In this document: positions 1 to 64,000 of the stretch, in pieces
How positions within the stretch are numbered: the first letter of the stretch is position 1
Layout of the letters: every line of letters starts with the position of its first letter
Assembly (NCBI RefSeq): GCF_014138265.1
Contig: NZ_JACGXL010000001.1
Span: 628,525-692,524 of the forward strand
Source of the DNA: Dokdonella fugitiva
GTDB lineage: Bacteria; Pseudomonadota; Gammaproteobacteria; Xanthomonadales; Rhodanobacteraceae
Reading direction: 5' to 3'
Length of the DNA: 64,000 nucleotides
Notes under the pieces: generated by a model
Databases searched by the model: none
What the model saw: only the letters and a program-made list of their open reading frames with translations
Told to the model about the DNA's origin: nothing
Made by a program: the position numbers and the translations under genes

Positions 1-12
1 AAAGCGCCTGCG

Positions 13-88
13 GTAGGAGCGCACCCTGTGCGCGACCGCGGCATCGAGTCTCGCCGCGACACCGGTCGCCCACAGGGTGGGCTCCTAC
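13..88. repeat. REP-like inverted repeat upstream of the delta-60 gene
   Basis: Imperfect palindrome whose ends are GTAGGAGC (13-20) and GCTCCTAC (81-88), with a second matching pair, CACCCTGTG and CACAGGGTG, just inside. The element is flanked by near-direct repeats (about 1-20 and 92-110, both resembling AAGCGCxTGCGGTA). The GTAGGAGC core belongs to the palindromic repeat family common between genes of Xanthomonadales. Related copies lie at 8068, 10437 and 32689. Confidence 0.6.
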
Positions 89-201
89 ACCGAAGCGCGT
101 GCGGTAGAGCGCCGTGCGAGAACGCAACCCGGCGCGATACTCTGCGGAACGTAACCGGCGGCACACGTGCGCGCCGCGCGCGCGCCTTGGGAGGAGTCGC
201 G

Positions 202-1536
202 ATGACACGCTGGGTTGCCGCATGCGTATTCGCCCTGTCGATCACCACGAACGCACGCGCGCTCGACGGCGACGCCGACCCGACCTTCGGCGACGGCGGC
301 CAGGTCGCGATCACGCGTCCGCTGGTCGGCGGCGGCAACGGCACCAAGCCGACCGGTGACCTGCTGCAGCGCGAAGACGGGCGCTACCTGTGGGCGGCGC
401 CGCTCGACGACGGCAGCGTCTGGGTCGGCCGCTCGCTGCGCAACGGTACGCCGGACGCGACGTTCGGCGGCCTCGGCGGTGGTCGCGTCACCCTGCCCGC
501 GTGCGGCGCCTCGCGCAACGTGCGGCTCGCCGATGACGGCGCGGGCGGCGTGGTGGTGTGGGCCGGGTCGTGCCTCGTGCGGCTCGACGGCGACGGTTCC
601 GTCGTCGTCGGGTTCGGTGGCGGCGCCGACCTTCCGCCCGCGGGGTTCGACGCGATGGGTTTCGCGCGCGACGCGCAAGGGCGTTACGTGCTCGCCGGTG
701 AAGCCGGTCCGCTGGAATTGCGCGTGCACCGTTTCACTGCCGACGGCGTCGCCGACGAAGCGTTCGGTACGCACGGCGGCACCGTCGTCGTCGTGCCGAC
801 GACGAACGGGTTCGCCGATCTCTACGCGCTCGCCGTGCGCGCCGACGGCCGCATCCTCGTCGGTGGCGATCGCGGCAACACGCACGGGCCGAACCTCGTC
901 GTCGTGCAGCTGAACGAGGACGGCACGCCGGACCCGTCGTGGGACGGCGACGGCGTCGTCGATCTCGAGCCACCGCAGGGCTACGATCGCCTCATCGCGA
1001 CCGCGCTCGCGCTCGACGAGGACGGCAGCCTCGTCGTCTCGGGCATGAGCAGCGACGGTGGCGTGAGCTGCTGCCTCATGCTCGCGCGTTTCGACGCGAG
1101 CGGGCAGATCGTGCCGTCGTTCGGCCTGCGCATCTTCCGGCTCAGCACGCAGCCGTCGCTGTTCGGCTTCTTCGAACAGCGCGACGGCGTCGTGCTGCTG
1201 CCGAACCGGCGCATCGTGATGGGCACGATCTCGTTCCCGTTCGGCGCGCCGTTCACGCACCGCACGCAGTACACCCTCGTGCGCACGTTCGCCGACGGCA
1301 GCATCGACGCGAGCTTCGGCCACGACGGCTGGAACAGCTACACGATCGCCGATCCGACGAACACGGGCCAGACCGGCGACTACGTGCAGATGCACGCGAT
1401 CGCCTACGACCGCATCGACGACAGCCTGCTCATGCTCGGGCGCACGTTCTTCGAGGACGACTCGACCGGCGACGACTACGTCACCTTCGTGCGCGCGCGT
1501 TTCGATCTCGTGTTCGCCGACGCGTTCGACCGGTAG
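202..1536 (+). CDS. Secreted delta-60 repeat (DUF5122) protein with a C-terminal FADAF tail
   Basis: The start at 202 is chosen because GGGAGGAG lies a few bases upstream and the product then begins with a clean Sec signal peptide (MTRWVAACVFALSITTNARA, cut near residue 20). The 444-residue mature chain is built from delta-60 units: a DPTFGDGG-type turn recurs as ATFGGLGG, EAFGTHGG, DPSWDGDG and ASFGHDG, each followed by strands of the DGRILVGG type. Such repeats are thought to fold as a beta-propeller; no enzymatic residues are evident. The chain ends LVFADAFDR, a variant of the C-terminal tail seen on three other exported proteins in this window. Its function is unknown; a surface or secreted structural role is inferred. 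Confidence 0.85.
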   Translation: MTRWVAACVFALSITTNARALDGDADPTFGDGGQVAITRPLVGGGNGTKPTGDLLQREDGRYLWAAPLDDGSVWVGRSLRNGTPDATFGGLGGGRVTLPACGASRNVRLADDGAGGVVVWAGSCLVRLDGDGSVVVGFGGGADLPPAGFDAMGFARDAQGRYVLAGEAGPLELRVHRFTADGVADEAFGTHGGTVVVVPTTNGFADLYALAVRADGRILVGGDRGNTHGPNLVVVQLNEDGTPDPSWDGDGVVDLEPPQGYDRLIATALALDEDGSLVVSGMSSDGGVSCCLMLARFDASGQIVPSFGLRIFRLSTQPSLFGFFEQRDGVVLLPNRRIVMGTISFPFGAPFTHRTQYTLVRTFADGSIDASFGHDGWNSYTIADPTNTGQTGDYVQMHAIAYDRIDDSLLMLGRTFFEDDSTGDDYVTFVRARFDLVFADAFDR

Positions 1537-1576
1537 GCAAGGCCTCGAAGCCATCCCTCAGCGTCCCGGTGTTTCC

Positions 1577-1706
1577 TTCTCTCGCTTGCGGGAGAAGGTG
1601 CCGGAGGCGGATGAGGGAAAGCGGGCGTCAACGAGCATCGTGGCGTCGACACGCCCTACCCCTCACCCGCGCCTGCGGCGCGACCTCTCCCGCGAGCGGG
1701 AGAGGT
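1577..1706. repeat. Paired inverted CCCTCA/CTCTCCCGC repeats
   Basis: Two copies of a roughly 41-47 bp unit face each other between convergent genes. Copy one (1577-1617) reads, on the minus strand, CCCTCATCCG then TTCTCCCGCAAGCGAGAGAA. Copy two (1659-1706) reads, on the plus strand, CCCTCACCCG then CTCTCCCGCGAGCGGGAGAG. Each copy also contains its own small hairpin (CTCCCGC/GCGGGAG). A third, partial copy is at 17031-17069. No gene is seen in 1537-1795. The structure may act as a bidirectional transcription end, but there is no clear T tract. Confidence 0.65.
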
Positions 1707-1795
1707 ATGTGCGCGAGCTCGACGCGCGAGGCCGGAGCGGCGACGGGGGTGTGCACCGCTCCGGCCTGCGCCCCCTGATCGTCAGGCGGTTGCCG

Positions 1796-3952
1796 TCAGC
1801 GCATCGCGGGCTCGAAGCCGTCGGCGAAGATGCGCTGCTGCGGCTGCTCGCCGTACGCGGGATCGCTCGTGCTCGGTGCGCCGGTCTCGACGTGGCCGGC
1901 GAGGCGGCGTTCGAACCACTTGTCGTGGTCGGACGTGAGCACGAAGTCGTACCAGTGCGCGCTCGCGCCGAGCGGCCACGGCACGTCGATGGTCTGGCCG
2001 CCGTCGAGGGCGATCGCCTGCGGCGCACCGTCGGCGTAACGCAGCGCGCGCAGGGTGAGCACGCACGAACTCGCCCCGTGGTTGGTGATGTGCAGGACGA
2101 GGCCGTCGGACGGTGCGTCGTAGGACAGTGCGATCTCCGGGCTTGCCGGGCCGCTGGCCACGGCCGCGTCGAAGTCGCCCGCGAACGCACGCAGGAAACC
2201 GTTCGGGCCGTACACCGACAGCGAGTAGATGCCGTCGGTGACCGCGTCGACGCTCCAGTAGTCCGACAGCGTCGTGCCCGCGGCGAGCGTGTACGTCCAC
2301 GGACCGTCGGAACGATTGCCCGAGTAGACGTGGAACGACGCACCCGCGGCGCCGGTGTTGGCGAAGTCGAGCCAGTAGCGGCCGTCGCCGCTGCCGACGC
2401 GGCCGGCGACGTCGAACGCGTACGGCAGCGGTCGCGCCGGACGCACGCCGGGCTCCTGCACGGGCATGCGTGGATGCGCGGGCGGCGTCGGCACGTAGTC
2501 GGGATGGCGGATGTTGTCGGGCGGCTCGTAGCCGTCGGTCGACGGCAGCGCGGGCACGCTGTCGTTCGGCGTGGCGAAATTGAACGCGGACGTGAGGTCG
2601 CCGCAGACCGCGCGGCGCCACGGCGTGATGTTCGACTCGACCAGCGCCGGATTGCCGCCGGCGAAACGCTGCTCGATGAAGCGGATCAGCGAGGTGTGGT
2701 CGAACACTTCCGAACAGACCCAGCCGCCGCGCGTCCACGGCGAGACGATGATCATCGGCACGCGATTGCCGAGCCCGTACGGGTTGGCCGTGTAGTTGCC
2801 GGCGCCGGCGAAGAACTCGTCGCGCGTGTCGACCGTCGACGCGCCGACGCTGCTCGACCACGGCGCGTACGGCGGCGGCACGTGGTCGAAGAAGCCGTCG
2901 TTCTCGTCGTAGGTGATGAACAACGCGGTCTTGCTCCAGAGCTCCGGGTTGGAGGTGAGGATGTCGAGCACCTGCGCGACGTACCAGGCGCCGAAGTTGG
3001 CGGGCCAGTTGGAATGTTCGGAGAACGCTTCCGGCGCGGCGATCCACGACACCTGCGGCAAGGTGCCGTTGGCGACGTCGGCGCGCAGCACGTCGAAGTA
3101 GTCGCCGCCGTTCTTCACGTCGGTGCCGGTGCGCGCCTTGTCGTACAGCGCGCTGCCGGGCGACGCGTTGCGGTACTGGTCGAAGTACAGCAGCGAGTTG
3201 TCGCCGTAGTTGCCGATGTACGGATCGCTGGTCCAGCCCCAGCTGCCGGCGGCGTCGAGGCCGTCGCCGACGTCCTGGTAGATCTTCCAGGAGATGCCCG
3301 CGCTTTCGAGCCGCTCCGGATACGTCGTCCAGCCGTAGCCGAGTTCGGAATTGTCGACCACCGGGCCGCCGCCGTTGCCGTCGTTGCCGACCCAGCCGGT
3401 CCACAGGTGGTAGCGGTTCGGATCGGTCGCGCCCATCAGCGAGCAGTGGTACGCGTCGCACACGGTGAAGGCGTCGGCGAGCGCGTAGTGGAACGGGATG
3501 TCCTCGCGCGTGAAGTACGCCATCGTCGTCGTGCCCTTGTTCGGCACCCACGCGTCGAAGCGGCCGCGGTTCCACGCGCCGTGCGCGTCGGGCCAGTTGT
3601 GCGGCGTGCCTTCCATGTACTGCAGGCCGAGGTCGCCCGCGTGCGGGCGGAACGGCATCACGTGGCCGGTGCCGTTCGGCTGCATCCACACCGGGTTGCC
3701 GCCCGGCAGGCTGATCGGGCGCGGATCGCCGAAGCCGCGTACGCCGCGCAAGGTGCCGAAGTAGTGGTCGAACGACCGGTTCTCCTGCATGAGGATCACG
3801 ATGTGTTCGATGTCCTGGATCGTGCCGGTGCGGTTGTTCGCGGGCAGCGCGAGCGCCTTGCGGATCGCGGGCGGCAGCAGGCTCGCGGCAGCGGCCGCGC
3901 CGAGTGATCCGGCGGCGAAGCGCAGGAAATCGCGACGATGGTTCGACGTCAT
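1796..3952 (-). CDS. Tat-exported phosphocholine-type phospholipase C
   Basis: Hydrolyses phosphatidylcholine or related phospholipids outside the cytoplasm (family knowledge). The start at 3952 gives a textbook twin-arginine signal, MTSNHRRDFLRF followed by an Ala-rich segment ending near ALA; an upstream in-frame start would only extend it. The phosphoesterase-family catalytic block is visible as HIVILMQENRSFDHYFGTL at about residues 51-69. The remainder matches the bacterial phospholipase C architecture: a phosphoesterase domain of about 480 residues, then two C-terminal beta domains (DUF756-like). Total length of 718 residues is normal for the family. The final residues QRIFADGFEPAMR lie beyond the last DUF756-like domain and match the shared tail. 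Substrate choice (choline versus other head groups) cannot be decided here. Confidence 0.88.
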   Translation of the reverse strand: MTSNHRRDFLRFAAGSLGAAAAASLLPPAIRKALALPANNRTGTIQDIEHIVILMQENRSFDHYFGTLRGVRGFGDPRPISLPGGNPVWMQPNGTGHVMPFRPHAGDLGLQYMEGTPHNWPDAHGAWNRGRFDAWVPNKGTTTMAYFTREDIPFHYALADAFTVCDAYHCSLMGATDPNRYHLWTGWVGNDGNGGGPVVDNSELGYGWTTYPERLESAGISWKIYQDVGDGLDAAGSWGWTSDPYIGNYGDNSLLYFDQYRNASPGSALYDKARTGTDVKNGGDYFDVLRADVANGTLPQVSWIAAPEAFSEHSNWPANFGAWYVAQVLDILTSNPELWSKTALFITYDENDGFFDHVPPPYAPWSSSVGASTVDTRDEFFAGAGNYTANPYGLGNRVPMIIVSPWTRGGWVCSEVFDHTSLIRFIEQRFAGGNPALVESNITPWRRAVCGDLTSAFNFATPNDSVPALPSTDGYEPPDNIRHPDYVPTPPAHPRMPVQEPGVRPARPLPYAFDVAGRVGSGDGRYWLDFANTGAAGASFHVYSGNRSDGPWTYTLAAGTTLSDYWSVDAVTDGIYSLSVYGPNGFLRAFAGDFDAAVASGPASPEIALSYDAPSDGLVLHITNHGASSCVLTLRALRYADGAPQAIALDGGQTIDVPWPLGASAHWYDFVLTSDHDKWFERRLAGHVETGAPSTSDPAYGEQPQQRIFADGFEPAMR

Positions 3953-4163
3953 GGTGCAGGGGTCCGTGTCGAGTCCCCGCAGCAGCACGCCACGGCGCGC
4001 GGGACGCGCGCCGGTCGGCGTACGAGCATGAAGGCTGCGCGCTGCGGGCCGCTGCGAGCCGCGCGCAGTGTCGCGAGGTTCGATGACGTCGCGATGGAGT
4101 GCGCGTTACGTTCCGCGCACCATCGCGTGACAGCGTGACGTGGCGCACGTCACGCGATGCGCG

Positions 4164-4946
4164 TCACGCCTCGTCGAGGCACGCCTGCAGCAACGCGCGG
4201 ATCAGCGCCTGCGTCGGCGCCGCGCGTTCGGGCGCATAGTCGAACGTGTCTTCGTCCATGTAGTTGAGCTGGGCGAGTTCGAGCTGGATCGCCTCGACGC
4301 CCTCTTCCGGCCGCCCGTAGTGGCGCGTGATGTAGCCGCCCTTGAAACGGCCGTTGACGACGTGCGAGTAGCGCGACTGCGCGCCGAGGATCGTCGCCAG
4401 GCGCGCCTGCAGCGCCGGCGTGCAACTCGCGCCGGCCGAGGTGCCGAGGTTGAAATCCGGCAGGCGACCGTCGAACAGGAACGGCACGACGCTGCGGATC
4501 GAATGGCCTTCCCACAGCACGACGCGCCCGTGCGCATCGCGCACGCGCGCGATCTCCGCGGCGAGCGCGTCGTGGTACGGCTGCCAGTACGTCTCGACGC
4601 GGCGCGCGATCTCGCTGCGATGCGGCTCCTCGCCGGCCTGGTACACGGGCTCGCCGCTGAACTGCACGATCGGGCACAGGCCCGTGGTGTTCTGCCCCGG
4701 ATAGAGCGAAGCATCGTCGGACGGGCGGTTGAGGTCGACGACGTAGCGCGAGTGGTTCGGCACGATCATCGACGCGCCCATCTCGAGCGCGAACGCGTAC
4801 AGGCGCGAGACGTGCCAGTCGGTATCGGGCACGCGTCGCGCCGAAGGCATGAAGCGCTGCGCGAGGTCGGCCGGAACGAAGCTGCCGTCGTGCGGCAGGC
4901 TCACGATCAGCGGCGTGGTGCCGCGATGCAGGCTGTAGATGTCCAT
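4164..4946 (-). CDS. hutG: N-formylglutamate deformylase (amidohydrolase)
   Basis: Hydrolyses N-formyl-L-glutamate to glutamate and formate, the last step of one histidine degradation route. The 260-residue length is typical. Family blocks are visible: LIVSLPHDGSFVP near the N terminus, VPDTDWHV, VPNHSRYVVDLNR, VVLWEGHSIRSVVP and GRFKGGYITRHYG. The conserved His, Asp, Glu and Arg residues expected for this metal-dependent fold are therefore present. No other hut genes are nearby, so the rest of the pathway must be encoded elsewhere, or the enzyme may serve a general formyl-amino-acid role. Confidence 0.85.
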   Translation of the reverse strand: MDIYSLHRGTTPLIVSLPHDGSFVPADLAQRFMPSARRVPDTDWHVSRLYAFALEMGASMIVPNHSRYVVDLNRPSDDASLYPGQNTTGLCPIVQFSGEPVYQAGEEPHRSEIARRVETYWQPYHDALAAEIARVRDAHGRVVLWEGHSIRSVVPFLFDGRLPDFNLGTSAGASCTPALQARLATILGAQSRYSHVVNGRFKGGYITRHYGRPEEGVEAIQLELAQLNYMDEDTFDYAPERAAPTQALIRALLQACLDEA

Positions 4947-5055
4947 CCGCGCATTGTAGGCCAGCCAACCGCCGCCGCGACCACGCGACGGAAACGGGCC
5001 GCGGCGCGCGATCGTCGCCGTTCAGCGACGACCGCGCGCTTGCGCAAGGCGCGCT

Positions 5056-5367
5056 TCAGCGCTGCGGATTCGCGCTCACGCCCGACGACGACGCGCTGTC
5101 CTTGCGCATCTGCCACGCCTGGTCGCGCTTGGCCTCGTCCTCGTGCCACTTCTTCGTCTTCTCGCCCTGCTCGTGCTGGTGTTCGGCGAGCTGCTGGCTC
5201 ATGCAATCGGAGAAACCCGCCGAACCGTCGGCATGCCCGAGGCGCCGGCACAGCGACTCGTCCTGCGCTTGCTGGTCGGCCTTCGCCGCGTCCCTCTTCT
5301 GCTCCATCGTGCTGCAACCGGCGAGCAGGCTGGCGATGACGACACCGGTGAACAGGATCCGCTTCAT
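5056..5367 (-). CDS. Small lipoprotein, highly charged, function unknown
   Basis: A 103-residue product beginning MKRILFTGVVIASLLAGCS: a lipoprotein signal with lipobox LAGC, so the mature chain would start at the Cys. The start at 5367 is supported by GGGAGAGTT just upstream. The mature part is hydrophilic and rich in Lys, Glu and Gln (EQKRDAAKADQQAQDESLC, then EHQHEQGEKTKKWHEDEAK), suggesting a short helix, with two further Cys residues (CRRLGH and DCMSQQ) that could pair in the periplasm. I do not recognise a family. It is encoded on the same strand as the downstream hutG, with 109 bases between them. Confidence 0.72.
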   Translation of the reverse strand: MKRILFTGVVIASLLAGCSTMEQKRDAAKADQQAQDESLCRRLGHADGSAGFSDCMSQQLAEHQHEQGEKTKKWHEDEAKRDQAWQMRKDSASSSGVSANPQR

Positions 5368-5493
5368 GGAACTCTCCCTGTGTGCATGGGGGCGTGGCGG
5401 GCGCGTGCTCGAATGCGCCGCGCCTAGGCCACGGCCCCATTCTGCACAGGGCACCTGTTGCAACGGTTGCTCATTGACGAAGACGTTCGTAGA

Positions 5494-6299
5494 TCAGAAG
5501 CGGAAGCGCGCGAACAGCGAAGGGCCGTCCAGATCGACGTCGAGGGCGGCGTCGTAGGACGAGCCGTCGCGCTTGACGTGGATGCGCGACACGCCGTACT
5601 CGGCACCGATGCCGACCGCGTGCCAGGGGAACCACTCGAGGCCGACGCGCGCGTCGTAGATGTGCCCCGACAGCGTGCCGCCGTTCTTGCGTACGCCGGA
5701 GGCGTCGAGGTAGACGCGCAGGTTCTGCGAGAACGCGTGCTTGTAGCCGAGCGTGACGAGCGGCGCGACCGTATCCTCGTCCCAGCGCTGGGTGGCCTGC
5801 ACCGTGACGTCGTCGACCGTGGCCGAACCGCTCACGCGCAGCTTCGCCTGATAGTAGGCCGCGCCGAGGCCGAGACCGAACACGTCGTCCTCGCCGCCGA
5901 ACCACCAGCGCCACGCCGCGCTGCCGGCGGAGAGGTCGAATTTGCCGGTCAGCGTGGAATGCAGGTCGTACGCCGTGCCCTCGTACGAGAACGGCTGGTC
6001 GAGCACGTGGCTGCTCGAGCGGCCGAACGCGTAGTAGTCGAACGTGAGCCCTGCGATTCCCAGAACACGAGATCCAGGCGCGCGCGGCCGAGCGTCTCGT
6101 GGCCCGATGCGAGATCGACGCGTCCGGTATCGATGTTGCCGGCGTCCGCACTCGCGCGCAGCGTGAAGTCGGCGTTGGTGAAATATCCGCCGAGCCAGAG
6201 ACTCGCGGGGTCGAGTGCGCGCGACTCGGCATGCGCAACGCAAGCCGCACAGGCTGCGAACGTCGCGGCGAACAGACGGGAGACAGGCGTATTCATCAT
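5494..6299 (-). pseudogene. Outer-membrane beta-barrel protein gene with a frameshift
   Basis: Two overlapping frames together form one protein. The first starts at 6299 (or 6296) after a CTGGAGGACG site and gives MMNTPVSRLFAATFAACAAC, a Sec signal, then GGYFTNADFTLRAS up to RLDLVF. The second frame resumes with GIAGLTFDYYAFGRSS and continues through amphipathic strands such as VFGLGLGAAYYQAKL to the final Phe (LDGPSLFARFRF), the usual end of an outer-membrane barrel. The switch lies near 6060: one extra base after GTGTTC would restore VFLGIAGLTFDYY. This is either a real one-base loss or an assembly error; the intact protein would be about 268 residues. The barrel's function is unknown. Confidence 0.75.
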
Positions 6300-6464
6300 C
6301 GTCCTCCAGGGTGCGGCGCCGTCGAACGCGTCGCGGACGACGGCGGCGTGGCATCGGGCACAGCGCAGGGTACGGACACGTGCGACTGCTGCGTGTCGGT
6401 GCGCGATTCTGCCGCAACGAACGACCGCGATGGCGTCCCGAGCGCCCGGTCGTTCGGGTGCGAT

Positions 6465-6767
6465 TCAGTGCGTCTTGCGCGGTCGGAACGCGAGCGGCAG
6501 CGGCGCGTCGACCGGTCGCGCCTGCGCGGCGGAGCAGCCGCCGCAGCTCGAACAGCCGTCGCCGCAGCTCGCGCCGGTGGTCGCCTTCGGCTGCAGGCGC
6601 GCACCGAGCGTGCGCAGCCACGCCGGCATGCCGGCGCGATCGAGCGGTGCGAGCAGGCGCGCCTGCAGGCGCCGCGTCGTCACCGGCAACAGTCGATGCA
6701 GCGCGAACCACGCGCTCCACGCGACGATCGCCGCGATCACGACCGCCTGCAGCAGCGACGCGCTCAT
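6465..6767 (-). CDS. FeoB-associated Cys-rich small membrane protein
   Basis: A 100-residue protein with one N-terminal membrane helix (LLQAVVIAAIVAWSAWFALH) and a C-terminal Cys cluster, ASCGDGCSSCGGCSAAQ, before a basic end. The start codon overlaps the feoB stop by four bases (6764-6767, ATGA), so translation is coupled to feoB. Small Cys-rich membrane proteins in this position are known as FeoB-associated proteins and sometimes replace FeoC; they may sense iron or redox state through the Cys cluster. That role is inferred from context. A longer overlapping frame through this region is an artefact. Confidence 0.8.
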   Translation of the reverse strand: MSASLLQAVVIAAIVAWSAWFALHRLLPVTTRRLQARLLAPLDRAGMPAWLRTLGARLQPKATTGASCGDGCSSCGGCSAAQARPVDAPLPLAFRPRKTH

Positions 6768-8677
6768 GCGAACGCCCTCCCGACCTGGTAGGTGACGAAC
6801 GACGCGAGGTACGCGAGGCCGAACAGGTAGCCCGCGGCGATCCACACGTTGCGCCACGAATTCGTCTCGCGGCGGATCACCGCGAGCGTCGACATGCACT
6901 GCGGCGCGAACACGTACCAGGCGAGCAGCGACAACGCGGTCGCGAGCGACCATTGCGCGGCGATCGCCGTGCCGAGCGCGGCGTCCGCGCCGTCGGCGGC
7001 CGACAGCGCGTACACGGTCGCGAGCGAGGACACCGCGACCTCGCGCGCGGCGAGGCCCGGGATCAGCGCGACGCAGATCTGCCAGTTGAAGCCGATCGGC
7101 GCGAACACGACCGCCATCCACTTGCCGATGTGGCCGGCGAAGCTGTAGTCGATCGGCGGCTGCGTCGCACCGTCCGGCGGCGCCGGGAAGCTCGACAGGA
7201 ACCACAGCAGCACGGTCAGCGCGAGCAGGATGCCGCCGACGCGGCGCAGGAAGATCTTCGCGCGCTCCCACAGCCCCCATAGCACGTCGCGCGGATTGGG
7301 CATGCGGTACGACGGCAGTTCCATGATCAGCGCATGGTCGCTCTTGTCGCTGCGCAGGCGCTTGATCACCCACGCCACCGCGAGCGCGCTCGCGATGCCG
7401 GCGAAGTACAGCGTGAACAGCACGACGCCCTGCAGGTTGAACACGCCGAGCACGTCGTGGCGCGGGATGAACGCGGCGATCAGCAGCGTGTACACCGGCA
7501 GGCGCGCCGAACACGTCATCAACGGCGCAACCAGGATCGTGGTGAGGCGGTCGCGCGGATCGGCGATGCTGCGCGTCGCCATGATGCCGGGAATCGCGCA
7601 GGCGAAGCTCGACAGCAGCGGGATGAACGAGCGGCCGGTAAGGCCCGCCTTGAACATGAGCTTGTCGAGCAGGAACGCCGCGCGCGGCAGGTAGCCCGAC
7701 TCCTCGAGCACGAGGATGAACAGGAACAGCACGAGGATCTGCGGCAGGAATTCGAGCACGGTGCCCAGTCCCGCGAAGATGCCGTCGGTGACGAGGCTCT
7801 GCAGCAGCGGCATCGAGGCGAGCAGGCCACCGACCCACGCGCCGCTCGCGGCGACCGCGGCCGACACCGCGTCCTGCAGCGGCGCCGCCCAGGAGAACAC
7901 GGCCTGGAAGATCAGGAACATCACCGTCGCGAGGATCGCGAGCCCGGCGACCGGGTGCAGCACGACCGCGTCGATCGCGTCGTCGGTCGCGGAGGTCGCG
8001 CGCGGCATCGTCACGGTCGCGGCGAGCAGCGCGCGTACCTGCGCGTGCAGGTCGTTTTCCCCGGCTTCTGTGGGAGCGCCGGGAGGCGCGATGCCCTTTG
8101 CTTCCGGCGGGAAAAGCATCGCGCCTCCCGGCGCTCCCACAGGGGCAGTCGACGCCGCGGGCATCGCGTCGAGTCGCGCGACGAGCGCGGCTGCCCCGCC
8201 CTGCTTCACCGCGATCGTCTCGACCACGGGCATGCCGAGTGCGGATTCGAGCGCAGCCGTGTCGATGCGGATGCCGCGCTTGTCGGCGGCGTCGATCATG
8301 TTGAGCGCGAGCACCATCGGCCGGCCGAGGCGCTTGAGTTCGAGCACGAAACGCAGGTGCAGGCGCAGGTTGGTCGCGTCGGCGACGCAGACGATGAGAT
8401 CCGGCGCGGGTTCGCCGGGATGGCGGCCTTCGCAGATGTCGCGCGTGATCGCCTCGTCGGGGCTTGCCGCGTCGAGGCTGTACGCGCCGGGGAGGTCGAG
8501 CAGCTGCAGCACGCGCCCGGACGGCGCGACGAAGCGGCCTTCCTTGCGCTCCACCGTGACGCCCGCGTAGTTCGCGACCTTCTGGTGCGCACCGGTGAGG
8601 CGATTGAACAACGCCGTCTTGCCGCAGTTCGGATTGCCGACCAGGGCGATGCGCAACGAGGACGCGACGGCGTTCAC
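6764..8677 (-). CDS. feoB: Ferrous iron transporter FeoB
   Basis: Inner-membrane GTP-driven Fe(II) uptake protein. The 637 residues contain an N-terminal G domain with G1 GNPNCGKT (residues 14-21), G3 DLPG (61-64) and G4-like NMID, then a linker, and from about residue 235 the polytopic membrane part with Gate motifs (SFACAIPGIMATR). The start is GTG at 8677, overlapping the feoA stop by four bases. It is shorter than E. coli FeoB (about 770 residues), as in many compact homologues. The linker at residues 179-204 (PVGAPGGAMLF to GAPTE) is encoded by a perfect 27-bp inverted repeat, a palindromic element inserted in frame. Likely repressed by Fur through the site upstream of feoA. Confidence 0.95.
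   Translation of the reverse strand: MNAVASSLRIALVGNPNCGKTALFNRLTGAHQKVANYAGVTVERKEGRFVAPSGRVLQLLDLPGAYSLDAASPDEAITRDICEGRHPGEPAPDLIVCVADATNLRLHLRFVLELKRLGRPMVLALNMIDAADKRGIRIDTAALESALGMPVVETIAVKQGGAAALVARLDAMPAASTAPVGAPGGAMLFPPEAKGIAPPGAPTEAGENDLHAQVRALLAATVTMPRATSATDDAIDAVVLHPVAGLAILATVMFLIFQAVFSWAAPLQDAVSAAVAASGAWVGGLLASMPLLQSLVTDGIFAGLGTVLEFLPQILVLFLFILVLEESGYLPRAAFLLDKLMFKAGLTGRSFIPLLSSFACAIPGIMATRSIADPRDRLTTILVAPLMTCSARLPVYTLLIAAFIPRHDVLGVFNLQGVVLFTLYFAGIASALAVAWVIKRLRSDKSDHALIMELPSYRMPNPRDVLWGLWERAKIFLRRVGGILLALTVLLWFLSSFPAPPDGATQPPIDYSFAGHIGKWMAVVFAPIGFNWQICVALIPGLAAREVAVSSLATVYALSAADGADAALGTAIAAQWSLATALSLLAWYVFAPQCMSTLAVIRRETNSWRNVWIAAGYLFGLAYLASFVTYQVGRAFA
8068..8142. repeat. Perfect 27-bp inverted repeat (REP-like) inside feoB
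   Basis: Arms 8068-8094 and 8116-8142 are exact reverse complements, starting CTGTGGGAGCGCC and ending GGCGCTCCCACAG, with a 21-base loop. The 75-base element is a multiple of three and adds 25 codons to feoB without a stop. Its outer GTGGGAGC matches the palindromic repeats elsewhere in the window. Confidence 0.9.
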
Positions 8678-8919
8678 GCGGCCGCCTCCACCGCGACGCT
8701 CACGCGCGCGGCCTCCGCCTTGCGCAACGCGAAGCGCGTGTAGCCGATCTGCACCAGCAACGGATCGCCGCCGAGCGGGCCGCGTGCGACCACGCGCACG
8801 GGTTCACCCTGTACGAAACCGAGCTCACGCAGGCGCCGCGCGATCGGGTCGGCCGAGTAGGTGTCCTCGACCGCGGTGACGACACCGGTAGCACCCTTCT
8901 TCATGTCCGATAGCCGCAC
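8674..8919 (-). CDS. feoA: Ferrous iron transport protein FeoA
   Basis: Small cytosolic SH3-like partner of FeoB that promotes its Fe(II) transport. The 81-residue product shows the family layout: LSDMKKGATGVV at the start, ARRLRELGFVQGEPVRVVARGPLGGDPLLVQIG in the middle (quoted as a region at about residues 28-60), and a basic hydrophobic end. The start used is GTG at 8919, because family members begin with a residue or two before LS(D/E)L; an ATG at 8904 would drop the first strand. First gene of the feoA-feoB-small protein operon, with GTGA overlap to feoB. Confidence 0.93.
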   Translation of the reverse strand: MRLSDMKKGATGVVTAVEDTYSADPIARRLRELGFVQGEPVRVVARGPLGGDPLLVQIGYTRFALRKAEAARVSVAVEAAA

Positions 8920-8933
8920 GCCAGTACTGCACG

Positions 8934-8957
8934 CAAATAAGAATGGTTCGCATTATA
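8934..8957 (-). promoter_or_regulatory. feoA promoter -10 with overlapping Fur-box-like dyad
   Basis: On the minus strand a perfect TATAAT (-10) occupies 8957-8952. Overlapping and just downstream is an AT-rich imperfect dyad, read on the plus strand as CAAATAAGAATGGTTCGCAT, resembling the Fur consensus halves AATGANAAT/ATTNTCATT. Position across the -10 and start region upstream of an iron importer fits Fur repression. No clear -35 is visible. Confidence 0.55.
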
Positions 8958-9058
8958 CTCGGCAATGGGCCGCAAGCGATAGCCATGCCGCGCCAAGCAC
9001 TGCTTGGCGTGCCGGCCGACGCCGGCAGCGCTGCGTGGGCGTCCCGCGGGCAGCTCGC

Positions 9059-9064
9059 TATGAT
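9059..9064 (+). promoter_or_regulatory. Probable -10 element (TATGAT) for liuC
   Basis: TATGAT sits 25 bases before the liuC start, giving a short leader with GGAG at 9079-9082. No convincing -35 element is seen. Confidence 0.4.
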
Positions 9065-9088
9065 CGCGCTCCCCGGATGGAGTCCCCC

Positions 9089-9877
9089 ATGAGCGAAGCC
9101 GTGCTCGTCACCGTCGTCGGCCACGTCGCGACGATCTCGCTGAACCGCGCCCAGGTGCACAACGCGTTCGACGACGCGCTCATCGCCGACCTCACGGCCG
9201 CCCTGCTCGGCGTCGAGCACAACCCGGCCGTGCGCGTGGTCGTGCTGACCGGCATCGGTGCATCGTTCTCGGCCGGCGCCGACCTCAACTGGATGCGCGG
9301 CATGGCGCAGGCGAGCGAAGCGGACAACCGCACCGATTCGCTGCGCCTGGCGACGCTCATGCGCACGCTGAACTTCCTCTCCAAGCCGACCATCGCGCGC
9401 GTGAACGGCTCGGCCTACGGCGGCGGCGTCGGCCTCGTCGCCTGCTGCGACGTCGCGATCGGCGTCGACGGCGCGAAGTTCTCGCTGAGCGAAGTGAAGC
9501 TCGGCCTCGTGCCCGCGGTGATCTCGCCCTACGTGATCGCCGCGATCGGCGTGCGCCAGGCGCGTCGCCTGTTCGTCAGCGGCGAGGTGTTCGACGCCGC
9601 GATCGCGGCGCGCATCGGCCTGCTGCACGAGACGGTCGCCGCCGACCAGCTCGACGAAGCGGTCGACCGCTGCGTGCACTTCCTCGGCAAGGGCGGCCCG
9701 CTCGCGCAGGACGAGGCGAAGCGCCTCGCGCTGCGCATCGGCGGCATGACGCGCGAATCAGCCGAGCGCATCGACGAGGAGAACGCGGCGCTGATCGCGC
9801 GCCTGCGCGTGTCGGCCGAAGGACAGCACGGATTGGGCGCGTTCCTCGACAAGCGCGCGCCGGATTGGGTGCGCTGA
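9089..9877 (+). CDS. liuC: Methylglutaconyl-CoA hydratase-type enoyl-CoA hydratase
   Basis: Crotonase-fold hydratase; in the leucine pathway it would hydrate 3-methylglutaconyl-CoA to HMG-CoA. The 262-residue length is normal. Oxyanion-hole segments are visible as GASFSAGADLNWM and NGSAYGGGVGLVACCD, followed by GAKFSLSEVKLGLVPAVISPYV, which carries the Glu expected near the active site. The start at 9089 follows GGAG at a spacing of six; an in-frame ATG at 9077 is a less likely alternative. The leucine assignment rests on the DLNWM signature and on liuD and liuE lying 3-6 kb downstream; a broader enoyl-CoA hydratase role cannot be excluded. Confidence 0.85.
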   Translation: MSEAVLVTVVGHVATISLNRAQVHNAFDDALIADLTAALLGVEHNPAVRVVVLTGIGASFSAGADLNWMRGMAQASEADNRTDSLRLATLMRTLNFLSKPTIARVNGSAYGGGVGLVACCDVAIGVDGAKFSLSEVKLGLVPAVISPYVIAAIGVRQARRLFVSGEVFDAAIAARIGLLHETVAADQLDEAVDRCVHFLGKGGPLAQDEAKRLALRIGGMTRESAERIDEENAALIARLRVSAEGQHGLGAFLDKRAPDWVR

Positions 9878-9890
9878 ACGGAGCAACGCC

Positions 9891-10439
9891 GTGCTCGCCG
9901 ATCTCATCGTCCGCGTTTCGATCGATCGCGCATCCGACGAAGCGGTCAAGCTGTGGGCGCTCGCGAGCGCGCAATATCCCGCCGACCACGGCCTCGTGCA
10001 GGATGCGGCGACGACGACGATCATCGAGGTCGCCAGCGCGTTCGCGCTGAACGCGCGGCGTGCCCTCGAAATCCTCCCGCCCGACCTGCGCTTCAAGCTG
10101 CGCCAGTCGCGCTGGGACGGCGACGCCGATGCCGTCGGCGAACGCGTGGCCGACTTCCGCGACGCGCTCAATCGCATCATCCACGCGCAGACGCTGCGCG
10201 TCGTGTTCTCCGCGGCCACGCCCGGACACTCGTCGCTGCGCGACGGTGCCCTCGTCGTACCGTGGATCCTCGCCGCGACCGATCGCCGCGAACTCGCCTC
10301 GATCGACCCGTTCGCGCTCGCGCACGCATTCCTGTACGAGGTGTTTCCGGTGTTGCTGAAAGGCTTGCGGCAGCGCGCGACCGCGCGCTCGACATCGGCG
10401 GCGAAAGCGAAGCGAAAACCCGCGTCACCCTCTTCCTAG
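9891..10439 (+). CDS. Hypothetical protein, 182 residues
   Basis: I do not recognise a family. A GTG start at 9891 follows GGAG at a seven-base spacing, only 13 bases after liuC, so it is probably co-transcribed. The protein is soluble, with no signal or membrane segment; it contains helical stretches (ALNARRALEILPPDLRFKLRQ) and ends with a Lys/Ala/Ser-rich basic tail (ARSTSAAKAKRKPASPSS). Its TAG stop coincides with the first bases of a TAGGAGC repeat element, so the basic tail may be recent sequence next to that element. Confidence 0.65.
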   Translation: MLADLIVRVSIDRASDEAVKLWALASAQYPADHGLVQDAATTTIIEVASAFALNARRALEILPPDLRFKLRQSRWDGDADAVGERVADFRDALNRIIHAQTLRVVFSAATPGHSSLRDGALVVPWILAATDRRELASIDPFALAHAFLYEVFPVLLKGLRQRATARSTSAAKAKRKPASPSS

Positions 10440-10500
10440 GAGCCTGTGGGCCGGCGACGCGGCACGGTTCGATGCCGCGGTCGCGCACAGGGTGCGCGCG
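10437..10500. repeat. REP-like element at the 3' end of the hypothetical gene
   Basis: Begins TAGGAGCCTGTGGGCCGGCG, whose first three bases are the stop codon of the preceding gene, and ends GCGGTCGCGCACAGGGTGCG, very close to the inner part of the element at 13-88. Inverted CCTGTG and CACAGG segments (about 10443-10448 and 10491-10497) could pair. It lies between two convergent genes. No T-rich tail. Confidence 0.45.
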
Positions 10501-10506
10501 CGTCGA

Positions 10507-12033
10507 TTAGTCGTCGGCGAAGCCGAGCAACTCGGGCAAGTAGTCCGCGTACGTGCGCCAGCGTCCGATCGAACGAGCATGCACGGGTTGGCGCGCCTGC
10601 CAGGCGCTCGCGGTACTGATCACGCGCTCCGCCGCCGACGTTCGCGAGAAATCGTGCGGGGGCAAGCCGATCCACGTCGCCAGCGCGTTCGTCGCCGCGA
10701 GCGGATCAGCGACGAAGTCCTCGTAGCTCACTTCGCGCACGCGCGCGCCGTGTCGTTGCAATGCGGCCGTGCGCAAGCGCTGCTCGCCTTGCGCGACCGC
10801 GGCGATGCGCTCGAAGTCGTAGGCGAACGCGTATTCGGGTCCCGCGAAGTGCTGCATCCAGATCGACAGCGCCGTGTCGCGCACGTGCCGCCGGCAATAC
10901 ACGATGCGCGCATGCGGTAACGCCGCGAGGATGAAATCGACGTGCAGGAAGTTCAGCGGCTGCTTGTCGATGAACCAGCGTGCCTGCGTGTCGTCTTCGC
11001 GCACCTGGATCCGATACATGCGCGCCGCGGCCTCGCGCGCGACGGCGGGGTTCGCCGCGCGCGCGACGTCGGCGGCGAGCCGCGCGACGAGCGGGAGCTC
11101 GCCGCGGTTGCAGACGGCCGGATGGCGCGCGAGCCAGTCGGCGACGAGCGTCGTGCCCGAGCGCGGCAGGCCGAGCACGAACACCGGCGCGAAGTCGTCG
11201 TCGCTGCCGACGCTCGTTGAGGAAGCGATGGCTTTCGCATCCAGTCGCGCGGCGACGAGGCGGCGCCAGTCCTTCGCCGACCACGGCAGCTGCGCCGCGA
11301 CGAGGCGATTCGCTTCGCGCAGGTTCTCGGCCGCGAGCGCCGGTCGTCCCACGTCGTCGTGCATCTTGCCGAGGCCGAACAGCACCGATGCGCGCGCGGC
11401 ATCGGCGAGTTGCGGACGCGCAACGAAATCCTGCATGAGCGCGAAATCGGCATCGTCGCCGTCGGCGTAGCGCTTCGACACGGCGTAGCCGTAGGCGGAC
11501 TGCCATTCGAGCGCGCGCGGATCGTTTCGCAGCGCGAACGCGTAGCGCTCGCGCGCGAGCTCGAACTCGCCGAGCTGCATCGCGAGCATGCCCGCGTATG
11601 CGTGCAGGCGCGCATCGTCCGCATGCACGCCGATCGCCGCCTCGGCGAGATCGAGCGCGGCACGCTTGCGGCCGCAGTCGTCGAGCAGTTCGATCGCCTG
11701 GATGCGCTCGCCGACGCGCGCCGCGCGCCAGTCGACCGCGCGCAGCGTGCGCTCGACCGCGCCCATGCGCGCCTGCTCGCGTTGCAGGCGCGCGAGCAGG
11801 AACGCGGCGGCGAGTTGGCCCTGTTCGCGTTCGAGCAGGCCCTGCAGGCGCGCCTCGGCGTCGCTCGTGCGACCACGCTGCCATTCGAGGCCGGCGAGCG
11901 CGACGACGAGGTCGGCCGAGCCCGGATGCTCGGCGAGCGCGGCCGCGAACGTCGCCATCGCGCCGTCGACGTCGCCGCGCAGCACCTGCGCGCGACCGCG
12001 TTCGAGCCATGCGCCCGCGCCCTGTTGCATCAT
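10507..12033 (-). CDS. TPR-sulfotransferase fusion protein
   Basis: About 508 residues. The N-terminal half has tetratricopeptide-like helical pairs (WLERGRAQVLRGDVDGAMAT, AGLEWQRGRTSDAEARL and RYAFALRNDPRALEW). The C-terminal half is a PAPS-dependent sulfotransferase: the 5'-phosphosulfate loop VFVLGLPRSGTTLVADWL and the 3'-phosphate region YCRRHVRDTALSIW are both intact, and the QPVHARSIGRWRTY end is typical. Such proteins sulfate peptides, glycans or small molecules; no substrate is indicated. The start at 12033 follows GAGGACG, the same leader as the barrel gene at 6299; ATG at 12057 or 12072 is also possible. It faces against the liu genes on both sides. Confidence 0.87.
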   Translation of the reverse strand: MMQQGAGAWLERGRAQVLRGDVDGAMATFAAALAEHPGSADLVVALAGLEWQRGRTSDAEARLQGLLEREQGQLAAAFLLARLQREQARMGAVERTLRAVDWRAARVGERIQAIELLDDCGRKRAALDLAEAAIGVHADDARLHAYAGMLAMQLGEFELARERYAFALRNDPRALEWQSAYGYAVSKRYADGDDADFALMQDFVARPQLADAARASVLFGLGKMHDDVGRPALAAENLREANRLVAAQLPWSAKDWRRLVAARLDAKAIASSTSVGSDDDFAPVFVLGLPRSGTTLVADWLARHPAVCNRGELPLVARLAADVARAANPAVAREAAARMYRIQVREDDTQARWFIDKQPLNFLHVDFILAALPHARIVYCRRHVRDTALSIWMQHFAGPEYAFAYDFERIAAVAQGEQRLRTAALQRHGARVREVSYEDFVADPLAATNALATWIGLPPHDFSRTSAAERVISTASAWQARQPVHARSIGRWRTYADYLPELLGFADD

Positions 12034-12107
12034 CGTCCTCGCATCCGTCGCGACCATCGATCGAGCGCGCATGCTACCGTAACCGTCCCGCGCAACAGGA
12101 GGATGCG

Positions 12108-12497
12108 ATGATCGACCACCTGGGATTCTCGGTCAGCGATTTCGCGCGCAGCCGCGCGTTCTACGTGCAGGCGCTCGCGCCGCTCGGCTACGCGCCGGTC
12201 ATGGACGTGACGAAGGAACAGAGCGGCGGCTACGAAGGCACCGGCTTCGGTCCGCCGGGGCGGCCGCACTTCTGGATCGGCACCGGCGAGGCACGCAGCG
12301 GCTCGACCCACGTCGCGTTCGCCGCGGGTTCGCGCGCCGCCGTCGATGCGTTCCATCGCGCCGCGCTCGCCGCGGGCGGGCGCGACAACGGCGCGCCGGG
12401 CCTGCGCCCGCATTATCATGAGCACTATTACGGCGCCTTCGTGCTCGACCCCGACGGGCACAACATCGAAGCCGTCTGCCACGCCCCGCAAGCCTGA
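12108..12497 (+). CDS. VOC-family (glyoxalase/dioxygenase-fold) protein
   Basis: A 129-residue single VOC module. It starts MIDHLGFSVSDFARSRAFYV and ends with the second conserved block YGAFVLDPDGHNIEAVCH, giving the His and Glu positions used for metal binding in this superfamily. The start has an excellent AGGAGG five bases upstream. It sits eight bases before liuD, so it is probably the first gene of the VOC-liuD-ABM operon. The reaction is not predictable from sequence; a lactoylglutathione-lyase-like or dioxygenase activity are options. Confidence 0.85.
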   Translation: MIDHLGFSVSDFARSRAFYVQALAPLGYAPVMDVTKEQSGGYEGTGFGPPGRPHFWIGTGEARSGSTHVAFAAGSRAAVDAFHRAALAAGGRDNGAPGLRPHYHEHYYGAFVLDPDGHNIEAVCHAPQA

Positions 12498-12505
12498 AGC
12501 CACCC

Positions 12506-14521
<2,016 letters not shown>

Positions 14522-14527
14522 GCGGCG

Positions 14528-14830
14528 ATGATCGCGGCGATCTGGCGCTTCCGCGTGCAACCGGAGATGGCCGACGCGTTCGTGCGCGCGTACGGCCCGC
14601 GTGGCGACTGGGCGCACCTGTTCGAGCGCGCGCAAGGCTACGCCGGCACCGAGCTGCTCAAGCTGCACGGCGAGCCGGCGACGTGGCTCACGATCGACCG
14701 TTGGCGCGACGAAGCCGACTACGCGCGCGCGAAGGCGTCGCTCGCCGACGACTACGCCGAGCTTGATCGCCGTTGCGAAACCTATACCTACGACGAAACC
14801 TGGCTCGGCTTGCACACCGTCGTCGACTGA
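14528..14830 (+). CDS. Small ABM-like (antibiotic biosynthesis monooxygenase fold) protein
   Basis: A 100-residue protein starting six bases after liuD. It has the ferredoxin-like pattern of ABM-domain proteins: an initial strand IAAIWRFRVQ, a helix PEMADAFVRAYG, then YAGTELLKL and WLTIDRWRDEADYARAKAS. The (W)RDEADY block is characteristic of small dimeric quinol or heme-interacting ABM proteins. No catalytic residues are obvious. Tight spacing suggests co-translation with liuD, but a direct role in leucine breakdown is only inferred. Confidence 0.75.
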   Translation: MIAAIWRFRVQPEMADAFVRAYGPRGDWAHLFERAQGYAGTELLKLHGEPATWLTIDRWRDEADYARAKASLADDYAELDRRCETYTYDETWLGLHTVVD

Positions 14831-14880
14831 GCCCACCCGCCGTGCACGCGTGCGGATGACATCCCGAGGAGTACCGATCG

Positions 14881-15552
14881 ATGCGCCCGATGATCCGCTT
14901 CCTGCTGCCCGCGCTCGCCTGCGCCGTGCTGGGCGCCTGCGTCGAGACGCGCTTCGAGTCACCGCTCGGCGACAACATCGAGACCTGCGACACCGCATGG
15001 AAGGGCCTGTGGTTCGAGGCCGACGACGACATGCGCCGCGCGGACGGCGAACGCCACCTGACCGGTTTCGCCGTCGACGAAGCGTGCGCGTTCACCCTGC
15101 TCGAACAACCCGAGGCAGGCGGGCCGCTCAAGCGCACGCGCGTGCCGATCAACTACGTGCACGCGCACGGCGACGACTACGTCGTCGTATCCGACGCTGC
15201 ACTGCACGGCCTGGTCGACCTCAAGGCGCCGTACGACATCGATCCGCCGCCGCAGAAATCGTTCTTCTTCGCCAAGTACCGCGTGCGCGGCGACCGCCTC
15301 GAAGTGCGCAAGGTCGACGATGCGAAGGCGGCGAAGCTCGTCGTCGACGGTACGCTCGAGGGCACCGTGCAGAAGAGCCGCAACGAACTGCACGTGTACG
15401 TGCGCGGCGGTCGCCAGCAGATGCTCGACCTCGTGCGGCGCCATGACCTGTTCGAATCGAAGCCCTCGCTCGTGTTCACGCGCAGCCGCGAGGACCTGCA
15501 GGACTTCGAGCGCTCGCTGCAGCGCGGTGCCGCGCAGGAGCCGCGCCGATGA
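14881..15552 (+). CDS. Lipoprotein of unknown function
   Basis: 223 residues with lipobox LGAC (LLPALACAVLGACVETRFES), so the mature protein is probably membrane-anchored by its N-terminal Cys. The mature chain is mostly beta-rich (HLTGFAVDEACAFTLLEQ, DDYVVVSDAALHGLVDLKAP, KSFFFAKYRVRGDRLEV), resembling small periplasmic beta-fold proteins, with one disulfide possible between CDTAW and EACAF. CCGAGGAG precedes the ATG. The last bases overlap liuE by four (ATGA at 15549-15552), so it is translated in one operon with liuE. I do not recognise its family. Confidence 0.78.
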   Translation: MRPMIRFLLPALACAVLGACVETRFESPLGDNIETCDTAWKGLWFEADDDMRRADGERHLTGFAVDEACAFTLLEQPEAGGPLKRTRVPINYVHAHGDDYVVVSDAALHGLVDLKAPYDIDPPPQKSFFFAKYRVRGDRLEVRKVDDAKAAKLVVDGTLEGTVQKSRNELHVYVRGGRQQMLDLVRRHDLFESKPSLVFTRSREDLQDFERSLQRGAAQEPRR

Positions 15553-16445
15553 GCACGCCGAGCGCGGTCCGCATCGTCGAGGTCGGCGCACGCGACGGCC
15601 TGCAGAACGAGAAGACGATCATTCCCGCCGCGACCAAGATCGAACTGATCGACCGCCTTTCCGCGACGGGCCTGCGCACGATCGAAGCGACCAGTTTCGT
15701 CAGCCCGAAATGGGTGCCCCAGCTCGCCGACGCGGCCGAGGTGTTCGCCGGCATCGCCAAGCGCGAGGGCGTCGCCTACCCCGTGCTCGTGCCGAACCTC
15801 CAGGGCTACGAGCGCGCGCGAGAGGTCGGAGCGCGCGAGGTCGCGATCTTCACCGCGGCGAGCGAGGCGTTCAACCGCAAGAACATCAATGCGTCGATCG
15901 ACGAATCGATCGAGCGCTTCCTGCCCGTGCTCGAACGCGCGGCCGCGGACGGCGTGCGCGTGCGCGGCTACGTCTCCACCGTGCTCGGTTGCCCGTACCA
16001 GGGCGACGTGCCGGTCGCCGATGTCGTGCGCGTCGCCAGGCGCCTGCACGACCTCGGCTGCTACGAAGTGTCGCTCGGCGACACGATCGGCATCGGCACG
16101 CCGCTGAAGGCGCGCGCGATGCTGCGCGCGGTCGCCGGCGAAGTGCCGGTCGACGCACTCGCCGTGCACTTCCACGACACGCGCGGCCAGGCGCTCGCGA
16201 ACATCCTCGCCTGCCTCGAGGAAGGCGTGTCCGTCGTCGACAGCTCCGTCTCCGGCACCGGCGGCTGCCCCTACGCCAAGGGCGCGACCGGCAACGTCGC
16301 GAGCGAGGACGTCGTCTACATGCTCGAAGGCATGGGCATCGCGACCGGCATCGACCTGCCCGCGCTGATCGCGACCGGCCTCTGGATCAGCGAACAGCTC
16401 GGTCGCGCGACGTCGAGTCGCGTGGCGCGGGCGGCGGTTGGTTGA
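15549..16445 (+). CDS. liuE: Hydroxymethylglutaryl-CoA lyase
   Basis: Cleaves HMG-CoA to acetyl-CoA and acetoacetate, the last step of leucine degradation. 298 residues, TIM-barrel HMGL-like family. Signature blocks: VRIVEVGARDGLQNEK (metal-binding and catalytic Asp/Arg), ETSFVSPKWVPQ in the form EATSFVSPKWVPQLAD, the His pair in HFHDTRGQALANI, and the active-site loop GTGGCPYAKGATGN with Cys240. Every residue expected for catalysis is present. Translationally coupled to the upstream lipoprotein. Confidence 0.95.
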   Translation: MSTPSAVRIVEVGARDGLQNEKTIIPAATKIELIDRLSATGLRTIEATSFVSPKWVPQLADAAEVFAGIAKREGVAYPVLVPNLQGYERAREVGAREVAIFTAASEAFNRKNINASIDESIERFLPVLERAAADGVRVRGYVSTVLGCPYQGDVPVADVVRVARRLHDLGCYEVSLGDTIGIGTPLKARAMLRAVAGEVPVDALAVHFHDTRGQALANILACLEEGVSVVDSSVSGTGGCPYAKGATGNVASEDVVYMLEGMGIATGIDLPALIATGLWISEQLGRATSSRVARAAVG

Positions 16446-17098
16446 ATTTTTTTCTCCATCGCATCCGCGTTTCGGCTTCACGTCTGTTGCTTGCGCGGTA
16501 AAGGCCAGCTCGCTCAGAGAGTGCGCAATTGCGCTCGTTCGTCGAAGCAGCACCGCTTCTTTCGCGATGACCGACCCGCGTCCGTGCGCATTCGTCCCGC
16601 ATCCCTGCGGGCCGGTGACTTCTCTTTGGCTTGTCCAAAGAAAGTCACCAAGAAAAAGGACACCCAACAGCGGCGCCCTCCAGGCATCCTGCCTTCCGGG
16701 TGCGTGAACGTCGGCCGGGGTTCGCCGACGGCGCCTCCTGCGCCGACGGCGAACGCACGCACATCCCGTGCGCGCTCCTTAGGGCCGATCCGGCCGCCAT
16801 TCACCGCCGCTGAAGGGGGCCCGGAAGCATCGGCATCCGTCGCTCCCACAGCAGCACGCACCTGCCGGACGTATTTGAATCGATCGCTGCCGCCTGCTTC
16901 TCCCGTGGGAGCCGCGGAAGCCGAGATGCTCTTGCTTCTGCGCGCAGGAGCGCGCTGCTCTTCCTCCGGGTGCCCTTCTTTTTAATGAAGCTGTGCTGCT
17001 CTCAAGAACAACGAAGCGCACCGCAAAAGCACCCTCACCCTACCTTCTCCCGCAAGCGGTAGAGGGGAACCAAGAAAGCCCAGCGCAGCGTCCCGCCG
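16446..17098. other. Repeat-rich non-coding stretch of about 650 bases
   Basis: No believable gene. It contains at 16614-16649 an inverted repeat, GGTGACTTCTCTTTGG with CCAAAGAAAGTCACC, followed by AAGAAAAAGG (a hairpin with a U-run when read on the minus strand); GTCGCTCCCACAG and CTCCCGTGGGAGC segments around 16848 and 16902, related to the REP family; and the CACCCTCACCC/TTCTCCCGCAAGCGG unit at 17031-17069 that also occurs at 1577-1706. Short open frames through it have the look of translated repeats. Confidence 0.6.
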
Positions 17099-17710
17099 TT
17101 AATGCACCGGTGCCATCAAATGCTGGTACTTCGTACCCGCCCACATCACGTACGGCTGCGAGGTGTCGGGATCGGGTGATTTTGGATAGGCCTCGTAGAA
17201 GCTCGCATCGGCGCCGACGACCATCACGTGGGGCCCGGTCTGGATCCAGTGGTTGTTCGCGTCCGGCTTCGTCGCGTGCGGGTCGGTGTTGCTCGCGTCG
17301 GTGCCGCCCGCGAGCATGTACATGAAGCCGACCTTGCCGGCGGGTGGATCCTTGTGATCCATGAGCGCCTGCACCCACAGCATCGCATTCGCATCCATGC
17401 ACATCGGGTCCGGACCCGGCGTCGCGGGATTGTCGGCCATGCAGGTGAAGCCGTTGCTGCCCTTGCGCACGGTGCGCATGCCCTTCGCATCCATGCCGAT
17501 CACGGTCGCATTCTTCGCGACGCTGGCGGGCGCGGCCTTCATCGCGCTCGCGATGAGGTCGGCGTCGGAACGCGCCTTGCCTTCCATCTTGGTCTTGTCG
17601 TTGTGGATCGTGTCGCTGGCCTTGTCCTTCCCGCCGGCGACGGCGGTCGCGGCGCACAGCACGAGCAGCGGAAGCGCGAGAGAACGTTTCATCAACCAGG
17701 TTGCGAGCAT
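17099..17710 (-). CDS. Secreted protein of unknown function
   Basis: 203 residues from the ATG at 17710, which follows GGGGAGA; a shorter start at 17692 (MKRSLALPLL) is possible. A Sec signal ends near VAGG. The mature chain has conserved-looking blocks: KNATVIGMDAKGMRTVRKG, MCMDANAMLWVQALMD, VGFMYMLAGGTDASNTDP and GPHVMVVGADASFYEAYP. The GG-DASNTDP and WIQTGPHVM segments resemble a family of proteobacterial periplasmic hypothetical proteins I cannot name. Rich in Met (about ten in the mature part), with Cys residues at CMADNP and MCMDAN. Transcribed towards the repeat-rich gap. Confidence 0.75.
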   Translation of the reverse strand: MLATWLMKRSLALPLLVLCAATAVAGGKDKASDTIHNDKTKMEGKARSDADLIASAMKAAPASVAKNATVIGMDAKGMRTVRKGSNGFTCMADNPATPGPDPMCMDANAMLWVQALMDHKDPPAGKVGFMYMLAGGTDASNTDPHATKPDANNHWIQTGPHVMVVGADASFYEAYPKSPDPDTSQPYVMWAGTKYQHLMAPVH

Positions 17711-18097
17711 GGCTGTCTCCCCGTTCGAAGCGTTGTGACCCGGCGCGCCCGCGCCGGGGAGGCGAATGTCCTCCCGCCGGAGCGCGTCGTCAATCGCCGG
17801 ACAACGGCTTCATGTCGGTCAAACGGCGTGCCAGCCATCGCATTCATGGCCAGGCACGCCAGCCGCCATGTTCACGACCACCACGGTGCGCGGTCGCCCG
17901 GATCGGCGGATCGCGCATGCCCGGGAGCGCGCAGCGGCGATGGACCTACGGCGCCAGGCTCGACGCGCCGCGGCCGCGAGCACCGTGCACGCCTCGCGTG
18001 CCCGCGGATCCAACCATTGCGGCAGCCCGTCGCCGTGGCGACGGCGACATCGCCATCCTCGCTATACTCGCTGACGGACTCCCACTGCGAGACGCCG
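17711..18097. other. Intergenic region of 387 bases with a -10 element (18063-18068)
   Basis: Lies between divergent genes. TATACT at 18063-18068 is a probable -10 for the cyanophycinase-like gene, 30 bases before its start. The rest holds only GC-rich short palindromes; no gene, RNA or repeat of the families seen elsewhere is recognisable. Confidence 0.45.
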
Positions 18098-18907
18098 ATG
18101 CCCGCCAAGCTTGCGCCCGACCGTCACCGTGGCCTGATCGTCGCCTGCGGCGAGCTCGATGCGGACGAGCGCGGAACGCGGTTGCTCACGCGCCTGTTCG
18201 CGATGCTCGGCACGCAGCCACGCGTGGTCATGCTCGTCGCGTCGGAAAACGCCGGCGCGGAATTCGACCTCGAAACCAGCATGTACTCCGCCGGCGCGGG
18301 CGACGTGCGACGCGCGGTGTTGCGCTCGCGGACCGACGGCGACCAGCGCGCCCTGCTCGACGCGGTCGACCATGCACAGCTCGTCATGCTGATGTCGGAC
18401 CAGCCGTTGCGGTTGTCGACGCTCGTCGGCGGCACCGCGCTCGCGCGGGCGATCCGCCGTCGCAACGCCGAGGGCATGGCGGTCGCCGGCTGCGCCGGCG
18501 GTGCGGCGATCCTGTGCGAGCACATGCTCACGCACGGCGCCGAAGGCGCGACGCCGCGCAGCGGCGGCGCGAACTTCGCGCCCGGCCTCGGCCTCACCAA
18601 CCGCGTGGTCATCGACCAGGGCGGACATGCGAGCGATCGACTCGGCCGGTTGCTCGCGGCGCTCGCATTGAATCCGTTCGCGCTCGGCCTCGGCCTCGAT
18701 GCCGCGACCGCGGGCGTGGTGGGCCCGGACAACGTACTCGAAGTGCTCGGCGGTGGTGGCGTCACGATCATCGATCCTGCGGAGATGGCGGAGTCGAACG
18801 TCGCCGACCTCGCGCCGGGCGCGCCGATCCGCATCACGAACCTGCGCCTGCACGCATTGACGGGTGGTGCACGCTACGACCTCGACTTCCGCCGCACGGT
18901 CGATTGA
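18098..18907 (+). CDS. Degenerate cyanophycinase-like (peptidase S51 fold) protein
   Basis: 269 residues with the outline of cyanophycinase: RGLIVACGELDADE near the start, RTDGDQRALLDAV in the middle, VGGTALARAIRRRNAEGMAV, then IDQGGHASDRLGRLLAALA and a C-terminal VVGPDNVLEVLGGGGVTIID strand. True family members carry GTSAGA, whose Ser is the nucleophile. Here the segment reads GCAGGA (residues 131-136), so Ala133 stands where Ser is expected, next to Cys132. The TGGNQ-type substrate motif and the DQHF motif are also altered. It is therefore either inactive, or a Cys-based or binding protein. Stops one base before the GNAT gene, so they form a pair. Confidence 0.7.
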   Translation: MPAKLAPDRHRGLIVACGELDADERGTRLLTRLFAMLGTQPRVVMLVASENAGAEFDLETSMYSAGAGDVRRAVLRSRTDGDQRALLDAVDHAQLVMLMSDQPLRLSTLVGGTALARAIRRRNAEGMAVAGCAGGAAILCEHMLTHGAEGATPRSGGANFAPGLGLTNRVVIDQGGHASDRLGRLLAALALNPFALGLGLDAATAGVVGPDNVLEVLGGGGVTIIDPAEMAESNVADLAPGAPIRITNLRLHALTGGARYDLDFRRTVD

Positions 18908-18908
18908 C

Positions 18909-19406
18909 GTGGCGACCGTCGAAGGCGCCCCGGCGATCCGTCCGATCGAAGCGCGCGACGACGCGGCGATCGCCGCGATCATCCGCACGGTCATGCCCGA
19001 GTTCGGCGCCGACGGTCCCGGCTTCGCGATCCATGATGCCGAAGTCGGCGCGATGAGCGGCGCCTACGCGCGTCCGCGCCGAGCGTACTTCGTCGTCGAA
19101 CTCGACCGCGTCGTGCTCGGCGGCGGCGGCATCGCGCCGCTCGACGCCGGCGACGAGGACACCTGCGAACTGCGCAAGATGTACTTCCTGCCCGCGCTGC
19201 GCGGCCGCGGCGCCGGTCGCGCGCTGATCGCGCGTTGCCTCGATGCAGCGCGCGACCTCGGCTTCCGCCGCTGCTACCTCGAAACCCTGACCGGCATGGA
19301 CGCGGCGCAGACGCTCTACCTCGCCAGCGGTTTCCGCCGCATCGATCACGCACTCGGCGCGACCGGCCACCACGGCTGCAACCGCTTCTACCTGCGCGAG
19401 CTGTGA
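18909..19406 (+). CDS. GNAT-family N-acetyltransferase
   Basis: 165 residues from a GTG at 18909, one base after the upstream stop; an overlapping ATG at 18864 is an alternative. The acetyl-CoA loop is intact: LRKMYFLPALRGRGAGRALI with the R-G-x-G-x-G/A pattern, followed by the DLGFRRCYLETLTGM strand and LYLASGFRR helix typical of motif B. Substrate unknown. The pairing with a cyanophycinase-like protein could mean amino-acid or peptide modification, but this is inference. Confidence 0.85.
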   Translation: MATVEGAPAIRPIEARDDAAIAAIIRTVMPEFGADGPGFAIHDAEVGAMSGAYARPRRAYFVVELDRVVLGGGGIAPLDAGDEDTCELRKMYFLPALRGRGAGRALIARCLDAARDLGFRRCYLETLTGMDAAQTLYLASGFRRIDHALGATGHHGCNRFYLREL

Positions 19407-19437
19407 GGCGGATCGGCGCTTCGCGCGCGGATCCGCC
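19407..19437. terminator. GC-rich hairpin between convergent genes
   Basis: GGCGGATC (19407-19414) pairs with GATCCGCC (19430-19437) immediately after the GNAT stop and 20 bases from the end of the opposite gene. There is no T run, so a terminator role is tentative. Confidence 0.4.
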
Positions 19438-19457
19438 CACCTTGCATACCGCCGGCG

Positions 19458-22340
19458 TCAATCGCCGTCGAAACCGTCGGTGAAGATCGCGCTCGGCGTC
19501 ACGCGCAGGTAGAACGTCGGCGTCGTGCCCTGCGTCTTGTTGTAGACGGCGAGGCCGAGGAAATCGGATCCGGAACCATCGAAACGGTAGTGGATCGCCT
19601 CCTGGCCACCGGCTCCGGCGGCATCGCCGGATGCGACGTACTGGCTTCGCCCCTGGGCCCACGTCGTCGAATCCGCACCGTTCGATCGGTAGAGCGCGAG
19701 ACCCATGTCGGCCGAACCGGCCCCGCTGTCCGGCACCAGCGTGATGCGCCGCTCGCTGTTCGCCTCGAAGCCCATGTCGGCCACGAACAGCGAGGTATTC
19801 GCATCCATCGAGTACGGGCCGTACAGCCCGCCGCTGCCCGACGAGTAGTAGGCGCCGTCCGCAGCGACGATCGAATAGTCGCCGCTGCCCGAATACGTCT
19901 TGACGCGGAAGAACTCGCGCTGGGTCGACGGCCAATGGTTGCCGTCGACCAGTATGTAGTCGACGGCGCCGCCACCGCCATATTGCGACAGCGCGAGCCG
20001 CGGGCGATTGAACGAATCGGTCGTGTTGACCGGATCGAGGAACCACGACGCACCGTACAGTTCGAGGTCGTAGTCCGCGCTCGCCGCGGGCCGCAACGAG
20101 ACGCCGCGCCAATACGGGATCCAGCCCGCGTATTCGCTGTCAGGGCGGATGTCGAAGAACGTGCCTTGTGCTTTCGGCGCGCCGTTGAGATGCCACCAGG
20201 TACCGCGCGACAGGAGGCTGCCGTCGAGGCGTGCGGCGGCGGCGAACGGAGTCGCGCTGCCGCTCCAGGTGTTGAACAGCGTGATCTTGAACTTGTAGGT
20301 ATCGGACGCCGGAGCAGTGAAGTCGACCAGTTCGAAATTGTTGTAGGAGCTGTTCGAGTTGGTGACGAACGTCGTGCCGTCGCTGCGGTACACGGTGAGA
20401 TCGAGGTCGGCCGGGATGTTGTCGTTGGAATAGGTCGAGCCGCTCAGCGTGACGTTGGACATCCAGTTGATCGCGAAGCGCACGCGCTGCCCTTCGTGCG
20501 CGTACACCTCGTAGGTCTTCGGGAAAGTCGACGCGTCGACGCCCTGGAACCACCACGGGCCGTTCTCGGTGGCGTAGATGGATGCAGTGCCATCGATCGT
20601 CGGCCGGTCGCCCGCCGCTCGCAACGCGCCGACCATCATCAACGCGCGCACCGCGACCGGCGAACCGGCGAGCTGGCTGTCCGCTTCCATGAGGTCGGCG
20701 GCGAGCCCGGAGGTCGCGGGTGCAGCGAAGCTCGTGCCCCACAGGCCGGGGCTGAGCGGCGAGGTGGAACTGGTCGTCTGCGCGAGCGAAACGATGTCGA
20801 CTGCGCCGGCGTCGACCTCGGGCTTGACGTGCGTGCCGCCGGCGCCATCGCCGATCGGCCAGCCGTTGGCCGAACAATCGTAGCGATCGTCGTCGCTCCA
20901 GCCGATCGTGTTGTGGTCGTTGTAGCCGCCGACGGTGAGCGTGTTGTAGCCGCGCCCCGGCGACTCGACGCCGTACACGGTCGTCGGCGGCGTCTGCCCG
21001 CAGTTGGGCGCGCCGTAGTTGCCGGCCGCGTGCACGTTGAGGCGGAACGAGTTGCGCGCGATGTAGTCGAGGCGGCGATCGAATGCGTTCAACGTGTTCG
21101 CCGCGACGTTCTTCGTGCCCCAGCTGTGGTTGAGCACCTGTGCGCGCGCCGCGCCCCAGTCGGTCGCCGCTTCGAGCGAGCCGCTCGTGTTGTAGTCGCC
21201 ATTCGCGCTGATCAGCGTGCTGCTCGACGCCATGCCGTGGTGCGTGCCGTGCGTGCTCGCGATGATGCCGCCGACCCAGGTGGTGTGGTCCGCGGTGGGC
21301 AGGCCCGTGTCGCGGCTCTGCGACACGGTCATGTACGGGTTGCTCGGGTAGATGCGGCCGCCTTCGACCACCGCGACCGTCACGCCGCCGCCGTCGTAGC
21401 CGACGGCGTTGATCGGCGTGATGTTGTCGGTCGGGCGTGCGATGTCGAGGCTCGGGCCACGTTCGCCGCCCGTGTCGTCGAGGATCGCGACGCCCGACCA
21501 ACGCGCGACCGACCACGCGGGACCCGGCGCGAGTTCGACGATGATCGACGGCACGATGTCGCTCGCGTAGATGACCTTCGCGCCACTCGCTTCGAGCCGT
21601 TGCAGCATGGCCGCGCGCGGCGCGGCGAGCGCGGCGCGCAGGTCGGCGATGCGGAACTGGTTGCCGGCCTCGACCGCAGCGACCGCGGCCGCGCGCTCCG
21701 CGCGTTCGGCCGCGAGACGCGCACCGTGCGCAGGATCATCGTCGGGCTTCGCCGGCTCGCGTTCCGGCACGATCGTGGGCACGATCGCCGGCGCCCCGGT
21801 CGCGCGCGGGATCGCGAACGCATCGTCGAGCGGCACCGCTTCGCGCTTGTCGCCATTCGCGACCGCCGCCGCCTCGCCGGCGGTGCCGCCGACCGCCGAC
21901 GGCACCTCTACGCCGCCGCTCGGGCCGCCCCCGTCGTCGGGCAGGTCGACCGCGTACCACAGGTCGACGACGACGCGATCGGTCGCCGCCGCCCCCTGCA
22001 TCCGCTCCAGCAACGCCGGGGTCATCGCACCGTAGGCCATGCGCCAGTTCGCACCGGCTTCGTCGCGCAGGCGGTTCGCATCGACCGGAGCGCCGTTGCT
22101 GAAGGTCTGCCCGACCGGCTCGCCGGTCGCGGCATCGATCGCCTTGACCGTGTGCAGCTCGCGTCCGTCGAGCAGCGTTTCGTCCGATGCGCTGACATGC
22201 AGCAGCCGCTCGGCCGCGACACCGAGTGCGCGCGCGAGCGTATCGGTGTCGCCGCCGGCGGTCGGCGTAACCGCGATCGACGGCGTGGAAAGGCCGAGCG
22301 TGACCGCGGTCGCGAGCAGGCTGAGTGGCAGGCGCTTCAT
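19458..22340 (-). CDS. Exported subtilase-like (S8) protein with an unusual triad and C-terminal tail
   Basis: 960 residues. The start at 22340 gives MKRLPLSLLATAVTLGLSTP, a Sec signal. A roughly 300-residue pro-region rich in Ala/Arg precedes the catalytic domain. There the Ser loop GLWGTSFAAPATSG (Ser537) and the oxyanion Asn in HAAGNYG are canonical, the His block reads ADHTTWVGGIIAS (His352) instead of HGTHVAGI, and the Asp block reads VTVAVVEGGR, placing Glu326 where subtilases have Asp. After the domain come beta-sandwich segments (YEVYAHEGQRVRFAINWMSN onwards) and the tail AIFTDGFDGD. Probably a secreted or surface protease, perhaps with altered activity. The many shadow frames antisense to it are not genes. 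Confidence 0.85.
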   Translation of the reverse strand: MKRLPLSLLATAVTLGLSTPSIAVTPTAGGDTDTLARALGVAAERLLHVSASDETLLDGRELHTVKAIDAATGEPVGQTFSNGAPVDANRLRDEAGANWRMAYGAMTPALLERMQGAAATDRVVVDLWYAVDLPDDGGGPSGGVEVPSAVGGTAGEAAAVANGDKREAVPLDDAFAIPRATGAPAIVPTIVPEREPAKPDDDPAHGARLAAERAERAAAVAAVEAGNQFRIADLRAALAAPRAAMLQRLEASGAKVIYASDIVPSIIVELAPGPAWSVARWSGVAILDDTGGERGPSLDIARPTDNITPINAVGYDGGGVTVAVVEGGRIYPSNPYMTVSQSRDTGLPTADHTTWVGGIIASTHGTHHGMASSSTLISANGDYNTSGSLEAATDWGAARAQVLNHSWGTKNVAANTLNAFDRRLDYIARNSFRLNVHAAGNYGAPNCGQTPPTTVYGVESPGRGYNTLTVGGYNDHNTIGWSDDDRYDCSANGWPIGDGAGGTHVKPEVDAGAVDIVSLAQTTSSTSPLSPGLWGTSFAAPATSGLAADLMEADSQLAGSPVAVRALMMVGALRAAGDRPTIDGTASIYATENGPWWFQGVDASTFPKTYEVYAHEGQRVRFAINWMSNVTLSGSTYSNDNIPADLDLTVYRSDGTTFVTNSNSSYNNFELVDFTAPASDTYKFKITLFNTWSGSATPFAAAARLDGSLLSRGTWWHLNGAPKAQGTFFDIRPDSEYAGWIPYWRGVSLRPAASADYDLELYGASWFLDPVNTTDSFNRPRLALSQYGGGGAVDYILVDGNHWPSTQREFFRVKTYSGSGDYSIVAADGAYYSSGSGGLYGPYSMDANTSLFVADMGFEANSERRITLVPDSGAGSADMGLALYRSNGADSTTWAQGRSQYVASGDAAGAGGQEAIHYRFDGSGSDFLGLAVYNKTQGTTPTFYLRVTPSAIFTDGFDGD

Positions 22341-22540
22341 GTGCAGGGTTCCTCCGGGTTCGCTGCGCCGGTGCGTTCGAGCGCCCGGCGCGGGCCGTGG
22401 CACGCCGGTCGACGTGCCATCCTTGCAAGGTTCTTACGGCGCGCCGCGCACGAATGCGCCACGGCATGCCGCATGCGCCCGGCGCGCGACGGTGGAACGC
22501 CCTTGCCGGCGGCCACGCACCGCCCAGGCGCGCGGACTGG

Positions 22541-22546
22541 TAGAAT
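22541..22546 (+). promoter_or_regulatory. Probable -10 (TAGAAT) for the SDR gene
   Basis: TAGAAT 29 bases before the ATG at 22575, in a GC-rich background; no -35 consensus is seen. Confidence 0.4.
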
Positions 22547-22574
22547 CCGCGCCCGTTTTCCCGCTGGAATCCCC

Positions 22575-23342
22575 ATGCAACTCGATCAGGTCAAGGCCGT
22601 CGTGACCGGCGGCGCGTCCGGACTCGGCTTCGCCGTCGCCCGGCATCTCGTCGCGCACGGCGCGAAGGTCGCGCTGCTCGACGTCAACGACGAGAAGGGT
22701 CATGCCGCCGCGGCCGAACTCGGTTCCGGCGCGAGCTACTTCCGCACCGACGTGACCGACGAGGCCGGCGTCGCCGCGACCCTGAAGGATGCGCACGCGA
22801 AGCTCGGGGACCTCAACGCCGCGATCAGCTGCGCCGGCATCCTCGGCGCGGGCCGCGTGCTCGGCAAGGAAGGCCCGATGCCGCTGAAGACGTTCGCGAC
22901 CACGGTGATGGTCAACCTCGTCGGCAGCTTCAACGTAGCCAAGGCCGCGGCCGACCTCATGCAGCACAACGCGCCGGGCGAGGACGGCGAGCGCGGCGTG
23001 ATCGTCAACACCGCGTCGATCGCCGCGTTCGAAGGCCAGATCGGCCAGGCCGCGTATTCGGCGTCGAAGGGCGGCGTGGTCGGCATGACGCTGCCGATGG
23101 CGCGCGAGTTCGCGCGCATCGGCGTGCGCGTGATGACCGTCGCGCCGGGCGTGTTCCACACGCCGATGGTCGACGGCATGCCGGACCCGGTGTACCAGTC
23201 GCTGTGCGCGCAGGTGCCCTACCCGTCGCGCCTCGGCAAGCCCGAGGAATTCGCCGACACGGTCGCGTTCATCCTGCAGAACCGCTACCTCAACGGCGAA
23301 ACCATTCGCATCGACGGCGCGATCCGGCTGGCGCCGAAGTAA
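22575..23342 (+). CDS. HSD10-like short-chain dehydrogenase (3-hydroxyacyl-CoA dehydrogenase type 2)
   Basis: NAD-dependent oxidation of 3-hydroxyacyl-CoA or 2-methyl-3-hydroxybutyryl-CoA (isoleucine and fatty-acid oxidation) is the usual role of this branch. 255 residues, classical SDR: cofactor loop VVTGGASGLGFAVARHL, SCAGILGAGRVL, the Ser in IVNTASIAAFEGQIG, and the catalytic YSASKGGVVGM. The insert with EGPMPLKTFATTVMVNLVG and the downstream APGVFHTPMVDGMP segment match HSD17B10-type enzymes. Monocistronic or followed by efpL after 57 bases. Confidence 0.85.
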   Translation: MQLDQVKAVVTGGASGLGFAVARHLVAHGAKVALLDVNDEKGHAAAAELGSGASYFRTDVTDEAGVAATLKDAHAKLGDLNAAISCAGILGAGRVLGKEGPMPLKTFATTVMVNLVGSFNVAKAAADLMQHNAPGEDGERGVIVNTASIAAFEGQIGQAAYSASKGGVVGMTLPMAREFARIGVRVMTVAPGVFHTPMVDGMPDPVYQSLCAQVPYPSRLGKPEEFADTVAFILQNRYLNGETIRIDGAIRLAPK

Positions 23343-23399
23343 CGACGATCGGCGGCCGCCCTGGATCCACGAACCCGAATTTCCATACCTGGCATTCCC

Positions 23400-23963
23400 A
23401 TGAGAGCTTCCGAAGTCAAGAAAGGCAACGTCGTCGAGCACGAAGGCAGGGTCTGGCAGATCCGTGACATCGAGCGCAGCTCGCCGCAGGGCCGCGGCGG
23501 CAACGTCACGTTCCGCTTCATCATGTACAGCGTGCCCGGCGGCACCAAGCTCGACGTGTCGATGCGCGCCGAGGACGACCTGCGCGAAACCGAACTCGTG
23601 CGCCGAGCGGTCACGTACTCGTACAAGGACGGCGACGCCTACGTGTTCATGGACAGCGAGGACTACACGCAGTACACGCTCGACGCGAGCGCGATCGGCG
23701 ATGCGGCCGGCTATCTCGTCGACGGCATCGAAGGCTGCTACGTGCAACTGATCGAGGACGCGCCGGTCGCGCTGCAGCTGCCGCAATCGGTCGTGCTCGA
23801 AGTCGTCGAGACCGCGCCCGAACTCAAGGGCGCGACCGCGACGAAGCGCCCGAAGCCGGCCAAGCTGTCGACCGGCATCGAGATCCAGGTGCCCGAGTAC
23901 ATCACCACCGGCGAGAAGGTGAACGTCAATACGGTGACCGGCGAGTTCGCCGGCCGCGCCTGA
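23400..23963 (+). CDS. yeiP: Elongation factor P-like protein EfpL (YeiP)
   Basis: A ribosome-binding EF-P paralogue that relieves stalling at proline and related motifs. 187 residues in three beta domains, as in EF-P. The tip loop reads [16 protein letters not shown]: the SPQGRGG form, with Arg instead of a modifiable Lys, is what separates EfpL/YeiP from EF-P. The C-terminal domain includes [18 protein letters not shown] and [20 protein letters not shown], the usual EF-P end block. Start ATG at 23400. No modification enzymes are encoded nearby, in keeping with the unmodified-loop type. Confidence 0.92.
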
Positions 23964-23999
23964 TCGCATCGCGCGCGTCGCCGGCCGGCGACGCGCGAC

Positions 24000-24887
24000 T
24001 CATTTCGCCGCCGGGCACGCCGGCGGCCAGGCTTCGTCCGCACCGAGGTGCCAGACGAAGAATTCGCCCGACAACGGTCCTTTCGTATCGCGCGCGAACA
24101 GCACGGTGCGACCGCTCGGCGAGAACACCGCGCCGATCTCGCTGCCGTTGCGGTTGATCTCCGGCGGCAGCTTCTCGCGCGCAAGCCAATGATCGCCCTC
24201 GCGACGCACGCGATAGTAGCTGTCGTCGCCTTCGACGAGCATCCACGTGCCGTCCGGCGACGGCAGCGGTTCGTACTCGTCGCCGGGACCGTTGAACGCA
24301 GCGCCCGCGTTCTCGACGACCCAGCGGCCGCCCTGTTCGCGCGCGCGCCAGATGTCGGTCTTGCCGCGACCGCCGGGCCGGCCTGAACCGAAGTACAGCC
24401 AGCCGTCGGCGGCGAGACGCGGGAACCATTCCTGCGCGGTCGAATTGACCGGCTCGGGCAAGCGCTGCGGCATGCCCCAGCGCCCGTCCGCGTCGCGTTC
24501 GACGCGCCAGATGTCGAGGTCCTTGCGCTTCGTGCCGTCGCTCGAGCGCGTCGAGATGAAATAGAGCACGCGGCCATCGGGCGTGAACCACGGATCGGCT
24601 TCGACGCCGTCGCCGGCGAATGCGGGCGGCTGCGGTTCGCTCCAGCCAGAGGCGCTGCAGTGGCTCACGAGGATGCGCCAGCCTTCGAACTTCGGCGAGC
24701 TGCGCACGAACCAGAAGTCGCCGTTGCGCGGATCGAACGCCGCGTGCGATTCGAACTGCGGGCTCGATACGCCTTGCGGCGTCCAGGCTTCGACGCGTTC
24801 GACTGCGGCACACGACGTCGCGGCGGTGGCCGCGAGCGCGAGCGCCGCAGCCAGCGAACGGAGAGTTCTTCGACGAGCCGATGCCAT
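24000..24887 (-). CDS. Exported PD40/TolB-like beta-propeller protein
   Basis: 295 residues from the ATG at 24887, chosen because it yields MASARRRTLRSLAAALALAA, a Sec or possibly Tat-like signal cut near SCA. The mature chain is repeated blades ending in (W/S)PDG(R/T)-type turns: WFTPDGRVLYFISTRSSDG, RLAADGWLYFGSGRPGGRG, LPSPDGTWMLVEGDDS and FSPSGRTVLFARDTKG, each with the D-IWR pattern of PD40 repeats. A probable binding or scaffold propeller in the periplasm; no catalytic residues. Ends CPAAK, without the shared tail seen elsewhere. Confidence 0.8.
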   Translation of the reverse strand: MASARRRTLRSLAAALALAATAATSCAAVERVEAWTPQGVSSPQFESHAAFDPRNGDFWFVRSSPKFEGWRILVSHCSASGWSEPQPPAFAGDGVEADPWFTPDGRVLYFISTRSSDGTKRKDLDIWRVERDADGRWGMPQRLPEPVNSTAQEWFPRLAADGWLYFGSGRPGGRGKTDIWRAREQGGRWVVENAGAAFNGPGDEYEPLPSPDGTWMLVEGDDSYYRVRREGDHWLAREKLPPEINRNGSEIGAVFSPSGRTVLFARDTKGPLSGEFFVWHLGADEAWPPACPAAK

Positions 24888-25003
24888 CGGTTCGATGCCT
24901 TGCTGGTTGGACCCGTGCATGTTCCGCCCGGCGCGGTGTCGCATGCACGCACCGGAAGGGCCCGCCGCGACGAACGGAGCGTGCGTCGCGCCGAAGCGCA
25001 GGA

Positions 25004-25585
25004 TCAGGCGCGGCGCGCGAGCCATTTGCGTGCCATGCGCCGCAGCGAAACGTCGGCGGCGTCATCGCGCGCAATTTCCGCGACGTCGCGCCAGGCGAGC
25101 GCATGCGACTCCTCGCCGACGACGAAGGCCTCGCTGCCGCGCGCGCGCACGACGAAGCGCACGTCGTAGTGCCAGTGTTCGGGTTCGTCGCCACGCGCGG
25201 GGATGCGATGGCGGTCGAGGTCGAACACGGCCGGCTCCACCTCGAGATCGAGCAGGCCCGACTCCTCCTCCGCCTCGCGCAACGCGACGCGCGCGAGATC
25301 GGCGTCGCCGTCGGCATGGCCGCCGAGCTGCAGCCAGCGGTCCAGCTTGCGGTGGTGAGTCAGCAGCACGCGCTCGCCGTCGGCGCTGACGAGCCAGGCC
25401 GAGCCGGTGAGGTGACCCGAGTGCCGTTCGCGCCGCGCAGCGCAGGGATCCGTACTCGCGAGTTCACGAAACACCCCGACCACGTCGATCTCGTCGGGAA
25501 AGGCCTGCGCGTAGGCGTCCAGCAGCGCGATCCAGTGCTGCTGAGCGGGTGTCGTGGATTGCGGCAGGGCAGCATCTGCGGTCAT
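25004..25585 (-). CDS. Nudix hydrolase
   Basis: 193 residues with an intact Nudix box at about residues 89-111: GGHADGDADLARVALREAEE followed by SGL, fitting G-x5-E-x7-REUXEE-x-GU apart from D at the variable E position. Surroundings (LTHHRKLDRWLQLGGH and EHWHYDVRFVVRA) match the subfamily usually annotated as NUDIX hydrolases acting on nucleoside diphosphate-X compounds; no substrate can be assigned. Start ATG at 25585. It is divergent from the permease at 25745. Confidence 0.88.
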   Translation of the reverse strand: MTADAALPQSTTPAQQHWIALLDAYAQAFPDEIDVVGVFRELASTDPCAARRERHSGHLTGSAWLVSADGERVLLTHHRKLDRWLQLGGHADGDADLARVALREAEEESGLLDLEVEPAVFDLDRHRIPARGDEPEHWHYDVRFVVRARGSEAFVVGEESHALAWRDVAEIARDDAADVSLRRMARKWLARRA

Positions 25586-25638
25586 GACTTCGTTCGCTTG
25601 CCGCTCGTCGAGGGGTCGCGTATGTTACCGGACCGCTG

Positions 25639-25658
25639 CATTCGACCTTCGTCGAATG
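25639..25658. promoter_or_regulatory. Perfect 8-bp inverted repeat upstream of the permease
   Basis: CATTCGAC-CTTC-GTCGAATG lies in the 159-base divergent region between the Nudix and permease genes. It could be an operator or a small hairpin in the permease leader. The permease has AAGGGGA before its ATG. Confidence 0.4.
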
Positions 25659-25744
25659 TGCGCACGGTGTACGACGGCGCTGGGGATTTCCGGGCGCACG
25701 CACGTTCATGACCCGGCCATCCAGACGCTCGTGAAGGGGACGCA

Positions 25745-27223
25745 ATGATTTTCTGGCGTGTCAAACCGCTCAACCAGATCCTTGAAACGGCAGAAAAGAA
25801 GTCCCTCAAACGACAGCTCGGTGCGCTGCAGCTGACCCTGCTCGGCATCGGCGCCGTGATCGGCACCGGCATCTTCGTGCTGACCGCCGAAGCAGGCCAG
25901 AAGGCCGGCCCGGGCATGATGCTCGCGTTCGTGATCGCCGCGGTCGTCTGCGCACTCGCTGCGCTCGCCTACGCCGAACTCGCGGCGATGGTGCCCGTGT
26001 CCGGCTCGGCCTACACCTATACGTACGGCGTGCTCGGCGAACTCGTCGCGTGGATCGTCGGCTGGGCGCTCGGACTCGAGTACGGCATCGGCGCCGCGGT
26101 CGTCTGCGTCGGCTGGTCGGGTTACATGAACGGGCTGCTCAAGGCGAACGACATCGCGTTGCCCGAATTCCTGCGTACCGGATATTTCGCCGGCGGCGGA
26201 TTCGACCTGCTCGCGTTCCTCATCGGTCTCGCCGTGACCGTGCTGCTCGTGATCGGCACGTCGAAGAGCGCGCGCGTGAACTCGGTACTCGTCGCGATCA
26301 AGATCGTCGCGCTCACGGTCTTCATCTTCCTCGCGATCCCGGCCGTCAAGAGCAGCAATTTCGAGCCGTTCCTGCCCGGCGGCTGGGGCAATCCGCTCGG
26401 CGGCGCCGGCGTGCTCGGAGCCGCGGCCTCGATCTTCTTCGCCTACGTCGGCTTCGACGCGGTATCGACCGCCGCCGAAGAAACCAAGAATCCGAACCGC
26501 AACATCCCGATCGGCCTGATCGGTTCGCTGACCGTCTGCACGATCTTCTACTTGCTCGTCGGCTACGGTGCCGCCGGCTCCGTCGGCGCGCAGCCGATGC
26601 TCGGCGCGAACGGCCTGCCGCTCGACCCCGGCACGCCCGCGATGGCGGCCGCCTGCGCCGGCTCCGAAGCGCTCGTCTGCAGCAAGGAACCGCTCGCGCA
26701 CGTGATGCGCCTGCTCGGCCACAATCGCATCGGCGACTGGATCGGCATCGCTGCCATCCTCGCGCTGCCGTCGGTCATCCTCATGATGATGTTCGGCCAG
26801 ACGCGCATCTTCTTCACGATGTCGCGCGACGGCCTGCTGCCGGACGCGCTGTCGAAGGTGCACCCGCGTTTCCACACGCCGCACGTGATCACGATCCTGA
26901 CCGGCATCGTCGTTTCGGTGTGCGCGGCGCTGTTCCCGGTCGGCAAGCTCGCCGACACCTCGAATTCCGGCACCTTGCTCGCGTTCGCGATGGTGTCGAT
27001 CGGCGTGCTGATCCTGCGCAAGCAGCAACCCGATCGCGCGCGTCCGTTCCGTACGCCGTTCGCGTGGATCGTCTGCCCGCTCGCGGTCGCCGGCTGCGCG
27101 CTGCTGTTCGTCAACCTCAGCATGACCGCGAAGGTCGTGTTCATCACGTGGGCGGCGATCGGTCTCGTCCTGTACCGCCTCTACGGGTACCGCCGCAGCC
27201 AGCTCGCCAACCAGAACGCCTGA
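25745..27223 (+). CDS. APC-superfamily amino acid permease (cationic amino acid type), copy 1
   Basis: 492 residues with about 12 membrane helices. Starts with a hydrophilic lead (MIFWRVKPLNQILETAEKKS) and the conserved first helix LLGIGAVIGTGIFVLTAEAG, the unwound GAVIGTGIF motif that binds the substrate amino group. Further family marks are FFAYVGFDAVSTAAEETKNP and GQTRIFFTMSRDGLLP. A periplasmic loop insert near residues 270-310 (PMLGANGLPLDPGTPAMA, with Cys residues in AACAGSEALVCSK) distinguishes it from copy 2. Imports amino acids; the exact substrate is unknown. Next to its paralogue, with a terminator hairpin between. Confidence 0.9.
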   Translation: MIFWRVKPLNQILETAEKKSLKRQLGALQLTLLGIGAVIGTGIFVLTAEAGQKAGPGMMLAFVIAAVVCALAALAYAELAAMVPVSGSAYTYTYGVLGELVAWIVGWALGLEYGIGAAVVCVGWSGYMNGLLKANDIALPEFLRTGYFAGGGFDLLAFLIGLAVTVLLVIGTSKSARVNSVLVAIKIVALTVFIFLAIPAVKSSNFEPFLPGGWGNPLGGAGVLGAAASIFFAYVGFDAVSTAAEETKNPNRNIPIGLIGSLTVCTIFYLLVGYGAAGSVGAQPMLGANGLPLDPGTPAMAAACAGSEALVCSKEPLAHVMRLLGHNRIGDWIGIAAILALPSVILMMMFGQTRIFFTMSRDGLLPDALSKVHPRFHTPHVITILTGIVVSVCAALFPVGKLADTSNSGTLLAFAMVSIGVLILRKQQPDRARPFRTPFAWIVCPLAVAGCALLFVNLSMTAKVVFITWAAIGLVLYRLYGYRRSQLANQNA

Positions 27224-27254
27224 GGCGCGCGCGCACCGCGACATTGAACCTGAG

Positions 27255-27280
27255 GAGGCCGGCTTCATGCCGGCCTCTTG
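27255..27280 (+). terminator. Hairpin terminator after permease copy 1
   Basis: GAGGCCGGC (27255-27263), loop TTCAT, GCCGGCCTC (27269-27277), followed by TTG. A perfect 9-bp GC-rich stem with a short T tail, 36 bases before the next start, suggesting the two permeases are at least partly separate transcription units. Confidence 0.65.
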
Positions 27281-27315
27281 CCGAACGCGCCCCGCGCGAC
27301 TGATCCGGAATCCCC

Positions 27316-28752
27316 ATGCTCGACCAACTGCTCGCGAAGAAGTCCGACTTCAGCAACGCCGCCGTCGACGACGACGGCCCGAGCCTGAAGCGCACGCTTG
27401 GGCCTTGGGGCCTCACCGCACTCGGTATCGGTGCGGTCATCGGTGGCGGCATCTTCGTGATCACGGGCCAGGCGGCCGCGGAACACGCAGGCCCCGCGAT
27501 CATCCTGTCATTCGTGATCGCCGCGCTCTGCTGCAGCTTCACCGCGCTCTGCTACGCCGAGTTCGCCACGCTGATACCGATGTCGGGCAGCTCCTACTCG
27601 TACGCGTACGCGACGCTCGGCGAACTCGTCGCCTGGTTCATCGGCTGGAACATGGTGCTCGAGTACGGCGTCTCCGCGTCCGCGGTGGCGGTGAGCTGGA
27701 CCGGCTACTTCACGAGCCTGCTCGACCACGTCGGCATCCACTTGCCCGACGTGCTCACGAACGCGCCACTCGCGTTCAAGGACAACCAGCTCGTCATGAC
27801 CGGCGCCTATTTCAACCTGCCCGCGGTCGCGATCGTGCTCGCCCTGACCTGGCTCTGCTACATCGGCATCCGCGAGTCGAGCGGCGTCAACACCGCGATG
27901 GTGATCCTCAAGGTCGCACTGATCGTGATCGTGATCATCGCCGGCTGGAGCTACGTCAATCCTGCCCTCTGGCATCCGTTCATCCCCGAGCAGCAAGGCC
28001 CCGAGAAGTACGGCTGGGCCGGCATCATGCGCGGCGCGACGCTCGTGTTCTTCTCCTACATCGGCTTCGAGGCGACGTCGACCGCGGCGCAGGAAGCGAA
28101 GAACCCGCAGCGCGACCTGCCGTTCGGCACGATCGCTTCGCTCGCGGTCTGCACCGTGCTCTACATCGGCATGGCCGCGGTGCTGACCGGCCTGCTGCCG
28201 TACGACCAGCTCGGCACGAGCGAACCGGTGGTGACCGCGATCAAGGCGCATCCGCAACTCGGTGGCCTGCGCTGGCTGGTCGAGATCGGCGCGCTGATCG
28301 GCCTGTCGTCGGTGATCCTCGTCATGATCATCGCGCAGCCGCGCATCTTCATGATCATGGGCCGCGACGGCCTGCTGCCGCCGGTGTTCGCGAAGATCCA
28401 CCCGCGCTACCGCACGCCGCACATCAACACGGTGATCACCGGCATCGGCATCGCCGCGCTCGCCGCGGTGTTCCCGCTCGACGTGCTCGGCGACCTCGTC
28501 TCGATGGGCACGCTGATCGCGTTCGTCGCGGTCTGCATCGGCGTGTTGATCCTGCGCAAGACGCAGCCCGACCTGCCGCGCACGTTCCGCGTGCCGTGGG
28601 CGCCGGTCACCTGCGTGCTCGGCGTGCTGAGCTGCCTCACGCTGCTGTACTGGGAGAATTGGTACAACTGGACGCTGATGGGCGTGTGGACGGTGATCGG
28701 CTTCGTGATCTATTTCGGTTACGGCTTCCGCCACAGCCGCTTGCGCGGCTGA
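27316..28752 (+). CDS. APC-superfamily amino acid permease (cationic amino acid type), copy 2
   Basis: 478 residues, same family as the previous gene. It has a similar layout: LLAKKSDFSNAAVDDDGPSL lead, ALGIGAVIGGGIFVITGQAA in helix 1 (GAVIGGGIF instead of GAVIGTGIF), FFSYIGFEATSTAAQEAKNP and AQPRIFMIMGRDGLLPPVFA. It lacks the Cys-containing loop of copy 1, having QLGTSEPVVTAIKAHPQLGG there instead. The change from T to G in the binding loop and the loop difference point to different substrates after a tandem duplication. Ends KRGH-like HSRLRG. Confidence 0.9.
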   Translation: MLDQLLAKKSDFSNAAVDDDGPSLKRTLGPWGLTALGIGAVIGGGIFVITGQAAAEHAGPAIILSFVIAALCCSFTALCYAEFATLIPMSGSSYSYAYATLGELVAWFIGWNMVLEYGVSASAVAVSWTGYFTSLLDHVGIHLPDVLTNAPLAFKDNQLVMTGAYFNLPAVAIVLALTWLCYIGIRESSGVNTAMVILKVALIVIVIIAGWSYVNPALWHPFIPEQQGPEKYGWAGIMRGATLVFFSYIGFEATSTAAQEAKNPQRDLPFGTIASLAVCTVLYIGMAAVLTGLLPYDQLGTSEPVVTAIKAHPQLGGLRWLVEIGALIGLSSVILVMIIAQPRIFMIMGRDGLLPPVFAKIHPRYRTPHINTVITGIGIAALAAVFPLDVLGDLVSMGTLIAFVAVCIGVLILRKTQPDLPRTFRVPWAPVTCVLGVLSCLTLLYWENWYNWTLMGVWTVIGFVIYFGYGFRHSRLRG

Positions 28753-28826
28753 CCAAACCGGGGACGGTCGAGCCGCGGTCGAAGCGGTCGCGGGACGCGG
28801 TGCGCCATGTGCCGCTGCGTCCCACC

Positions 28827-30332
28827 CTACACGTCGTCGTCGCCCGGGTCGTCACCCGCGTCGGGATCCGCATCGGCTTGCGCTTCGTCGGGCAGCAGCG
28901 ACAGCTGCTTGCGCGTGTCCGCGCCGAGCCGACGCAGCTGGTCGACGCGTCCGAGCAGATGCCCGCGCCCGCTGCCGATGCGCTTGAGTGCGCCTTCGTG
29001 CAACGTCTGCGCGCGTGTGAGCGCGTCGCCGACGCCCTGCAGCTCGTTCATGAGCATGACGAAGCTGTCGTGCAGCTTGCCGGCCTGCCGCGCGATCTGC
29101 ATCGCGTTGACGTTGCGGTCCTCGAGCCGCCACAGGTGCGACACCGTGCGCAACGTCGCGAGCAGCGTGCTCGGGCAGACGAGCGAGATGTTCTTCGAGA
29201 GCGCGTAGGTATAGAGGCCGTCGTCGGCACGCACCGCCTCGATCAGCGCCGCTTCGATCGGCACGAACAACAGCACGAAGTCGAGCGTGTGCAGGCCGGG
29301 GATGCTGTCGTACTTCTTCTTCGACAGCGAATCGACGTGGCGCCGCAGCGAAGCGACGTGTTCGCGCAGCAGTGCGTCGCGTCCGGCGTCGTCGAGCGCA
29401 GCCTGCATGCGTTCGTAGGCGGTCAGCGAGACCTTGGCGTCGATGACGAGATCCTTGCGCTCGGGCAGGTGCACGATCACGTCCGGGCGCGGCCGCCCGC
29501 CGTCCTCGTCGGCCATGACGACCTGCAGCTCGAACTCGCGGCCTTCGGTGAGGCCTGATGCCTCCAGCACGCGCTCGAGCACGAGTTCGCCCCAGGCGCC
29601 CTGCGCGCGACTGTCTCCCTTGAGCGCGCGCGTGAGGTTCAGCGCGTCCTCGCTGATGCGCTGGTTGAGCTGGCGCAGGCTCTGGATCTCCTGCGCGAGC
29701 ATGCCGCGCTCGCGCTGGTCGCTCGCGTGACGTGTTTCGACCGTCTCGCGGAATTCCTTGAGTTGCAGCTTGAACGGATCGAGCAGGCCGGAAAGCTGCT
29801 GGCCGCTCTGCTCGCGGAGCCGCTCGGCCTTGTCGTCGAGGATGCCCTGGGCGAGGTTCTTGAACGCCTCGCGCAGGCGCACTTCGGCCTGCTCGAGCAA
29901 TTGCAGCTTTTCGGCGGCCGCGCGCGCCTGCGCCGCCGAGCCCGCCTCGAGCGCGGCATGGCGGCCGGTGAGGTCGACCAGTTGCCCCTGCGTCTCGTCG
30001 CGCAGGCGCCGCGCGTCGGCGAGCTCGCGACCGAGTCGCTCCGCCTGCGCCTGCTGCGCGGCGGCGTGCGCGGTGACCTTGCGCAGGTTCTGTTCGGCGA
30101 GCGTCCATTCGTGCTCGTAGCGCTGGATGCGCGCAGCGAATTCCTCGGCGCGGCGCGCCTCGGCGTCGCGCTGGCCACCGAGCGTGGCCACCTCGGCGTC
30201 GCGGCTCGCGCGGCCGTCCGCGTGGGCGTCGGCGACGCGCGCGCGCAGGGCGAGCCAGGCCAGCAGCAGGCCGGCGACGAGACCGGCGACGACGCCGGCG
30301 AGGATCAGGACGAGGGGTGGATAGGTCGGCAC
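28827..30332 (-). CDS. rmuC: DNA recombination protein RmuC
   Basis: 501 residues. An N-terminal membrane helix (LVLILAGVVAGLVAGLLLAW) is followed by a long coiled coil of Ala/Arg/Glu heptads (about residues 35-215), then the RmuC nuclease-like domain with DVIVHLPERKDLVIDAKVSL, the PD-(D/E)xK-like core, GLYTYALSKNISLVCPSTLL and WRLEDRNVNAMQIARQAGKL. RmuC limits inversions at short repeats; that is of interest in a genome with many palindromic elements, though no link is shown. The start at 30332 is ATG. Ends with an acidic tail (DADPDAGDDPGDDDV). Confidence 0.9.
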   Translation of the reverse strand: MPTYPPLVLILAGVVAGLVAGLLLAWLALRARVADAHADGRASRDAEVATLGGQRDAEARRAEEFAARIQRYEHEWTLAEQNLRKVTAHAAAQQAQAERLGRELADARRLRDETQGQLVDLTGRHAALEAGSAAQARAAAEKLQLLEQAEVRLREAFKNLAQGILDDKAERLREQSGQQLSGLLDPFKLQLKEFRETVETRHASDQRERGMLAQEIQSLRQLNQRISEDALNLTRALKGDSRAQGAWGELVLERVLEASGLTEGREFELQVVMADEDGGRPRPDVIVHLPERKDLVIDAKVSLTAYERMQAALDDAGRDALLREHVASLRRHVDSLSKKKYDSIPGLHTLDFVLLFVPIEAALIEAVRADDGLYTYALSKNISLVCPSTLLATLRTVSHLWRLEDRNVNAMQIARQAGKLHDSFVMLMNELQGVGDALTRAQTLHEGALKRIGSGRGHLLGRVDQLRRLGADTRKQLSLLPDEAQADADPDAGDDPGDDDV

Positions 30333-30462
30333 GCGCGGATCCGCTGGGGGTGACGGAGCGCGATTGTCGCAGCCGCGATCTCAGATGCCGAGATTCGCCC
30401 CGATCGAAGGGACGCGCTCCCGGCGACAGGCACCGGGAGCGACGGACCGTCGCGAAGCGAGG

Positions 30463-30801
30463 TCAGGCCTTCTGGGTCCAGCTCGCGCACCAGCCCTTGG
30501 CACTGACGACCTTGTTCGGGAACAGGTCGCACGGTGCGTAGGCCATTTCGCTGTGGCCCTTGAAGAAGTTGCAACCCTGGCAGCTCGATCCCGCCTTGTA
30601 GACTGGGTTGCCCTTCGCGGTGCTCGCATCTTCGGTGTAGCCGAGCGCCTTCGCGGTCGGATCGTTCGGATCGAGGTGCGCCATGTCATCCGCGCGGGCA
30701 ATGCGTGGCAACAGCGCGGCGGCGACCGGCGCGACGGCGGCGCCGACGACGGCGATCTTAAGGAAACGGCGTCTGGCCTGGCTTTCGGCTGGGTCGGACA
30801 T
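30463..30801 (-). CDS. High-potential iron-sulfur protein (HiPIP), Tat-exported
   Basis: A periplasmic 4Fe-4S electron carrier of 112 residues. The start at 30801 follows GAGGA and gives the Tat-type signal ESQARRRFLKIAVVGAAVAP, cut near ARA. The mature part has the four cluster Cys residues: SSCQGCNFF, APCDLFP and GWCASW, the C-x2-C-x(n)-C-x(n)-C spacing of HiPIPs, with aromatic residues around the cluster. Export folded, with cofactor, fits the Tat signal. It is transcribed divergently from mtnB; the partner oxidoreductase is not in the neighbourhood. Confidence 0.93.
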   Translation of the reverse strand: MSDPAESQARRRFLKIAVVGAAVAPVAAALLPRIARADDMAHLDPNDPTAKALGYTEDASTAKGNPVYKAGSSCQGCNFFKGHSEMAYAPCDLFPNKVVSAKGWCASWTQKA

Positions 30802-30990
30802 GATCCACTCCTCGTTGGTTTGCGTGGTGTGTGGGGACAGCTCGGGCGCGCCCGCACCCGACCCGTTCAGCTTAGCGCGATGCACGGCGACGAGCATGCG
30901 GCTGCGCCGCTTTGCCGCATTCGCGCCGCGCGAACGGTAGCGGACGGCCGATGACCCGGATGTGAAGGTCGGGCCGGCGCGCGGCTTCGG

Positions 30991-30996
30991 TATAGT
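30991..30996 (+). promoter_or_regulatory. Probable -10 (TATAGT) for a leaderless mtnB transcript
   Basis: TATAGT ends only eight bases before the GTG start of mtnB at 31005, so transcription would begin at or next to the start codon. No Shine-Dalgarno sequence and no other in-frame start is available in the next 20 codons. Confidence 0.5.
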
Positions 30997-31004
30997 AGGC
31001 GGAA

Positions 31005-31682
31005 GTGTCTTCGCCGGTTGCCTGGAGTCGCGCCATCAATTCCTCCCCCATCGACCGCGGCCGCCTCGAGCGCTGCGCGCAAGAGATCGCCGAAGCCGGG
31101 CGCGAGCTCGGTGCGCTCGGCTGGACGCCGGCGACTAGCAGCAATTTCTCGATGCGCCTGGACGCGTCGCACGCGGCGGTGACGATCTCCGGGCGCGACA
31201 AGGGCCGCCTCGGCATCGACGACATCATGGTGGTCGACTTCGACGGCCGCGCGGTCGGCACCGAGGCCCGGCCTTCGGCGGAAACCGCGCTGCACACGCA
31301 GGTCTACCGCCGCTTCCCGGCCGCCGGCGCGGTGCTGCACACGCATTCGCGCGCGCAGTCGGTCGCCTCGCGCCTGTACGCCGCGCGCGGCGTCGTGCGC
31401 TTCGAGGGCTGGGAGCTGCAGAAGGCGATCGCCGGCTACACCACGCACGAAAGCGTGCTCGACCTGCCGGTGTTCCCGAACACGCAGGACATGTCCGAAC
31501 TCGTCGCGCGCGTCGATGCCTGGCTCGACGCGGGCAAGCCGCTGCACGGCTACTTGATCGACGGCCACGGCATCTACACATGGGGCAAGGACATGCCGGA
31601 AACGCGCCGCCACCTGGAGGCGTTCGAATTCCTGCTGAACTGCGAACTCGACCTGCTGCGACTGAAGGGAACTCCGACATGA
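31005..31682 (+). CDS. mtnB: Methylthioribulose-1-phosphate dehydratase
   Basis: Zinc enzyme of the methionine salvage pathway, class II aldolase fold. 225 residues from GTG at 31005. Visible blocks: [36 protein letters not shown], then the zinc His pair in [12 protein letters not shown], and [20 protein letters not shown], which holds the third His. Overlaps mtnD by four bases (31679-31682). The N terminus is unusually variable, and the promoter position suggests leaderless translation. Confidence 0.9.
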
Positions 31683-32245
31683 GCCGTTTGCGCATCTACG
31701 AAGACACGCGCGCCGACGCCCCGCTCTCGACCCACACCGAGCACGCGTCGATCGCGCGCGAACTCGCCGCGGTCGGCGTTCGCTTCGAGCAATGGGAGGC
31801 GTCGCAGGCGGTCGTCCCCGGCGCGAGCCAGGACGAAGTCGTCGCCGCGTATCGCGGCGACATCGACCGCCTCATGCGCGAGGAAGGTTACCAGGCGGTC
31901 GACGTGATCAGCCTCAAGCCCGACCATCCCGATCGCGCCGCGCTGCGCCAGAAGTTCCTCAACGAACACACGCACAGCGAGGACGAAGTGCGCTTCTTCG
32001 TCGCCGGCGCAGGCCAGTTCACGCTGCACATCGGCGGCAGGGTGTACGAGGTGCTGTGCGAGAGCGGCGACCTCATCGGCGTCCCCGACCGCACGCGCCA
32101 CTGGTTCGACATGAGCGAGTCACCGTATTTCGTCGCGATCCGCCTGTTCACGAACAAGGAAGGCTGGGTCGCCGAATTCACGGGCGACGACATCGCCGGC
32201 CGCTTCCCGCGCATGCCGCCGCACCGCTCGGCCGAGGCCGCCTGA
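31679..32245 (+). CDS. mtnD: Acireductone dioxygenase
   Basis: Oxidises acireductone in methionine salvage; the metal (Fe or Ni) decides between the on-pathway ketoacid and the off-pathway CO-producing reaction. 188 residues, cupin fold. The metal ligands are seen in [17 protein letters not shown] (H-x-H-x3/4-E) and the later His in [15 protein letters not shown]. Starts inside the mtnB stop (ATGA) and ends one base before the PH-domain gene (TGATG), so three genes are tightly coupled. Confidence 0.94.
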
Positions 32246-32691
32246 TGTCGTACCTGGACGAATCGCTCGCACCGGGGGAAGCGATCGTCGCGCGCTTCGA
32301 CCTGCACTGGACCGCGAAGTGGCGGCTCATCGTGTTCCTCCTGCTCGCGATCCCGACGCTCGGCATCGCCCTGCTCGCCGCGTTGTACGAGTGGATCCGC
32401 CTGCGTTCGATCGAACAGGGCGTGACGAACCGCCGCGTCGTGCGCAAGACCGGCATCATGAGCCGCGAGACGACCGAGCTGCGCCTCGCCTCGATCGAGA
32501 CGATCGACCTTCGCCAGAGCGCGTGGGGTCGCCTGTTCGGCTACGGCGACGTCGTGCTGACCGGCCGCGGCGAGACCGCGATGATCTTCACGCGGCTCGG
32601 CGCGCCGCTCGAAGCCAAGCGCGCGATCGAAGGTGCGTACGCGAGCAACGTCGAGGCGACGCGCGCACATCCGTCCGAGCATGCCTCGTAG
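32245..32691 (+). CDS. PH-domain (bPH2-like) small membrane protein
   Basis: 148 residues. Starts [20 protein letters not shown], has one hydrophobic hairpin ([20 protein letters not shown] to LYEWIRL), then a bacterial PH-like domain with [40 protein letters not shown] and the end [19 protein letters not shown]. This order matches the YdbS/YdbT-type family of unknown function. It is wedged between mtnD and mtnC with a one-base overlap to mtnD. Its TAG stop is formed by the first bases of a palindromic repeat. A role in methionine salvage is not implied by the family. Confidence 0.83.
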
Positions 32692-32756
32692 GAGCGGCCT
32701 GGGCCGCGTCCGCCGTCTTGCAGTACCGGGAAACATCGCGGCTGAAGCCGCTCCAC
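32689..32756. repeat. REP-like palindrome between the PH gene and mtnC
   Basis: GGAGCGGCCTGGGCCGCG (32691-32708) pairs imperfectly with CGCGGCTGAAGCCGCTCC (32737-32754), 15 of 18 positions, the classic Xanthomonadales GTAGGAGCGGC...GCCGCTCC pattern. The TAG at 32689-32691 is at once the end of the PH gene and the start of the repeat. The element sits inside the mtn operon, where it could form a hairpin in the mRNA. Confidence 0.75.
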
Positions 32757-32777
32757 GGACACCACGAACCCAAACCG

Positions 32778-33458
32778 ATGATCACGACCATCCTCACCGA
32801 CATCGAGGGCACCACGAGCTCGATCAGCTTCGTCAAGGACGTGCTGTTCCCGTACGCGCGTGAACGCCTGCCTGCGTTCGTCGTCACGCACGGCGACGAT
32901 CCGGACGTACAGCACTGGCTGCACGAAGCCGCGAAGGAAGCCAGGCTCGTCTCGGCGAGCCGGCAGGAGATCATCGACCTGCTCGTCGGCTGGATCGACG
33001 CCGATCGCAAGTCGACCGCGCTGAAGGCACTGCAGGGCATGATCTGGAAGGACGGCTACGCGAGCGGCGAGTACCGCGCGCACGTCTACCCCGAAGTCGC
33101 CGCGCGCCTGCGTGCGTGGCAGGCCGAAGGCAAGCGGCTGTACGTCTATTCGTCCGGCTCGGTGCCGGCGCAACGGCTGTTCTTCGCCCACTCCGAAGCG
33201 GGTGACCTCACGCCGTGTTTCTCCGGCTATTTCGACACCGAGACCGGCCCCAAACGCGACGCCGAGTCCTACCGGCGCATCGCGACGGCGATCGATGCAC
33301 CGCCCGCCGAGATCCTGTTCCTTTCCGACATCGTCGAGGAACTCGACGCCGCCGCGGCCGCCGGGCTGCAGACGACCCTGCTCGCGCGCGCGCCGTCCAC
33401 CTGCCCCGCCGGCGGCGCGCACCGCTGCGTCGCCGACTTCGACGCGATCGACGGCTGA
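32778..33458 (+). CDS. mtnC: Enolase-phosphatase E1
   Basis: Bifunctional HAD-superfamily enzyme that enolises and dephosphorylates 2,3-diketo-5-methylthiopentyl-1-phosphate in methionine salvage. 226 residues. HAD motif I is the family-specific [15 protein letters not shown] (DxE rather than DxD), motif II is in [16 protein letters not shown], and motifs III/IV in [12 protein letters not shown] and [15 protein letters not shown]. Separated from mtnB-mtnD by the PH gene and a REP element, still on the same strand and probably in the same transcript. mtnA and mtnK are not seen here. Confidence 0.94.
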
Positions 33459-33491
33459 TCGCACGGGATGGTGCGCTGATGCGCGTGCCCC

Positions 33492-33497
33492 GATAAT
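33492..33497 (+). promoter_or_regulatory. Probable -10 (GATAAT) for the C13 peptidase gene
   Basis: GATAAT 48 bases before the GTG start at 33546; no -35 match is evident. Confidence 0.35.
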
Positions 33498-33545
33498 GGC
33501 GCGTGCCGCGCGAGCGGCGGCCCACCTACCCCTGTCCGGTCTGCC

Positions 33546-35114
33546 GTGCATCCACTTCCCGCGATCCTGATCGACGGCCTGCGCGCCACCCTGTTCCGCC
33601 ATCCGCGCGTGTCGGCGACGACCGTCGGCGCCGGCATGTTCGTCGCCGTCGTCGTGGTCTACCTGTTCGCGTCGATCCTGCTCGAGATGGCCGGCACGTC
33701 GCCGCCGTGGATGCTGCTGCCCGGCGGCGTGCTCACCGTGCTCGGCGATTCGATGCTGACCCTGATCGCGGCGTGGCTGCTCGCCGTGCTCGCTGCGCGG
33801 CGCGAGGCGGTCTGGGGCATCGCGACCGTGCTGCTCGCGGCGACGGTCGCAGCCGCGGTCGTCGTGCACTGGCCGCTCGGTGAACTCGCCTCATACCTCG
33901 TGCTGCACGAGCACGCCGGGCTCGCGATCCTCGTCGAACTCGTCGCGCGCTGCTGGTGGTTCTTCGTGCTGCTCGTGTTCGCGCACTGGCTCGCGCCGCG
34001 CGGCCTCGGTCACGCGCTCGGCAGCGCCGTGCTCGCCTACGCGGTCAGTGCCGCGGCCTGGTGGTGGCTGCCGCAGTCCCCGCTGGTGCGCACGATGCCC
34101 GTCGTGCAGGCGACGGCGGAGCCGACGTCCGGCGACCAGGACGGCGATGCGAAGACGGCTACGGAGCAGGACGAAGCCGACGACGACGACGCGCCCGGTG
34201 CGAAGAGCGAATTCGACGCCGAAGCGGCGATGTACGCGCAACCGGCGCTGCTCGATGCCGCGCTCGCCAGGCTGAAGCCGCAGACGCCGGGCAAGGTCGA
34301 CCTCTACGTCGTCGCGTTCGCCGGCGACGCGCAGCAGGACGTGTTCCGCAACGAAGCCGAATACGTCGAGACGCTGTTCGCGCAGCGCTTCGGCGCGGCC
34401 GGACGCACGGTCGTGCTCGAGAACAACGCGGCGACCGTGACGACGCGCCCGCTCGCGAGCTGGACCAACCTGCAGCGCACGCTCGCGACGATCGCGCGCA
34501 CGATGGATCCGGCCGAGGACGTGCTCCTGCTCTACTTCACCACGCACGGCTCCGACGACCACCAGTTGCTGGTCGACCTCGACCCGCTGCCGCTCAACCA
34601 GATCGGCCCGGACGACATCGCCGACGCGCTGAAGACGACGCCGGCGATGCGCTGGAAGGTCATCGTCGTCAATGCCTGCTACTCGGGCGGCTTCGTCGAC
34701 GCGCTGCGCGACGATTCGACCATGGTGATGACGTCCGCGCGCGCCGATCGCACCTCGTTCGGTTGCGGCGCGGATTCCGACATCACGTATTTCGGCAAGG
34801 CGTTCCTCGCCGAGGCGCTCAACCGGACGACCTCGTTGCGCGAGGCGTTCGACCTCGCGCGCACCTCGGTCGATGCGTGGGAAACCGCCGACCAGAAGGA
34901 CGCGAAGCCCGACGCGAAGGGCGTTGCCGGCGTCGAACCGATCCAGCATTCCGAGCCGCAGATCGCGACGAGTGCGAGCATCGAGGCAAAGCTCGCGGCG
35001 TGGCGCCGCACGCTGCACGAGAGCGCGGCGGTACCGTTCGCTCCCGCAGGCGAGGCCATGTCGCGCGGAGCTTCACCGTCACCGGATGCTTCGACACGAA
35101 GCGGGAAAGGCTAG
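33546..35114 (+). CDS. Membrane-anchored C13 (legumain/caspase-like) cysteine peptidase
   Basis: 522 residues from GTG at 33546. The N-terminal 185 residues hold four or five membrane helices (VGAGMFVAVVVVYLFASILL, LTLIAAWLLAVLAA, GIATVLLAATVAAAVVVHW, WWFFVLLVFAHWLA). An acidic linker (DQDGDAKTATEQDEADDDDA) follows, then a clan CD peptidase domain: KVDLYVVAFAGDAQQDVFRN, the catalytic His in LLLYFTTHGSDDH (His334) and the catalytic Cys in VIVVNACYSGGF (Cys378). The C-terminal 80 residues look disordered. Peptidase C13 proteins of this kind are found in Xanthomonas relatives; substrates are unknown, and the domain's side of the membrane depends on the helix count. Confidence 0.85.
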   Translation: MHPLPAILIDGLRATLFRHPRVSATTVGAGMFVAVVVVYLFASILLEMAGTSPPWMLLPGGVLTVLGDSMLTLIAAWLLAVLAARREAVWGIATVLLAATVAAAVVVHWPLGELASYLVLHEHAGLAILVELVARCWWFFVLLVFAHWLAPRGLGHALGSAVLAYAVSAAAWWWLPQSPLVRTMPVVQATAEPTSGDQDGDAKTATEQDEADDDDAPGAKSEFDAEAAMYAQPALLDAALARLKPQTPGKVDLYVVAFAGDAQQDVFRNEAEYVETLFAQRFGAAGRTVVLENNAATVTTRPLASWTNLQRTLATIARTMDPAEDVLLLYFTTHGSDDHQLLVDLDPLPLNQIGPDDIADALKTTPAMRWKVIVVNACYSGGFVDALRDDSTMVMTSARADRTSFGCGADSDITYFGKAFLAEALNRTTSLREAFDLARTSVDAWETADQKDAKPDAKGVAGVEPIQHSEPQIATSASIEAKLAAWRRTLHESAAVPFAPAGEAMSRGASPSPDASTRSGKG

Positions 35115-35120
35115 AGGTTG

Positions 35121-35179
35121 AACACGGAGCACACGGAGGAAAGCCTCATGCTTGTCCTTGCTTCCTCCTGCTGCGTGTT
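35121..35179. repeat. Inverted repeat of the AACACGGAG...CTGCGTGTT type
   Basis: AACACGGAGCACACGGAGGA (from 35121) is nearly the reverse complement of TTCCTCCTGCTGCGTGTT (35162-35179). It fills the gap between two convergent genes. The sequence resembles a widespread ACACGGAG-type intergenic repeat of proteobacteria. Confidence 0.55.
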
Positions 35180-36877
35180 TCAATCGTCCGCCTTCGCTTC
35201 CCCTCCTACTTCCCGCGCGGCGTGCGGCAGCGCGAATACCACGATCGCGTCGTCGGTAAACACGGGAGCGCCGAGGCGCGCCTCGACCTTCGCCACGCAC
35301 GCCGGCATGTCCGGCCAGGCGACCGGCCACGGGAAGCGTTCGCCCGGCGGCAGCGTCCACGGCTTCAGGCGCAGCACGAGGTAATCGGCGCCCCACGTCG
35401 CACCGTCGAGGAGGTCGGCGAGCCGCGCGACGCGCGTGAAGCGGTCGCCGGTCGCCGTGTACGGATATTCATCCCAGCCTTCGCCCGTGCCGCAGACCGG
35501 TGCGACGAGCGCGTGCTTCACGTTCTGCCGATGGATCTGCTGCAGCCAGGGATCGGGCATGAAGTTCGATTCCATGAGGCCGGGCGCCTCGATCAGCGTG
35601 ACGCTGCCCGCGGGACGCCGTGCGAGTTCGCGGTAGAACGCGGGCACCGGCCCGAGTTCGAGCTCGGTGACGTAAGGATTGGCTTGCGCGGCGTAATCGA
35701 ACTGGAACAGCGCGTGCCCCATGAACTGGTTCGGCACGTAGTACCAGTGCGGCAACGGCCCGCGCCAGGCGAGCACGGCGACGAGCGCGCACGCGGCGAT
35801 CGCCGCGACTGCCGGCACGCGCAGCCGCTCGACCACGCCGGCGATGCCCTCGGCAAGGAACAGCAGCAGGAACGGCAGCACGGGTGCCGCATAGCGCACG
35901 AGCACTGGTGCGTGCTGGATCCATGCGGGCCTGGCCGCGCAGACGACGAGCGCGCCGACGACGCATCCCGACAGCACGAGCGCGACGAGCTCGCGCTCGC
36001 GCTGCCACAGGCGCCACGCGCCGAACGCGAACAGCGCAGCCACCGGCACGCTCGCCCACGCATCGGCGAGGCCGAACTGCATGAGGAACGTGCGAAAGAC
36101 GCTGTCGACGCTGACCGCGTTCGTGCCCGCCTTGGCCGCCATCGACGCCCAATCGCCGAGCAGCGGCGGCACCAGCGCGAGCGCGAGCGGGATCGCCGTG
36201 ACCACGCCGAACGCGACGAGCGAGGCGAGCCGCCGCGACGCCTCCGCGCGCGTCGAGCGGCCGATGCAGCCGCGCAGCGCGCCGAGGCCGTGCCAGGCGA
36301 ACGGCCACAGCGTGAACACCAGCGACAGCAGGTGCGCCCAGCCCGCGACGAATGTCGCGGCGACGTAGACGACGGCCCACGCGCGCGGCGATCCACGCCG
36401 CTCGTACGCGTTGCGGAACGCGACCAGCGCGACGACGCCGCACAGCGCGAGCAGCGCGTACGGCCGCGCGGTGCGACTGAAGTAGATCAGCGGCGGCGAC
36501 ACCGCGAGCAACGCGACCCAGGTCGCGCGCGTCGCCGGTGCGAGCGACGCACGCAACAGCCAGGGGGCGACGACGAGCAAGGTGCAGCCCGCGAGCAGCA
36601 GCGGCAGATGCATCGCCCACTCGTCGAGCATCGCGTGCTCGTACAGCCAGCGGTAGTACAGCGTGAGCGGGATGCAGTAGTCGGCGAAGCCGAAGTGCGT
36701 GGCGATGCCGGCCATGTCGGAGCGGATCAGCATGCGTATCGCGTGCCATTCGTCGTCGAACAGCATCTGCGTGCGCAGCTGCGACGCGCGCAGCCAGACG
36801 CCGGCGAGGAGTGCGGCGCCGGCGAGCAACCACCACGGCCAGGTGGCTCGCGGACGGCCGCGCGTCGCCTCGGCCAA
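35180..36877 (-). CDS. GT-C fold membrane glycosyltransferase (family 39-like)
   Basis: 565 residues with about ten to twelve helices and a C-terminal periplasmic part from around residue 400. After the first helix comes LRTQMLFDDEWHAIRML, the acidic DDE in the first periplasmic loop, the hallmark of lipid-phosphate-sugar-dependent GT-C transferases. IYFSRTARPYALLALCG is also typical. It starts, on present evidence, with TTG at 36877, two bases after the end of the GT2 gene; no better start is visible before the first helix. Together the pair looks like a dolichol/undecaprenyl-phosphate sugar synthase and the transferase that uses its product. Confidence 0.75.
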   Translation of the reverse strand: MAEATRGRPRATWPWWLLAGAALLAGVWLRASQLRTQMLFDDEWHAIRMLIRSDMAGIATHFGFADYCIPLTLYYRWLYEHAMLDEWAMHLPLLLAGCTLLVVAPWLLRASLAPATRATWVALLAVSPPLIYFSRTARPYALLALCGVVALVAFRNAYERRGSPRAWAVVYVAATFVAGWAHLLSLVFTLWPFAWHGLGALRGCIGRSTRAEASRRLASLVAFGVVTAIPLALALVPPLLGDWASMAAKAGTNAVSVDSVFRTFLMQFGLADAWASVPVAALFAFGAWRLWQRERELVALVLSGCVVGALVVCAARPAWIQHAPVLVRYAAPVLPFLLLFLAEGIAGVVERLRVPAVAAIAACALVAVLAWRGPLPHWYYVPNQFMGHALFQFDYAAQANPYVTELELGPVPAFYRELARRPAGSVTLIEAPGLMESNFMPDPWLQQIHRQNVKHALVAPVCGTGEGWDEYPYTATGDRFTRVARLADLLDGATWGADYLVLRLKPWTLPPGERFPWPVAWPDMPACVAKVEARLGAPVFTDDAIVVFALPHAAREVGGEAKADD

Positions 36878-36879
36878 GG

Positions 36880-37668
36880 TCAGGGCGCCCTCGCCGGCGC
36901 GTCGACCGGTCGCAGGCGATCGTGCGCGTCACGCGAGAACAGCGACGAGCGGCGCAGCCCCCACTTCCACAGGCGATAGGCCAGTGCGGTACCGAGCACG
37001 CCGAAACCGTAGACGACCGAGCGCCGGAAATCGATCTCGCTCGCCTCGGGGAAGTACTTCGTCGGGCAGGAGATCTCGCCGATGCGATGGCCGAACGCAT
37101 GCGCCTGCACGAGCATCTGGTTGTCGAACACGAAGTCGTCCGAATTGGCCGCGAGCGGCAGCGTCTCCAGCACGCCGCGCGAGAACGCGCGGTAGCCGGA
37201 ATGGAACTCCGACAGCTTGGAGCCGATCACGAGGTTCTCGATCGCGGTCAACGCGCGGTTGAACACGTACTTGTACAACGGCATGCCGCCCGCGATCGCG
37301 GTGTTGCCGAGGATGCGCGAACCGACGACGACGTCGTACACGCCCGAGGCGATCATCGCGGCCATCGCGGTGATGAGCTTCGGCTCGTACTGGTAGTCCG
37401 GGTGCAGCATCACGACGATGTCGGCCCCCTCTTCCAGCGCGAGTGCATAGCAGGTCTTCTGGTTGCCGCCGTAGCCGCGGTTGGCCGGGTGACGGTGCGT
37501 GCGGATGCCGAGCGATTCGGCGACCGCGACCGTCGCGTCGTCGCTCGCGTCGTCGACGAGCAGCACGCGGTCGACGACGTCGTGTGGTATCGCGGCGTAA
37601 CACGCCGCGAGCGTCTTCTCCGCGTGGTACGCGGGCATGACGACGACGATTCGGTTTCCGTGGAGCAT
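36880..37668 (-). CDS. Family 2 glycosyltransferase (polyprenyl-phosphate sugar synthase type)
   Basis: 262 residues. GT-A fold blocks: [40 protein letters not shown] (DDASDD nucleotide-binding region), [20 protein letters not shown] and the DxD-type [14 protein letters not shown], then VVGSRILG and [12 protein letters not shown]. Such enzymes transfer a sugar from a nucleotide donor to polyprenyl phosphate; the HPDYQY variant recurs in a bacterial branch of DPM1-like proteins. The C-terminal [20 protein letters not shown] may be a membrane-associated helix. The start at 37668 is chosen from homology (M[10 protein letters not shown]). In operon with the GT-C gene. Confidence 0.87.
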
Positions 37669-37726
37669 GCGCGAGTGGTTCCGTTGCGGTGCCGCCGCGC
37701 GGACGGGGATCCTCGCGCGCATGGAA

Positions 37727-37803
37727 TGGCGACCCCGGCCCGATTCGAACGGGCGACCTCGCCCTTAGGAGGGGCGCGCTCTATCCAGCTGAGCTACGGG
37801 GCC
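37727..37803 (-). tRNA. tRNA-Arg (anticodon CCT)
   Basis: On the minus strand a full cloverleaf can be drawn: acceptor GGCCCCG/CGGGGTC with a G-C rich stem, D arm GCTCAGCTGGATAGAGC, anticodon stem CGCCC/GGGCG with loop CTCCTAA (anticodon CCT, reading AGG), T arm GCCCGTTCGAATCGGGC and an encoded CCA end at 37727-37729. Length 77 bases. AGG is rare in this GC-rich coding sequence. Confidence 0.97.
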
Positions 37804-37890
37804 GTGTGGCCGGCGCATTGTAGCGGCTCGGTCCGATGCGGCCTACCGTGCGGCTTGCCTCGTGCGCGTCGCGCCTCCATATCGCCAACC

Positions 37891-38730
37891 ATGCCCATGG
37901 AAACCACCGCGATGAACGCCTCCCCACGCCTGCCGACCGTCTACCTTCCGCACGGCGGTGGACCGTGCTTCTTCATGGATCCGCCGGCGCAGGCGCCGCA
38001 CGCCTGGGACGGCATGGCGGCCTACCTGCGCGGCCTCGCGGCCGCGATCGGCGCGAAGCCGTCGGCGATCCTCGTCGTCTCCGCGCATTGGGAGACGGTG
38101 CGGCCGACCGTGAACAGCGGCGCGCACCCCGGCATGCTGTTCGACTACTACGGCTTTCCGCCGCACACCTATCGCCTCGCCTACCCGGCGCCCGGTTCGC
38201 CGGTGCTCGCGGCGCGCGTGCGCGCGCTGCTCGCCGATGCCGGCATCGCGTCCGACGAGGACGCGACGCGCGGATACGACCACGGCGTGTTCGTGCCGTT
38301 CCTCCTGGCCTGGCCGGACGCCGACGTCCCGGTCGTGCAACTGTCGCTGCAGGCCGGGCTCGATCCCGACGCCCACCTCGCGATCGGGCGCGCGCTCGCG
38401 CCGCTGCGTGACGAGGGCGTGCTCGTCGTCGGCAGCGGCATGAGCTACCACAATCTGCGCGAGTTCTTCGCCGGCGACGCGCGCGTCACGATCGGTGCGC
38501 AGCAGTTCGACGAGGCGCTCACGCACGCGGTCGAGGACGCCGATCCGCGCGGGCGCGATGCACGGCTCGTCGACTGGAAGGCGATGCCCGCGGCGCTCGC
38601 CTGCCATCCGCGCGCGGAACACCTGCTGCCGCTCATGGTGGTCGCGGGCGCGGCTGGCGACGACCGCGGTCGTCGCACGTTCAACGACCGCGTGTTCGGC
38701 AAGGCCGTGTCGGCGTTCCAGTTCGGCTGA
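37891..38730 (+). CDS. LigB/DODA-type extradiol dioxygenase (YgiD-like)
   Basis: 279 residues from ATG at 37891; ATG at 37897 and 37912 are alternatives and none has a clear ribosome site. Class III extradiol dioxygenase fold: LPTVYLPHGGGPCFFMD, ILVVSAHWETVRPTVN and RGYDHGVFVPFLLAWP provide the metal-binding His residues, and VVGSGMSYHNLREFF the further conserved His. Related proteins such as YgiD open catechol rings like L-DOPA, but natural substrates are mostly unknown. Lies downstream of tRNA-Arg on the opposite strand. Confidence 0.88.
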   Translation: MPMETTAMNASPRLPTVYLPHGGGPCFFMDPPAQAPHAWDGMAAYLRGLAAAIGAKPSAILVVSAHWETVRPTVNSGAHPGMLFDYYGFPPHTYRLAYPAPGSPVLAARVRALLADAGIASDEDATRGYDHGVFVPFLLAWPDADVPVVQLSLQAGLDPDAHLAIGRALAPLRDEGVLVVGSGMSYHNLREFFAGDARVTIGAQQFDEALTHAVEDADPRGRDARLVDWKAMPAALACHPRAEHLLPLMVVAGAAGDDRGRRTFNDRVFGKAVSAFQFG

Positions 38731-38741
38731 CCGCGCCGCCC

Positions 38742-38879
38742 TCAGTCGCCGTCGAAGCCGTTGCGGAAGATCACGAGCGTATCGACGTCGCTGGCGAGCG
38801 GGCCCGCATTGACGGTGAAGTCCAGGGTCGTCTCGCCGCGCCGAATACCGGAAAGTGTCCGACCATGGCGGTCGCGCAT
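38742..38879 (-). pseudogene. Orphan 3' fragment of an exported-protein gene bearing the IFRNGFD tail
   Basis: An open frame of 45 codons ends [20 protein letters not shown] then IFRNGFDGD and stop. The last nine residues closely match the ends of the subtilase-like protein (IFTDGFDGD) and of two others in the window. No signal peptide or domain precedes it; upstream sequence in this frame is cut off within 150 bases by the aldehyde dehydrogenase promoter region. The best reading is the surviving 3' end of a deleted gene for a secreted protein. A short functional peptide is possible but less likely. Confidence 0.6.
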
Positions 38880-38977
38880 GTTCGCCGGTGCGAGCCGTGC
38901 GCGCCATGGCGGCGCGGCCCGCCTCCCCTCGCAACCTCGGCGAGCCTCGCCCGCCGCCGGCCGCGTGCCCGTCCTGC

Positions 38978-38983
38978 TATAAT
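38978..38983 (+). promoter_or_regulatory. -10 element (TATAAT) for the ALDH7 gene
   Basis: A perfect TATAAT in a GC-rich region, 54 bases before the ATG at 39032; no good -35. GGAG lies at 39023-39026. Confidence 0.5.
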
Positions 38984-39031
38984 CGCCGGTTTCACGCGCC
39001 CCGCCGCGTCCCCGCTTTTCCTGGAGTCTCC

Positions 39032-40564
39032 ATGTCCGCGCAGATCCTCAAGTCCCTCGGCCTCGAGCCGGTCAATTCGGGTACCTACCTCGGCCACGGC
39101 GAATGGTCGAAGACGACCGACGCCGGCCTGCTGCAGTCGATCAACCCGAGCACCAACGAGGTGATCGCCGAAGTCCACTCGGCCAGCGCGAGCGACTACG
39201 AGACGATCGTCAAGCGCGCACAGGCCGCGTTCACGACCTGGCGTTCCACGCCCGCGCCGCGCCGCGGCGAGGCGATCCGCCTGTGCAGCGAAGCGCTGCG
39301 CACGCACAAGGACGCGCTCGGCTCGCTGGTCGCGCTCGAGATGGGCAAGTCCAAGCCCGAGGGCGACGGTGAAGTGCAGGAGATGATCGACATCGGCGAC
39401 TTCGCGGTCGGCCTGTCGCGCCAGTTGTACGGCCTCACGATGCATTCGGAGCGTCCGGGCCACCGCATGTACGAGCAGTGGCACCCGATCGGCCTGGTCG
39501 GCATCATCTCCGCGTTCAACTTCCCGGTCGCGGTGTGGGCCTGGAACAGCTTCATCGCGGCCGTGTGCGGCGACATCTCGATCTGGAAGCCGTCGCCGAA
39601 GACGCCGCTGTCGGCGATCGCGGCGATGAAGGTCTGCAACGACGCGCTCAAGGCGGCCGGCTTCCCCGACCTGTTCTTCCTGTTCAACGACGCCGGCACC
39701 GAGCTCGCCGCGACCTTCGTCGACGACAAGCGCGTGCCGCTGATCAGCTTCACCGGTTCGACGAAGATCGGCCGCATCGTCGGCGAGCGCGTCGCGCAGC
39801 GCATGGGCCGCTCGCTGCTCGAGCTCGGCGGCAACAACGCGATCATCGTCGACCAGACCGCCGACCTGAAGCTCGCGATCCCGGCGATCGTGTTCGGCGC
39901 GGTCGGCACGGCCGGCCAGCGCTGCACGACGACGCGCCGCCTGTTCGTGCACGAGTCGATCCACGACGACGTGCTCGCCAAGCTCGTCGCCGCGTACAAG
40001 CAGGTCGAGAAGAAGATCGGCGATCCGACCGACGCGAAGAACCTCATGGGCCCGCTCAACAGCCGCGACGCGGTGCAGGCCTACCTCGACGCGATCACGC
40101 AGGCGAAGGCGAGTGGCGGCAAGGTCGAGACCGGCGGCGCCGCGATCGAAGGCAGGGGCAACTTCGTGCTGCCGACGATCGTCACCGGCCTGTCGAACGA
40201 CGCCGCGATCGTGCAGCACGAGACGTTCGCGCCGATCCTCTACGTGATGAAGTTCGGCTCGCTCGAGCAGGCGATCGACATGCAGAACGCGGTGCCGCAG
40301 GGCCTGTCGTCGGCGATCTTCACGCAGAATCTCAAGTCGGCCGAAGCGTTCCTCAGCGCGTCCGGCTCCGACTGCGGCATCGCCAACGTCAACATCGGCA
40401 CCTCGGGCGCCGAGATCGGCGGTGCGTTCGGCGGCGAGAAGGAAACCGGCGGCGGCCGCGAATCGGGCTCCGACGCGTGGCGCGCGTACATGCGACGCCA
40501 GACCAATACGATCAACTACTCGGACGCGCTGCCGCTCGCGCAGGGCATCAAGTTCGAGTTCTGA
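39032..40564 (+). CDS. amaB: ALDH7-family alpha-aminoadipic semialdehyde dehydrogenase
   Basis: Oxidises alpha-aminoadipate semialdehyde (or piperideine-6-carboxylate) to alpha-aminoadipate in lysine catabolism. 510 residues, very close in pattern to human antiquitin: [40 protein letters not shown], the active-site region [32 protein letters not shown] with the catalytic Glu, [20 protein letters not shown] with the catalytic Cys, and [20 protein letters not shown]. The near identity of the last block to ALDH7 makes the subfamily call firm. With gcdH at 52.7-53.9 kb it suggests a lysine or pipecolate degradation capacity. Confidence 0.92.
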
Positions 40565-40696
40565 TCTCCGCGGGAATCCCCGGGGGCGCACCCGTGCGTC
40601 CCGGCAGGTGCTGCCGGCTTCCTGATAGGAACCCATGCCGGCAGCCGTATTGGACGTACGAAGGCGCGGCACTCGCCGCGTCGCCAGAGACGTCCG

Positions 40697-41191
40697 ATGA
40701 ACAAACTCGTCATTGCCCTCGCCGTGCTGCTCGGCGCGAGCGCCGCCGTCGCCACGCTCGCCGCCGCGTCGCGCAACGACCTCGTCCAGCGCGGCCGCTA
40801 CGTCGTCATGATCGGCGGCTGCAACGACTGCCACACGCCCGGCTTCGCGCTGGCCGCCGGCAAGGTACCCGAATCGCAGTGGCTGACCGGCGACGAACTC
40901 GGCTGGTCGGGCGCATGGGGCACGACCTACGCGCCGAACCTGCGCCTGCGCTTCGCGACGATGGACCTCGCCGCATTCAAGGGCTACGCGCATGCATTCA
41001 CCGCGCGCCCGCCGATGCCCTACTGGGCCGTCAACGCGATGAGCGACGCCGACCTCGAGGCACTGTATGCATTCGTGCAGTCGCTCGGCCCGGCCGGCAA
41101 GGAAGCACCCGCGGCGCTGCCGCCGGGCGTCGCGCCGCCCGGCCCGGTCGTGCAGTTCCCCGCTCCGCCGCCGGCACTCGCCGCGCACTGA
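40697..41191 (+). CDS. Exported mono-heme cytochrome c
   Basis: 164 residues with a Sec signal ([20 protein letters not shown]). The heme-binding site CNDCH lies in [20 protein letters not shown], followed by [20 protein letters not shown] and [20 protein letters not shown], where a Met can be the sixth heme ligand. The Pro/Ala-rich end ([20 protein letters not shown]) may be a flexible tether. An electron carrier in the periplasm, like the cytochrome subunits of periplasmic dehydrogenases; no such dehydrogenase gene is adjacent. Starts 132 bases after ALDH7. Confidence 0.87.
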
Positions 41192-41286
41192 CGGAGCGAC
41201 CGCGCGCGGCGCGTTGAACCGCCGCGCGCGAGTGACTACTCTTGCGCACCGGCGCCGCACGCGCGCCGCATTCCGGTTTCCCGCGC

Positions 41287-41571
41287 ATGAACGCCACTCC
41301 TTCGCGTACGAGCACGACCGCGGTGCTCAGCCTCGTGTTCGGCATCGTCTGCTGGTTCGCGCTGCCGTTCATCGGCGCCGTCGCCGCGGTGATCTGCGGC
41401 CATCTCGCGCGCGGCGAGATCCGCCGCGCGCCGCCCGGCACGATCGAGGGCGACGGCATGGCGATCGCCGGGCTCGTGCTCGGCTGGGTCCATCTCGCGC
41501 TGTTCCTGCTCGCGTTCATGGCGATCATGCTGTTCTTCGGCGGCCTCGCGTTCTTCGCGCACTGGCATTGA
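41287..41571 (+). CDS. DUF4190-like small membrane protein
   Basis: 94 residues with two or three membrane helices ([40 protein letters not shown]) and the central loop [20 protein letters not shown], the conserved H-A-x-x-E-I-x-x pattern of DUF4190 proteins. Start at 41287 chosen because the preceding codons are hydrophilic and without a ribosome site. Function unknown. It ends 11 bases before pyrD and may be co-transcribed. Confidence 0.82.
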
Positions 41572-41582
41572 ACGGATCCGGC

Positions 41583-42614
41583 TTGTACGCACTCGCCCGC
41601 CCGTTCCTGTTCTGCCTCGACGCCGAACGCGCGCACGATCTCGGCCTCGCGGCGATCGAAGCCGCCTGGCGCACCGGCACGAATCCGCTGCTCGCGGCGA
41701 AGCCGCAGCCGCTGCCGGTCGATGCGTTCGGCCTGCGCTTCGACAACCCGGTCGGCCTCGCCGCCGGCCTCGACAAGAACGGCGCCCACGTCGATGCGCT
41801 CGCCGCGCTCGGGTTCGGCTACATCGAAGTCGGCACGACGACGCCGCGCGCGCAGGCCGGCAATCCGAAACCGCGCATGTTCCGGCTGCCCGAACACGAA
41901 GCGGTCATCAACCGCCTCGGCTTCAACAACGGCGGCGTAGACGCGCTCGTGCGCAACGTCGAGCGCGCACGCTACACGGGCGTGCTCGGCATCAACATCG
42001 GCAAGAACAAGGACACGCCGAACGAACGCGCGACCGACGACTACCTGCACTGCCTCGAACGCGTGTACGCGCGTGCGAGCTACGTCACCGTGAACATCTC
42101 CTCGCCGAACACGCAGGGCCTGCGCGACCTGCAGGAGGAGGAAACGCTCAAGCGCTTCATCGGCACCCTGCGCGACGCGCAGGAACGCCTCGGCGCGAAG
42201 CACGGCCGGCGCAAGCCGATGCTGCTGAAGATCGCGCCGGACCTCGCCGAGACGGAGCTCGACGCGATCGCCGACGTGCTGCGCGCGGCGCGCATCGACG
42301 GCGTCATCTGCACCAACACGACGATCGACCGCGCCGCGGTCGTCGGCCACCGCCATGCGGCCGAAGCAGGCGGCCTGTCCGGCGCGCCGCTGTTCGCACG
42401 CTCGACCGCGGTACTGCGCGGCATGCACGAGCGACTCGGCGACGCCGTGCCGCTGATCGGCGTCGGCGGCATCGTGCGCGGCGCGGACGCGGCCGCGAAG
42501 CTCGAAGCCGGCGCGACGCTCGTGCAGTTCTACAGCGGCATGGTCTACCGCGGGCCGGCGCTGATCGGCGAATGCGTCGAGGCGATCCGGCGCGGCCGGG
42601 GCGCCGGCGCATGA
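41583..42614 (+). CDS. pyrD: Dihydroorotate dehydrogenase (quinone)
   Basis: Membrane-associated FMN enzyme of pyrimidine synthesis that passes electrons to quinone. 343 residues from a TTG at 41583, chosen because [20 protein letters not shown] aligns with the usual MYxLxRPLLFxLDPERAH start of class 2 enzymes. Other blocks: [40 protein letters not shown], the catalytic loop [17 protein letters not shown] and the FMN phosphate site IGVGGIV with [10 protein letters not shown]. Overlaps murB by four bases (ATGA). Confidence 0.95.
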
Positions 42615-43666
42615 GCGGGCACCACGTCGGCGCGGCGATCGCCGAAGGCGACGGCTACACGATCGTCGAGAACGCCTCGCTGCTCGGCCGCAACACGTTC
42701 CGCGTCGCCGCGCGCGCAGGCATGCTCGTCGACGTGCGCAAGCCGGCCGCGCTCGGCGAACTGTTCGACTACGCCGCGCTGCGCACGCAGCCGCTGCTCG
42801 TGCTCGGCGAAGGCAGCAACATCCTGTTCACGCGCGACTGGCCCGGCGTGGTGCTGGCGATCGCGGCGCATGGCGTGCGCGTGCTCGACGACGGCGGCGA
42901 CCACGCGCGCGTGCGCGTCGAGGCCGGCGAACCCTGGAACGACTTCGTGCACTGGTCGCTCGCGCACGGCTACGTCGGCCTCGAGAACCTCGTGCTGATC
43001 CCGGGCACGGTCGGCGCCGCGCCGATCCAGAACATCGGTGCCTACGGCACCGAGGTGCGCGAGTTCATCGTCGCGGTCGAGGCCTGGGACCGGCACGCGC
43101 GGCAGCTCGCGCGCCTCGACAACGTCGCGTGCGCATTCGGCTATCGCGACTCGGTGTTCAAGCGCGAACGCGACCGCTACGTCGTCACCGCGGTCGAATT
43201 CGAACTCGCGCGCGAGCGGCCGCTGCGCCTCGACTACGCCGGCGTGCGCGAGGAACTCGCCGCGATGGGCGTCGACGAACCCCGCGCGCCGGCGGTGGCG
43301 GAAGCGATCGCACGCATCCGCACGCGCAAGCTCCCCAATCCGGCGCTGATCGGCAACGCCGGCAGCTTCTTCAAGAACCCGCTCGTCGATCCCGCACTGG
43401 CCGACGCGCTTGGGCAGGCGCATCCCGCACTCCCCGCGTGGCCCGCCGGCGCGCAGAGCAAGCTGTCCGCCGCCTGGCTGATCGAAACCTGCGGCTTCAA
43501 GGGGCTGCGTGAAGGCGACGCGGGCGTGTCCGACCGGCACGCGCTCGTGCTCGTCAACCACGGCCATGCCACCGGTGCCGAACTGTGGGCACTCGCCGAA
43601 CGCGTGCGCGCCGGCGTGCGCGAGCGCTTCGGCGTCGAACTCGAGGCGGAACCGCTGGTCGTCTGA
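42611..43666 (+). CDS. murB: UDP-N-acetylenolpyruvoylglucosamine reductase
   Basis: NADPH- and FAD-dependent reduction that yields UDP-MurNAc for peptidoglycan. 351 residues, matching the longer type I (E. coli-like) form. FAD site: [20 protein letters not shown], and [20 protein letters not shown]. The active-site Ser lies in [13 protein letters not shown], and the end of the protein includes [20 protein letters not shown]. Translationally coupled to pyrD, an unusual pairing of pyrimidine and wall synthesis that may simply reflect packing. Confidence 0.95.
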
Positions 43667-43774
43667 GGCGTGCCGTCCGACGGCCGCCGCCTCGAACCGC
43701 GCGCGCGATCACAACCTGCGCCGCCGCTTCCGGCACAATCGCGCGACTTCCTTCGCGCTTCCGGAGCCGGTTCC

Positions 43775-45616
43775 ATGGCCTCAGCCCCTGCGAGTGCCGC
43801 GTTCAATGCCGCCCGCCGTCGCCTGTTCGATGCGGTGTTCGCCGCGGTGGCACCACCGACCGATCCGCTGCTGTCGCGCCGCCGGCCGGGCCGCGACGGC
43901 CTCCTCGACGACCTCCCCGCGAGCCCCGAATCGCTCACCTCGCCGCCACCGGCGGTGCGCTGGCTCGTGCGCGCGACCTGTGGCTATTCGACCCTCGATC
44001 TCATCGCGTTCGACGCCCTCGGCAGCACCGACGACGCGCGCTGGCAGGCCTGGGTGGCGCGCCAGCTCGCGCCCGCCACGATCGACGACAGTGCCTGCAG
44101 CAGCCGCCTCGCGAGCGCCGGCTTCACCACGCTCGACAAGACGCCCGAGCAGCTGTGGGCGGCGCGCGAGGCGATCGGCAACAGCAACTACTACCAGCGC
44201 ATGCTGCCGATCGCCGAAACCGAGTGCGCGACGCTGATCCGCCAGCTCCACAGCCAGCGCCAGCTGTTCGAGGTGATGGCGTCGTTCTGGCACGACCATT
44301 TCAGCGTGTTCGGCTGGGACTACGACGGCGGCCCGCTGTTCCCGCCGTTCGACCGCGACGCGATCCGCCCGAACGTGTTCGGCAATTTCCGCACGATGCT
44401 GCAGGCGACCTGCGAATCGGCGGCGATGATGTACATGCTCGATCTCTACACGAGCTACTCGGGACACCCGAACGAGAACTACGCGCGCGAACTGATGGAA
44501 CTGCACACGCTCGGCGCGGAGAACTACGCGGGCATCGTCGACGATCCCGACGACGATCCTTCGCTGCCGACCTACATCGACTGGCAAGGCAAGATCCAGC
44601 GCCTGCAGTACGTCGACGACGACGTCTACGAAGCCGCGCGCGTGCTCACCGGCTGGACCATCTCGCACAGCACGTACGAAACCCGCAACGACCCGAACCC
44701 CGGCGCGTTCGAGTACGTGCAGGCGCTGCACGACGCCGGCGTCAAGCGCGTCCTGCACCGCAATTTCTCCGCCGGCGGCGGGCAGAACGACGGCACCTTG
44801 CTGTTCGACATGCTCGCGCAGCATCCGGGCACCGCGCATTTCATCGCCGGCAAGCTGTGCCGCCGCTTCATCGGCGACGTCGTTCCCGACTCGCTCGTGC
44901 AGGCCGCCGCCGACCTGTTCCACCAGCAGTGGCAGGCACCCGACCAGATCGCGCAGGTGGTCGCCTTCATCCTGCACTCGAACGAGTTCAAGACCGGGTG
45001 GGGCACGAAGATGAAGAGCCCCGCGCGCAGCGTCGTCAGCGCGCTGCGCGCGACGCTCGCGAACTTCACGCCGGTGCCGGACAACAGTTCCACCTACACG
45101 CCCACCGAAGAACTCATCGGCCGCCTGCAGGCGGCCGGCCAGCGCCTGTTCTACTGGCCGGCGCCGAACGGCTATCCCGACACGATCACCGCGTGGTCGA
45201 GCACGGGCGCTCTCGGCCTCACGCTGAAGCTGCTGCCGCGCCTGCTCGAGATGCACCAGACGGAAAGCTACAACAATGCCTACCCGTTCATCGTCGACGT
45301 GCAGGGACAGACGCTGGGCGCGTTCCCGAATGCGGCCGACCGCACCGCGTCGAACGTGATCGGATACTGGTGCGACCGCCTGCTCGGCTACCGGCCGCAA
45401 CCGACCTTCGGCGTCGCGCTCGACTTCTTCCGCCAGGAGGCCGCCGCGAGCGATCCGCTCGACCTCGTCACGGATTCCACCGACAACGGCCAGCCGCAGC
45501 ACGTCGGCGTCTGGCACCTGAACCCGCCGAACACGCTGTCCAAGCACTACACGATCGCGCGCCTGCGCGTCGCGATCGGCCTGCTGCTGTGCTCGCCCGA
45601 ATTCCTGCGCCGCTGA
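43775..45616 (+). CDS. DUF1800-domain protein
   Basis: 613 residues. Typical DUF1800 blocks: VMASFWHDHFSVFGWDYDGG, PNENYARELMELHTLGAEN and VYEAARVLTGWTISHS, then HFIAGKLCRRFIGDVVP and VAFILHSNEFKTGWGTKMKS. The start at 43775 has GGAG eight bases upstream. No clear signal peptide is visible, so if exported it may leave with its Tat-dependent partner encoded 13 bases downstream. DUF1800/DUF1501 pairs are common in proteobacteria and planctomycetes; their biochemical role is not known to me. Confidence 0.86.
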   Translation: MASAPASAAFNAARRRLFDAVFAAVAPPTDPLLSRRRPGRDGLLDDLPASPESLTSPPPAVRWLVRATCGYSTLDLIAFDALGSTDDARWQAWVARQLAPATIDDSACSSRLASAGFTTLDKTPEQLWAAREAIGNSNYYQRMLPIAETECATLIRQLHSQRQLFEVMASFWHDHFSVFGWDYDGGPLFPPFDRDAIRPNVFGNFRTMLQATCESAAMMYMLDLYTSYSGHPNENYARELMELHTLGAENYAGIVDDPDDDPSLPTYIDWQGKIQRLQYVDDDVYEAARVLTGWTISHSTYETRNDPNPGAFEYVQALHDAGVKRVLHRNFSAGGGQNDGTLLFDMLAQHPGTAHFIAGKLCRRFIGDVVPDSLVQAAADLFHQQWQAPDQIAQVVAFILHSNEFKTGWGTKMKSPARSVVSALRATLANFTPVPDNSSTYTPTEELIGRLQAAGQRLFYWPAPNGYPDTITAWSSTGALGLTLKLLPRLLEMHQTESYNNAYPFIVDVQGQTLGAFPNAADRTASNVIGYWCDRLLGYRPQPTFGVALDFFRQEAAASDPLDLVTDSTDNGQPQHVGVWHLNPPNTLSKHYTIARLRVAIGLLLCSPEFLRR

Positions 45617-45629
45617 GGGGACGATCGCC

Positions 45630-47048
45630 ATGAATGCATTCAATCGCCGCGATTTCCTCAAGGGATGCTGCGTCACCGCGCTCGCCGCCGGCACCGGCAG
45701 CCGCGCACGCGCATACTTCGCGCCGCCGCCGCTGCTCCCCGCGACGGCGACGGACGACACGCTCGTGGTCGTGTTCCTACGCGGCGCGATGGACGGCCTG
45801 AGCCTGCTGCCGCCGGGCTCGGCGAGCCCGTACCGCGCCGACTACGAAGCCTCGCGCACGAACACGCGCGTGCCGCTGTCGGGCACCGGCGCCGCGCTCG
45901 CGCTCGCCAACACGACCTGGGCGCTGCATCCGCGCGCGACCGGCCTGCGCGCGCTCTACCAAGCCGGCCACGCCGCGTTCGTGGTCGCCGCCGGCCAGGT
46001 GCAGCCGAACCCCGTCGTGCGCAGCCATTTCGAGGCGCAGTCCAACCTCGAGTTCGGCATCGGTGGCGGTGGCGGCAACGGTATCGGCTGGCTGACCCGC
46101 CACCTCGTCAGCGGTGGCCTGCCCGCGAACGTGCCGCTGCCGGCCGCATCGATGGGCAGCATCACCGCGAACAGCCTGCTCGGCAGCAGCGACGCGATCA
46201 CGATGAACAGCGGCTCGGACTTCCGCCTCGACACGTTCCACTGGTCGTGGCAGAACGACGACGCCGCACACGGCCTCGTCGGCGGGGTGAGCCGCATGAA
46301 CGCGCTGTGGGGCAGCAACGCGACGCTGCTCGAGCGCGCCGGCATGGAGACGCTCGATTCACTCGCCCTGCTGCGGCCGATCGACTTCAATCCCTACGAC
46401 GCGGCGAACAACCCCGACGGCTACCAGCCGACCGGCGGCGCGAACTACACGCTCGCCAACAACGGCGGCTTCGGCACGCAGCTGCGCAACGTCGCTCAGA
46501 TGATCAAGCTCAACCTCGGCCTGCGCGCGGTCACGATCGACCTCGGCAACTGGGACACGCACGTCGGCCAGGGCAATCCGACGCAGAGCTACGACTGGTT
46601 CGGCAACCAGGTCGAGAGCCTTTCGCAGGGGTTGTCCGCGTTCTACACCGATCTTTCGACCGCGGCGTCCGGCAACCTCATGCAACGCGTCAGCGTGATC
46701 GTGGTCAGCGAGTTCGGCCGGCGCGTGCTCGAGAACTCGGACGGCGGTACCGACCATGGTTACGGCAACGTGATCACCGTGCTCGGCGGTGCCGTCAACG
46801 GTGGACACGTCTACGGCACCTACCCTGGCCTCGCGAGTGGCGACCTGTACGAAGGCAACGACGTCGCAGTGACGACCGACTACCGCCAGGTGATCTCGGA
46901 AGCACTGATCCGGCGGATGGGCAATCCGAACATCTACTACGCGTTCCCCGGCTACTCCGGCTACGCGCCGCTCGGCATCTTCCAGGGTGCCGACCTGCCA
47001 CCGTCGGGATTCGACCAGATCTTCAAGAACGGATTCGAGGCTGCCTGA
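45630..47048 (+). CDS. Tat-exported DUF1501 protein with a C-terminal IFKNGFE tail
   Basis: 472 residues with a twin-arginine signal, MNAFNRRDFLKGCCVTALAA. The DUF1501 core shows TLVVVFLRGAMDGLSLLPPG, GIGGGGGNGIGWLTRHLVSG, LRAVTIDLGNWDTHVGQGNP and VIVVSEFGRRVLENSDGGTD, the last with the GTDHGYG motif of the alkaline-phosphatase-like superfamily. It ends SGFDQIFKNGFEAA, the shared tail. In operon with the DUF1800 gene. Confidence 0.88.
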   Translation: MNAFNRRDFLKGCCVTALAAGTGSRARAYFAPPPLLPATATDDTLVVVFLRGAMDGLSLLPPGSASPYRADYEASRTNTRVPLSGTGAALALANTTWALHPRATGLRALYQAGHAAFVVAAGQVQPNPVVRSHFEAQSNLEFGIGGGGGNGIGWLTRHLVSGGLPANVPLPAASMGSITANSLLGSSDAITMNSGSDFRLDTFHWSWQNDDAAHGLVGGVSRMNALWGSNATLLERAGMETLDSLALLRPIDFNPYDAANNPDGYQPTGGANYTLANNGGFGTQLRNVAQMIKLNLGLRAVTIDLGNWDTHVGQGNPTQSYDWFGNQVESLSQGLSAFYTDLSTAASGNLMQRVSVIVVSEFGRRVLENSDGGTDHGYGNVITVLGGAVNGGHVYGTYPGLASGDLYEGNDVAVTTDYRQVISEALIRRMGNPNIYYAFPGYSGYAPLGIFQGADLPPSGFDQIFKNGFEAA

Positions 47049-47057
47049 AGGAAGTCT

Positions 47058-47144
47058 CGTCATCCCCGCGAGCGCGGGCATCCATGCTGCTCGCACGCAC
47101 TCCGGGCGAAGGAAAGATGGATTCCCGCTTTCGCGGGAATGACG
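47058..47144. repeat. Inverted ATTCCCGC/GCGGGAAT repeat pair (dRS3-like)
   Basis: Arms of about 28 bases: 47058-47085 (CGTCATCCCCGCGAGCGCGG onwards) and 47117-47144 (ATGGATTCCCGCTTTCGCGG onwards). They are imperfect reverse complements, and each holds its own ATTCCCGC-type mini-hairpin. Resembles the widespread TCATTCCCGCGAAAGCGGGAAT repeats of proteobacteria. It lies between two convergent genes just after the DUF1501 stop. Confidence 0.75.
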
Positions 47145-47173
47145 ACATTATCGGAAGCTTCCCCTGCGGCAGT

Positions 47174-48082
47174 TCACTCGCCGCCGCACTGGAACCAGAT
47201 CAGGTCCGCGTCGTCGATCTGGTGCGCCTGGCCGAGGCTGATCGAGCCGCTGCGCCGCAGGTGCGTCTCGTCGCGGTGCACGAACAGCTCGTCGTCGTCG
47301 CCGATCTTCAGCCAGCTGCCGTTGGTCGAGCGGTCGGCGAGCATGAAGTAGCCGCGTTTCCATTCGATCAGCGCGTGGTTGCGCGACACCCATTCGGTTT
47401 CTACGACGAGGCTGCTGGCAGGGTCGCGGCCGATCGAGAACGGCGTGCCTTCGTCGAGCTCGAACACCTGGCTCTTGAAGCGCAGGGTCAGGCGCGGCCG
47501 ATCGGGCGGCGCCGCGTCGACCGCGGACATCACGCGCTGCACCGTCGTCACGTGCGCGAGGTCTTCCTGCCAGAGGACGTCGACGATCTCGATCGGCGCC
47601 TGCTTGCCGAGCACCCAGGCGCTGCCGAGGGGGCGCACGCGCAGGCCGGTCGTGTTGGTCACGCCGTTGACGGTGCTCGCGGTCGCCACGATCTGGTCGC
47701 GGCGCGCGAGGCTCTTGTCCGCCATGCGTGCCGCGGTATTCACCGCGTCGCCGAACACGTCGTCGTTCTCGACCAGCGCGTCGCCGTGATGCAGGCCGAT
47801 GCGGATCGCGAGGTTGTCGCGCTGGAACTCCGGATCGGTCTTGATGCGACGGTGCATGTCGGTCGCGGCGAGCAGGCCGTTCAGCGGACCGGGGAACGTG
47901 CACATGATCTCGTCGCCGATCGTCTTGACGACACGCCCGCCGTGGCGCGCCGAGACCTCGGCGAGCGCGAGCAGCACGTTCGCGACGATGCGCCGCGCCG
48001 CTTCGTCGCCGCGCGTTTCGAACAGCCGCGTGCTGCCGGAGACGTCGGCGAAGAGGATCGTGAGGGGGCGGCGCTCGGTCAT
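47174..48082 (-). CDS. Class III adenylate/guanylate cyclase with C-terminal FHA domain
   Basis: 302 residues from the ATG at 48082; ATG at 48094 is also possible, and neither has a clear ribosome site. The N-terminal catalytic domain reads RPLTILFADVSGSTRLFETR (the metal Asp), GRVVKTIGDEIMCTFPGPLN (second metal Asp), and DNLAIRIGLHHGDALVENDDVFGD, with VNTAARM carrying the transition-state-type residues. The C-terminal FHA domain shows FSIGRDPASSLVVETEWVSR, NHALIEW and STNGSWLKIGDDDE, the phosphothreonine-binding loops. Suggests nucleotide signalling gated by phosphorylation; no kinase gene is adjacent. Confidence 0.88.
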   Translation of the reverse strand: MTERRPLTILFADVSGSTRLFETRGDEAARRIVANVLLALAEVSARHGGRVVKTIGDEIMCTFPGPLNGLLAATDMHRRIKTDPEFQRDNLAIRIGLHHGDALVENDDVFGDAVNTAARMADKSLARRDQIVATASTVNGVTNTTGLRVRPLGSAWVLGKQAPIEIVDVLWQEDLAHVTTVQRVMSAVDAAPPDRPRLTLRFKSQVFELDEGTPFSIGRDPASSLVVETEWVSRNHALIEWKRGYFMLADRSTNGSWLKIGDDDELFVHRDETHLRRSGSISLGQAHQIDDADLIWFQCGGE

Positions 48083-48497
48083 TGCGGAAATCATAGCGAA
48101 TCCACGCGGCCACGGCATTTCCGTGCTGGACTCCGCATTTTCTACTCGTGACCCATCGTGCGCCGCCGCTTCCCGCGGTGGAACGTGGATCGCTCGCCAT
48201 GCGCGCCAATGTCACACCGGTGGCCGTGGTCGCGGAACGCGCCTTCCACAGGCGATCCGGCGAGGGGGATCGCCAACCGCGCGACGATGCTGCAGCTCGA
48301 TCGCGGCGTCGACGTTACGAATCCCGCCGCTGCTCAGCCCGGAGGTCACGATCCTGGGCCGATCGGCGGCGGGAGCCTGCTTCGTCGCGAACTGCAACGG
48401 CACCATGAACACGCAGGCGTGTGTCCCCCATCGCGCTGGTCTGCGACGTGATATTCCCAGCGGATTCGAAACACCGTAACGTACGTTCGGAACCAAG
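48083..48497. other. Intergenic region of about 415 bases
   Basis: No convincing gene on either strand. It contains a perfect 10-base palindrome AACGTACGTT at 48478-48487, and GATATTCC nearby. The region ends in a strong hairpin followed by a T-rich run in the plus direction, which would fit a short plus-strand transcript; see findings. Confidence 0.4.
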
Positions 48498-48520
48498 GGG
48501 GCGCCGCATCGCGGCGCCCC
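48498..48520. terminator. Strong GC hairpin terminator
   Basis: GGGGCGCCGC, loop ATC, GCGGCGCCCC, followed on the plus strand by TTCTTT. On the minus strand it lies five bases after the end of the fused E1 gene, which it may terminate despite a weaker T tract (CCTTGGTT). Confidence 0.7.
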
Positions 48521-48524
48521 TTCT

Positions 48525-50795
48525 TTACTTCGCGAGTTCGCGCGCCGCGGCGACGATGTCGGCATCGCCCGGCAGCACGAGGAACGCCGCGCCCGCAAGC
48601 GGGGTGTAGGTGTCGGCGCCGACCACGCGGCGCAGCGGCTTGGCGCCCTCGCCCGCTTCGACGATCGCGGTGATCACGCCTTCGCCGACGCCGGCGGAAT
48701 GGCGTCCCTCGTCGACGACGAGGATGCGCTTCGCACGCTTGGCCTGCTCGCCGATGAACTTCTCGTTGAGCGGCACGAGCCAGCGCAGGTCGACCGTGCG
48801 CACCTTCCAGCCGAGCGCCTTGCCGATCTCGCGCGCGGCACGCAGGCTCATCGGCACGCCGTTGCCGTAGGTGAAGATCACGAGGTCCTCGGCATCCTCC
48901 TCGTACACGCGCGCCTCGCCGAGCGGCATCGCCTGGTCCGGCGCGGGATATGCGGTCAGCCACTGGCCGTCGCCCGCCTCGTACAGGTCCTTGGTCATGT
49001 ACAGCGCAATCGGCTCGAGGAACACCGTCACGCGCCCGTTGACCTTCGCCAGCGCCGCGAGCGTGCGCAGCATCGTCGCCGCGTCGTCGCCGCGACTCGC
49101 GCAGCCGACCACGAGGCCCGGGATGTCGCGCAGCGCGGCGATCGAATTGTCGTTGTGGAAATGCCCGCCGAAACCGCGCTGGTAACCGAGGCCGGCGATG
49201 CGCACGAGCATCGGGTTCTTGTACTGGTTGTTCGAGAAGAACTGCAGCGAGGCCGCCTCGCCGCGGATCTGGTCGCAGGCGTTGTGGAAGTAGGCGAGGT
49301 ACTGGATCTCGGGCACCGGCAGCATGCCCATGTTCGCATAGCCCTGGGCGAGGCCAAGGATCATCGTCTCGTCGAGCAGCGTGTTGAACACGCGCGCGTT
49401 CTTGAACGCCTTGTGCAGGCCCTTGGTGACCGTGTAGACGCCGCCCTTCTGCGCCACGTCCTCGCCGAACAGCAGCGTCTCGGGGTACTTGCAGAACAGG
49501 TCGTGCAACGCGTTGTTGATCTGGATCGCGAGATGGCGCGGCGCGAGCTTCTCGGGCAGCTTCTCCGCGCCGCCGAACACGGCAACGCGCTTGTCGGCGT
49601 AGTCGACGCGCCCGGCTTCCGCGGCAACCTTGTCGGGCGTGTACGGCGCGAGCGGCGCCATCACGTCGTCGAGGCGGTCGAGCTTGGGCCGGCGATCGGC
49701 TTCCTCGGCCGCGGCGAAGCACTTCCTGCGGATGTCCTCGTACTTCGCGAGCAGCGATTCCTTGGTGTAAAGACCCGACTCGAGCGCGATCGACGCGCTG
49801 CGCAGCAGCGGATCGGTCGCTTCCACCGCGACCAGTTCCTCGACGCTGCGCCACTCGATCTCGAAGTCGGTTCCCGCGTGGCCCATGATGCGCGTCGTGC
49901 GCAGGTGCAGGAACGTCGGCCGGCGCGTCGTGCGGCAGTGGTAGACCGCTCGCGCGACCTGCTCGTAGCCTTCGGCGATGTCGAGGCCGTCGGCGTAGAA
50001 GTAGTCGAGGCCGTCGCGATGGCGGAACGCATTGCCGATCCAGCCGCCCGGCGTCTTCACAGAAATGCCGATGCCGTTGTCCTCGCACACGAACAGCACC
50101 GGCGCCGGCAGCTTCTGGTACGCGGTCCACTGCGCGGCATTGAATGCGGTCTGCGCGGTCGCGTGGTTCGACGACGCGTCGCCGAACGAGCAGATCGCGA
50201 TCGAATCCTCGGGGATCGGCAGCGCGTGGCCGATGCGGCGCGCCTGTTCGATCGCGACCGCGGTACCGAGCGCCTTCGGCAGGTGCGAGGCGATCGTCGA
50301 GGTCTGCGGCAACACCCAGAGCGGCTTGCTGCCCCAGACCTTGTGGCGGCCGCCCGAGGCGGGATCGTCCTTGCTCGCCGCGAACGACAGCGCCGAATCC
50401 ATGATCGGATCCATGCCCGGCAGCTTGCGGAAGCGCTCCGCCATGAGCGCACCGCTGCGGTAGTGCAGGAACGCCGGATCGGTATGGCGCGTCAGCCGCG
50501 CGACCATCGCGTTGCCTTCGTGGCCGGACGAACCGATCGTGTAGAACACCTTGTTCTTCACGCGCAGAACGCGCGCCATGAGGTCGAGGTGGCGCGACAC
50601 GAGCTGCGACTCGAACAGCTCGATGAAGTCGTGCGCGGTGCACAGGCTGCCCGGCAGCACCGGCTCGTCGGCTCGCGGCGCGCGACGCGGCGAGCCGCTC
50701 CAGGCCTGCACGTACTCGGCGAAGTTCTGGTCGCAGACTTCGGCGCGATTGACGTTCTTGTGGCGGGCGGGAATGGGCGTCGGTATCGCGTTCAT
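48525..50795 (-). CDS. Fused alpha/beta E1 component of a branched-chain-type 2-oxoacid dehydrogenase
   Basis: Thiamine-diphosphate-dependent decarboxylation of 2-oxoacids, first step of the branched-chain complex. 756 residues: an alpha part (about 1-400) with HYRSGALMAERFRKLPGMDP and the ThDP site CSFGDASSNHATAQTAFNAA and EDNGIGISVKTPGGWIGN, then a beta part with NALHDLFCKYPETLLFGEDV, GGVYTVTKGLHKAF and FTYGNGVPMSLRAA, ending in the transketolase C-terminal domain. Both halves are complete, so this is a natural single-chain E1. Start ATG at 50795 (50807 would overlap the upstream gene). E2 and E3 genes are not nearby. Confidence 0.87.
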   Translation of the reverse strand: MNAIPTPIPARHKNVNRAEVCDQNFAEYVQAWSGSPRRAPRADEPVLPGSLCTAHDFIELFESQLVSRHLDLMARVLRVKNKVFYTIGSSGHEGNAMVARLTRHTDPAFLHYRSGALMAERFRKLPGMDPIMDSALSFAASKDDPASGGRHKVWGSKPLWVLPQTSTIASHLPKALGTAVAIEQARRIGHALPIPEDSIAICSFGDASSNHATAQTAFNAAQWTAYQKLPAPVLFVCEDNGIGISVKTPGGWIGNAFRHRDGLDYFYADGLDIAEGYEQVARAVYHCRTTRRPTFLHLRTTRIMGHAGTDFEIEWRSVEELVAVEATDPLLRSASIALESGLYTKESLLAKYEDIRRKCFAAAEEADRRPKLDRLDDVMAPLAPYTPDKVAAEAGRVDYADKRVAVFGGAEKLPEKLAPRHLAIQINNALHDLFCKYPETLLFGEDVAQKGGVYTVTKGLHKAFKNARVFNTLLDETMILGLAQGYANMGMLPVPEIQYLAYFHNACDQIRGEAASLQFFSNNQYKNPMLVRIAGLGYQRGFGGHFHNDNSIAALRDIPGLVVGCASRGDDAATMLRTLAALAKVNGRVTVFLEPIALYMTKDLYEAGDGQWLTAYPAPDQAMPLGEARVYEEDAEDLVIFTYGNGVPMSLRAAREIGKALGWKVRTVDLRWLVPLNEKFIGEQAKRAKRILVVDEGRHSAGVGEGVITAIVEAGEGAKPLRRVVGADTYTPLAGAAFLVLPGDADIVAAARELAK

Positions 50796-50799
50796 CGAT

Positions 50800-51369
50800 T
50801 CAACCATGGGTCGAGGACAAGGCCGGCTTCGCGGCGAGGATTCTTGCAAGAACGGTACGCGCCTCGGCCACGTCGAGGCCAGCGCCGAACTTGATCGTGC
50901 GGGGACCGTAGTCGAACACGAACGGGCCGTAGCACCAGCCGTACGGATCGCGCATGCCGAACGGCACGCCGTCCGCAATCGCGTCCACGACGCGCAGGTT
51001 CTTCGCGCTGCGCAACTCGTAGCGGCGCGTCCAGCCGAGGCCGAGGGCTTCGCGTCGAACGGTGAACTCGTCGCCGGCGATCGTCACGCGCTCGCGGCCG
51101 GCGAGCAGCCACAGCAGTGTCAGAACGACGAACACGCCGCCGATCGTCCACCCGACGAACCAGACCGCGAGGAACACGATCGGCGTCTTCTCGGCCGGAT
51201 GCAGCAGTTGTGCACCCGCATTGACTTCGCCGAACACCCAGCCGCACAGCCACACGGTGATGAAGGCGGCAATGAAGTAGTTGCGCGGAGCAGGAATACC
51301 CACCTCGATCCCGCCGGGGACCGAGGTCACGGTGGATCGCGCGGACGCGACGGGGACGAAACCGCTCAC
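50800..51369 (-). CDS. Two-helix membrane protein, function unknown
   Basis: 189 residues from a GTG at 51369, which overlaps the GST stop (GTGA). Two hydrophobic helices, YFIAAFITVWLCGWVFGEV and PIVFLAVWFVGWTIGGVFVV, are followed by a beta-rich cytosolic part: RERVTIAGDEFTVRREALGL, GWTRRYELRSAKNLRVVDAI and YGPFVFDYGPRTIKFGAGLD, which looks like a PH-like domain. The end (EARTVLARILAAKPALSS) is helical. No family name is recognised. Ends four bases before the fused E1 start, so they are probably one operon. Confidence 0.78.
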   Translation of the reverse strand: MSGFVPVASARSTVTSVPGGIEVGIPAPRNYFIAAFITVWLCGWVFGEVNAGAQLLHPAEKTPIVFLAVWFVGWTIGGVFVVLTLLWLLAGRERVTIAGDEFTVRREALGLGWTRRYELRSAKNLRVVDAIADGVPFGMRDPYGWCYGPFVFDYGPRTIKFGAGLDVAEARTVLARILAAKPALSSTHG

Positions 51370-52034
51370 GCGGTCGCCGCCCGCAGGGACGCCTGGACCA
51401 GCGCGGCGTTCTCGGCCGCGATCGGCGGCATCGGCACGAAACCCGGCTGCGCCTCGATGCGTGCGAGCCATGCGCGCAACGCCGGGTAGGCGGCGAGCGG
51501 GATGCCCCCCTCCTCCGCGCAATGCGTGTACGCGTACAGCGCGATGTCGGCGATGCCGTAGCCGGTCGCGCTGAACCAGTCGTGCGACGACAGGTGCTTC
51601 TCCATCACCGCGAGCGCCTGGTGGCCGCGTTCGCGCAGCTTCGGCAGGTCGGCACGGCGCGGCGAATCGAGCGGCGTCCAGCCACAGATGAAGCGCGCGA
51701 CGGCGACGTACGGTTCGTGGCTGTACTGCTCGAAGAACATCCATGCCAGCGTCTGCGCGCGCTGCCAGCCGTCGCCCGCGAAATACGCGCTGCCTTCGGC
51801 GAGCCAGTAGAGGATCGCGTTCGACTCGACCATGATGCGGCCGTCGTCGGTTTCGATCATCGGCACGCGGCCGTTCGGATTCTTCGCGAGGTATTCGGGC
51901 GTGCGCGTCGCGCCGTGCGCGCTGTCGGTCTCGATCCAGCGGTAGTCGCGTCCCTCGACGCGCCGGAGATGGCCGAGCAGCATGCGCAGCTTGTGGCAGT
52001 TGCCGGACGGCGAATAGCCGTGGATCGTGATCAT
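51366..52034 (-). CDS. Glutathione S-transferase family protein
   Basis: 222 residues. Thioredoxin-like N-terminal domain MITIHGYSPSGNCHKLRMLL, where Ser9 or Ser11 and Cys13 are near the glutathione site, then PNGRVPMIETDDGRIMVESN with the conserved cis-Pro and ES motif, and the all-helical C-terminal domain with FSATGYGIADIALYAYTHCA containing the N-capping box (S/G-IADI). Role probably in detoxification. The start at 52034 overlaps the RimJ-like gene by four bases, and the stop overlaps the next gene by four bases. Confidence 0.9.
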   Translation of the reverse strand: MITIHGYSPSGNCHKLRMLLGHLRRVEGRDYRWIETDSAHGATRTPEYLAKNPNGRVPMIETDDGRIMVESNAILYWLAEGSAYFAGDGWQRAQTLAWMFFEQYSHEPYVAVARFICGWTPLDSPRRADLPKLRERGHQALAVMEKHLSSHDWFSATGYGIADIALYAYTHCAEEGGIPLAAYPALRAWLARIEAQPGFVPMPPIAAENAALVQASLRAATA

Positions 52035-52585
52035 GCGCGTGCTCCTTCGCGACGCGCGGACCACTGCTCGCGCGTCTGTCCCCAGATGTCGATCGCGACA
52101 TCCTCGAACGGTGGCGGCAGGCGGCCGGCGCCGCGGTTGCTCGAACCGAGCCGCCGCGCGAGCGCCTGCGAGGCGACGTTGCCCGGATCGATCGAATGGA
52201 TCACCTCGGTCCAGCCGAGGTTCGCGAACGCCCAGTCGATCGCCGCGGCCGCGGCTTCGGTCGCGTAGCCCTTGCCCCACGCGGACGGATGGAATGCCCA
52301 GCCGACTTCGGTGCCGGGCCAGCCTTCCGGCTGCCACGGCCCGGCCTGGCCGAGCCAGCGACCGCTCGCCTTCTCGACCACCGAGAACATCGCGTAGCCC
52401 TGCACCATCCATGCACCGGGCATCTGCAGGAACTTGCGCCACGCCGGCGCGCGCAGCAGCACGCCGCCGATGTGGCGCGAGGCGTCTTCGTCGGCGTGCA
52501 TTTGCGCGTACGCGTCGAAATCCTCGATGCGCGGCAGTCGCAGGATCAGGCGATCGGTTTCGAGCTGGATGTCGTTCGGATTCAC
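52031..52585 (-). CDS. RimJ/RimL-type GNAT acetyltransferase
   Basis: 184 residues from a GTG at 52585, giving VNPNDIQLETDRLILRLPRI, where the LETERLxLR start is typical; an upstream ATG at 52639 adds 18 unlikely residues. Family blocks: GRWLGQAGPWQPEGWPGTEV, GWAFHPSAWGKGYATEAAAA (acetyl-CoA loop GKGYATEA) and SIDPGNVASQALARRLG. Acetylates the N terminus of a protein or another amine; target unknown. First in the RimJ-GST-membrane protein-E1 run. Confidence 0.87.
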   Translation of the reverse strand: MNPNDIQLETDRLILRLPRIEDFDAYAQMHADEDASRHIGGVLLRAPAWRKFLQMPGAWMVQGYAMFSVVEKASGRWLGQAGPWQPEGWPGTEVGWAFHPSAWGKGYATEAAAAAIDWAFANLGWTEVIHSIDPGNVASQALARRLGSSNRGAGRLPPPFEDVAIDIWGQTREQWSARREGARA

Positions 52586-52694
52586 GCGGACGTCCCGGGT
52601 CGTGGCAACGATGGATGCGCGCGTCGCGGCGGATGGCACGAGGCGAAGCCGTCGCGACGCGACGCCGGGACGACGTCCCGGCGCGGCGACATGC

Positions 52695-53867
52695 TCAGAA
52701 CGCGTTGATGCCCGTGACTTCGCGGCCGACCACGAGCTGGTGCACGGTTTCCGTGCCTTCGTACGTGATGACCGATTCGAGGTTCAGCGCATGGCGGATC
52801 GGGCAGTGCTCGGTCGTGATGCCGGCCCCGCCGAGGATGTCGCGGCATTCGCGCGCGATGTCGATCGCCATGCGGCAGTTGTTCCACTTCGCGAGCGACA
52901 CCTGGGTCGGCTGCATCACGCCCTTGTCCTTGAGGCGACCGAGCTGCAGCGACAGGAGCTGCGCGAGCGTGATCCGGCGCGCCATTTCGGCGAGCTTGAT
53001 CTGCACCGCCTGCGTGGCCGCGATCGGGCGCTGGAACAGCGTGCGGTTCTTCGCGTACTCGGTGGTCTCGCTGAAGCAGGCGATCGCCGCGCCGATCGGA
53101 CCCCAGGTGATGCCGTAGCGCGCCTGCGTGAGGCAACCCAGCGGCCCCTTGAGGCCCTTCACGTTCGGCAGGCGGTTCGCGTCCGGCACGCGCACGTTGT
53201 CGAAGAACAGCGCGCTGGTCACCGACGCGCGCAGGCTCATCTTCTTGTGCACTTCCTGCGCGGTGAAACCGGGCATGCCCTTTTCGACGATGAAGCCCTG
53301 GATGCCTTCGTCCGTCTGCGCCCAGACGATCGCGATGTGCGCGAGGTTGCCGTTGGTGATCCACATCTTGGCGCCGTTGAGGATCCAGTCGGCGCCGTCC
53401 TTCTTCGCGTTCGTCTTCATGTTGGCCGGATCCGAACCGCCGTGCGGTTCGGTCAGGCCGAAGCAGCCGATCACCTTGCCGGCGGCCATCTCGGGCAGCC
53501 AGCGCTTGCGCTGCTCCTCGCTGCCGTAAGCGTAGATCGGATACATGCAGAGCGAGCTCTGCACGGACGCGAAGCTGCGGATGCCCGAATCGCCGCGCTC
53601 GAGTTCCTGGCAGACCAGGCCGTAGCTGACGCCGTTCATGCCGGCGCAACCGTACTCGACCGGCAGCGACGAACCGAGCAGGCCGAGTTCGGCCATCTCC
53701 GGGATCAGCTCGGTCGGGAAGCGTGCCTTGTCGAAGCAGTCGCCGATGATCGGCAGCACGCGCTCGTCGGTGAAGCGCGCGACGGTGTCCTGCACCATGC
53801 GCTCCTCGTCGGAGAGCATCGAGCGGATGTCGTAGAGGTCGGTCGGGTTCAGCGGGGTGGCGGGCAT
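52695..53867 (-). CDS. gcdH: Glutaryl-CoA dehydrogenase
   Basis: FAD enzyme that oxidises and decarboxylates glutaryl-CoA to crotonyl-CoA in lysine and tryptophan degradation. 390 residues. Acyl-CoA dehydrogenase blocks: FGLTEPHGGSDPANMKTNAK, WITNGNLAHIAIVWAQ, ARYGITWGPIGAAIACFSET, and the C-terminal catalytic Glu region NLESVITYEGTETVHQLVVG. The GSDP-x-M-T and GIxWGxxGAA patterns are those of GcdH rather than general acyl-CoA dehydrogenases. Start ATG at 53867. Pairs functionally with the ALDH7 gene 13 kb away. Confidence 0.92.
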   Translation of the reverse strand: MPATPLNPTDLYDIRSMLSDEERMVQDTVARFTDERVLPIIGDCFDKARFPTELIPEMAELGLLGSSLPVEYGCAGMNGVSYGLVCQELERGDSGIRSFASVQSSLCMYPIYAYGSEEQRKRWLPEMAAGKVIGCFGLTEPHGGSDPANMKTNAKKDGADWILNGAKMWITNGNLAHIAIVWAQTDEGIQGFIVEKGMPGFTAQEVHKKMSLRASVTSALFFDNVRVPDANRLPNVKGLKGPLGCLTQARYGITWGPIGAAIACFSETTEYAKNRTLFQRPIAATQAVQIKLAEMARRITLAQLLSLQLGRLKDKGVMQPTQVSLAKWNNCRMAIDIARECRDILGGAGITTEHCPIRHALNLESVITYEGTETVHQLVVGREVTGINAF

Positions 53868-53896
53868 GGTCGGTCCGGGCGCGGGCAAAGCGCGAT

Positions 53897-53902
53897 ATTG
53901 TA
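53897..53902 (-). promoter_or_regulatory. Probable -10 (TACAAT) for gcdH
   Basis: On the minus strand TACAAT lies 29 bases before the gcdH ATG, within GCTACAATATCGCG. No -35 consensus is seen. Confidence 0.45.
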
Positions 53903-53981
53903 GCGGGCCGCCGCCCGTGCGGCCACGAGTGCGCACGGCGCCATGCCGCATACTCGGCCCATCCGCCCGCCCGCTTCCGCC

Positions 53982-54794
53982 ATGCGCGTACCCGTCCTCA
54001 CCTACCACTCGAACAACGTCTCCGGAAACGATTACGCCAGCAACGACCACGTCGCCCTGGCGCAGGACCTGCGCCGGGTCGCGCGCCTCGGCCTGCGCAT
54101 CGTGCCGCTCGCGACCGTCGTCGACGTCCTGCTCGGCGACGCACCTGCGAGCACGGTCGAGCGCGCGGTCGCGCTGAGCTTCGACGACGGCTCCTGGTTC
54201 GACTGGCACGACATCGACCACCCGACCTGGGGACCGCAACGCGGCTTCGCGGGCATCCTGCGCGACTTCGCTGCGGAAACCGGAGCCGCCGCGCACGCGA
54301 CGAGCTTCGTCATCGTCTCGCCCGAGGCACGCGCGACGCTCGACCGGACTTGCCTTGCCGGACGCGGCTGGTGGGGCGACGAATGGTGGCGCGCGGCGCA
54401 GGCCGAAGGGCTGCTCGCGATCGAGAGCCACAGCTGGGACCACAACCACCCGACCTTGCCGAGGGCGGCGCAGGACCGCTCCGGGACGTTCCGCACGATC
54501 GATTCGTACGGCGAGGCCGACGCGCAGATCCGCCAGGCGGCCGACTGGCTAGACGCGTTCCTCGCGCCGCGGCGCAGCCGCCTGTTCGCGTTCCCTTACG
54601 GCGAAACGAACGACTACCTGCTGCGCGACTACCTGCCGCTGCGCGCGGGCGAGCATCGCCTGCGCGCAGCGTTCGGTACCGAGCCTGCACCGGTCACGCG
54701 CGGGTCGGATCGCTGGAACCTGCCGCGCTACATCGCGGGCGCGCACTGGAACGAGCCGGCGGGGCTCGAACGCCTGCTCGCCTCGATCGGCTGA
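53982..54794 (+). CDS. Polysaccharide deacetylase-like (NodB fold) protein
   Basis: 270 residues from ATG at 53982 (an in-frame ATG at 53943 exists). Starts MRVPVLTYHSNNVSGNDYAS, like carbohydrate esterase 4 proteins. The metal triad is suggested by LSFDDGSWFDWHD (Asp) and AIESHSWDHNHPTLP (two His), with FAFPYGETNDYLL holding the usual P-Y-G segment. No signal peptide, so probably cytosolic, or its export is not obvious. Substrate may be an N-acetyl sugar or an amide. Convergent with the membrane protein gene downstream. Confidence 0.82.
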   Translation: MRVPVLTYHSNNVSGNDYASNDHVALAQDLRRVARLGLRIVPLATVVDVLLGDAPASTVERAVALSFDDGSWFDWHDIDHPTWGPQRGFAGILRDFAAETGAAAHATSFVIVSPEARATLDRTCLAGRGWWGDEWWRAAQAEGLLAIESHSWDHNHPTLPRAAQDRSGTFRTIDSYGEADAQIRQAADWLDAFLAPRRSRLFAFPYGETNDYLLRDYLPLRAGEHRLRAAFGTEPAPVTRGSDRWNLPRYIAGAHWNEPAGLERLLASIG

Positions 54795-54804
54795 CGGACG
54801 CGCG

Positions 54805-56664
54805 TCAGCGCTCGAGCACGACGAGGTCGAGGTTGCCGGCGACCGCCTGCAGGTCGATGCGCCAGTGCACGCTTGCGCCGTCGGCGCACGCCGTGCACGC
54901 GTACACGCGCGAACTGCCGTCGTCGTCGGCGAGGCGCGCCGGCTGGCCGCCCGCGAGCACGGCATCGACCGTCATCGGCGCGGCCATCGGCAGGCGATTG
55001 GTCAATACGACCGCGTCGCCCGCTTCCGCGTCGAACACGAACACGGTCGGTCGCGGCGGACCGGCGGCGCTGTCCGGATCGATCTGCAGCCGGCGCGCGC
55101 GCGCCGCCCGCCCGCCCTGATCCGGCGCGATCGCGCGCACGCGCTCGTACAGCGCCATGCCGGCAACGACACGCGCGGGTGCGACGCCGCTCGCGCGCGC
55201 CGCATGCGCAGGCAGCCCGGCGAGATGGCGATCACCTTCGATGCCGCCGAAGCGCAGCTCCGGCCAGCGGCCGCACGCGTCGCGCACGGGGGTGGCGAAG
55301 GTCGCCTCGACGACCGCGGCGAGTCGGGCGTGCAGCGTCGCCGGCTCGCACAGAACGCGTGCGACGCGGTCGATGCGGCGCACGGGATAGAACGGTACCG
55401 GCGTCGTCACGAACGTGTCACTGTAGTCGCCGGCATTGAAATAGGGGTTCGTATTCGGCATCTGGCGCAACGCGCGGATGTCGTGCAGGAACAACAGGTA
55501 CGGCGCGACCACGATCGCCGCGTAGATGCCCAGCACCAGGCCGCCGAGGCGACGCGTCGCACCGGGCCGGCCGATCCAGCCGTACCAGCCGACCGCAATC
55601 GCGAGCGCGAGCGGCAGCACGCACGAGGGCACCATCCAGACCGGCGTGATCGGCCGCAGCGACACGACGAACGCGACCTGCGCGAGGAAGGCGACGAAAG
55701 CGAGGCCGCCGGCGATCCGCAGTCGCGCGTCCGGCGACGCCGATGCGGCACGCGCCAGCCACGCGTAGCCGCCGGCGGCGAAGACGAGGCACGCGCAGTA
55801 CGACCACCACGCCGCCTGCGCGACTGCGAGCGGAAGCGGCGTCATGAGCAGCAGCCCCCACCACGCCCCCACCGCGAGCACGCCGTAGGCGACGGTCGGG
55901 ATGCGATGCAACAGGCCGACGCCGACGTCGCCGCCGAGGTAGCCGGACAATGGCTTGAGCGCGTGCTCGGTGACCATGTCGCGGTCGAGCCACGGCGGCA
56001 GCAGGCTCAGCGCGACGATCGCCGCCGCGAGCGCGAGCCGCGCGAAGGCGGCCCAGGAACGGTGTCGCCAGAGCAGGAACGCGCCGGACGCGACGACGAA
56101 GGTGATCGTGGTCGGATGCGCGTGGATGCACGCGGCGCACGCGAGGCCGTAGAGCACGACGTTGCGCGACGACAGCACCGACGAGCAGCGCCAGCTCGCC
56201 GCGGCGAGCAGCAGCAGGGTCGCTTCGATCAGCGCGATGTGCGACGGAAAGACCAGGCCCGCCGTGGACCAGCCTGCGACCGCGATGCTGACCGTGCAGG
56301 CGAACCCGAATCGGGCGTCCATCGCGCGCGTGCCGAGCCGCCATGCAAGCGGATACTTCGACGCTGCGAGCAGCTGAATGAAGACCATCGTGCCCGCACT
56401 GCCCGTGCCGAGGCGGATCGGCAACGCGAGCAGGTAGAACCACCACGGTCCGAGCTCGAGCAACTGGTAGATCTGCGGCCCGGCCAGCGGGAACGCCTCG
56501 CCATGCGCGATCGCGCTGGCCCAGTAGAAGTCGCGCCAGAAGTCCGGCACGCCTTGCGAGTTGAGCGCGGCGCAGGCATGGATCGCGAACATCACGGCGA
56601 TGAAGGCGAAAGCGGCGACGCGCCACGGATCACGCAGGCGCGGGGGACGTCCGGGCAAGGGCAT
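54805..56664 (-). CDS. Multispanning membrane protein, GT-C glycosyltransferase-like
   Basis: 619 residues with ten or more helices, then a soluble C-terminal part of about 200 residues. Start ATG at 56664 (56712 also possible). The layout resembles GT-C glycosyltransferases: the first helix is followed by GVPDFWRDFYWASAIAHGEA (acidic residues in the first periplasmic loop), then FVVASGAFLLWRHRSWAAFA and IGRPGATRRLGGLVLGIYAA. The C-terminal part, with DLVVLER at the very end, looks like a beta-rich ectodomain. No family is recognised with confidence. The long antisense frames here are artefacts. Confidence 0.65.
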   Translation of the reverse strand: MPLPGRPPRLRDPWRVAAFAFIAVMFAIHACAALNSQGVPDFWRDFYWASAIAHGEAFPLAGPQIYQLLELGPWWFYLLALPIRLGTGSAGTMVFIQLLAASKYPLAWRLGTRAMDARFGFACTVSIAVAGWSTAGLVFPSHIALIEATLLLLAAASWRCSSVLSSRNVVLYGLACAACIHAHPTTITFVVASGAFLLWRHRSWAAFARLALAAAIVALSLLPPWLDRDMVTEHALKPLSGYLGGDVGVGLLHRIPTVAYGVLAVGAWWGLLLMTPLPLAVAQAAWWSYCACLVFAAGGYAWLARAASASPDARLRIAGGLAFVAFLAQVAFVVSLRPITPVWMVPSCVLPLALAIAVGWYGWIGRPGATRRLGGLVLGIYAAIVVAPYLLFLHDIRALRQMPNTNPYFNAGDYSDTFVTTPVPFYPVRRIDRVARVLCEPATLHARLAAVVEATFATPVRDACGRWPELRFGGIEGDRHLAGLPAHAARASGVAPARVVAGMALYERVRAIAPDQGGRAARARRLQIDPDSAAGPPRPTVFVFDAEAGDAVVLTNRLPMAAPMTVDAVLAGGQPARLADDDGSSRVYACTACADGASVHWRIDLQAVAGNLDLVVLER

Positions 56665-56778
56665 CAAGGGGGACACGGGCTCGCAGGCGGCAAGGGCGGG
56701 CGAGCCTAGCATGCACGAAGCGTGGTGCGCCCCGCCCCGTCGCGTTAAAGTCCGGGCGATCGACTGCCCGGAACCGCG

Positions 56779-57303
56779 ATGGAACACGACGCCCTGCACA
56801 CGATCCCGGAGCCGCTGCGGCCGTTCCTGAGCATCACCGAGATCGACGACGCGCAATTCATCGCCGGCGACCTTTTCCGGCGCAAGTTCGCTTCACCGCC
56901 GCCGCCGTTCGGGCGACATCTCGTCGCCCTCTACGGCGATGCACGCAGCGGCTTCCGCCTCGCCGGCTATTCGCACATGCGACCGTTCGGCGACGTCTAC
57001 CTGTCGGGCGGATCGTGCAGCAACGGCGAGACGATCCGAGCGATGGATCCCGCGCATCGCGGCGCGATCGAGGCGGCCGGCGGCGTCTGGTACCTCGTGT
57101 TGAAATACGCGTTCGCGCGCTACGCCGACTGCTGCGATGCGTTCTTCGGCCATTGCGGCGACCGGCGCGCGCTCGAAGTCGCGACCGCCGCCGGCTTCGT
57201 CGGCGCCGGTCACGAGCACCTGATCGTGCACTGGCACAAGCCCCTGCACGAGAACATCCGGCGCGCCCTCGTCGCGAAGGCGCACGCGCTCGGTCCGTTC
57301 TAG
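56779..57303 (+). CDS. Hypothetical protein, 174 residues
   Basis: Soluble, no signal. Segments RHLVALYGDARSGFRLAGYS, DVYLSGGSCSNGETIRAMD, GVWYLVLKYAFARYADCCDA and EVATAAGFVGAGHEHLIVHW suggest an alpha/beta fold; the last (ALEVATAAGFVGAGHEHLIV) is reminiscent of the C-terminal half of GNAT proteins, but no acetyl-CoA loop is seen. Cys residues cluster at CSN, CCD and HCGD. Function unknown. Convergent with the 5'-nucleotidase gene. Confidence 0.68.
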   Translation: MEHDALHTIPEPLRPFLSITEIDDAQFIAGDLFRRKFASPPPPFGRHLVALYGDARSGFRLAGYSHMRPFGDVYLSGGSCSNGETIRAMDPAHRGAIEAAGGVWYLVLKYAFARYADCCDAFFGHCGDRRALEVATAAGFVGAGHEHLIVHWHKPLHENIRRALVAKAHALGPF

Positions 57304-57313
57304 GAAGGCACCG

Positions 57314-58243
57314 CTACGCGCCCGGCGTGCGCGGCACGTGCCCGGTCGCGACGTGGCGGCGCGCCGACTCGACGTTCGCGACCGAGTCGTCGAAGAAGAT
57401 GTCCGCGCCGAACGCCTCGAGGAACGGACCTTTCGGCCGGCCGCCGAGGAACAGCGCCTCGTCGATGCGCACGTCCCACTCGCGCAAAGTCAGGATCACG
57501 CGCTTGTGCGCGGGCGCCGAGCGCGCGGTGACGAGCGCGGTGCGGATCGGCGAGTCCTCGCTCGGGAACGCCTGCTGCAGGCGATGCAACGCGTCGAGGA
57601 AACCGCGGAACGGCCCGCCCGACAGCGGCTCGCGCGCGCGCTCGGTCTCGTGGCGATGGAACGCATCGATGCCGGCGCTCTCGCTCACCTGCTCCGATTC
57701 GTCGCCGAACAGCACCGCATCGCCGTCGAACGCGATGCGCACCTGGTCCGACTGCCGCTGCGGCGCCTTCGACGGCAGGATCGTCGCCGCGGCGACGCCC
57801 GCACGCAGCGCCTGGGCGACGCTGTCGGGGTTCGCCGACAGGAACAGGTCCGCACCGAACGCGTGCACGTACGGCGACGTCGGCGCGCCGCGCGTGAACG
57901 CGGCGCGCGCGATGTCGAGGCCGTAATGCTCGATCGAATTGAAGATGCGCAGCCCGGTGTCGGCGGAGTTGCGCGACAGCAGGATCACTTCGACGCGCGG
58001 CGCCTCGGGCGCGGCGCGATTGAGGTGCAGCAGCTTCTGCACGAGCGGGAACGCGATCCCGGGCGCGAGCAGGTCGTCCTCGCGCGCGATCTGGTGGCGC
58101 GCGAACGCATCGACGCCCTCACGCTCGAACAGTTCGTGGCTGTCGCCGAGGTCGAACAGCGCGCGCGAGGAAATCGCGACGACGAGGCTGTCGCCCGCGG
58201 CGGCGTTCGCGCGCGCATCGGAACCGCTGCGGGTCGGAGGCAT
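57314..58243 (-). CDS. Cytosolic 5'-nucleotidase (NT5C1-like family)
   Basis: 309 residues of the bacterial 5-nucleotidase family related to animal cytosolic 5'-nucleotidase IA. Blocks: SLVVAISSRALFDLGDSHEL near the N terminus, EVILLSRNSADTGLRIFNSI, then FLSANPDSVAQALRAGVAAA, VRIAFDGDAVLFGDESEQV (the DGDAVLF HAD-like motif), LFLGGRPKGPFLEAFGADIF and FFDDSV. Dephosphorylates nucleoside monophosphates or deoxy forms; exact specificity not predictable. Start ATG at 58243. The GFA gene lies 11 bases upstream on the same strand. Confidence 0.85.
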   Translation of the reverse strand: MPPTRSGSDARANAAAGDSLVVAISSRALFDLGDSHELFEREGVDAFARHQIAREDDLLAPGIAFPLVQKLLHLNRAAPEAPRVEVILLSRNSADTGLRIFNSIEHYGLDIARAAFTRGAPTSPYVHAFGADLFLSANPDSVAQALRAGVAAATILPSKAPQRQSDQVRIAFDGDAVLFGDESEQVSESAGIDAFHRHETERAREPLSGGPFRGFLDALHRLQQAFPSEDSPIRTALVTARSAPAHKRVILTLREWDVRIDEALFLGGRPKGPFLEAFGADIFFDDSVANVESARRHVATGHVPRTPGA

Positions 58244-58254
58244 GTGCGTTCCGC

Positions 58255-58602
58255 TCAGAGGCTGCGACCGTCGAAGGCCTGAATCTCGAGCGCATGCGGG
58301 TCGACGCCCTCGAGGCAGCGCACGTTGATCGCGAAGGTCGCGTTGCCGGTCCGGTCGGTACCGCGGCCGAACGGCGCAATGCCGCAGACCGGGCAGAACT
58401 GGTGGCGGATGCGATGCGTGTTGAACGTGTACGTCGACAACGCCGACTCCGGCGTGTGCAAGGTCACGCTGGCGGCAGGCACGAACGCGAGCAGGTGGCC
58501 CTTCTTGCTGCAGATCGAGCAGTTGCACTCGACCACCTTGGCGATGTCGGCCTCGACCTCGAACGCGACACGCCCGCAGTGGCATCCACCCTTGTAGTTC
58601 AT
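58255..58602 (-). CDS. GFA (glutathione-dependent formaldehyde-activating) family protein
   Basis: 115 residues with the zinc-binding pattern of the CENP-V/GFA domain: GGCHCGRVAFEVEADIA, VECNCSICSKKGHLLAFVPA and HQFCPVCGIAPFGRG, eight Cys positions in CxC, CxCxxC and CxxC groups. Family members bind glutathione or formaldehyde adducts, but most are of unknown function. Start ATG at 58602 after GGAG; ATG at 58623 is possible. Encoded just upstream of the 5'-nucleotidase. Confidence 0.88.
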   Translation of the reverse strand: MNYKGGCHCGRVAFEVEADIAKVVECNCSICSKKGHLLAFVPAASVTLHTPESALSTYTFNTHRIRHQFCPVCGIAPFGRGTDRTGNATFAINVRCLEGVDPHALEIQAFDGRSL

Positions 58603-58666
58603 GCGTGGCTCCGGTGACGGCATGTGGCGATTGTCGGCATCCGGTGCGCGCTTGCAAGCGCGCCGG

Positions 58667-59290
58667 TCAACCCAGCACCGGACGCAACAGCTGCGCGAAG
58701 AATGCGCCGAGCAGGCGCGGCTCGACCAGGACCGTGACGACGACGCCGTACACCGCGCCCCACAGGTGCGCGCTATGGTTGACGTTGTCGGTGCGCTGGC
58801 GATCCATGTAGATCGTGTACGCGAGGTAGGCGACCGCGTAGAGGATCGCCGGCACCGGCAGCACGAGCACGTAGATCGTCGTCCACGGGTGCCACAGGAT
58901 GAACGCGAACAGCACCGCCGATACCGCGCCGGATGCGCCAAGGCTGCGATAGTTGGGATCGTTGCGGTGCTGCTGCCAGCTCGGCAGCGACGACACGACG
59001 AGGCCGCCGACGTAGAACAGCAGGTAGCCGATCGCACCCGTCTGCTGCGTGTAGAAGCGCTCCATCGGCGCACCGAAGAAGTACAGCGTGATCATGTTGA
59101 AGAGCAGGTGCGGCGGATCGGCGTGGATCAACCCGCAGGTCGCGAGGCGCCAGTACTCCTTGCCGCGCGTGATCGCCGGCGGCCACAGGATGAGGCGGTT
59201 CAGCAGCTGCGGGTTGGAGAAGGCCATGAACGACACGATGCAGGTGACGGCGATGATCGCGACGTTCACGACGGCGTTGGCGATGGGCAT
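58667..59290 (-). CDS. Rhomboid-family intramembrane serine protease
   Basis: 207 residues with six helices. Visible landmarks: GLIHADPPHLLFNMITLYFF (the conserved H-x3-N region), SLGASGAVSAVLFAFILW with the catalytic Ser120 in G-A-S-G, and NHSAHLWGAVYGVVVT with the catalytic His175. Both active-site residues are present, so it is probably active. Cleaves membrane proteins; substrates unknown. Start ATG at 59290. Divergent from the corA-like gene. Confidence 0.9.
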   Translation of the reverse strand: MPIANAVVNVAIIAVTCIVSFMAFSNPQLLNRLILWPPAITRGKEYWRLATCGLIHADPPHLLFNMITLYFFGAPMERFYTQQTGAIGYLLFYVGGLVVSSLPSWQQHRNDPNYRSLGASGAVSAVLFAFILWHPWTTIYVLVLPVPAILYAVAYLAYTIYMDRQRTDNVNHSAHLWGAVYGVVVTVLVEPRLLGAFFAQLLRPVLG

Positions 59291-59327
59291 TGCGACGGCG
59301 CTCGGCTGTGGACGGGAGTGAACGATA

Positions 59328-59333
59328 TATGAT
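59328..59333 (+). promoter_or_regulatory. Probable -10 (TATGAT) for the corA-like gene
   Basis: TATGAT in ACGATATATGATGCG, 43 bases before the ATG at 59376, within the divergent region with the rhomboid gene. Confidence 0.4.
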
Positions 59334-59375
59334 GCGTGCGTCGCCGCGAACAAGCGCGCGAGTGGAAACGACCAC

Positions 59376-60305
59376 ATGCTGACCCGCCACTTTTCCGCCG
59401 CCGGACAAGCCAGCACCGCCGACGTCGACGGCACCTGGTTCGACCTCGTCGGCAGCGACCCCGCCGAGCGGGCGCGCGTCGAGGCCGCGACCGGGTTGCG
59501 GCTGCCCGATCGCGAACATCTCGGCGGCATCGAACTGTCGAACCGCGTCGGCATCGCCGACGACGTGCTGCGCCTCGGCATCCCCTACTTCAGCCACGAC
59601 GACGACACGCCCCCGAGCCCGGTCGGCTTCGTGCTGACGCCGAAGCATCTGGTTTCGCTGCGCTACGCGGCCTCGCCCGCGTTCGACCTCGCCGCCGAAC
59701 GCGTGCGCGCAGCCGCACCGGGAACGAGCACCGACGCGTTCGTCGTCCTCGTGCAGTCGATCATCGCGAGCACGGCCGACCGCATGGAGGCCGTGGCGGC
59801 CGAGGTCGGCACCTTGTCGACGCGCATCTTCGGCAGCGAACGCCGCAACACGGCGCTGCTGCGCGCGACGCTCGCCGAGATCGGCCGCGTCGAAACCCGC
59901 CTCGCGCGTCTGCGCCTGTCGGCGACCGGCCTCCTGCGCATCGTGCTCGCGCTGCGCGAGGCACCGCCCGCGTGGATCGCCAAGCCCGCGCTCGGCCGCC
60001 TGCACGCCGCGCAGAAGGACCTCGACGTGCTGTGCGAGTTCGACAGCCAGCTCACCGACAAGCTGCAATTCCTGCTCGACGCGGTCCTCGGCTTCATCAA
60101 CATCGACCAGAACGACGTGATCAAGATCCTCACCGTCGCGTCGGTCGTGTCGATCCCGCCGGTGATCCTCGCCGGCATCTGGGGCATGAATTTCGACCAC
60201 ATGCCCGAGCTGCACATGCCGCACGCGTATCCGCTCGCGCTGCTGGCGATCGCCATGAGCATCGTCCTGCCCCTGCTCTGGTTCAAGCGACGCAACTGGA
60301 TGTAG
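59376..60305 (+). CDS. corA: CorA-family divalent metal ion channel
   Basis: 309 residues. The N-terminal cytosolic alpha/beta part runs to about residue 130, followed by long helices (GTLSTRIFGSERRNTALLRA, and LDVLCEFDSQLTDKLQFLLD) and two C-terminal membrane helices. The signature GMN motif is intact in AGIWGMNFDHMPELHMP, and the last residues LLWFKRRNWM give the basic C terminus. Mg(II) is the usual ion, with Co or Ni possible. Followed by PhzF after 43 bases. Confidence 0.92.
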   Translation: MLTRHFSAAGQASTADVDGTWFDLVGSDPAERARVEAATGLRLPDREHLGGIELSNRVGIADDVLRLGIPYFSHDDDTPPSPVGFVLTPKHLVSLRYAASPAFDLAAERVRAAAPGTSTDAFVVLVQSIIASTADRMEAVAAEVGTLSTRIFGSERRNTALLRATLAEIGRVETRLARLRLSATGLLRIVLALREAPPAWIAKPALGRLHAAQKDLDVLCEFDSQLTDKLQFLLDAVLGFINIDQNDVIKILTVASVVSIPPVILAGIWGMNFDHMPELHMPHAYPLALLAIAMSIVLPLLWFKRRNWM

Positions 60306-60348
60306 CGGTAGCGGTATCATCGCCGGCTCGCTCCGAACGCGCCGACGC

Positions 60349-61230
60349 ATGCCCCTGACCTCGCGCTACCTGCAACTGGACGTGTTCCCGGCGACGCCGG
60401 GCGGCGGCAACCCGCTCGGCGTGGTGCTCGACGCCGACGGCTGGAGCGATGCGGACATGCAACGCTACGCCGCCTGGACCGATCTCGTCGAAACCACGTT
60501 CGTGCTGCCACCGACGAAAGCCGAAGCAAGCTATCGGCTGCGCATCTTCACGCCGTCGAAGGAGATCCCGTTCGCCGGCCACCCGACCATCGGCAGCGCG
60601 CATGCGGTGCTCGAGAGCGGCATCGCGCGTGCGGTCGACGGCCAGTTGATCCAGGAGTGCGGCGCGGGCCTGCTGCCTATCCGCGTCGAGGAACGCACGC
60701 CGCGTCGACTGTTCGTACGCGCGCCGGCGGCGAATGTCCTGCGTGAAGGCGACGCGGACGAGCCGCTGTTGCGCGCCCTGCTCGACGGCATGCACCTGGG
60801 CGCGTTGCCGCCCGCGTTCGTCGAAGGCGGGCGGCGCTGGTGGGTCGCCGAGTTCGCCGACGAAGCCGCCGTGCGTGCCTGGCAGCCCGATCATGCGGCG
60901 ATCGCACGCCTCGCGCATGCGAGCGACAGCCTCGGCCTGTGCGTGTTCGCGCGCTGCGGTGCCGCCACCTACGACCTCGTCGTGCGCGCCTTCCCGGCCG
61001 GCGTCGGCATCGTCGAGGATCCGGCATCGGGCGCCGCGAACGGACTCGTCGCGGCATGGATCGCGCAACGCGAACCGTCCGGTCCACTCGCGCACGGTTA
61101 CCGCGTGAGCCAGGGCCGCGAGATGGGCCGCGACGCGTCGCTGCTGATCCGCATCGAGGGCGGGTCCGTGTGGGTCGGCGGCACGACCGCGACCGTCGTC
61201 GGCGGCACGGTGAGCTGGCCATCGCGCTGA
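60349..61230 (+). CDS. PhzF-family isomerase
   Basis: 293 residues, two-domain diaminopimelate-epimerase-like fold. Landmarks: LDVFPATPGGGNPLGVVLDA, the catalytic Glu in TDLVETTFVLPP, IFTPSKEIPFAGHPTIGSAH, and GIVEDPASGAANGLVAAWIA in the second half, with SQGREMGRDASLLIRIEGG near the end. The family includes the phenazine enzyme PhzF, but most members act elsewhere and are uncharacterised; no phenazine genes are nearby. A TATCAT at 60315-60320 may be its own -10. Confidence 0.9.
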   Translation: MPLTSRYLQLDVFPATPGGGNPLGVVLDADGWSDADMQRYAAWTDLVETTFVLPPTKAEASYRLRIFTPSKEIPFAGHPTIGSAHAVLESGIARAVDGQLIQECGAGLLPIRVEERTPRRLFVRAPAANVLREGDADEPLLRALLDGMHLGALPPAFVEGGRRWWVAEFADEAAVRAWQPDHAAIARLAHASDSLGLCVFARCGAATYDLVVRAFPAGVGIVEDPASGAANGLVAAWIAQREPSGPLAHGYRVSQGREMGRDASLLIRIEGGSVWVGGTTATVVGGTVSWPSR

Positions 61231-61241
61231 TTCGGTCGCGC

Positions 61242-61276
61242 AAAGAAAAAGCCCCGGGCGTTTCCACCCGGGGCTT
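61242..61276 (-). terminator. Rho-independent terminator of the cold-shock gene
   Basis: On the minus strand GCCCCGGG pairs with CCCGGGGC (61267-61274 with 61251-61258) and is followed by TTTTTCTTTG. A GC stem and a U run 30 bases after the csp stop. On the plus strand the same hairpin follows the phzF-like gene, so it may serve both. Confidence 0.9.
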
Positions 61277-61304
61277 CGAAATCACGCTAGGTTGCCGGCG
61301 TGGA

Positions 61305-61514
61305 TCAGATCACCTGGACCTGGTCGGCCTGCATGCCCTTCTGGCCCTGCACGGCGACGAAGCTCACGCGCTGGCCTTCCTGCAGCGACTTGAAACCGGT
61401 GCCCATGATCGCGCGGAAATGCACGAACAGGTCCGGGCCGCTCTCCGGGGTAATGAAACCGAAACCCTTGGCATCATTGAACCACTTCACGGTACCGGTC
61501 TGACGATTCGACAT
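61305..61514 (-). CDS. Cold-shock protein (CspA family)
   Basis: A 69-residue single cold-shock domain that binds single-stranded RNA and acts as an RNA chaperone. RNP1 KGFGFI and RNP2 LFVHF are intact within [19 protein letters not shown] and [11 protein letters not shown]; the rest ([20 protein letters not shown]) matches the family. CAGGAG stands seven bases before the ATG. Which paralogue, cold-induced or constitutive, cannot be told from the coding sequence, but the long leader points to the regulated type. Confidence 0.95.
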
Positions 61515-61683
61515 CTGAAACTCCTGAAAACACGTTGAACATCGCGATCGCGGAACATTCCGCGTCCGAGACTGGGTTGCCGGGAGCTAGCGAGGCGAAA
61601 CGATGAGCGGATCGTCTGAGGATCAACTGCATCAAAGGCCACGATTCACAGTGACCCTAGCAAACACAGTGCGGCCGACTATA
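61515..61683 (-). promoter_or_regulatory. Promoter and about 155-base leader of the cold-shock gene
   Basis: On the minus strand TATAGT (61683-61678) is a good -10, placing the start of the mRNA near 61671 and leaving roughly 155 untranslated bases before the ATG. Such long structured leaders are characteristic of cspA-type mRNAs that refold with temperature. Short pairing segments such as CGCGGAA and TTCCGCG (61549-61565) are visible; I cannot fold the whole leader here. Confidence 0.55.
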
Positions 61684-61746
61684 CCCGCATTCGTGGACGA
61701 ATGCTAATTCCGTGTAAAGACCTCGTTCGCTGGGGTCGCCGGCGCG

Positions 61747-61929
61747 TCAGACCGCCTTCTTGGCCACGGCCTTCTTCACCGGCGCGGCCTTCTTGACCGC
61801 CGGCTTCGCCGTCTTGGCGGCCGCAGGCTTGGCCGCGCCGCCGGCCTTCTTGGCCGAATGCGGACGCACGTTGCCGTAACTGCGGATGCCGATCTTGCCC
61901 TTGCGGGTCTTGCGGTCGCCCTTGCCCAT
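61747..61929 (-). CDS. 30S ribosomal protein THX-family protein with Ala/Lys-rich tail
   Basis: 60 residues. The first 26, MGKGDRKTRKGKIGIRSYGN followed by VRPHSA, match THX-type ribosomal peptides (GKGDRKTRRGKI...YGKYRP). The rest is a low-complexity basic tail of AKPAAAKTAKPAVKKAAPVK type, like histone H1 or HupB tails. GGAGTCAT precedes the ATG at 61929. Probably a small ribosome-associated protein; the tail could bind RNA or DNA. Divergence of the tail makes orthology to the Thermus protein approximate. Confidence 0.85.
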   Translation of the reverse strand: MGKGDRKTRKGKIGIRSYGNVRPHSAKKAGGAAKPAAAKTAKPAVKKAAPVKKAVAKKAV

Positions 61930-62016
61930 GATGACTCCTGTAACGATTCGGTAAGCGGGCGCGCAGGATAGCAGCCCGCGACCGCGGCGCAAGCACGCCG
62001 CGGCTGCCGCTGGCGA

Positions 62017-62961
62017 TCAGGAATGGGCGCCGCCGCAGGGTCCCGCGGCGCACCCGCCGGTTTCGACCTGCACGGTCACGTGGACGACCCCGAAGCGCTC
62101 GCGCAGCACGCGCTGCGCGCCGTCGATCGCGCGGTCCGGATCGGCGCCCTGTTCCACTCGCGCATGCAAGGTCGCCATCGCGCGACCACCGGACAGTTCC
62201 CACAGGTGGACGTGGTGGACATCGACGATGCCGATGTCCGCCGACTGCAGCACGCTCGCGACGCTCGCCGCGTCGAATCCGGACGGCGCGCCTTCGAGCA
62301 GGATGTGCCCCGAGCGGCGCAGCAGCTGCCACGCGTTGCCGAGAATGAGCACGGAGACGAGCACGGAAATCGCCGGGTCCGCCCAGTTCCAGCCGAACCT
62401 GCGGATCAGCAACGCGGCGGCGACCGCGCCGACCGAACCGAGCAGGTCGCCGAGCACGTGCAGACGCGCACTCGCGGTGTTGACGTCGTCGTGGTCGTGG
62501 TCGTGCAGCACGCGCAACACGAGTGCGTTGACGAGCAGGCCCCCGACCGCGACCACGAGCATCGGACCAGTGAGGATCATCGTCGGCTGCATCAGGCGAC
62601 CGGCCGCTTCCGCGACGATCCACGCGACGAGCACGAACTGGGCGAGCGCGTTGGTGTAGCCGACCAGCACTTCCAGGCGCGCGTAGCCGAAACTGCGCCG
62701 CGCGTCGGCCGGCCGCTGCGCGAAGCGCGCCCCGAGCCAGGCGAACAGCAGCGCCAGCGCGTCGACGAGCATGTGCCCCGCGTCCGCGAGCAGCGCGAGT
62801 GAACCGGACCACCAGCCGCCCGCGGCCTCGCCGACGAGCGTGCAGGCGGTCAGCGCGAACGCGATCAGCAGTCGCCGCTCGCGCTCGCTGCCCGACCGGT
62901 GCGGATGGGCGTGCGCGTGATCGCCGGACGCGGGGTGCGCGTGGTCGTGCGAATGACTCAT
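62017..62961 (-). CDS. CDF-family zinc/divalent cation exporter
   Basis: 314 residues, six membrane helices. A His-rich N terminus (SHSHDHAHPASGDHAHAHPH) and a His loop between helices 4 and 5 (VLHDHDHDDVNTASARLHVL) fit a zinc exporter of the ZitB/CzcD group. Metal-site residues are in LALLADAGHMLVDALALLFA (D-x3-D pattern) and HVLGDLLGSVGAVAAALL. The C-terminal domain (VDVHHVHLWELSGGRAMATL) is the cytosolic metal-sensing part, with a Cys-bearing end GGCAAGPCGGAHS. Removes excess Zn(II) from the cytoplasm. Confidence 0.92.
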   Translation of the reverse strand: MSHSHDHAHPASGDHAHAHPHRSGSERERRLLIAFALTACTLVGEAAGGWWSGSLALLADAGHMLVDALALLFAWLGARFAQRPADARRSFGYARLEVLVGYTNALAQFVLVAWIVAEAAGRLMQPTMILTGPMLVVAVGGLLVNALVLRVLHDHDHDDVNTASARLHVLGDLLGSVGAVAAALLIRRFGWNWADPAISVLVSVLILGNAWQLLRRSGHILLEGAPSGFDAASVASVLQSADIGIVDVHHVHLWELSGGRAMATLHARVEQGADPDRAIDGAQRVLRERFGVVHVTVQVETGGCAAGPCGGAHS

Positions 62962-63028
62962 GGCGGCAGGCGCGGATCCATCGCCGGGATGCTAGGCGCC
63001 GCGTCGGCGGTTACACAATCACGGGCGC

Positions 63029-63445
63029 TCAATGACCGCATGCCGCGTCGTGCACGTGTCGATGGGCGAGGCGCAGGTTGGTCACGTGCGAGAGCGCCAC
63101 GAGCATGCCGCCGAGGCTGACCAGCAGCGCGTGCACGAGCGGCCGTCCGTCGATGTCGATGACGATGCCCGCGATCAGCAGGACCACACCGGGAACGAGG
63201 AACCAGAACGCGCGCAAGCGCCGGTGGCGGCGGAAGCCGAACGCGAGCGACGCCAGCGCGAGCACGCTCGCGCACGCGATGAAGCCGCGCTCGAACGCGT
63301 GATCGGCGAGAAAGCCGAGACCGAGTGCAGGCAGCACGGCCAGCAGCAGCGGCAGCGCCGCACAGTGCAATGCGCACACGAACGACGCCGTCGCCCCGAA
63401 ACGATCGGCGAGATGGGCGAAACGGATGGGATTGCGTCGTGCCAA
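63029..63445 (-). CDS. MerC-domain membrane protein
   Basis: 138 residues from a TTG at 63445, which lies 24 bases after a TACAAT -10 and close to GAGGGA; upstream in-frame ATGs at 63538 and 63586 would start before this promoter. Four membrane helices: ATASFVCALHCAALPLLLAV with the metal-binding C-x3-C (CALHC), FIACASVLALASLAFGF, FWFLVPGVVLLIAGIVID and LVHALLVSLGGMLVALSHV, ending in HRHVHDAACGH. MerC carries Hg(II) in mer operons, but MerC-domain proteins also occur with zinc genes, as here. A metal transport role is likely. Confidence 0.8.
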   Translation of the reverse strand: MARRNPIRFAHLADRFGATASFVCALHCAALPLLLAVLPALGLGFLADHAFERGFIACASVLALASLAFGFRRHRRLRAFWFLVPGVVLLIAGIVIDIDGRPLVHALLVSLGGMLVALSHVTNLRLAHRHVHDAACGH

Positions 63446-63468
63446 GTCGGGGTCCCTCGCGGGGCTAC

Positions 63469-63474
63469 ATTGTA
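63469..63474 (-). promoter_or_regulatory. Probable -10 (TACAAT) for the MerC gene
   Basis: Minus-strand TACAAT in GTTACAATGTAGC, 24 bases upstream of the TTG start. It argues against the longer starts. Confidence 0.45.
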
Positions 63475-63565
63475 ACGCTGCAAGGAACGTCGTGGTGGCG
63501 ACGCGTCGGCCTTTCAACGGCGGGGGCTCGGCTTGCATGACCTTCGGCGCAGGTGGGATCGGTAT

Positions 63566-63580
63566 TGTTACTATATAACA
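63566..63580 (+). promoter_or_regulatory. Zur-box-like dyad upstream of the TonB receptor
   Basis: TGTTACTATATAACA: arms TGTTA and TAACA are perfect inverted repeats in an AT-rich core, close to the proteobacterial Zur consensus TGTTATANTATAACA. It lies 43 bases before the receptor start in an otherwise GC-rich region, fitting zinc-dependent repression of this importer and possibly of the divergent MerC gene. Confidence 0.7.
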
Positions 63581-63622
63581 TATCACTCAACCTTTCCCCA
63601 GCCATCCGAAGGAGTGCTGCCG

Positions 63623-64000
63623 ATGCCGATCCATCGCCTCGCCCTGGCCGTCTGCGCCGGTCTCGCGTTGTCCACCCTGCAGGTCCGTGCCGCCCCTGCC
63701 GACGTCTCCGACGCCGCGACCGCCGACGGCGCGCCACCGCCGGAGGCCGAACGCAGCGGCGCCAAGCCGAAAGTCGACCGCGAAACGCTGCCGACCGTCG
63801 TCGTCAACGCAATGCCCGGCCAGCAGCAGGCCGACCAGGTCGTCGCGCCCGTGAGCGTCCTGTCCGGCGCCGAACTCGACGAGGCGCGTGCCGGCACGAT
63901 CGGCCAGACCGTCTCGAACGTGCCCGGCGTGCAGACGACCTCGTTCGGCCAGGGCGTCGGTCGCCCGGTGATCCGCGGCTTCGACGGCCCGCGCGTATCG
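63623..64000 (+). CDS. TonB-dependent receptor, ZnuD-like, N-terminal part (cut by window end)
   Basis: 126 codons before the window ends, no stop. A Sec signal (MPIHRLALAVCAGLALSTLQ, cut near VRAA) is followed by a linker, a TonB-box-like ETLPTVVVNAMPG, and the start of the plug domain: GTIGQTVSNVPGVQTTSFGQ and GVGRPVIRGFDGPRV. The RPVIRG(F/L)DGPRV block is the hallmark of ZnuD-type zinc receptors. The start has AAGGAG eight bases upstream. Takes Zn(II) or a zinc chelate across the outer membrane; regulated by the Zur-like site just upstream. Confidence 0.88.
   Translation, partial: MPIHRLALAVCAGLALSTLQVRAAPADVSDAATADGAPPPEAERSGAKPKVDRETLPTVVVNAMPGQQQADQVVAPVSVLSGAELDEARAGTIGQTVSNVPGVQTTSFGQGVGRPVIRGFDGPRVS

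What the first reader, a model, noticed from the sequence alone, without database searches (positions are those of the whole stretch)
202..47048. A shared C-terminal [IV]-F-x-[DN]-[GA]-F-[DE] tail on unrelated exported proteins
Four intact proteins with Sec or Tat signals but unrelated folds end in nearly the same few residues: delta-60 protein VFADAFDR (stop at 1536), phospholipase C IFADGFEPAMR (1796), subtilase-like protein IFTDGFDGD (19458) and DUF1501 protein IFKNGFEAA (47048). A fifth copy, IFRNGFDGD, ends an orphan fragment at 38742. None of the cytosolic proteins ends this way. A shared terminal motif on dissimilar exported proteins suggests a sorting, secretion or processing signal. 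Unlike PEP-CTERM, GlyGly-CTERM or LPXTG signals it has no hydrophobic helix or basic end, and I do not recognise it as a named domain. The processing partner is not obvious; the membrane C13 peptidase and rhomboid here are only speculative candidates.
Basis: partly seen in the sequence, partly recalled or inferred. Interest (0 to 1): 0.85.

Follow-up and report, generated by a model that had tools for sequence, protein, structure and literature searches.

The report
Secretion tail tied to second T2SS
About a hundred unrelated, mostly exported proteins in this Dokdonella-like bacterium carry the same nine-residue tag, usually at their end, and across related bacteria the tag occurs mostly where one particular type II secretion machine is present, so it is probably an address label for that machine.

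Summary
All five window copies exist. The whole genome (4.77 Mb, probably Dokdonella) holds 108 I-F-x-[DN]-G-F-[DE] matches against 0 for the reversed pattern. Of the 100 listed and read, 91 lie within 17 residues of a stop. The fuller motif is D-x-[ILV]-F-x-[DN]-G-F-[DE]-x(0-6). No NCBIfam or Pfam tail model matched 10 tails.

The tail is patchy across the order. It tracks a second, GspC-PDZ type II secretion system, "T2SS-A". GspC scored over cut-off in 41 of 42 tail-rich and 7 of 38 tail-poor genomes. In a hold-out predicted beforehand it did so in 27 of 30 tail-rich and 4 of 41 tail-free genomes. Three of the seven exceptions carry variant tails. Phospholipase C orthologues end in the tail, or a decayed form, only where T2SS-A exists.

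The motif also occurs doubled, inside proteins, and once just after a signal peptide, favouring a docking tag over C-terminal cleavage. Direct recognition by T2SS-A is inferred, not shown. The C13 peptidase idea fails.

The parts
1510..1536 (+). Tail VFADAFDR and stop on the delta-60 repeat protein (ORF 28-1536 +); V for I and A for G variant
1796..1831 (-). Tail IFADGFEPAMR and stop on phospholipase C (ORF 1796-3988 -); the PC_PLC model match ends at residue 712 of 730, so the tail is an appendage
   Evidence: orthologue comparison
19458..19487 (-). Tail IFTDGFDGD and stop on subtilase-like protein (ORF 19458-22403 -)
38742..38771 (-). Tail IFRNGFDGD and stop ending an orphan ORF (101 codons stop to stop), no Pfam domain; probably a gene remnant (inference)
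47019..47048 (+). Tail IFKNGFEAA and stop on Tat-type DUF1501 protein (ORF 45630-47048 +); in the window protein plus 14 of the 15 fetched orthologues D462, F465, G468 and F469 of the tail are invariant
33546..35114 (+).

Best explanation
The tail D-x-[ILV]-F-x-[DN]-G-F-[DE], usually 0-6 residues from the C terminus, is a short docking tag for extracellular secretion. Proteins cross the inner membrane by Sec or Tat and fold in the periplasm. The flexible tag is then recognised by a dedicated type II secretion system, T2SS-A (gspC-gspD-gspE-gspF locus; GspC with HR and PDZ domains), most likely at GspC's PDZ domain and/or the GspD N-domains, and the folded protein is pushed through the GspD-A secretin. 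Shown: the tag, its frequency, its position, its co-distribution with T2SS-A, and its absence from PLC orthologues where T2SS-A is absent. Inferred: that the link is direct recognition, that it drives outer-membrane transport, and that the PDZ domain is the receptor.
For: (1) 108 copies in the own genome, 0 in the reversed control, on structurally unrelated proteins: of 91 tailed proteins 13 match choice-of-anchor Q, 6 delta-60, 4 the rhombosortase-dependent M36 model, 3 choice-of-anchor J. (2) GspD in 80 genomes: of 22 tail-rich f1 genomes 21 have a full high-scoring (type-A range, at least 545 bits) GspD and G079 a 337-bit partial match; of 23 tail-poor f1 genomes 22 have only lower-scoring (type-B range) ones. 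64 GspDs were treed: A (27 rows) and B (37 rows) split at 100/100, and the 8 tail-rich and 7 tail-poor f1 genomes treed for this comparison fall as their scores say. (3) GspC PF11356 over cut-off: 41 of 42 tail-rich, 7 of 38 tail-poor (Fisher p 2e-14, not corrected for kinship). (4) Hold-out of 80 other genomes, prediction noted first: 27 of 30 with at least 3 matches, 4 of 41 with none (p 3e-12). (5) Three of the seven exceptions have variant tails: G474 with His for [DN] in 12 of 15 loose matches; G424 and G433 with L/V for I. (6) PLC orthologues: of 5 read in T2SS-A genomes 3 end in the motif, 1 with Ala for Gly, 1 in a decayed form; 0 of 11 in genomes without T2SS-A (10) or with the distant G471 type (1). 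(7) Doubled tails (6 of 7 loci), internal copies and one copy directly after a signal peptide on a GH18 enzyme fit a docking tag. (8) Own GspC-A is T2SSC plus PDZ_2 (27.4 bits, cut-off 27); a PDZ-like region is seen by eye in the 36 aligned rows, 35 genomes. A 2025 paper states that no conserved T2S signal is known and that the second periplasmic region of GspC is a likely substrate dock (PMC11981180, passages).
Against: All links are by co-occurrence; no physical or genetic test exists. Related genomes are not independent, although joint absence recurs in several lineages. Tail without GspC: G079 has only a weak hit next to its type-B secretin (680 contigs); G037 (29 matches; 85% complete, 770 contigs), G473 (6) and G501 (3) of f178 have none, and the matches in G473 and G501 were never read. 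GspC without tail matches: G025, G043, G056, G457, G469, the distant G471 and marginal G488; G427 had 0 strict matches and one variant tail. GspG-N of T2SS-A were not located. Tailed genes do not cluster at T2SS-A: 1 tailed ORF in 13 loci. A tag for surface attachment after secretion by T2SS-A would give the same distribution.
Confidence: 0.58

Rival explanations
1. The tail acts after secretion: T2SS-A exports these proteins by other features, and the tail then holds them on the cell surface or matrix by binding an unknown receptor, or is joined by an unknown enzyme that travels with T2SS-A.
For: Many carriers belong to choice-of-anchor families or match models of GlyGly-CTERM/MYXO-CTERM-anchored proteins, where other bacteria place an anchor at the same end (the placing is recalled). 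Doubled tails suggest avidity. GlyGly-CTERM species in general also have T2SS (PMC3237569, passages).
Against: The tail marks a T2SS subclass, whereas for rhombosortase no particular T2SS subclass was found (PMC3237569). No family beside gspCDEF was in most tail-rich loci and absent from the tail-poor ones among 13 T2SS-A loci (antisense ORFs set aside); a protein kinase and ECF sigma pair was in 3 of 7 tail-rich and 0 of 6 tail-poor loci, which looks regulatory. A remote gene cannot be excluded.
Confidence: 0.26
2. C-terminal processing signal cut or transpeptidated by a protease (C13 legumain-like, rhomboid, other).
For: [DN]-G-F resembles recognition sites of plant asparaginyl ligases (recalled, no call); a membrane C13 peptidase lies in the window.
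Against: C13 occurs in 128 of 147 family genomes regardless of tails and is not found in tail-rich G030. His, Gly and Ser occur at the [DN] position. N-terminal and internal copies would be destroyed or misplaced by cleavage. There is no room for a hydrophobic helix after the motif in the 84 of 100 copies that end within 6 residues.
Confidence: 0.06
3. Tail and T2SS-A are both inherited clade markers with no functional link.
For: Kinship inflates all counts; tail-rich genera of family f1 share history.
Against: Joint absence recurs: most of f1, most of f2 (G496 keeps both), f178 G425/G493 while G517 keeps both, f179 G435, and g9 G008/G032/G061 while G075/G088/G100 keep both. PLC is present without the tail in 10 genomes without T2SS-A. 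C13 shows no such pattern.
Confidence: 0.08

Closest known systems
GlyGly-CTERM / rhombosortase (TIGR03902)
   Same: Many unrelated exported proteins per genome with one C-terminal tag; found in T2SS-bearing species; four tailed proteins match the rhombosortase-dependent M36 model
   Different: GlyGly-CTERM is tripartite with a hydrophobic region and positive end (PMC6219818, abstract start); here a soluble nine-residue motif. The tail marks one T2SS subclass, which was not found for rhombosortase (PMC3237569, passages)
Type IX secretion C-terminal domain (CTD)
   Same: C-terminal signal for outer-membrane passage of Sec substrates (abstract starts in the listing)
   Different: CTD is an immunoglobulin-like beta-sandwich used by a Bacteroidota machine (same listing); this is a short linear motif and its matched machine is a T2SS
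Known T2SS substrates, e.g. Pel3/PelI of the Out system
   Same: Flexible exposed segments serve as recognition elements (PMC7949064, passages); OutC PDZ and the OutD N-region set specificity (title in its reference list)
   Different: There the signal is composite and specific to the protein; here one common linear motif on about 100 proteins
Xps T2SS of Xanthomonas
   Same: The own genome's T2SS-B has an Xps-like gene order (my reading; K, L-like and D checked by Pfam)
   Different: XpsC has a single helix and no PDZ fold in its second periplasmic region (PMC11981180, passages); 15 of the 18 f2 genomes tested lack an over-cut-off GspC and have 0-1 tail matches; the other three are tail-bearing G496, the distant G471 and marginal G488

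Membership tests
PEP-CTERM / GlyGly-CTERM / MYXO-CTERM type sorting signals | C-terminal hydrophobic helix followed by basic residues | tested here: not met
   84 of 100 copies end 0-6 residues after the motif, too short for a helix
PEP-CTERM / GlyGly-CTERM / MYXO-CTERM type sorting signals | Match to a curated tail model | tested here: not met
   10 tails of 30 aa: no tail model in NCBIfam or Pfam at E up to 10; 2 of 10 hit only the end of choice_anch_Q, below its cut-off
Type II secretion substrate | Sec or Tat signal | tested here: met
   Signal-like N termini in 57 of 65 (permissive heuristic); Tat model on DUF1501
Type II secretion substrate | Cognate T2SS present in the same genome | tested here: met
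   GspC over cut-off in 41 of 42 tail-rich and 27 of 30 hold-out genomes; G473 and G501 are unexplained misses
Type II secretion substrate | Secretion lost in gsp mutants | not testable with these tools
   needs bench work
Asparaginyl endopeptidase (C13) substrate | Asn/Asp at the cleavage position and C13 enzyme present | tested here: not met
   His/Gly/Ser variants; C13 not found in tail-rich G030
Ordinary conserved domain | One domain family carries the motif | tested here: not met
   The most frequent NCBIfam family covers 13 of 91 carriers, the most frequent Pfam family 8
Rhombosortase substrate | TIGR03902 present in tail-rich genomes | not tested

The most novel reading that the evidence does not exclude
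This is the first general, transferable linear secretion signal for a type II secretion system: a nine-residue tag, read by a PDZ-type GspC, that routes any folded periplasmic protein out through T2SS-A while the Xps-like T2SS-B in the same cell ignores it.
Probability: 0.42. Interest if true: 0.93.

Novelty: new variant of a known kind. Interest (0 to 1): 0.82.

Why it matters
How T2SS recognises its substrates is an open question; a 2025 paper still says no conserved signal has been identified (PMC11981180, passages seen). A short common motif on about 100 likely substrates, with a matched machine and natural absence in relatives, makes the question testable by simple tail deletion and transfer. 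It would also let secretomes be predicted from sequence across the order, and a portable secretion tag would be useful in biotechnology.

Tried and rejected
C13 peptidase as partner: rejected. DNA or RNA element instead of a peptide: rejected by synonymous variation and no conservation beyond the stop, and by AT-rich genomes encoding the same residues. One conserved domain: rejected. Tailed genes clustered at T2SS-A: 1 tailed ORF in 13 loci. Extra gene beside gspCDEF: none in most tail-rich loci and absent from tail-poor ones (ORFs of both strands, many of them antisense, and one antisense set overlapping gspC/gspD was seen in 5 tail-rich loci only and set aside); a kinase and ECF sigma pair in 3 of 7 against 0 of 6. 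FtsX-like genes follow gspCDEF in five loci, tail-rich and tail-poor alike. AlphaFold model of the DUF1501 protein: mean pLDDT 44.7, uninformative. Subtilase C termini in five exception genomes: 24 loci, an ORF passed my catalytic-motif filter in 10, and 1 (L324, G424) ended in a variant tail. Wider taxonomy: in a class sample of 274 genomes (273 besides the own) no other genome had more than 3 matches, mostly one or two genomes per family. Literature: the listings held no paper that I recognised as describing the motif, judged from titles and abstract starts only (searches returned none; 36, 37 and 86 are capped lists); the 18 papers are letter-string hits on unrelated subjects.

Errors and omissions of mine: protein 5 (orphan fragment) was given in a wrong frame; it was rescanned in Pfam with no hit, not in NCBIfam on its own. 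Of the 29 PLC matches, 25 loci were examined; no PLC ORF was recovered for G091, G088, G013 and second copies in G471 and G504, and further paralogues in G020, G021 and G002 (no tail) are not in the count of 16. classes use strict-I motif counts; variant tails were found later and the 42/38 split is kept. An earlier count of 42 of 42 for included G079, whose weak hit lies beside its type-B secretin; it is now 41 of 42. L171 was left out of the alignment.
Full report
OBSERVATION. The carriers are unrelated: delta-60 repeat protein, phosphocholine-specific phospholipase C, subtilase with PPC domain, DUF1501 protein. The fifth, at 38742, ends a 101-codon ORF without a Pfam domain.

GENOME SCALE. 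The window is C1:628525-692524 of a 4.77 Mb assembly. The pattern for I-F-x-[DN]-G-F-[DE] matches 108 times; the pattern read backwards matches 0 times. I read the 100 listed copies in stretches round them. 91 lie within 17 residues of a stop, 84 within 6. The consensus adds Asp at -2 (81 of 91). 62 different 21-mers encode the 91 copies, and the sequence after the stop is not conserved. The DUF1501 query found 15 loci, 5 of them titled Dokdonella, best D. fugitiva at 90%; that the own genus is Dokdonella is inferred from this. In the window protein plus 14 of these loci the tail residues D, F, G and F are invariant.

WHAT CARRIES IT. Of 91 tailed proteins scanned (some lacking their 5' end), the leading NCBIfam families are choice-of-anchor Q (13), delta-60 (6), rhombosortase-dependent M36 (4), choice-of-anchor J (3) and myxosortase-dependent M36 (3). 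Pfam shows beta-helices, propellers, FG-GAP, S8 and others. Relatives of several of these families elsewhere carry surface-anchor signals (from the model names and recall). No tail model matched 10 tails of 30 residues. Signal-like N termini: 57 of 65; against a weak control, 54 of 60 versus 26 of 43.

NOT STRICTLY C-TERMINAL. Nine of 100 copies are elsewhere: three have 29-54 residues after them, five have 182-301, and one directly follows a signal peptide on a GH18 protein. In two AT-rich genomes of f179 the motif is doubled at the end in 6 loci, for example PDLIFSNGFESDVIFKDGFE-stop; a seventh locus, from G428 of f181, was not of this kind. Position independence argues against a cleavage signal and for a docking motif.

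DISTRIBUTION. In the family sample of 147 genomes, 35 have 9-136 matches and the other 112 have 0-2; reversed controls are 0. Tail-rich are all 11 genomes of the own genus, all sampled genomes of g5 (10), g15 (8) and g17 (2), and 4 of 10 of g9. In the order sample of 121, nine of ten further families (f173-f182 except f177) have at least one genome with 7 or more matches; f2 has 0-1 except G496 with 27. In 274 genomes of the class none besides the own exceeds 3.

C13 TEST. PF01650 is in 128 of 147 family genomes including tail-free ones, and was not found in tail-rich G030.

T2SS TEST. GspD was searched in 80 genomes. Two kinds emerged by score. In f1, 21 of 22 tail-rich genomes have a full type-A-range GspD and G079 a partial one, while 22 of 23 tail-poor genomes have only type-B-range ones. 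Of 64 GspDs treed, A and B split at 100/100 (some long branches, G471 and G024 among them). Own A is at least 42% identical to the other A rows except G471 (36%), and at most 32% to B. The own T2SS-A locus, C7 about 86.8-94.4 kb, reads GspC, GspD, GspE (in frame, read from sequence), an opposite-strand gene, GspF. The own T2SS-B is Xps-like in gene order by my reading. GspC PF11356 on the same 80: over cut-off in 41 of 42 tail-rich and 7 of 38 tail-poor. G079, in 680 contigs, has only a weak hit beside its type-B secretin; the same weak hits lie beside type-B secretins in G044, G004, G036 and G030, so they are probably the Xps-type GspC. I then wrote a prediction and ran 80 other genomes. At least 3 matches: 27 of 30 have GspC. 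None: 4 of 41. One or two: 3 of 9.

EXCEPTIONS. G474 has 15 loose matches, 12 with His for [DN]; the 6 loci read are C-terminal, 5 with His and 1 with Ser. G424 has 6 proteins and G433 5 with [LV]-F-x-[DN]-G-[FY]-E at the end. G427 and G491 show one such tail each, of 2 and 4 loose matches. G025, G043, G056, G457, G469, G471 and marginal G488 (27.2 bits, partial) have GspC hits without tail matches in the strict counts; of these G025, G457, G469 and G471 were also checked with a looser pattern, and no C-terminal copy was seen. G473, G501 and G037 have matches without a GspC hit; the first two were not inspected and G037 is a fragmented 85% assembly.

ORTHOLOGUE TEST. PLC in T2SS-A genomes ends VFANGFD (G044), LFRDGFDGPLSA (G065), LFTDGFEQAA (G014), LFGDAFEAAAQAA (G036) and, decayed, LFVGDFETV (G050). 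In G010, G008, G032, G021, G002, G504, G446, G020, G006 and G011 (no GspC-A) and G471 (distant type) the protein ends without it. The body is there while the tail is absent where T2SS-A is absent.

MECHANISM. The simplest reading is that the tail is read by T2SS-A after Sec/Tat export and folding. In the literature seen, T2SS signals are composite (PMC7949064, passages) and no conserved signal is known (PMC11981180, passages). GspC-A shows a PDZ-like region in the 36 rows aligned, while XpsC lacks a PDZ fold. PDZ binding of the tail is inference. Surface attachment after secretion remains the main rival. The GlyGly-CTERM study found T2SS in those species in general but no particular T2SS subclass (PMC3237569, passages); here a subclass is marked.

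LIMITS. 

Noticed in passing
L198 (G000:C7:79000-97000) 2884-5373 - and 5405-6007 -: A Ser/Thr protein kinase with TPRs and an ECF sigma factor (PF07638) lie near gspC-A; relatives of both lie beside T2SS-A in G004 and G450 (3 of 7 tail-rich, 0 of 6 tail-poor loci). They may regulate the system.
   Followed up: partly
L198 6091-8970 -: A delta-60-like gene next to the own gspC-A ends DDTIFRYGAE, which looks like a decayed tail.
   Followed up: no
L198 12486-13922 -: An opposite-strand gene with a signal-like N terminus sits between gspE-A and gspF-A in the own genome.
   Followed up: no
G025, G043, G056 (genus g26): This genus has GspC but no tail matches, and G025 branches apart from the other f1 GspD-A sequences; it may show the machine without the tag.
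   Followed up: partly
L189 1898-3067 -: GH18 enzyme with the motif directly after its signal peptide instead of at the C terminus.
   Followed up: partly
L307, L314 (G517); L290, L306, L310, L313, L316 (G474): Changes at the [DN] position (Gly in two G517 tails, His in most G474 tails) could reflect co-evolution with the local receptor.
   Followed up: partly
window 33546-35114 +: Membrane C13 peptidase found in 128 of 147 family genomes; function unknown but not tied to the tail.
   Followed up: yes
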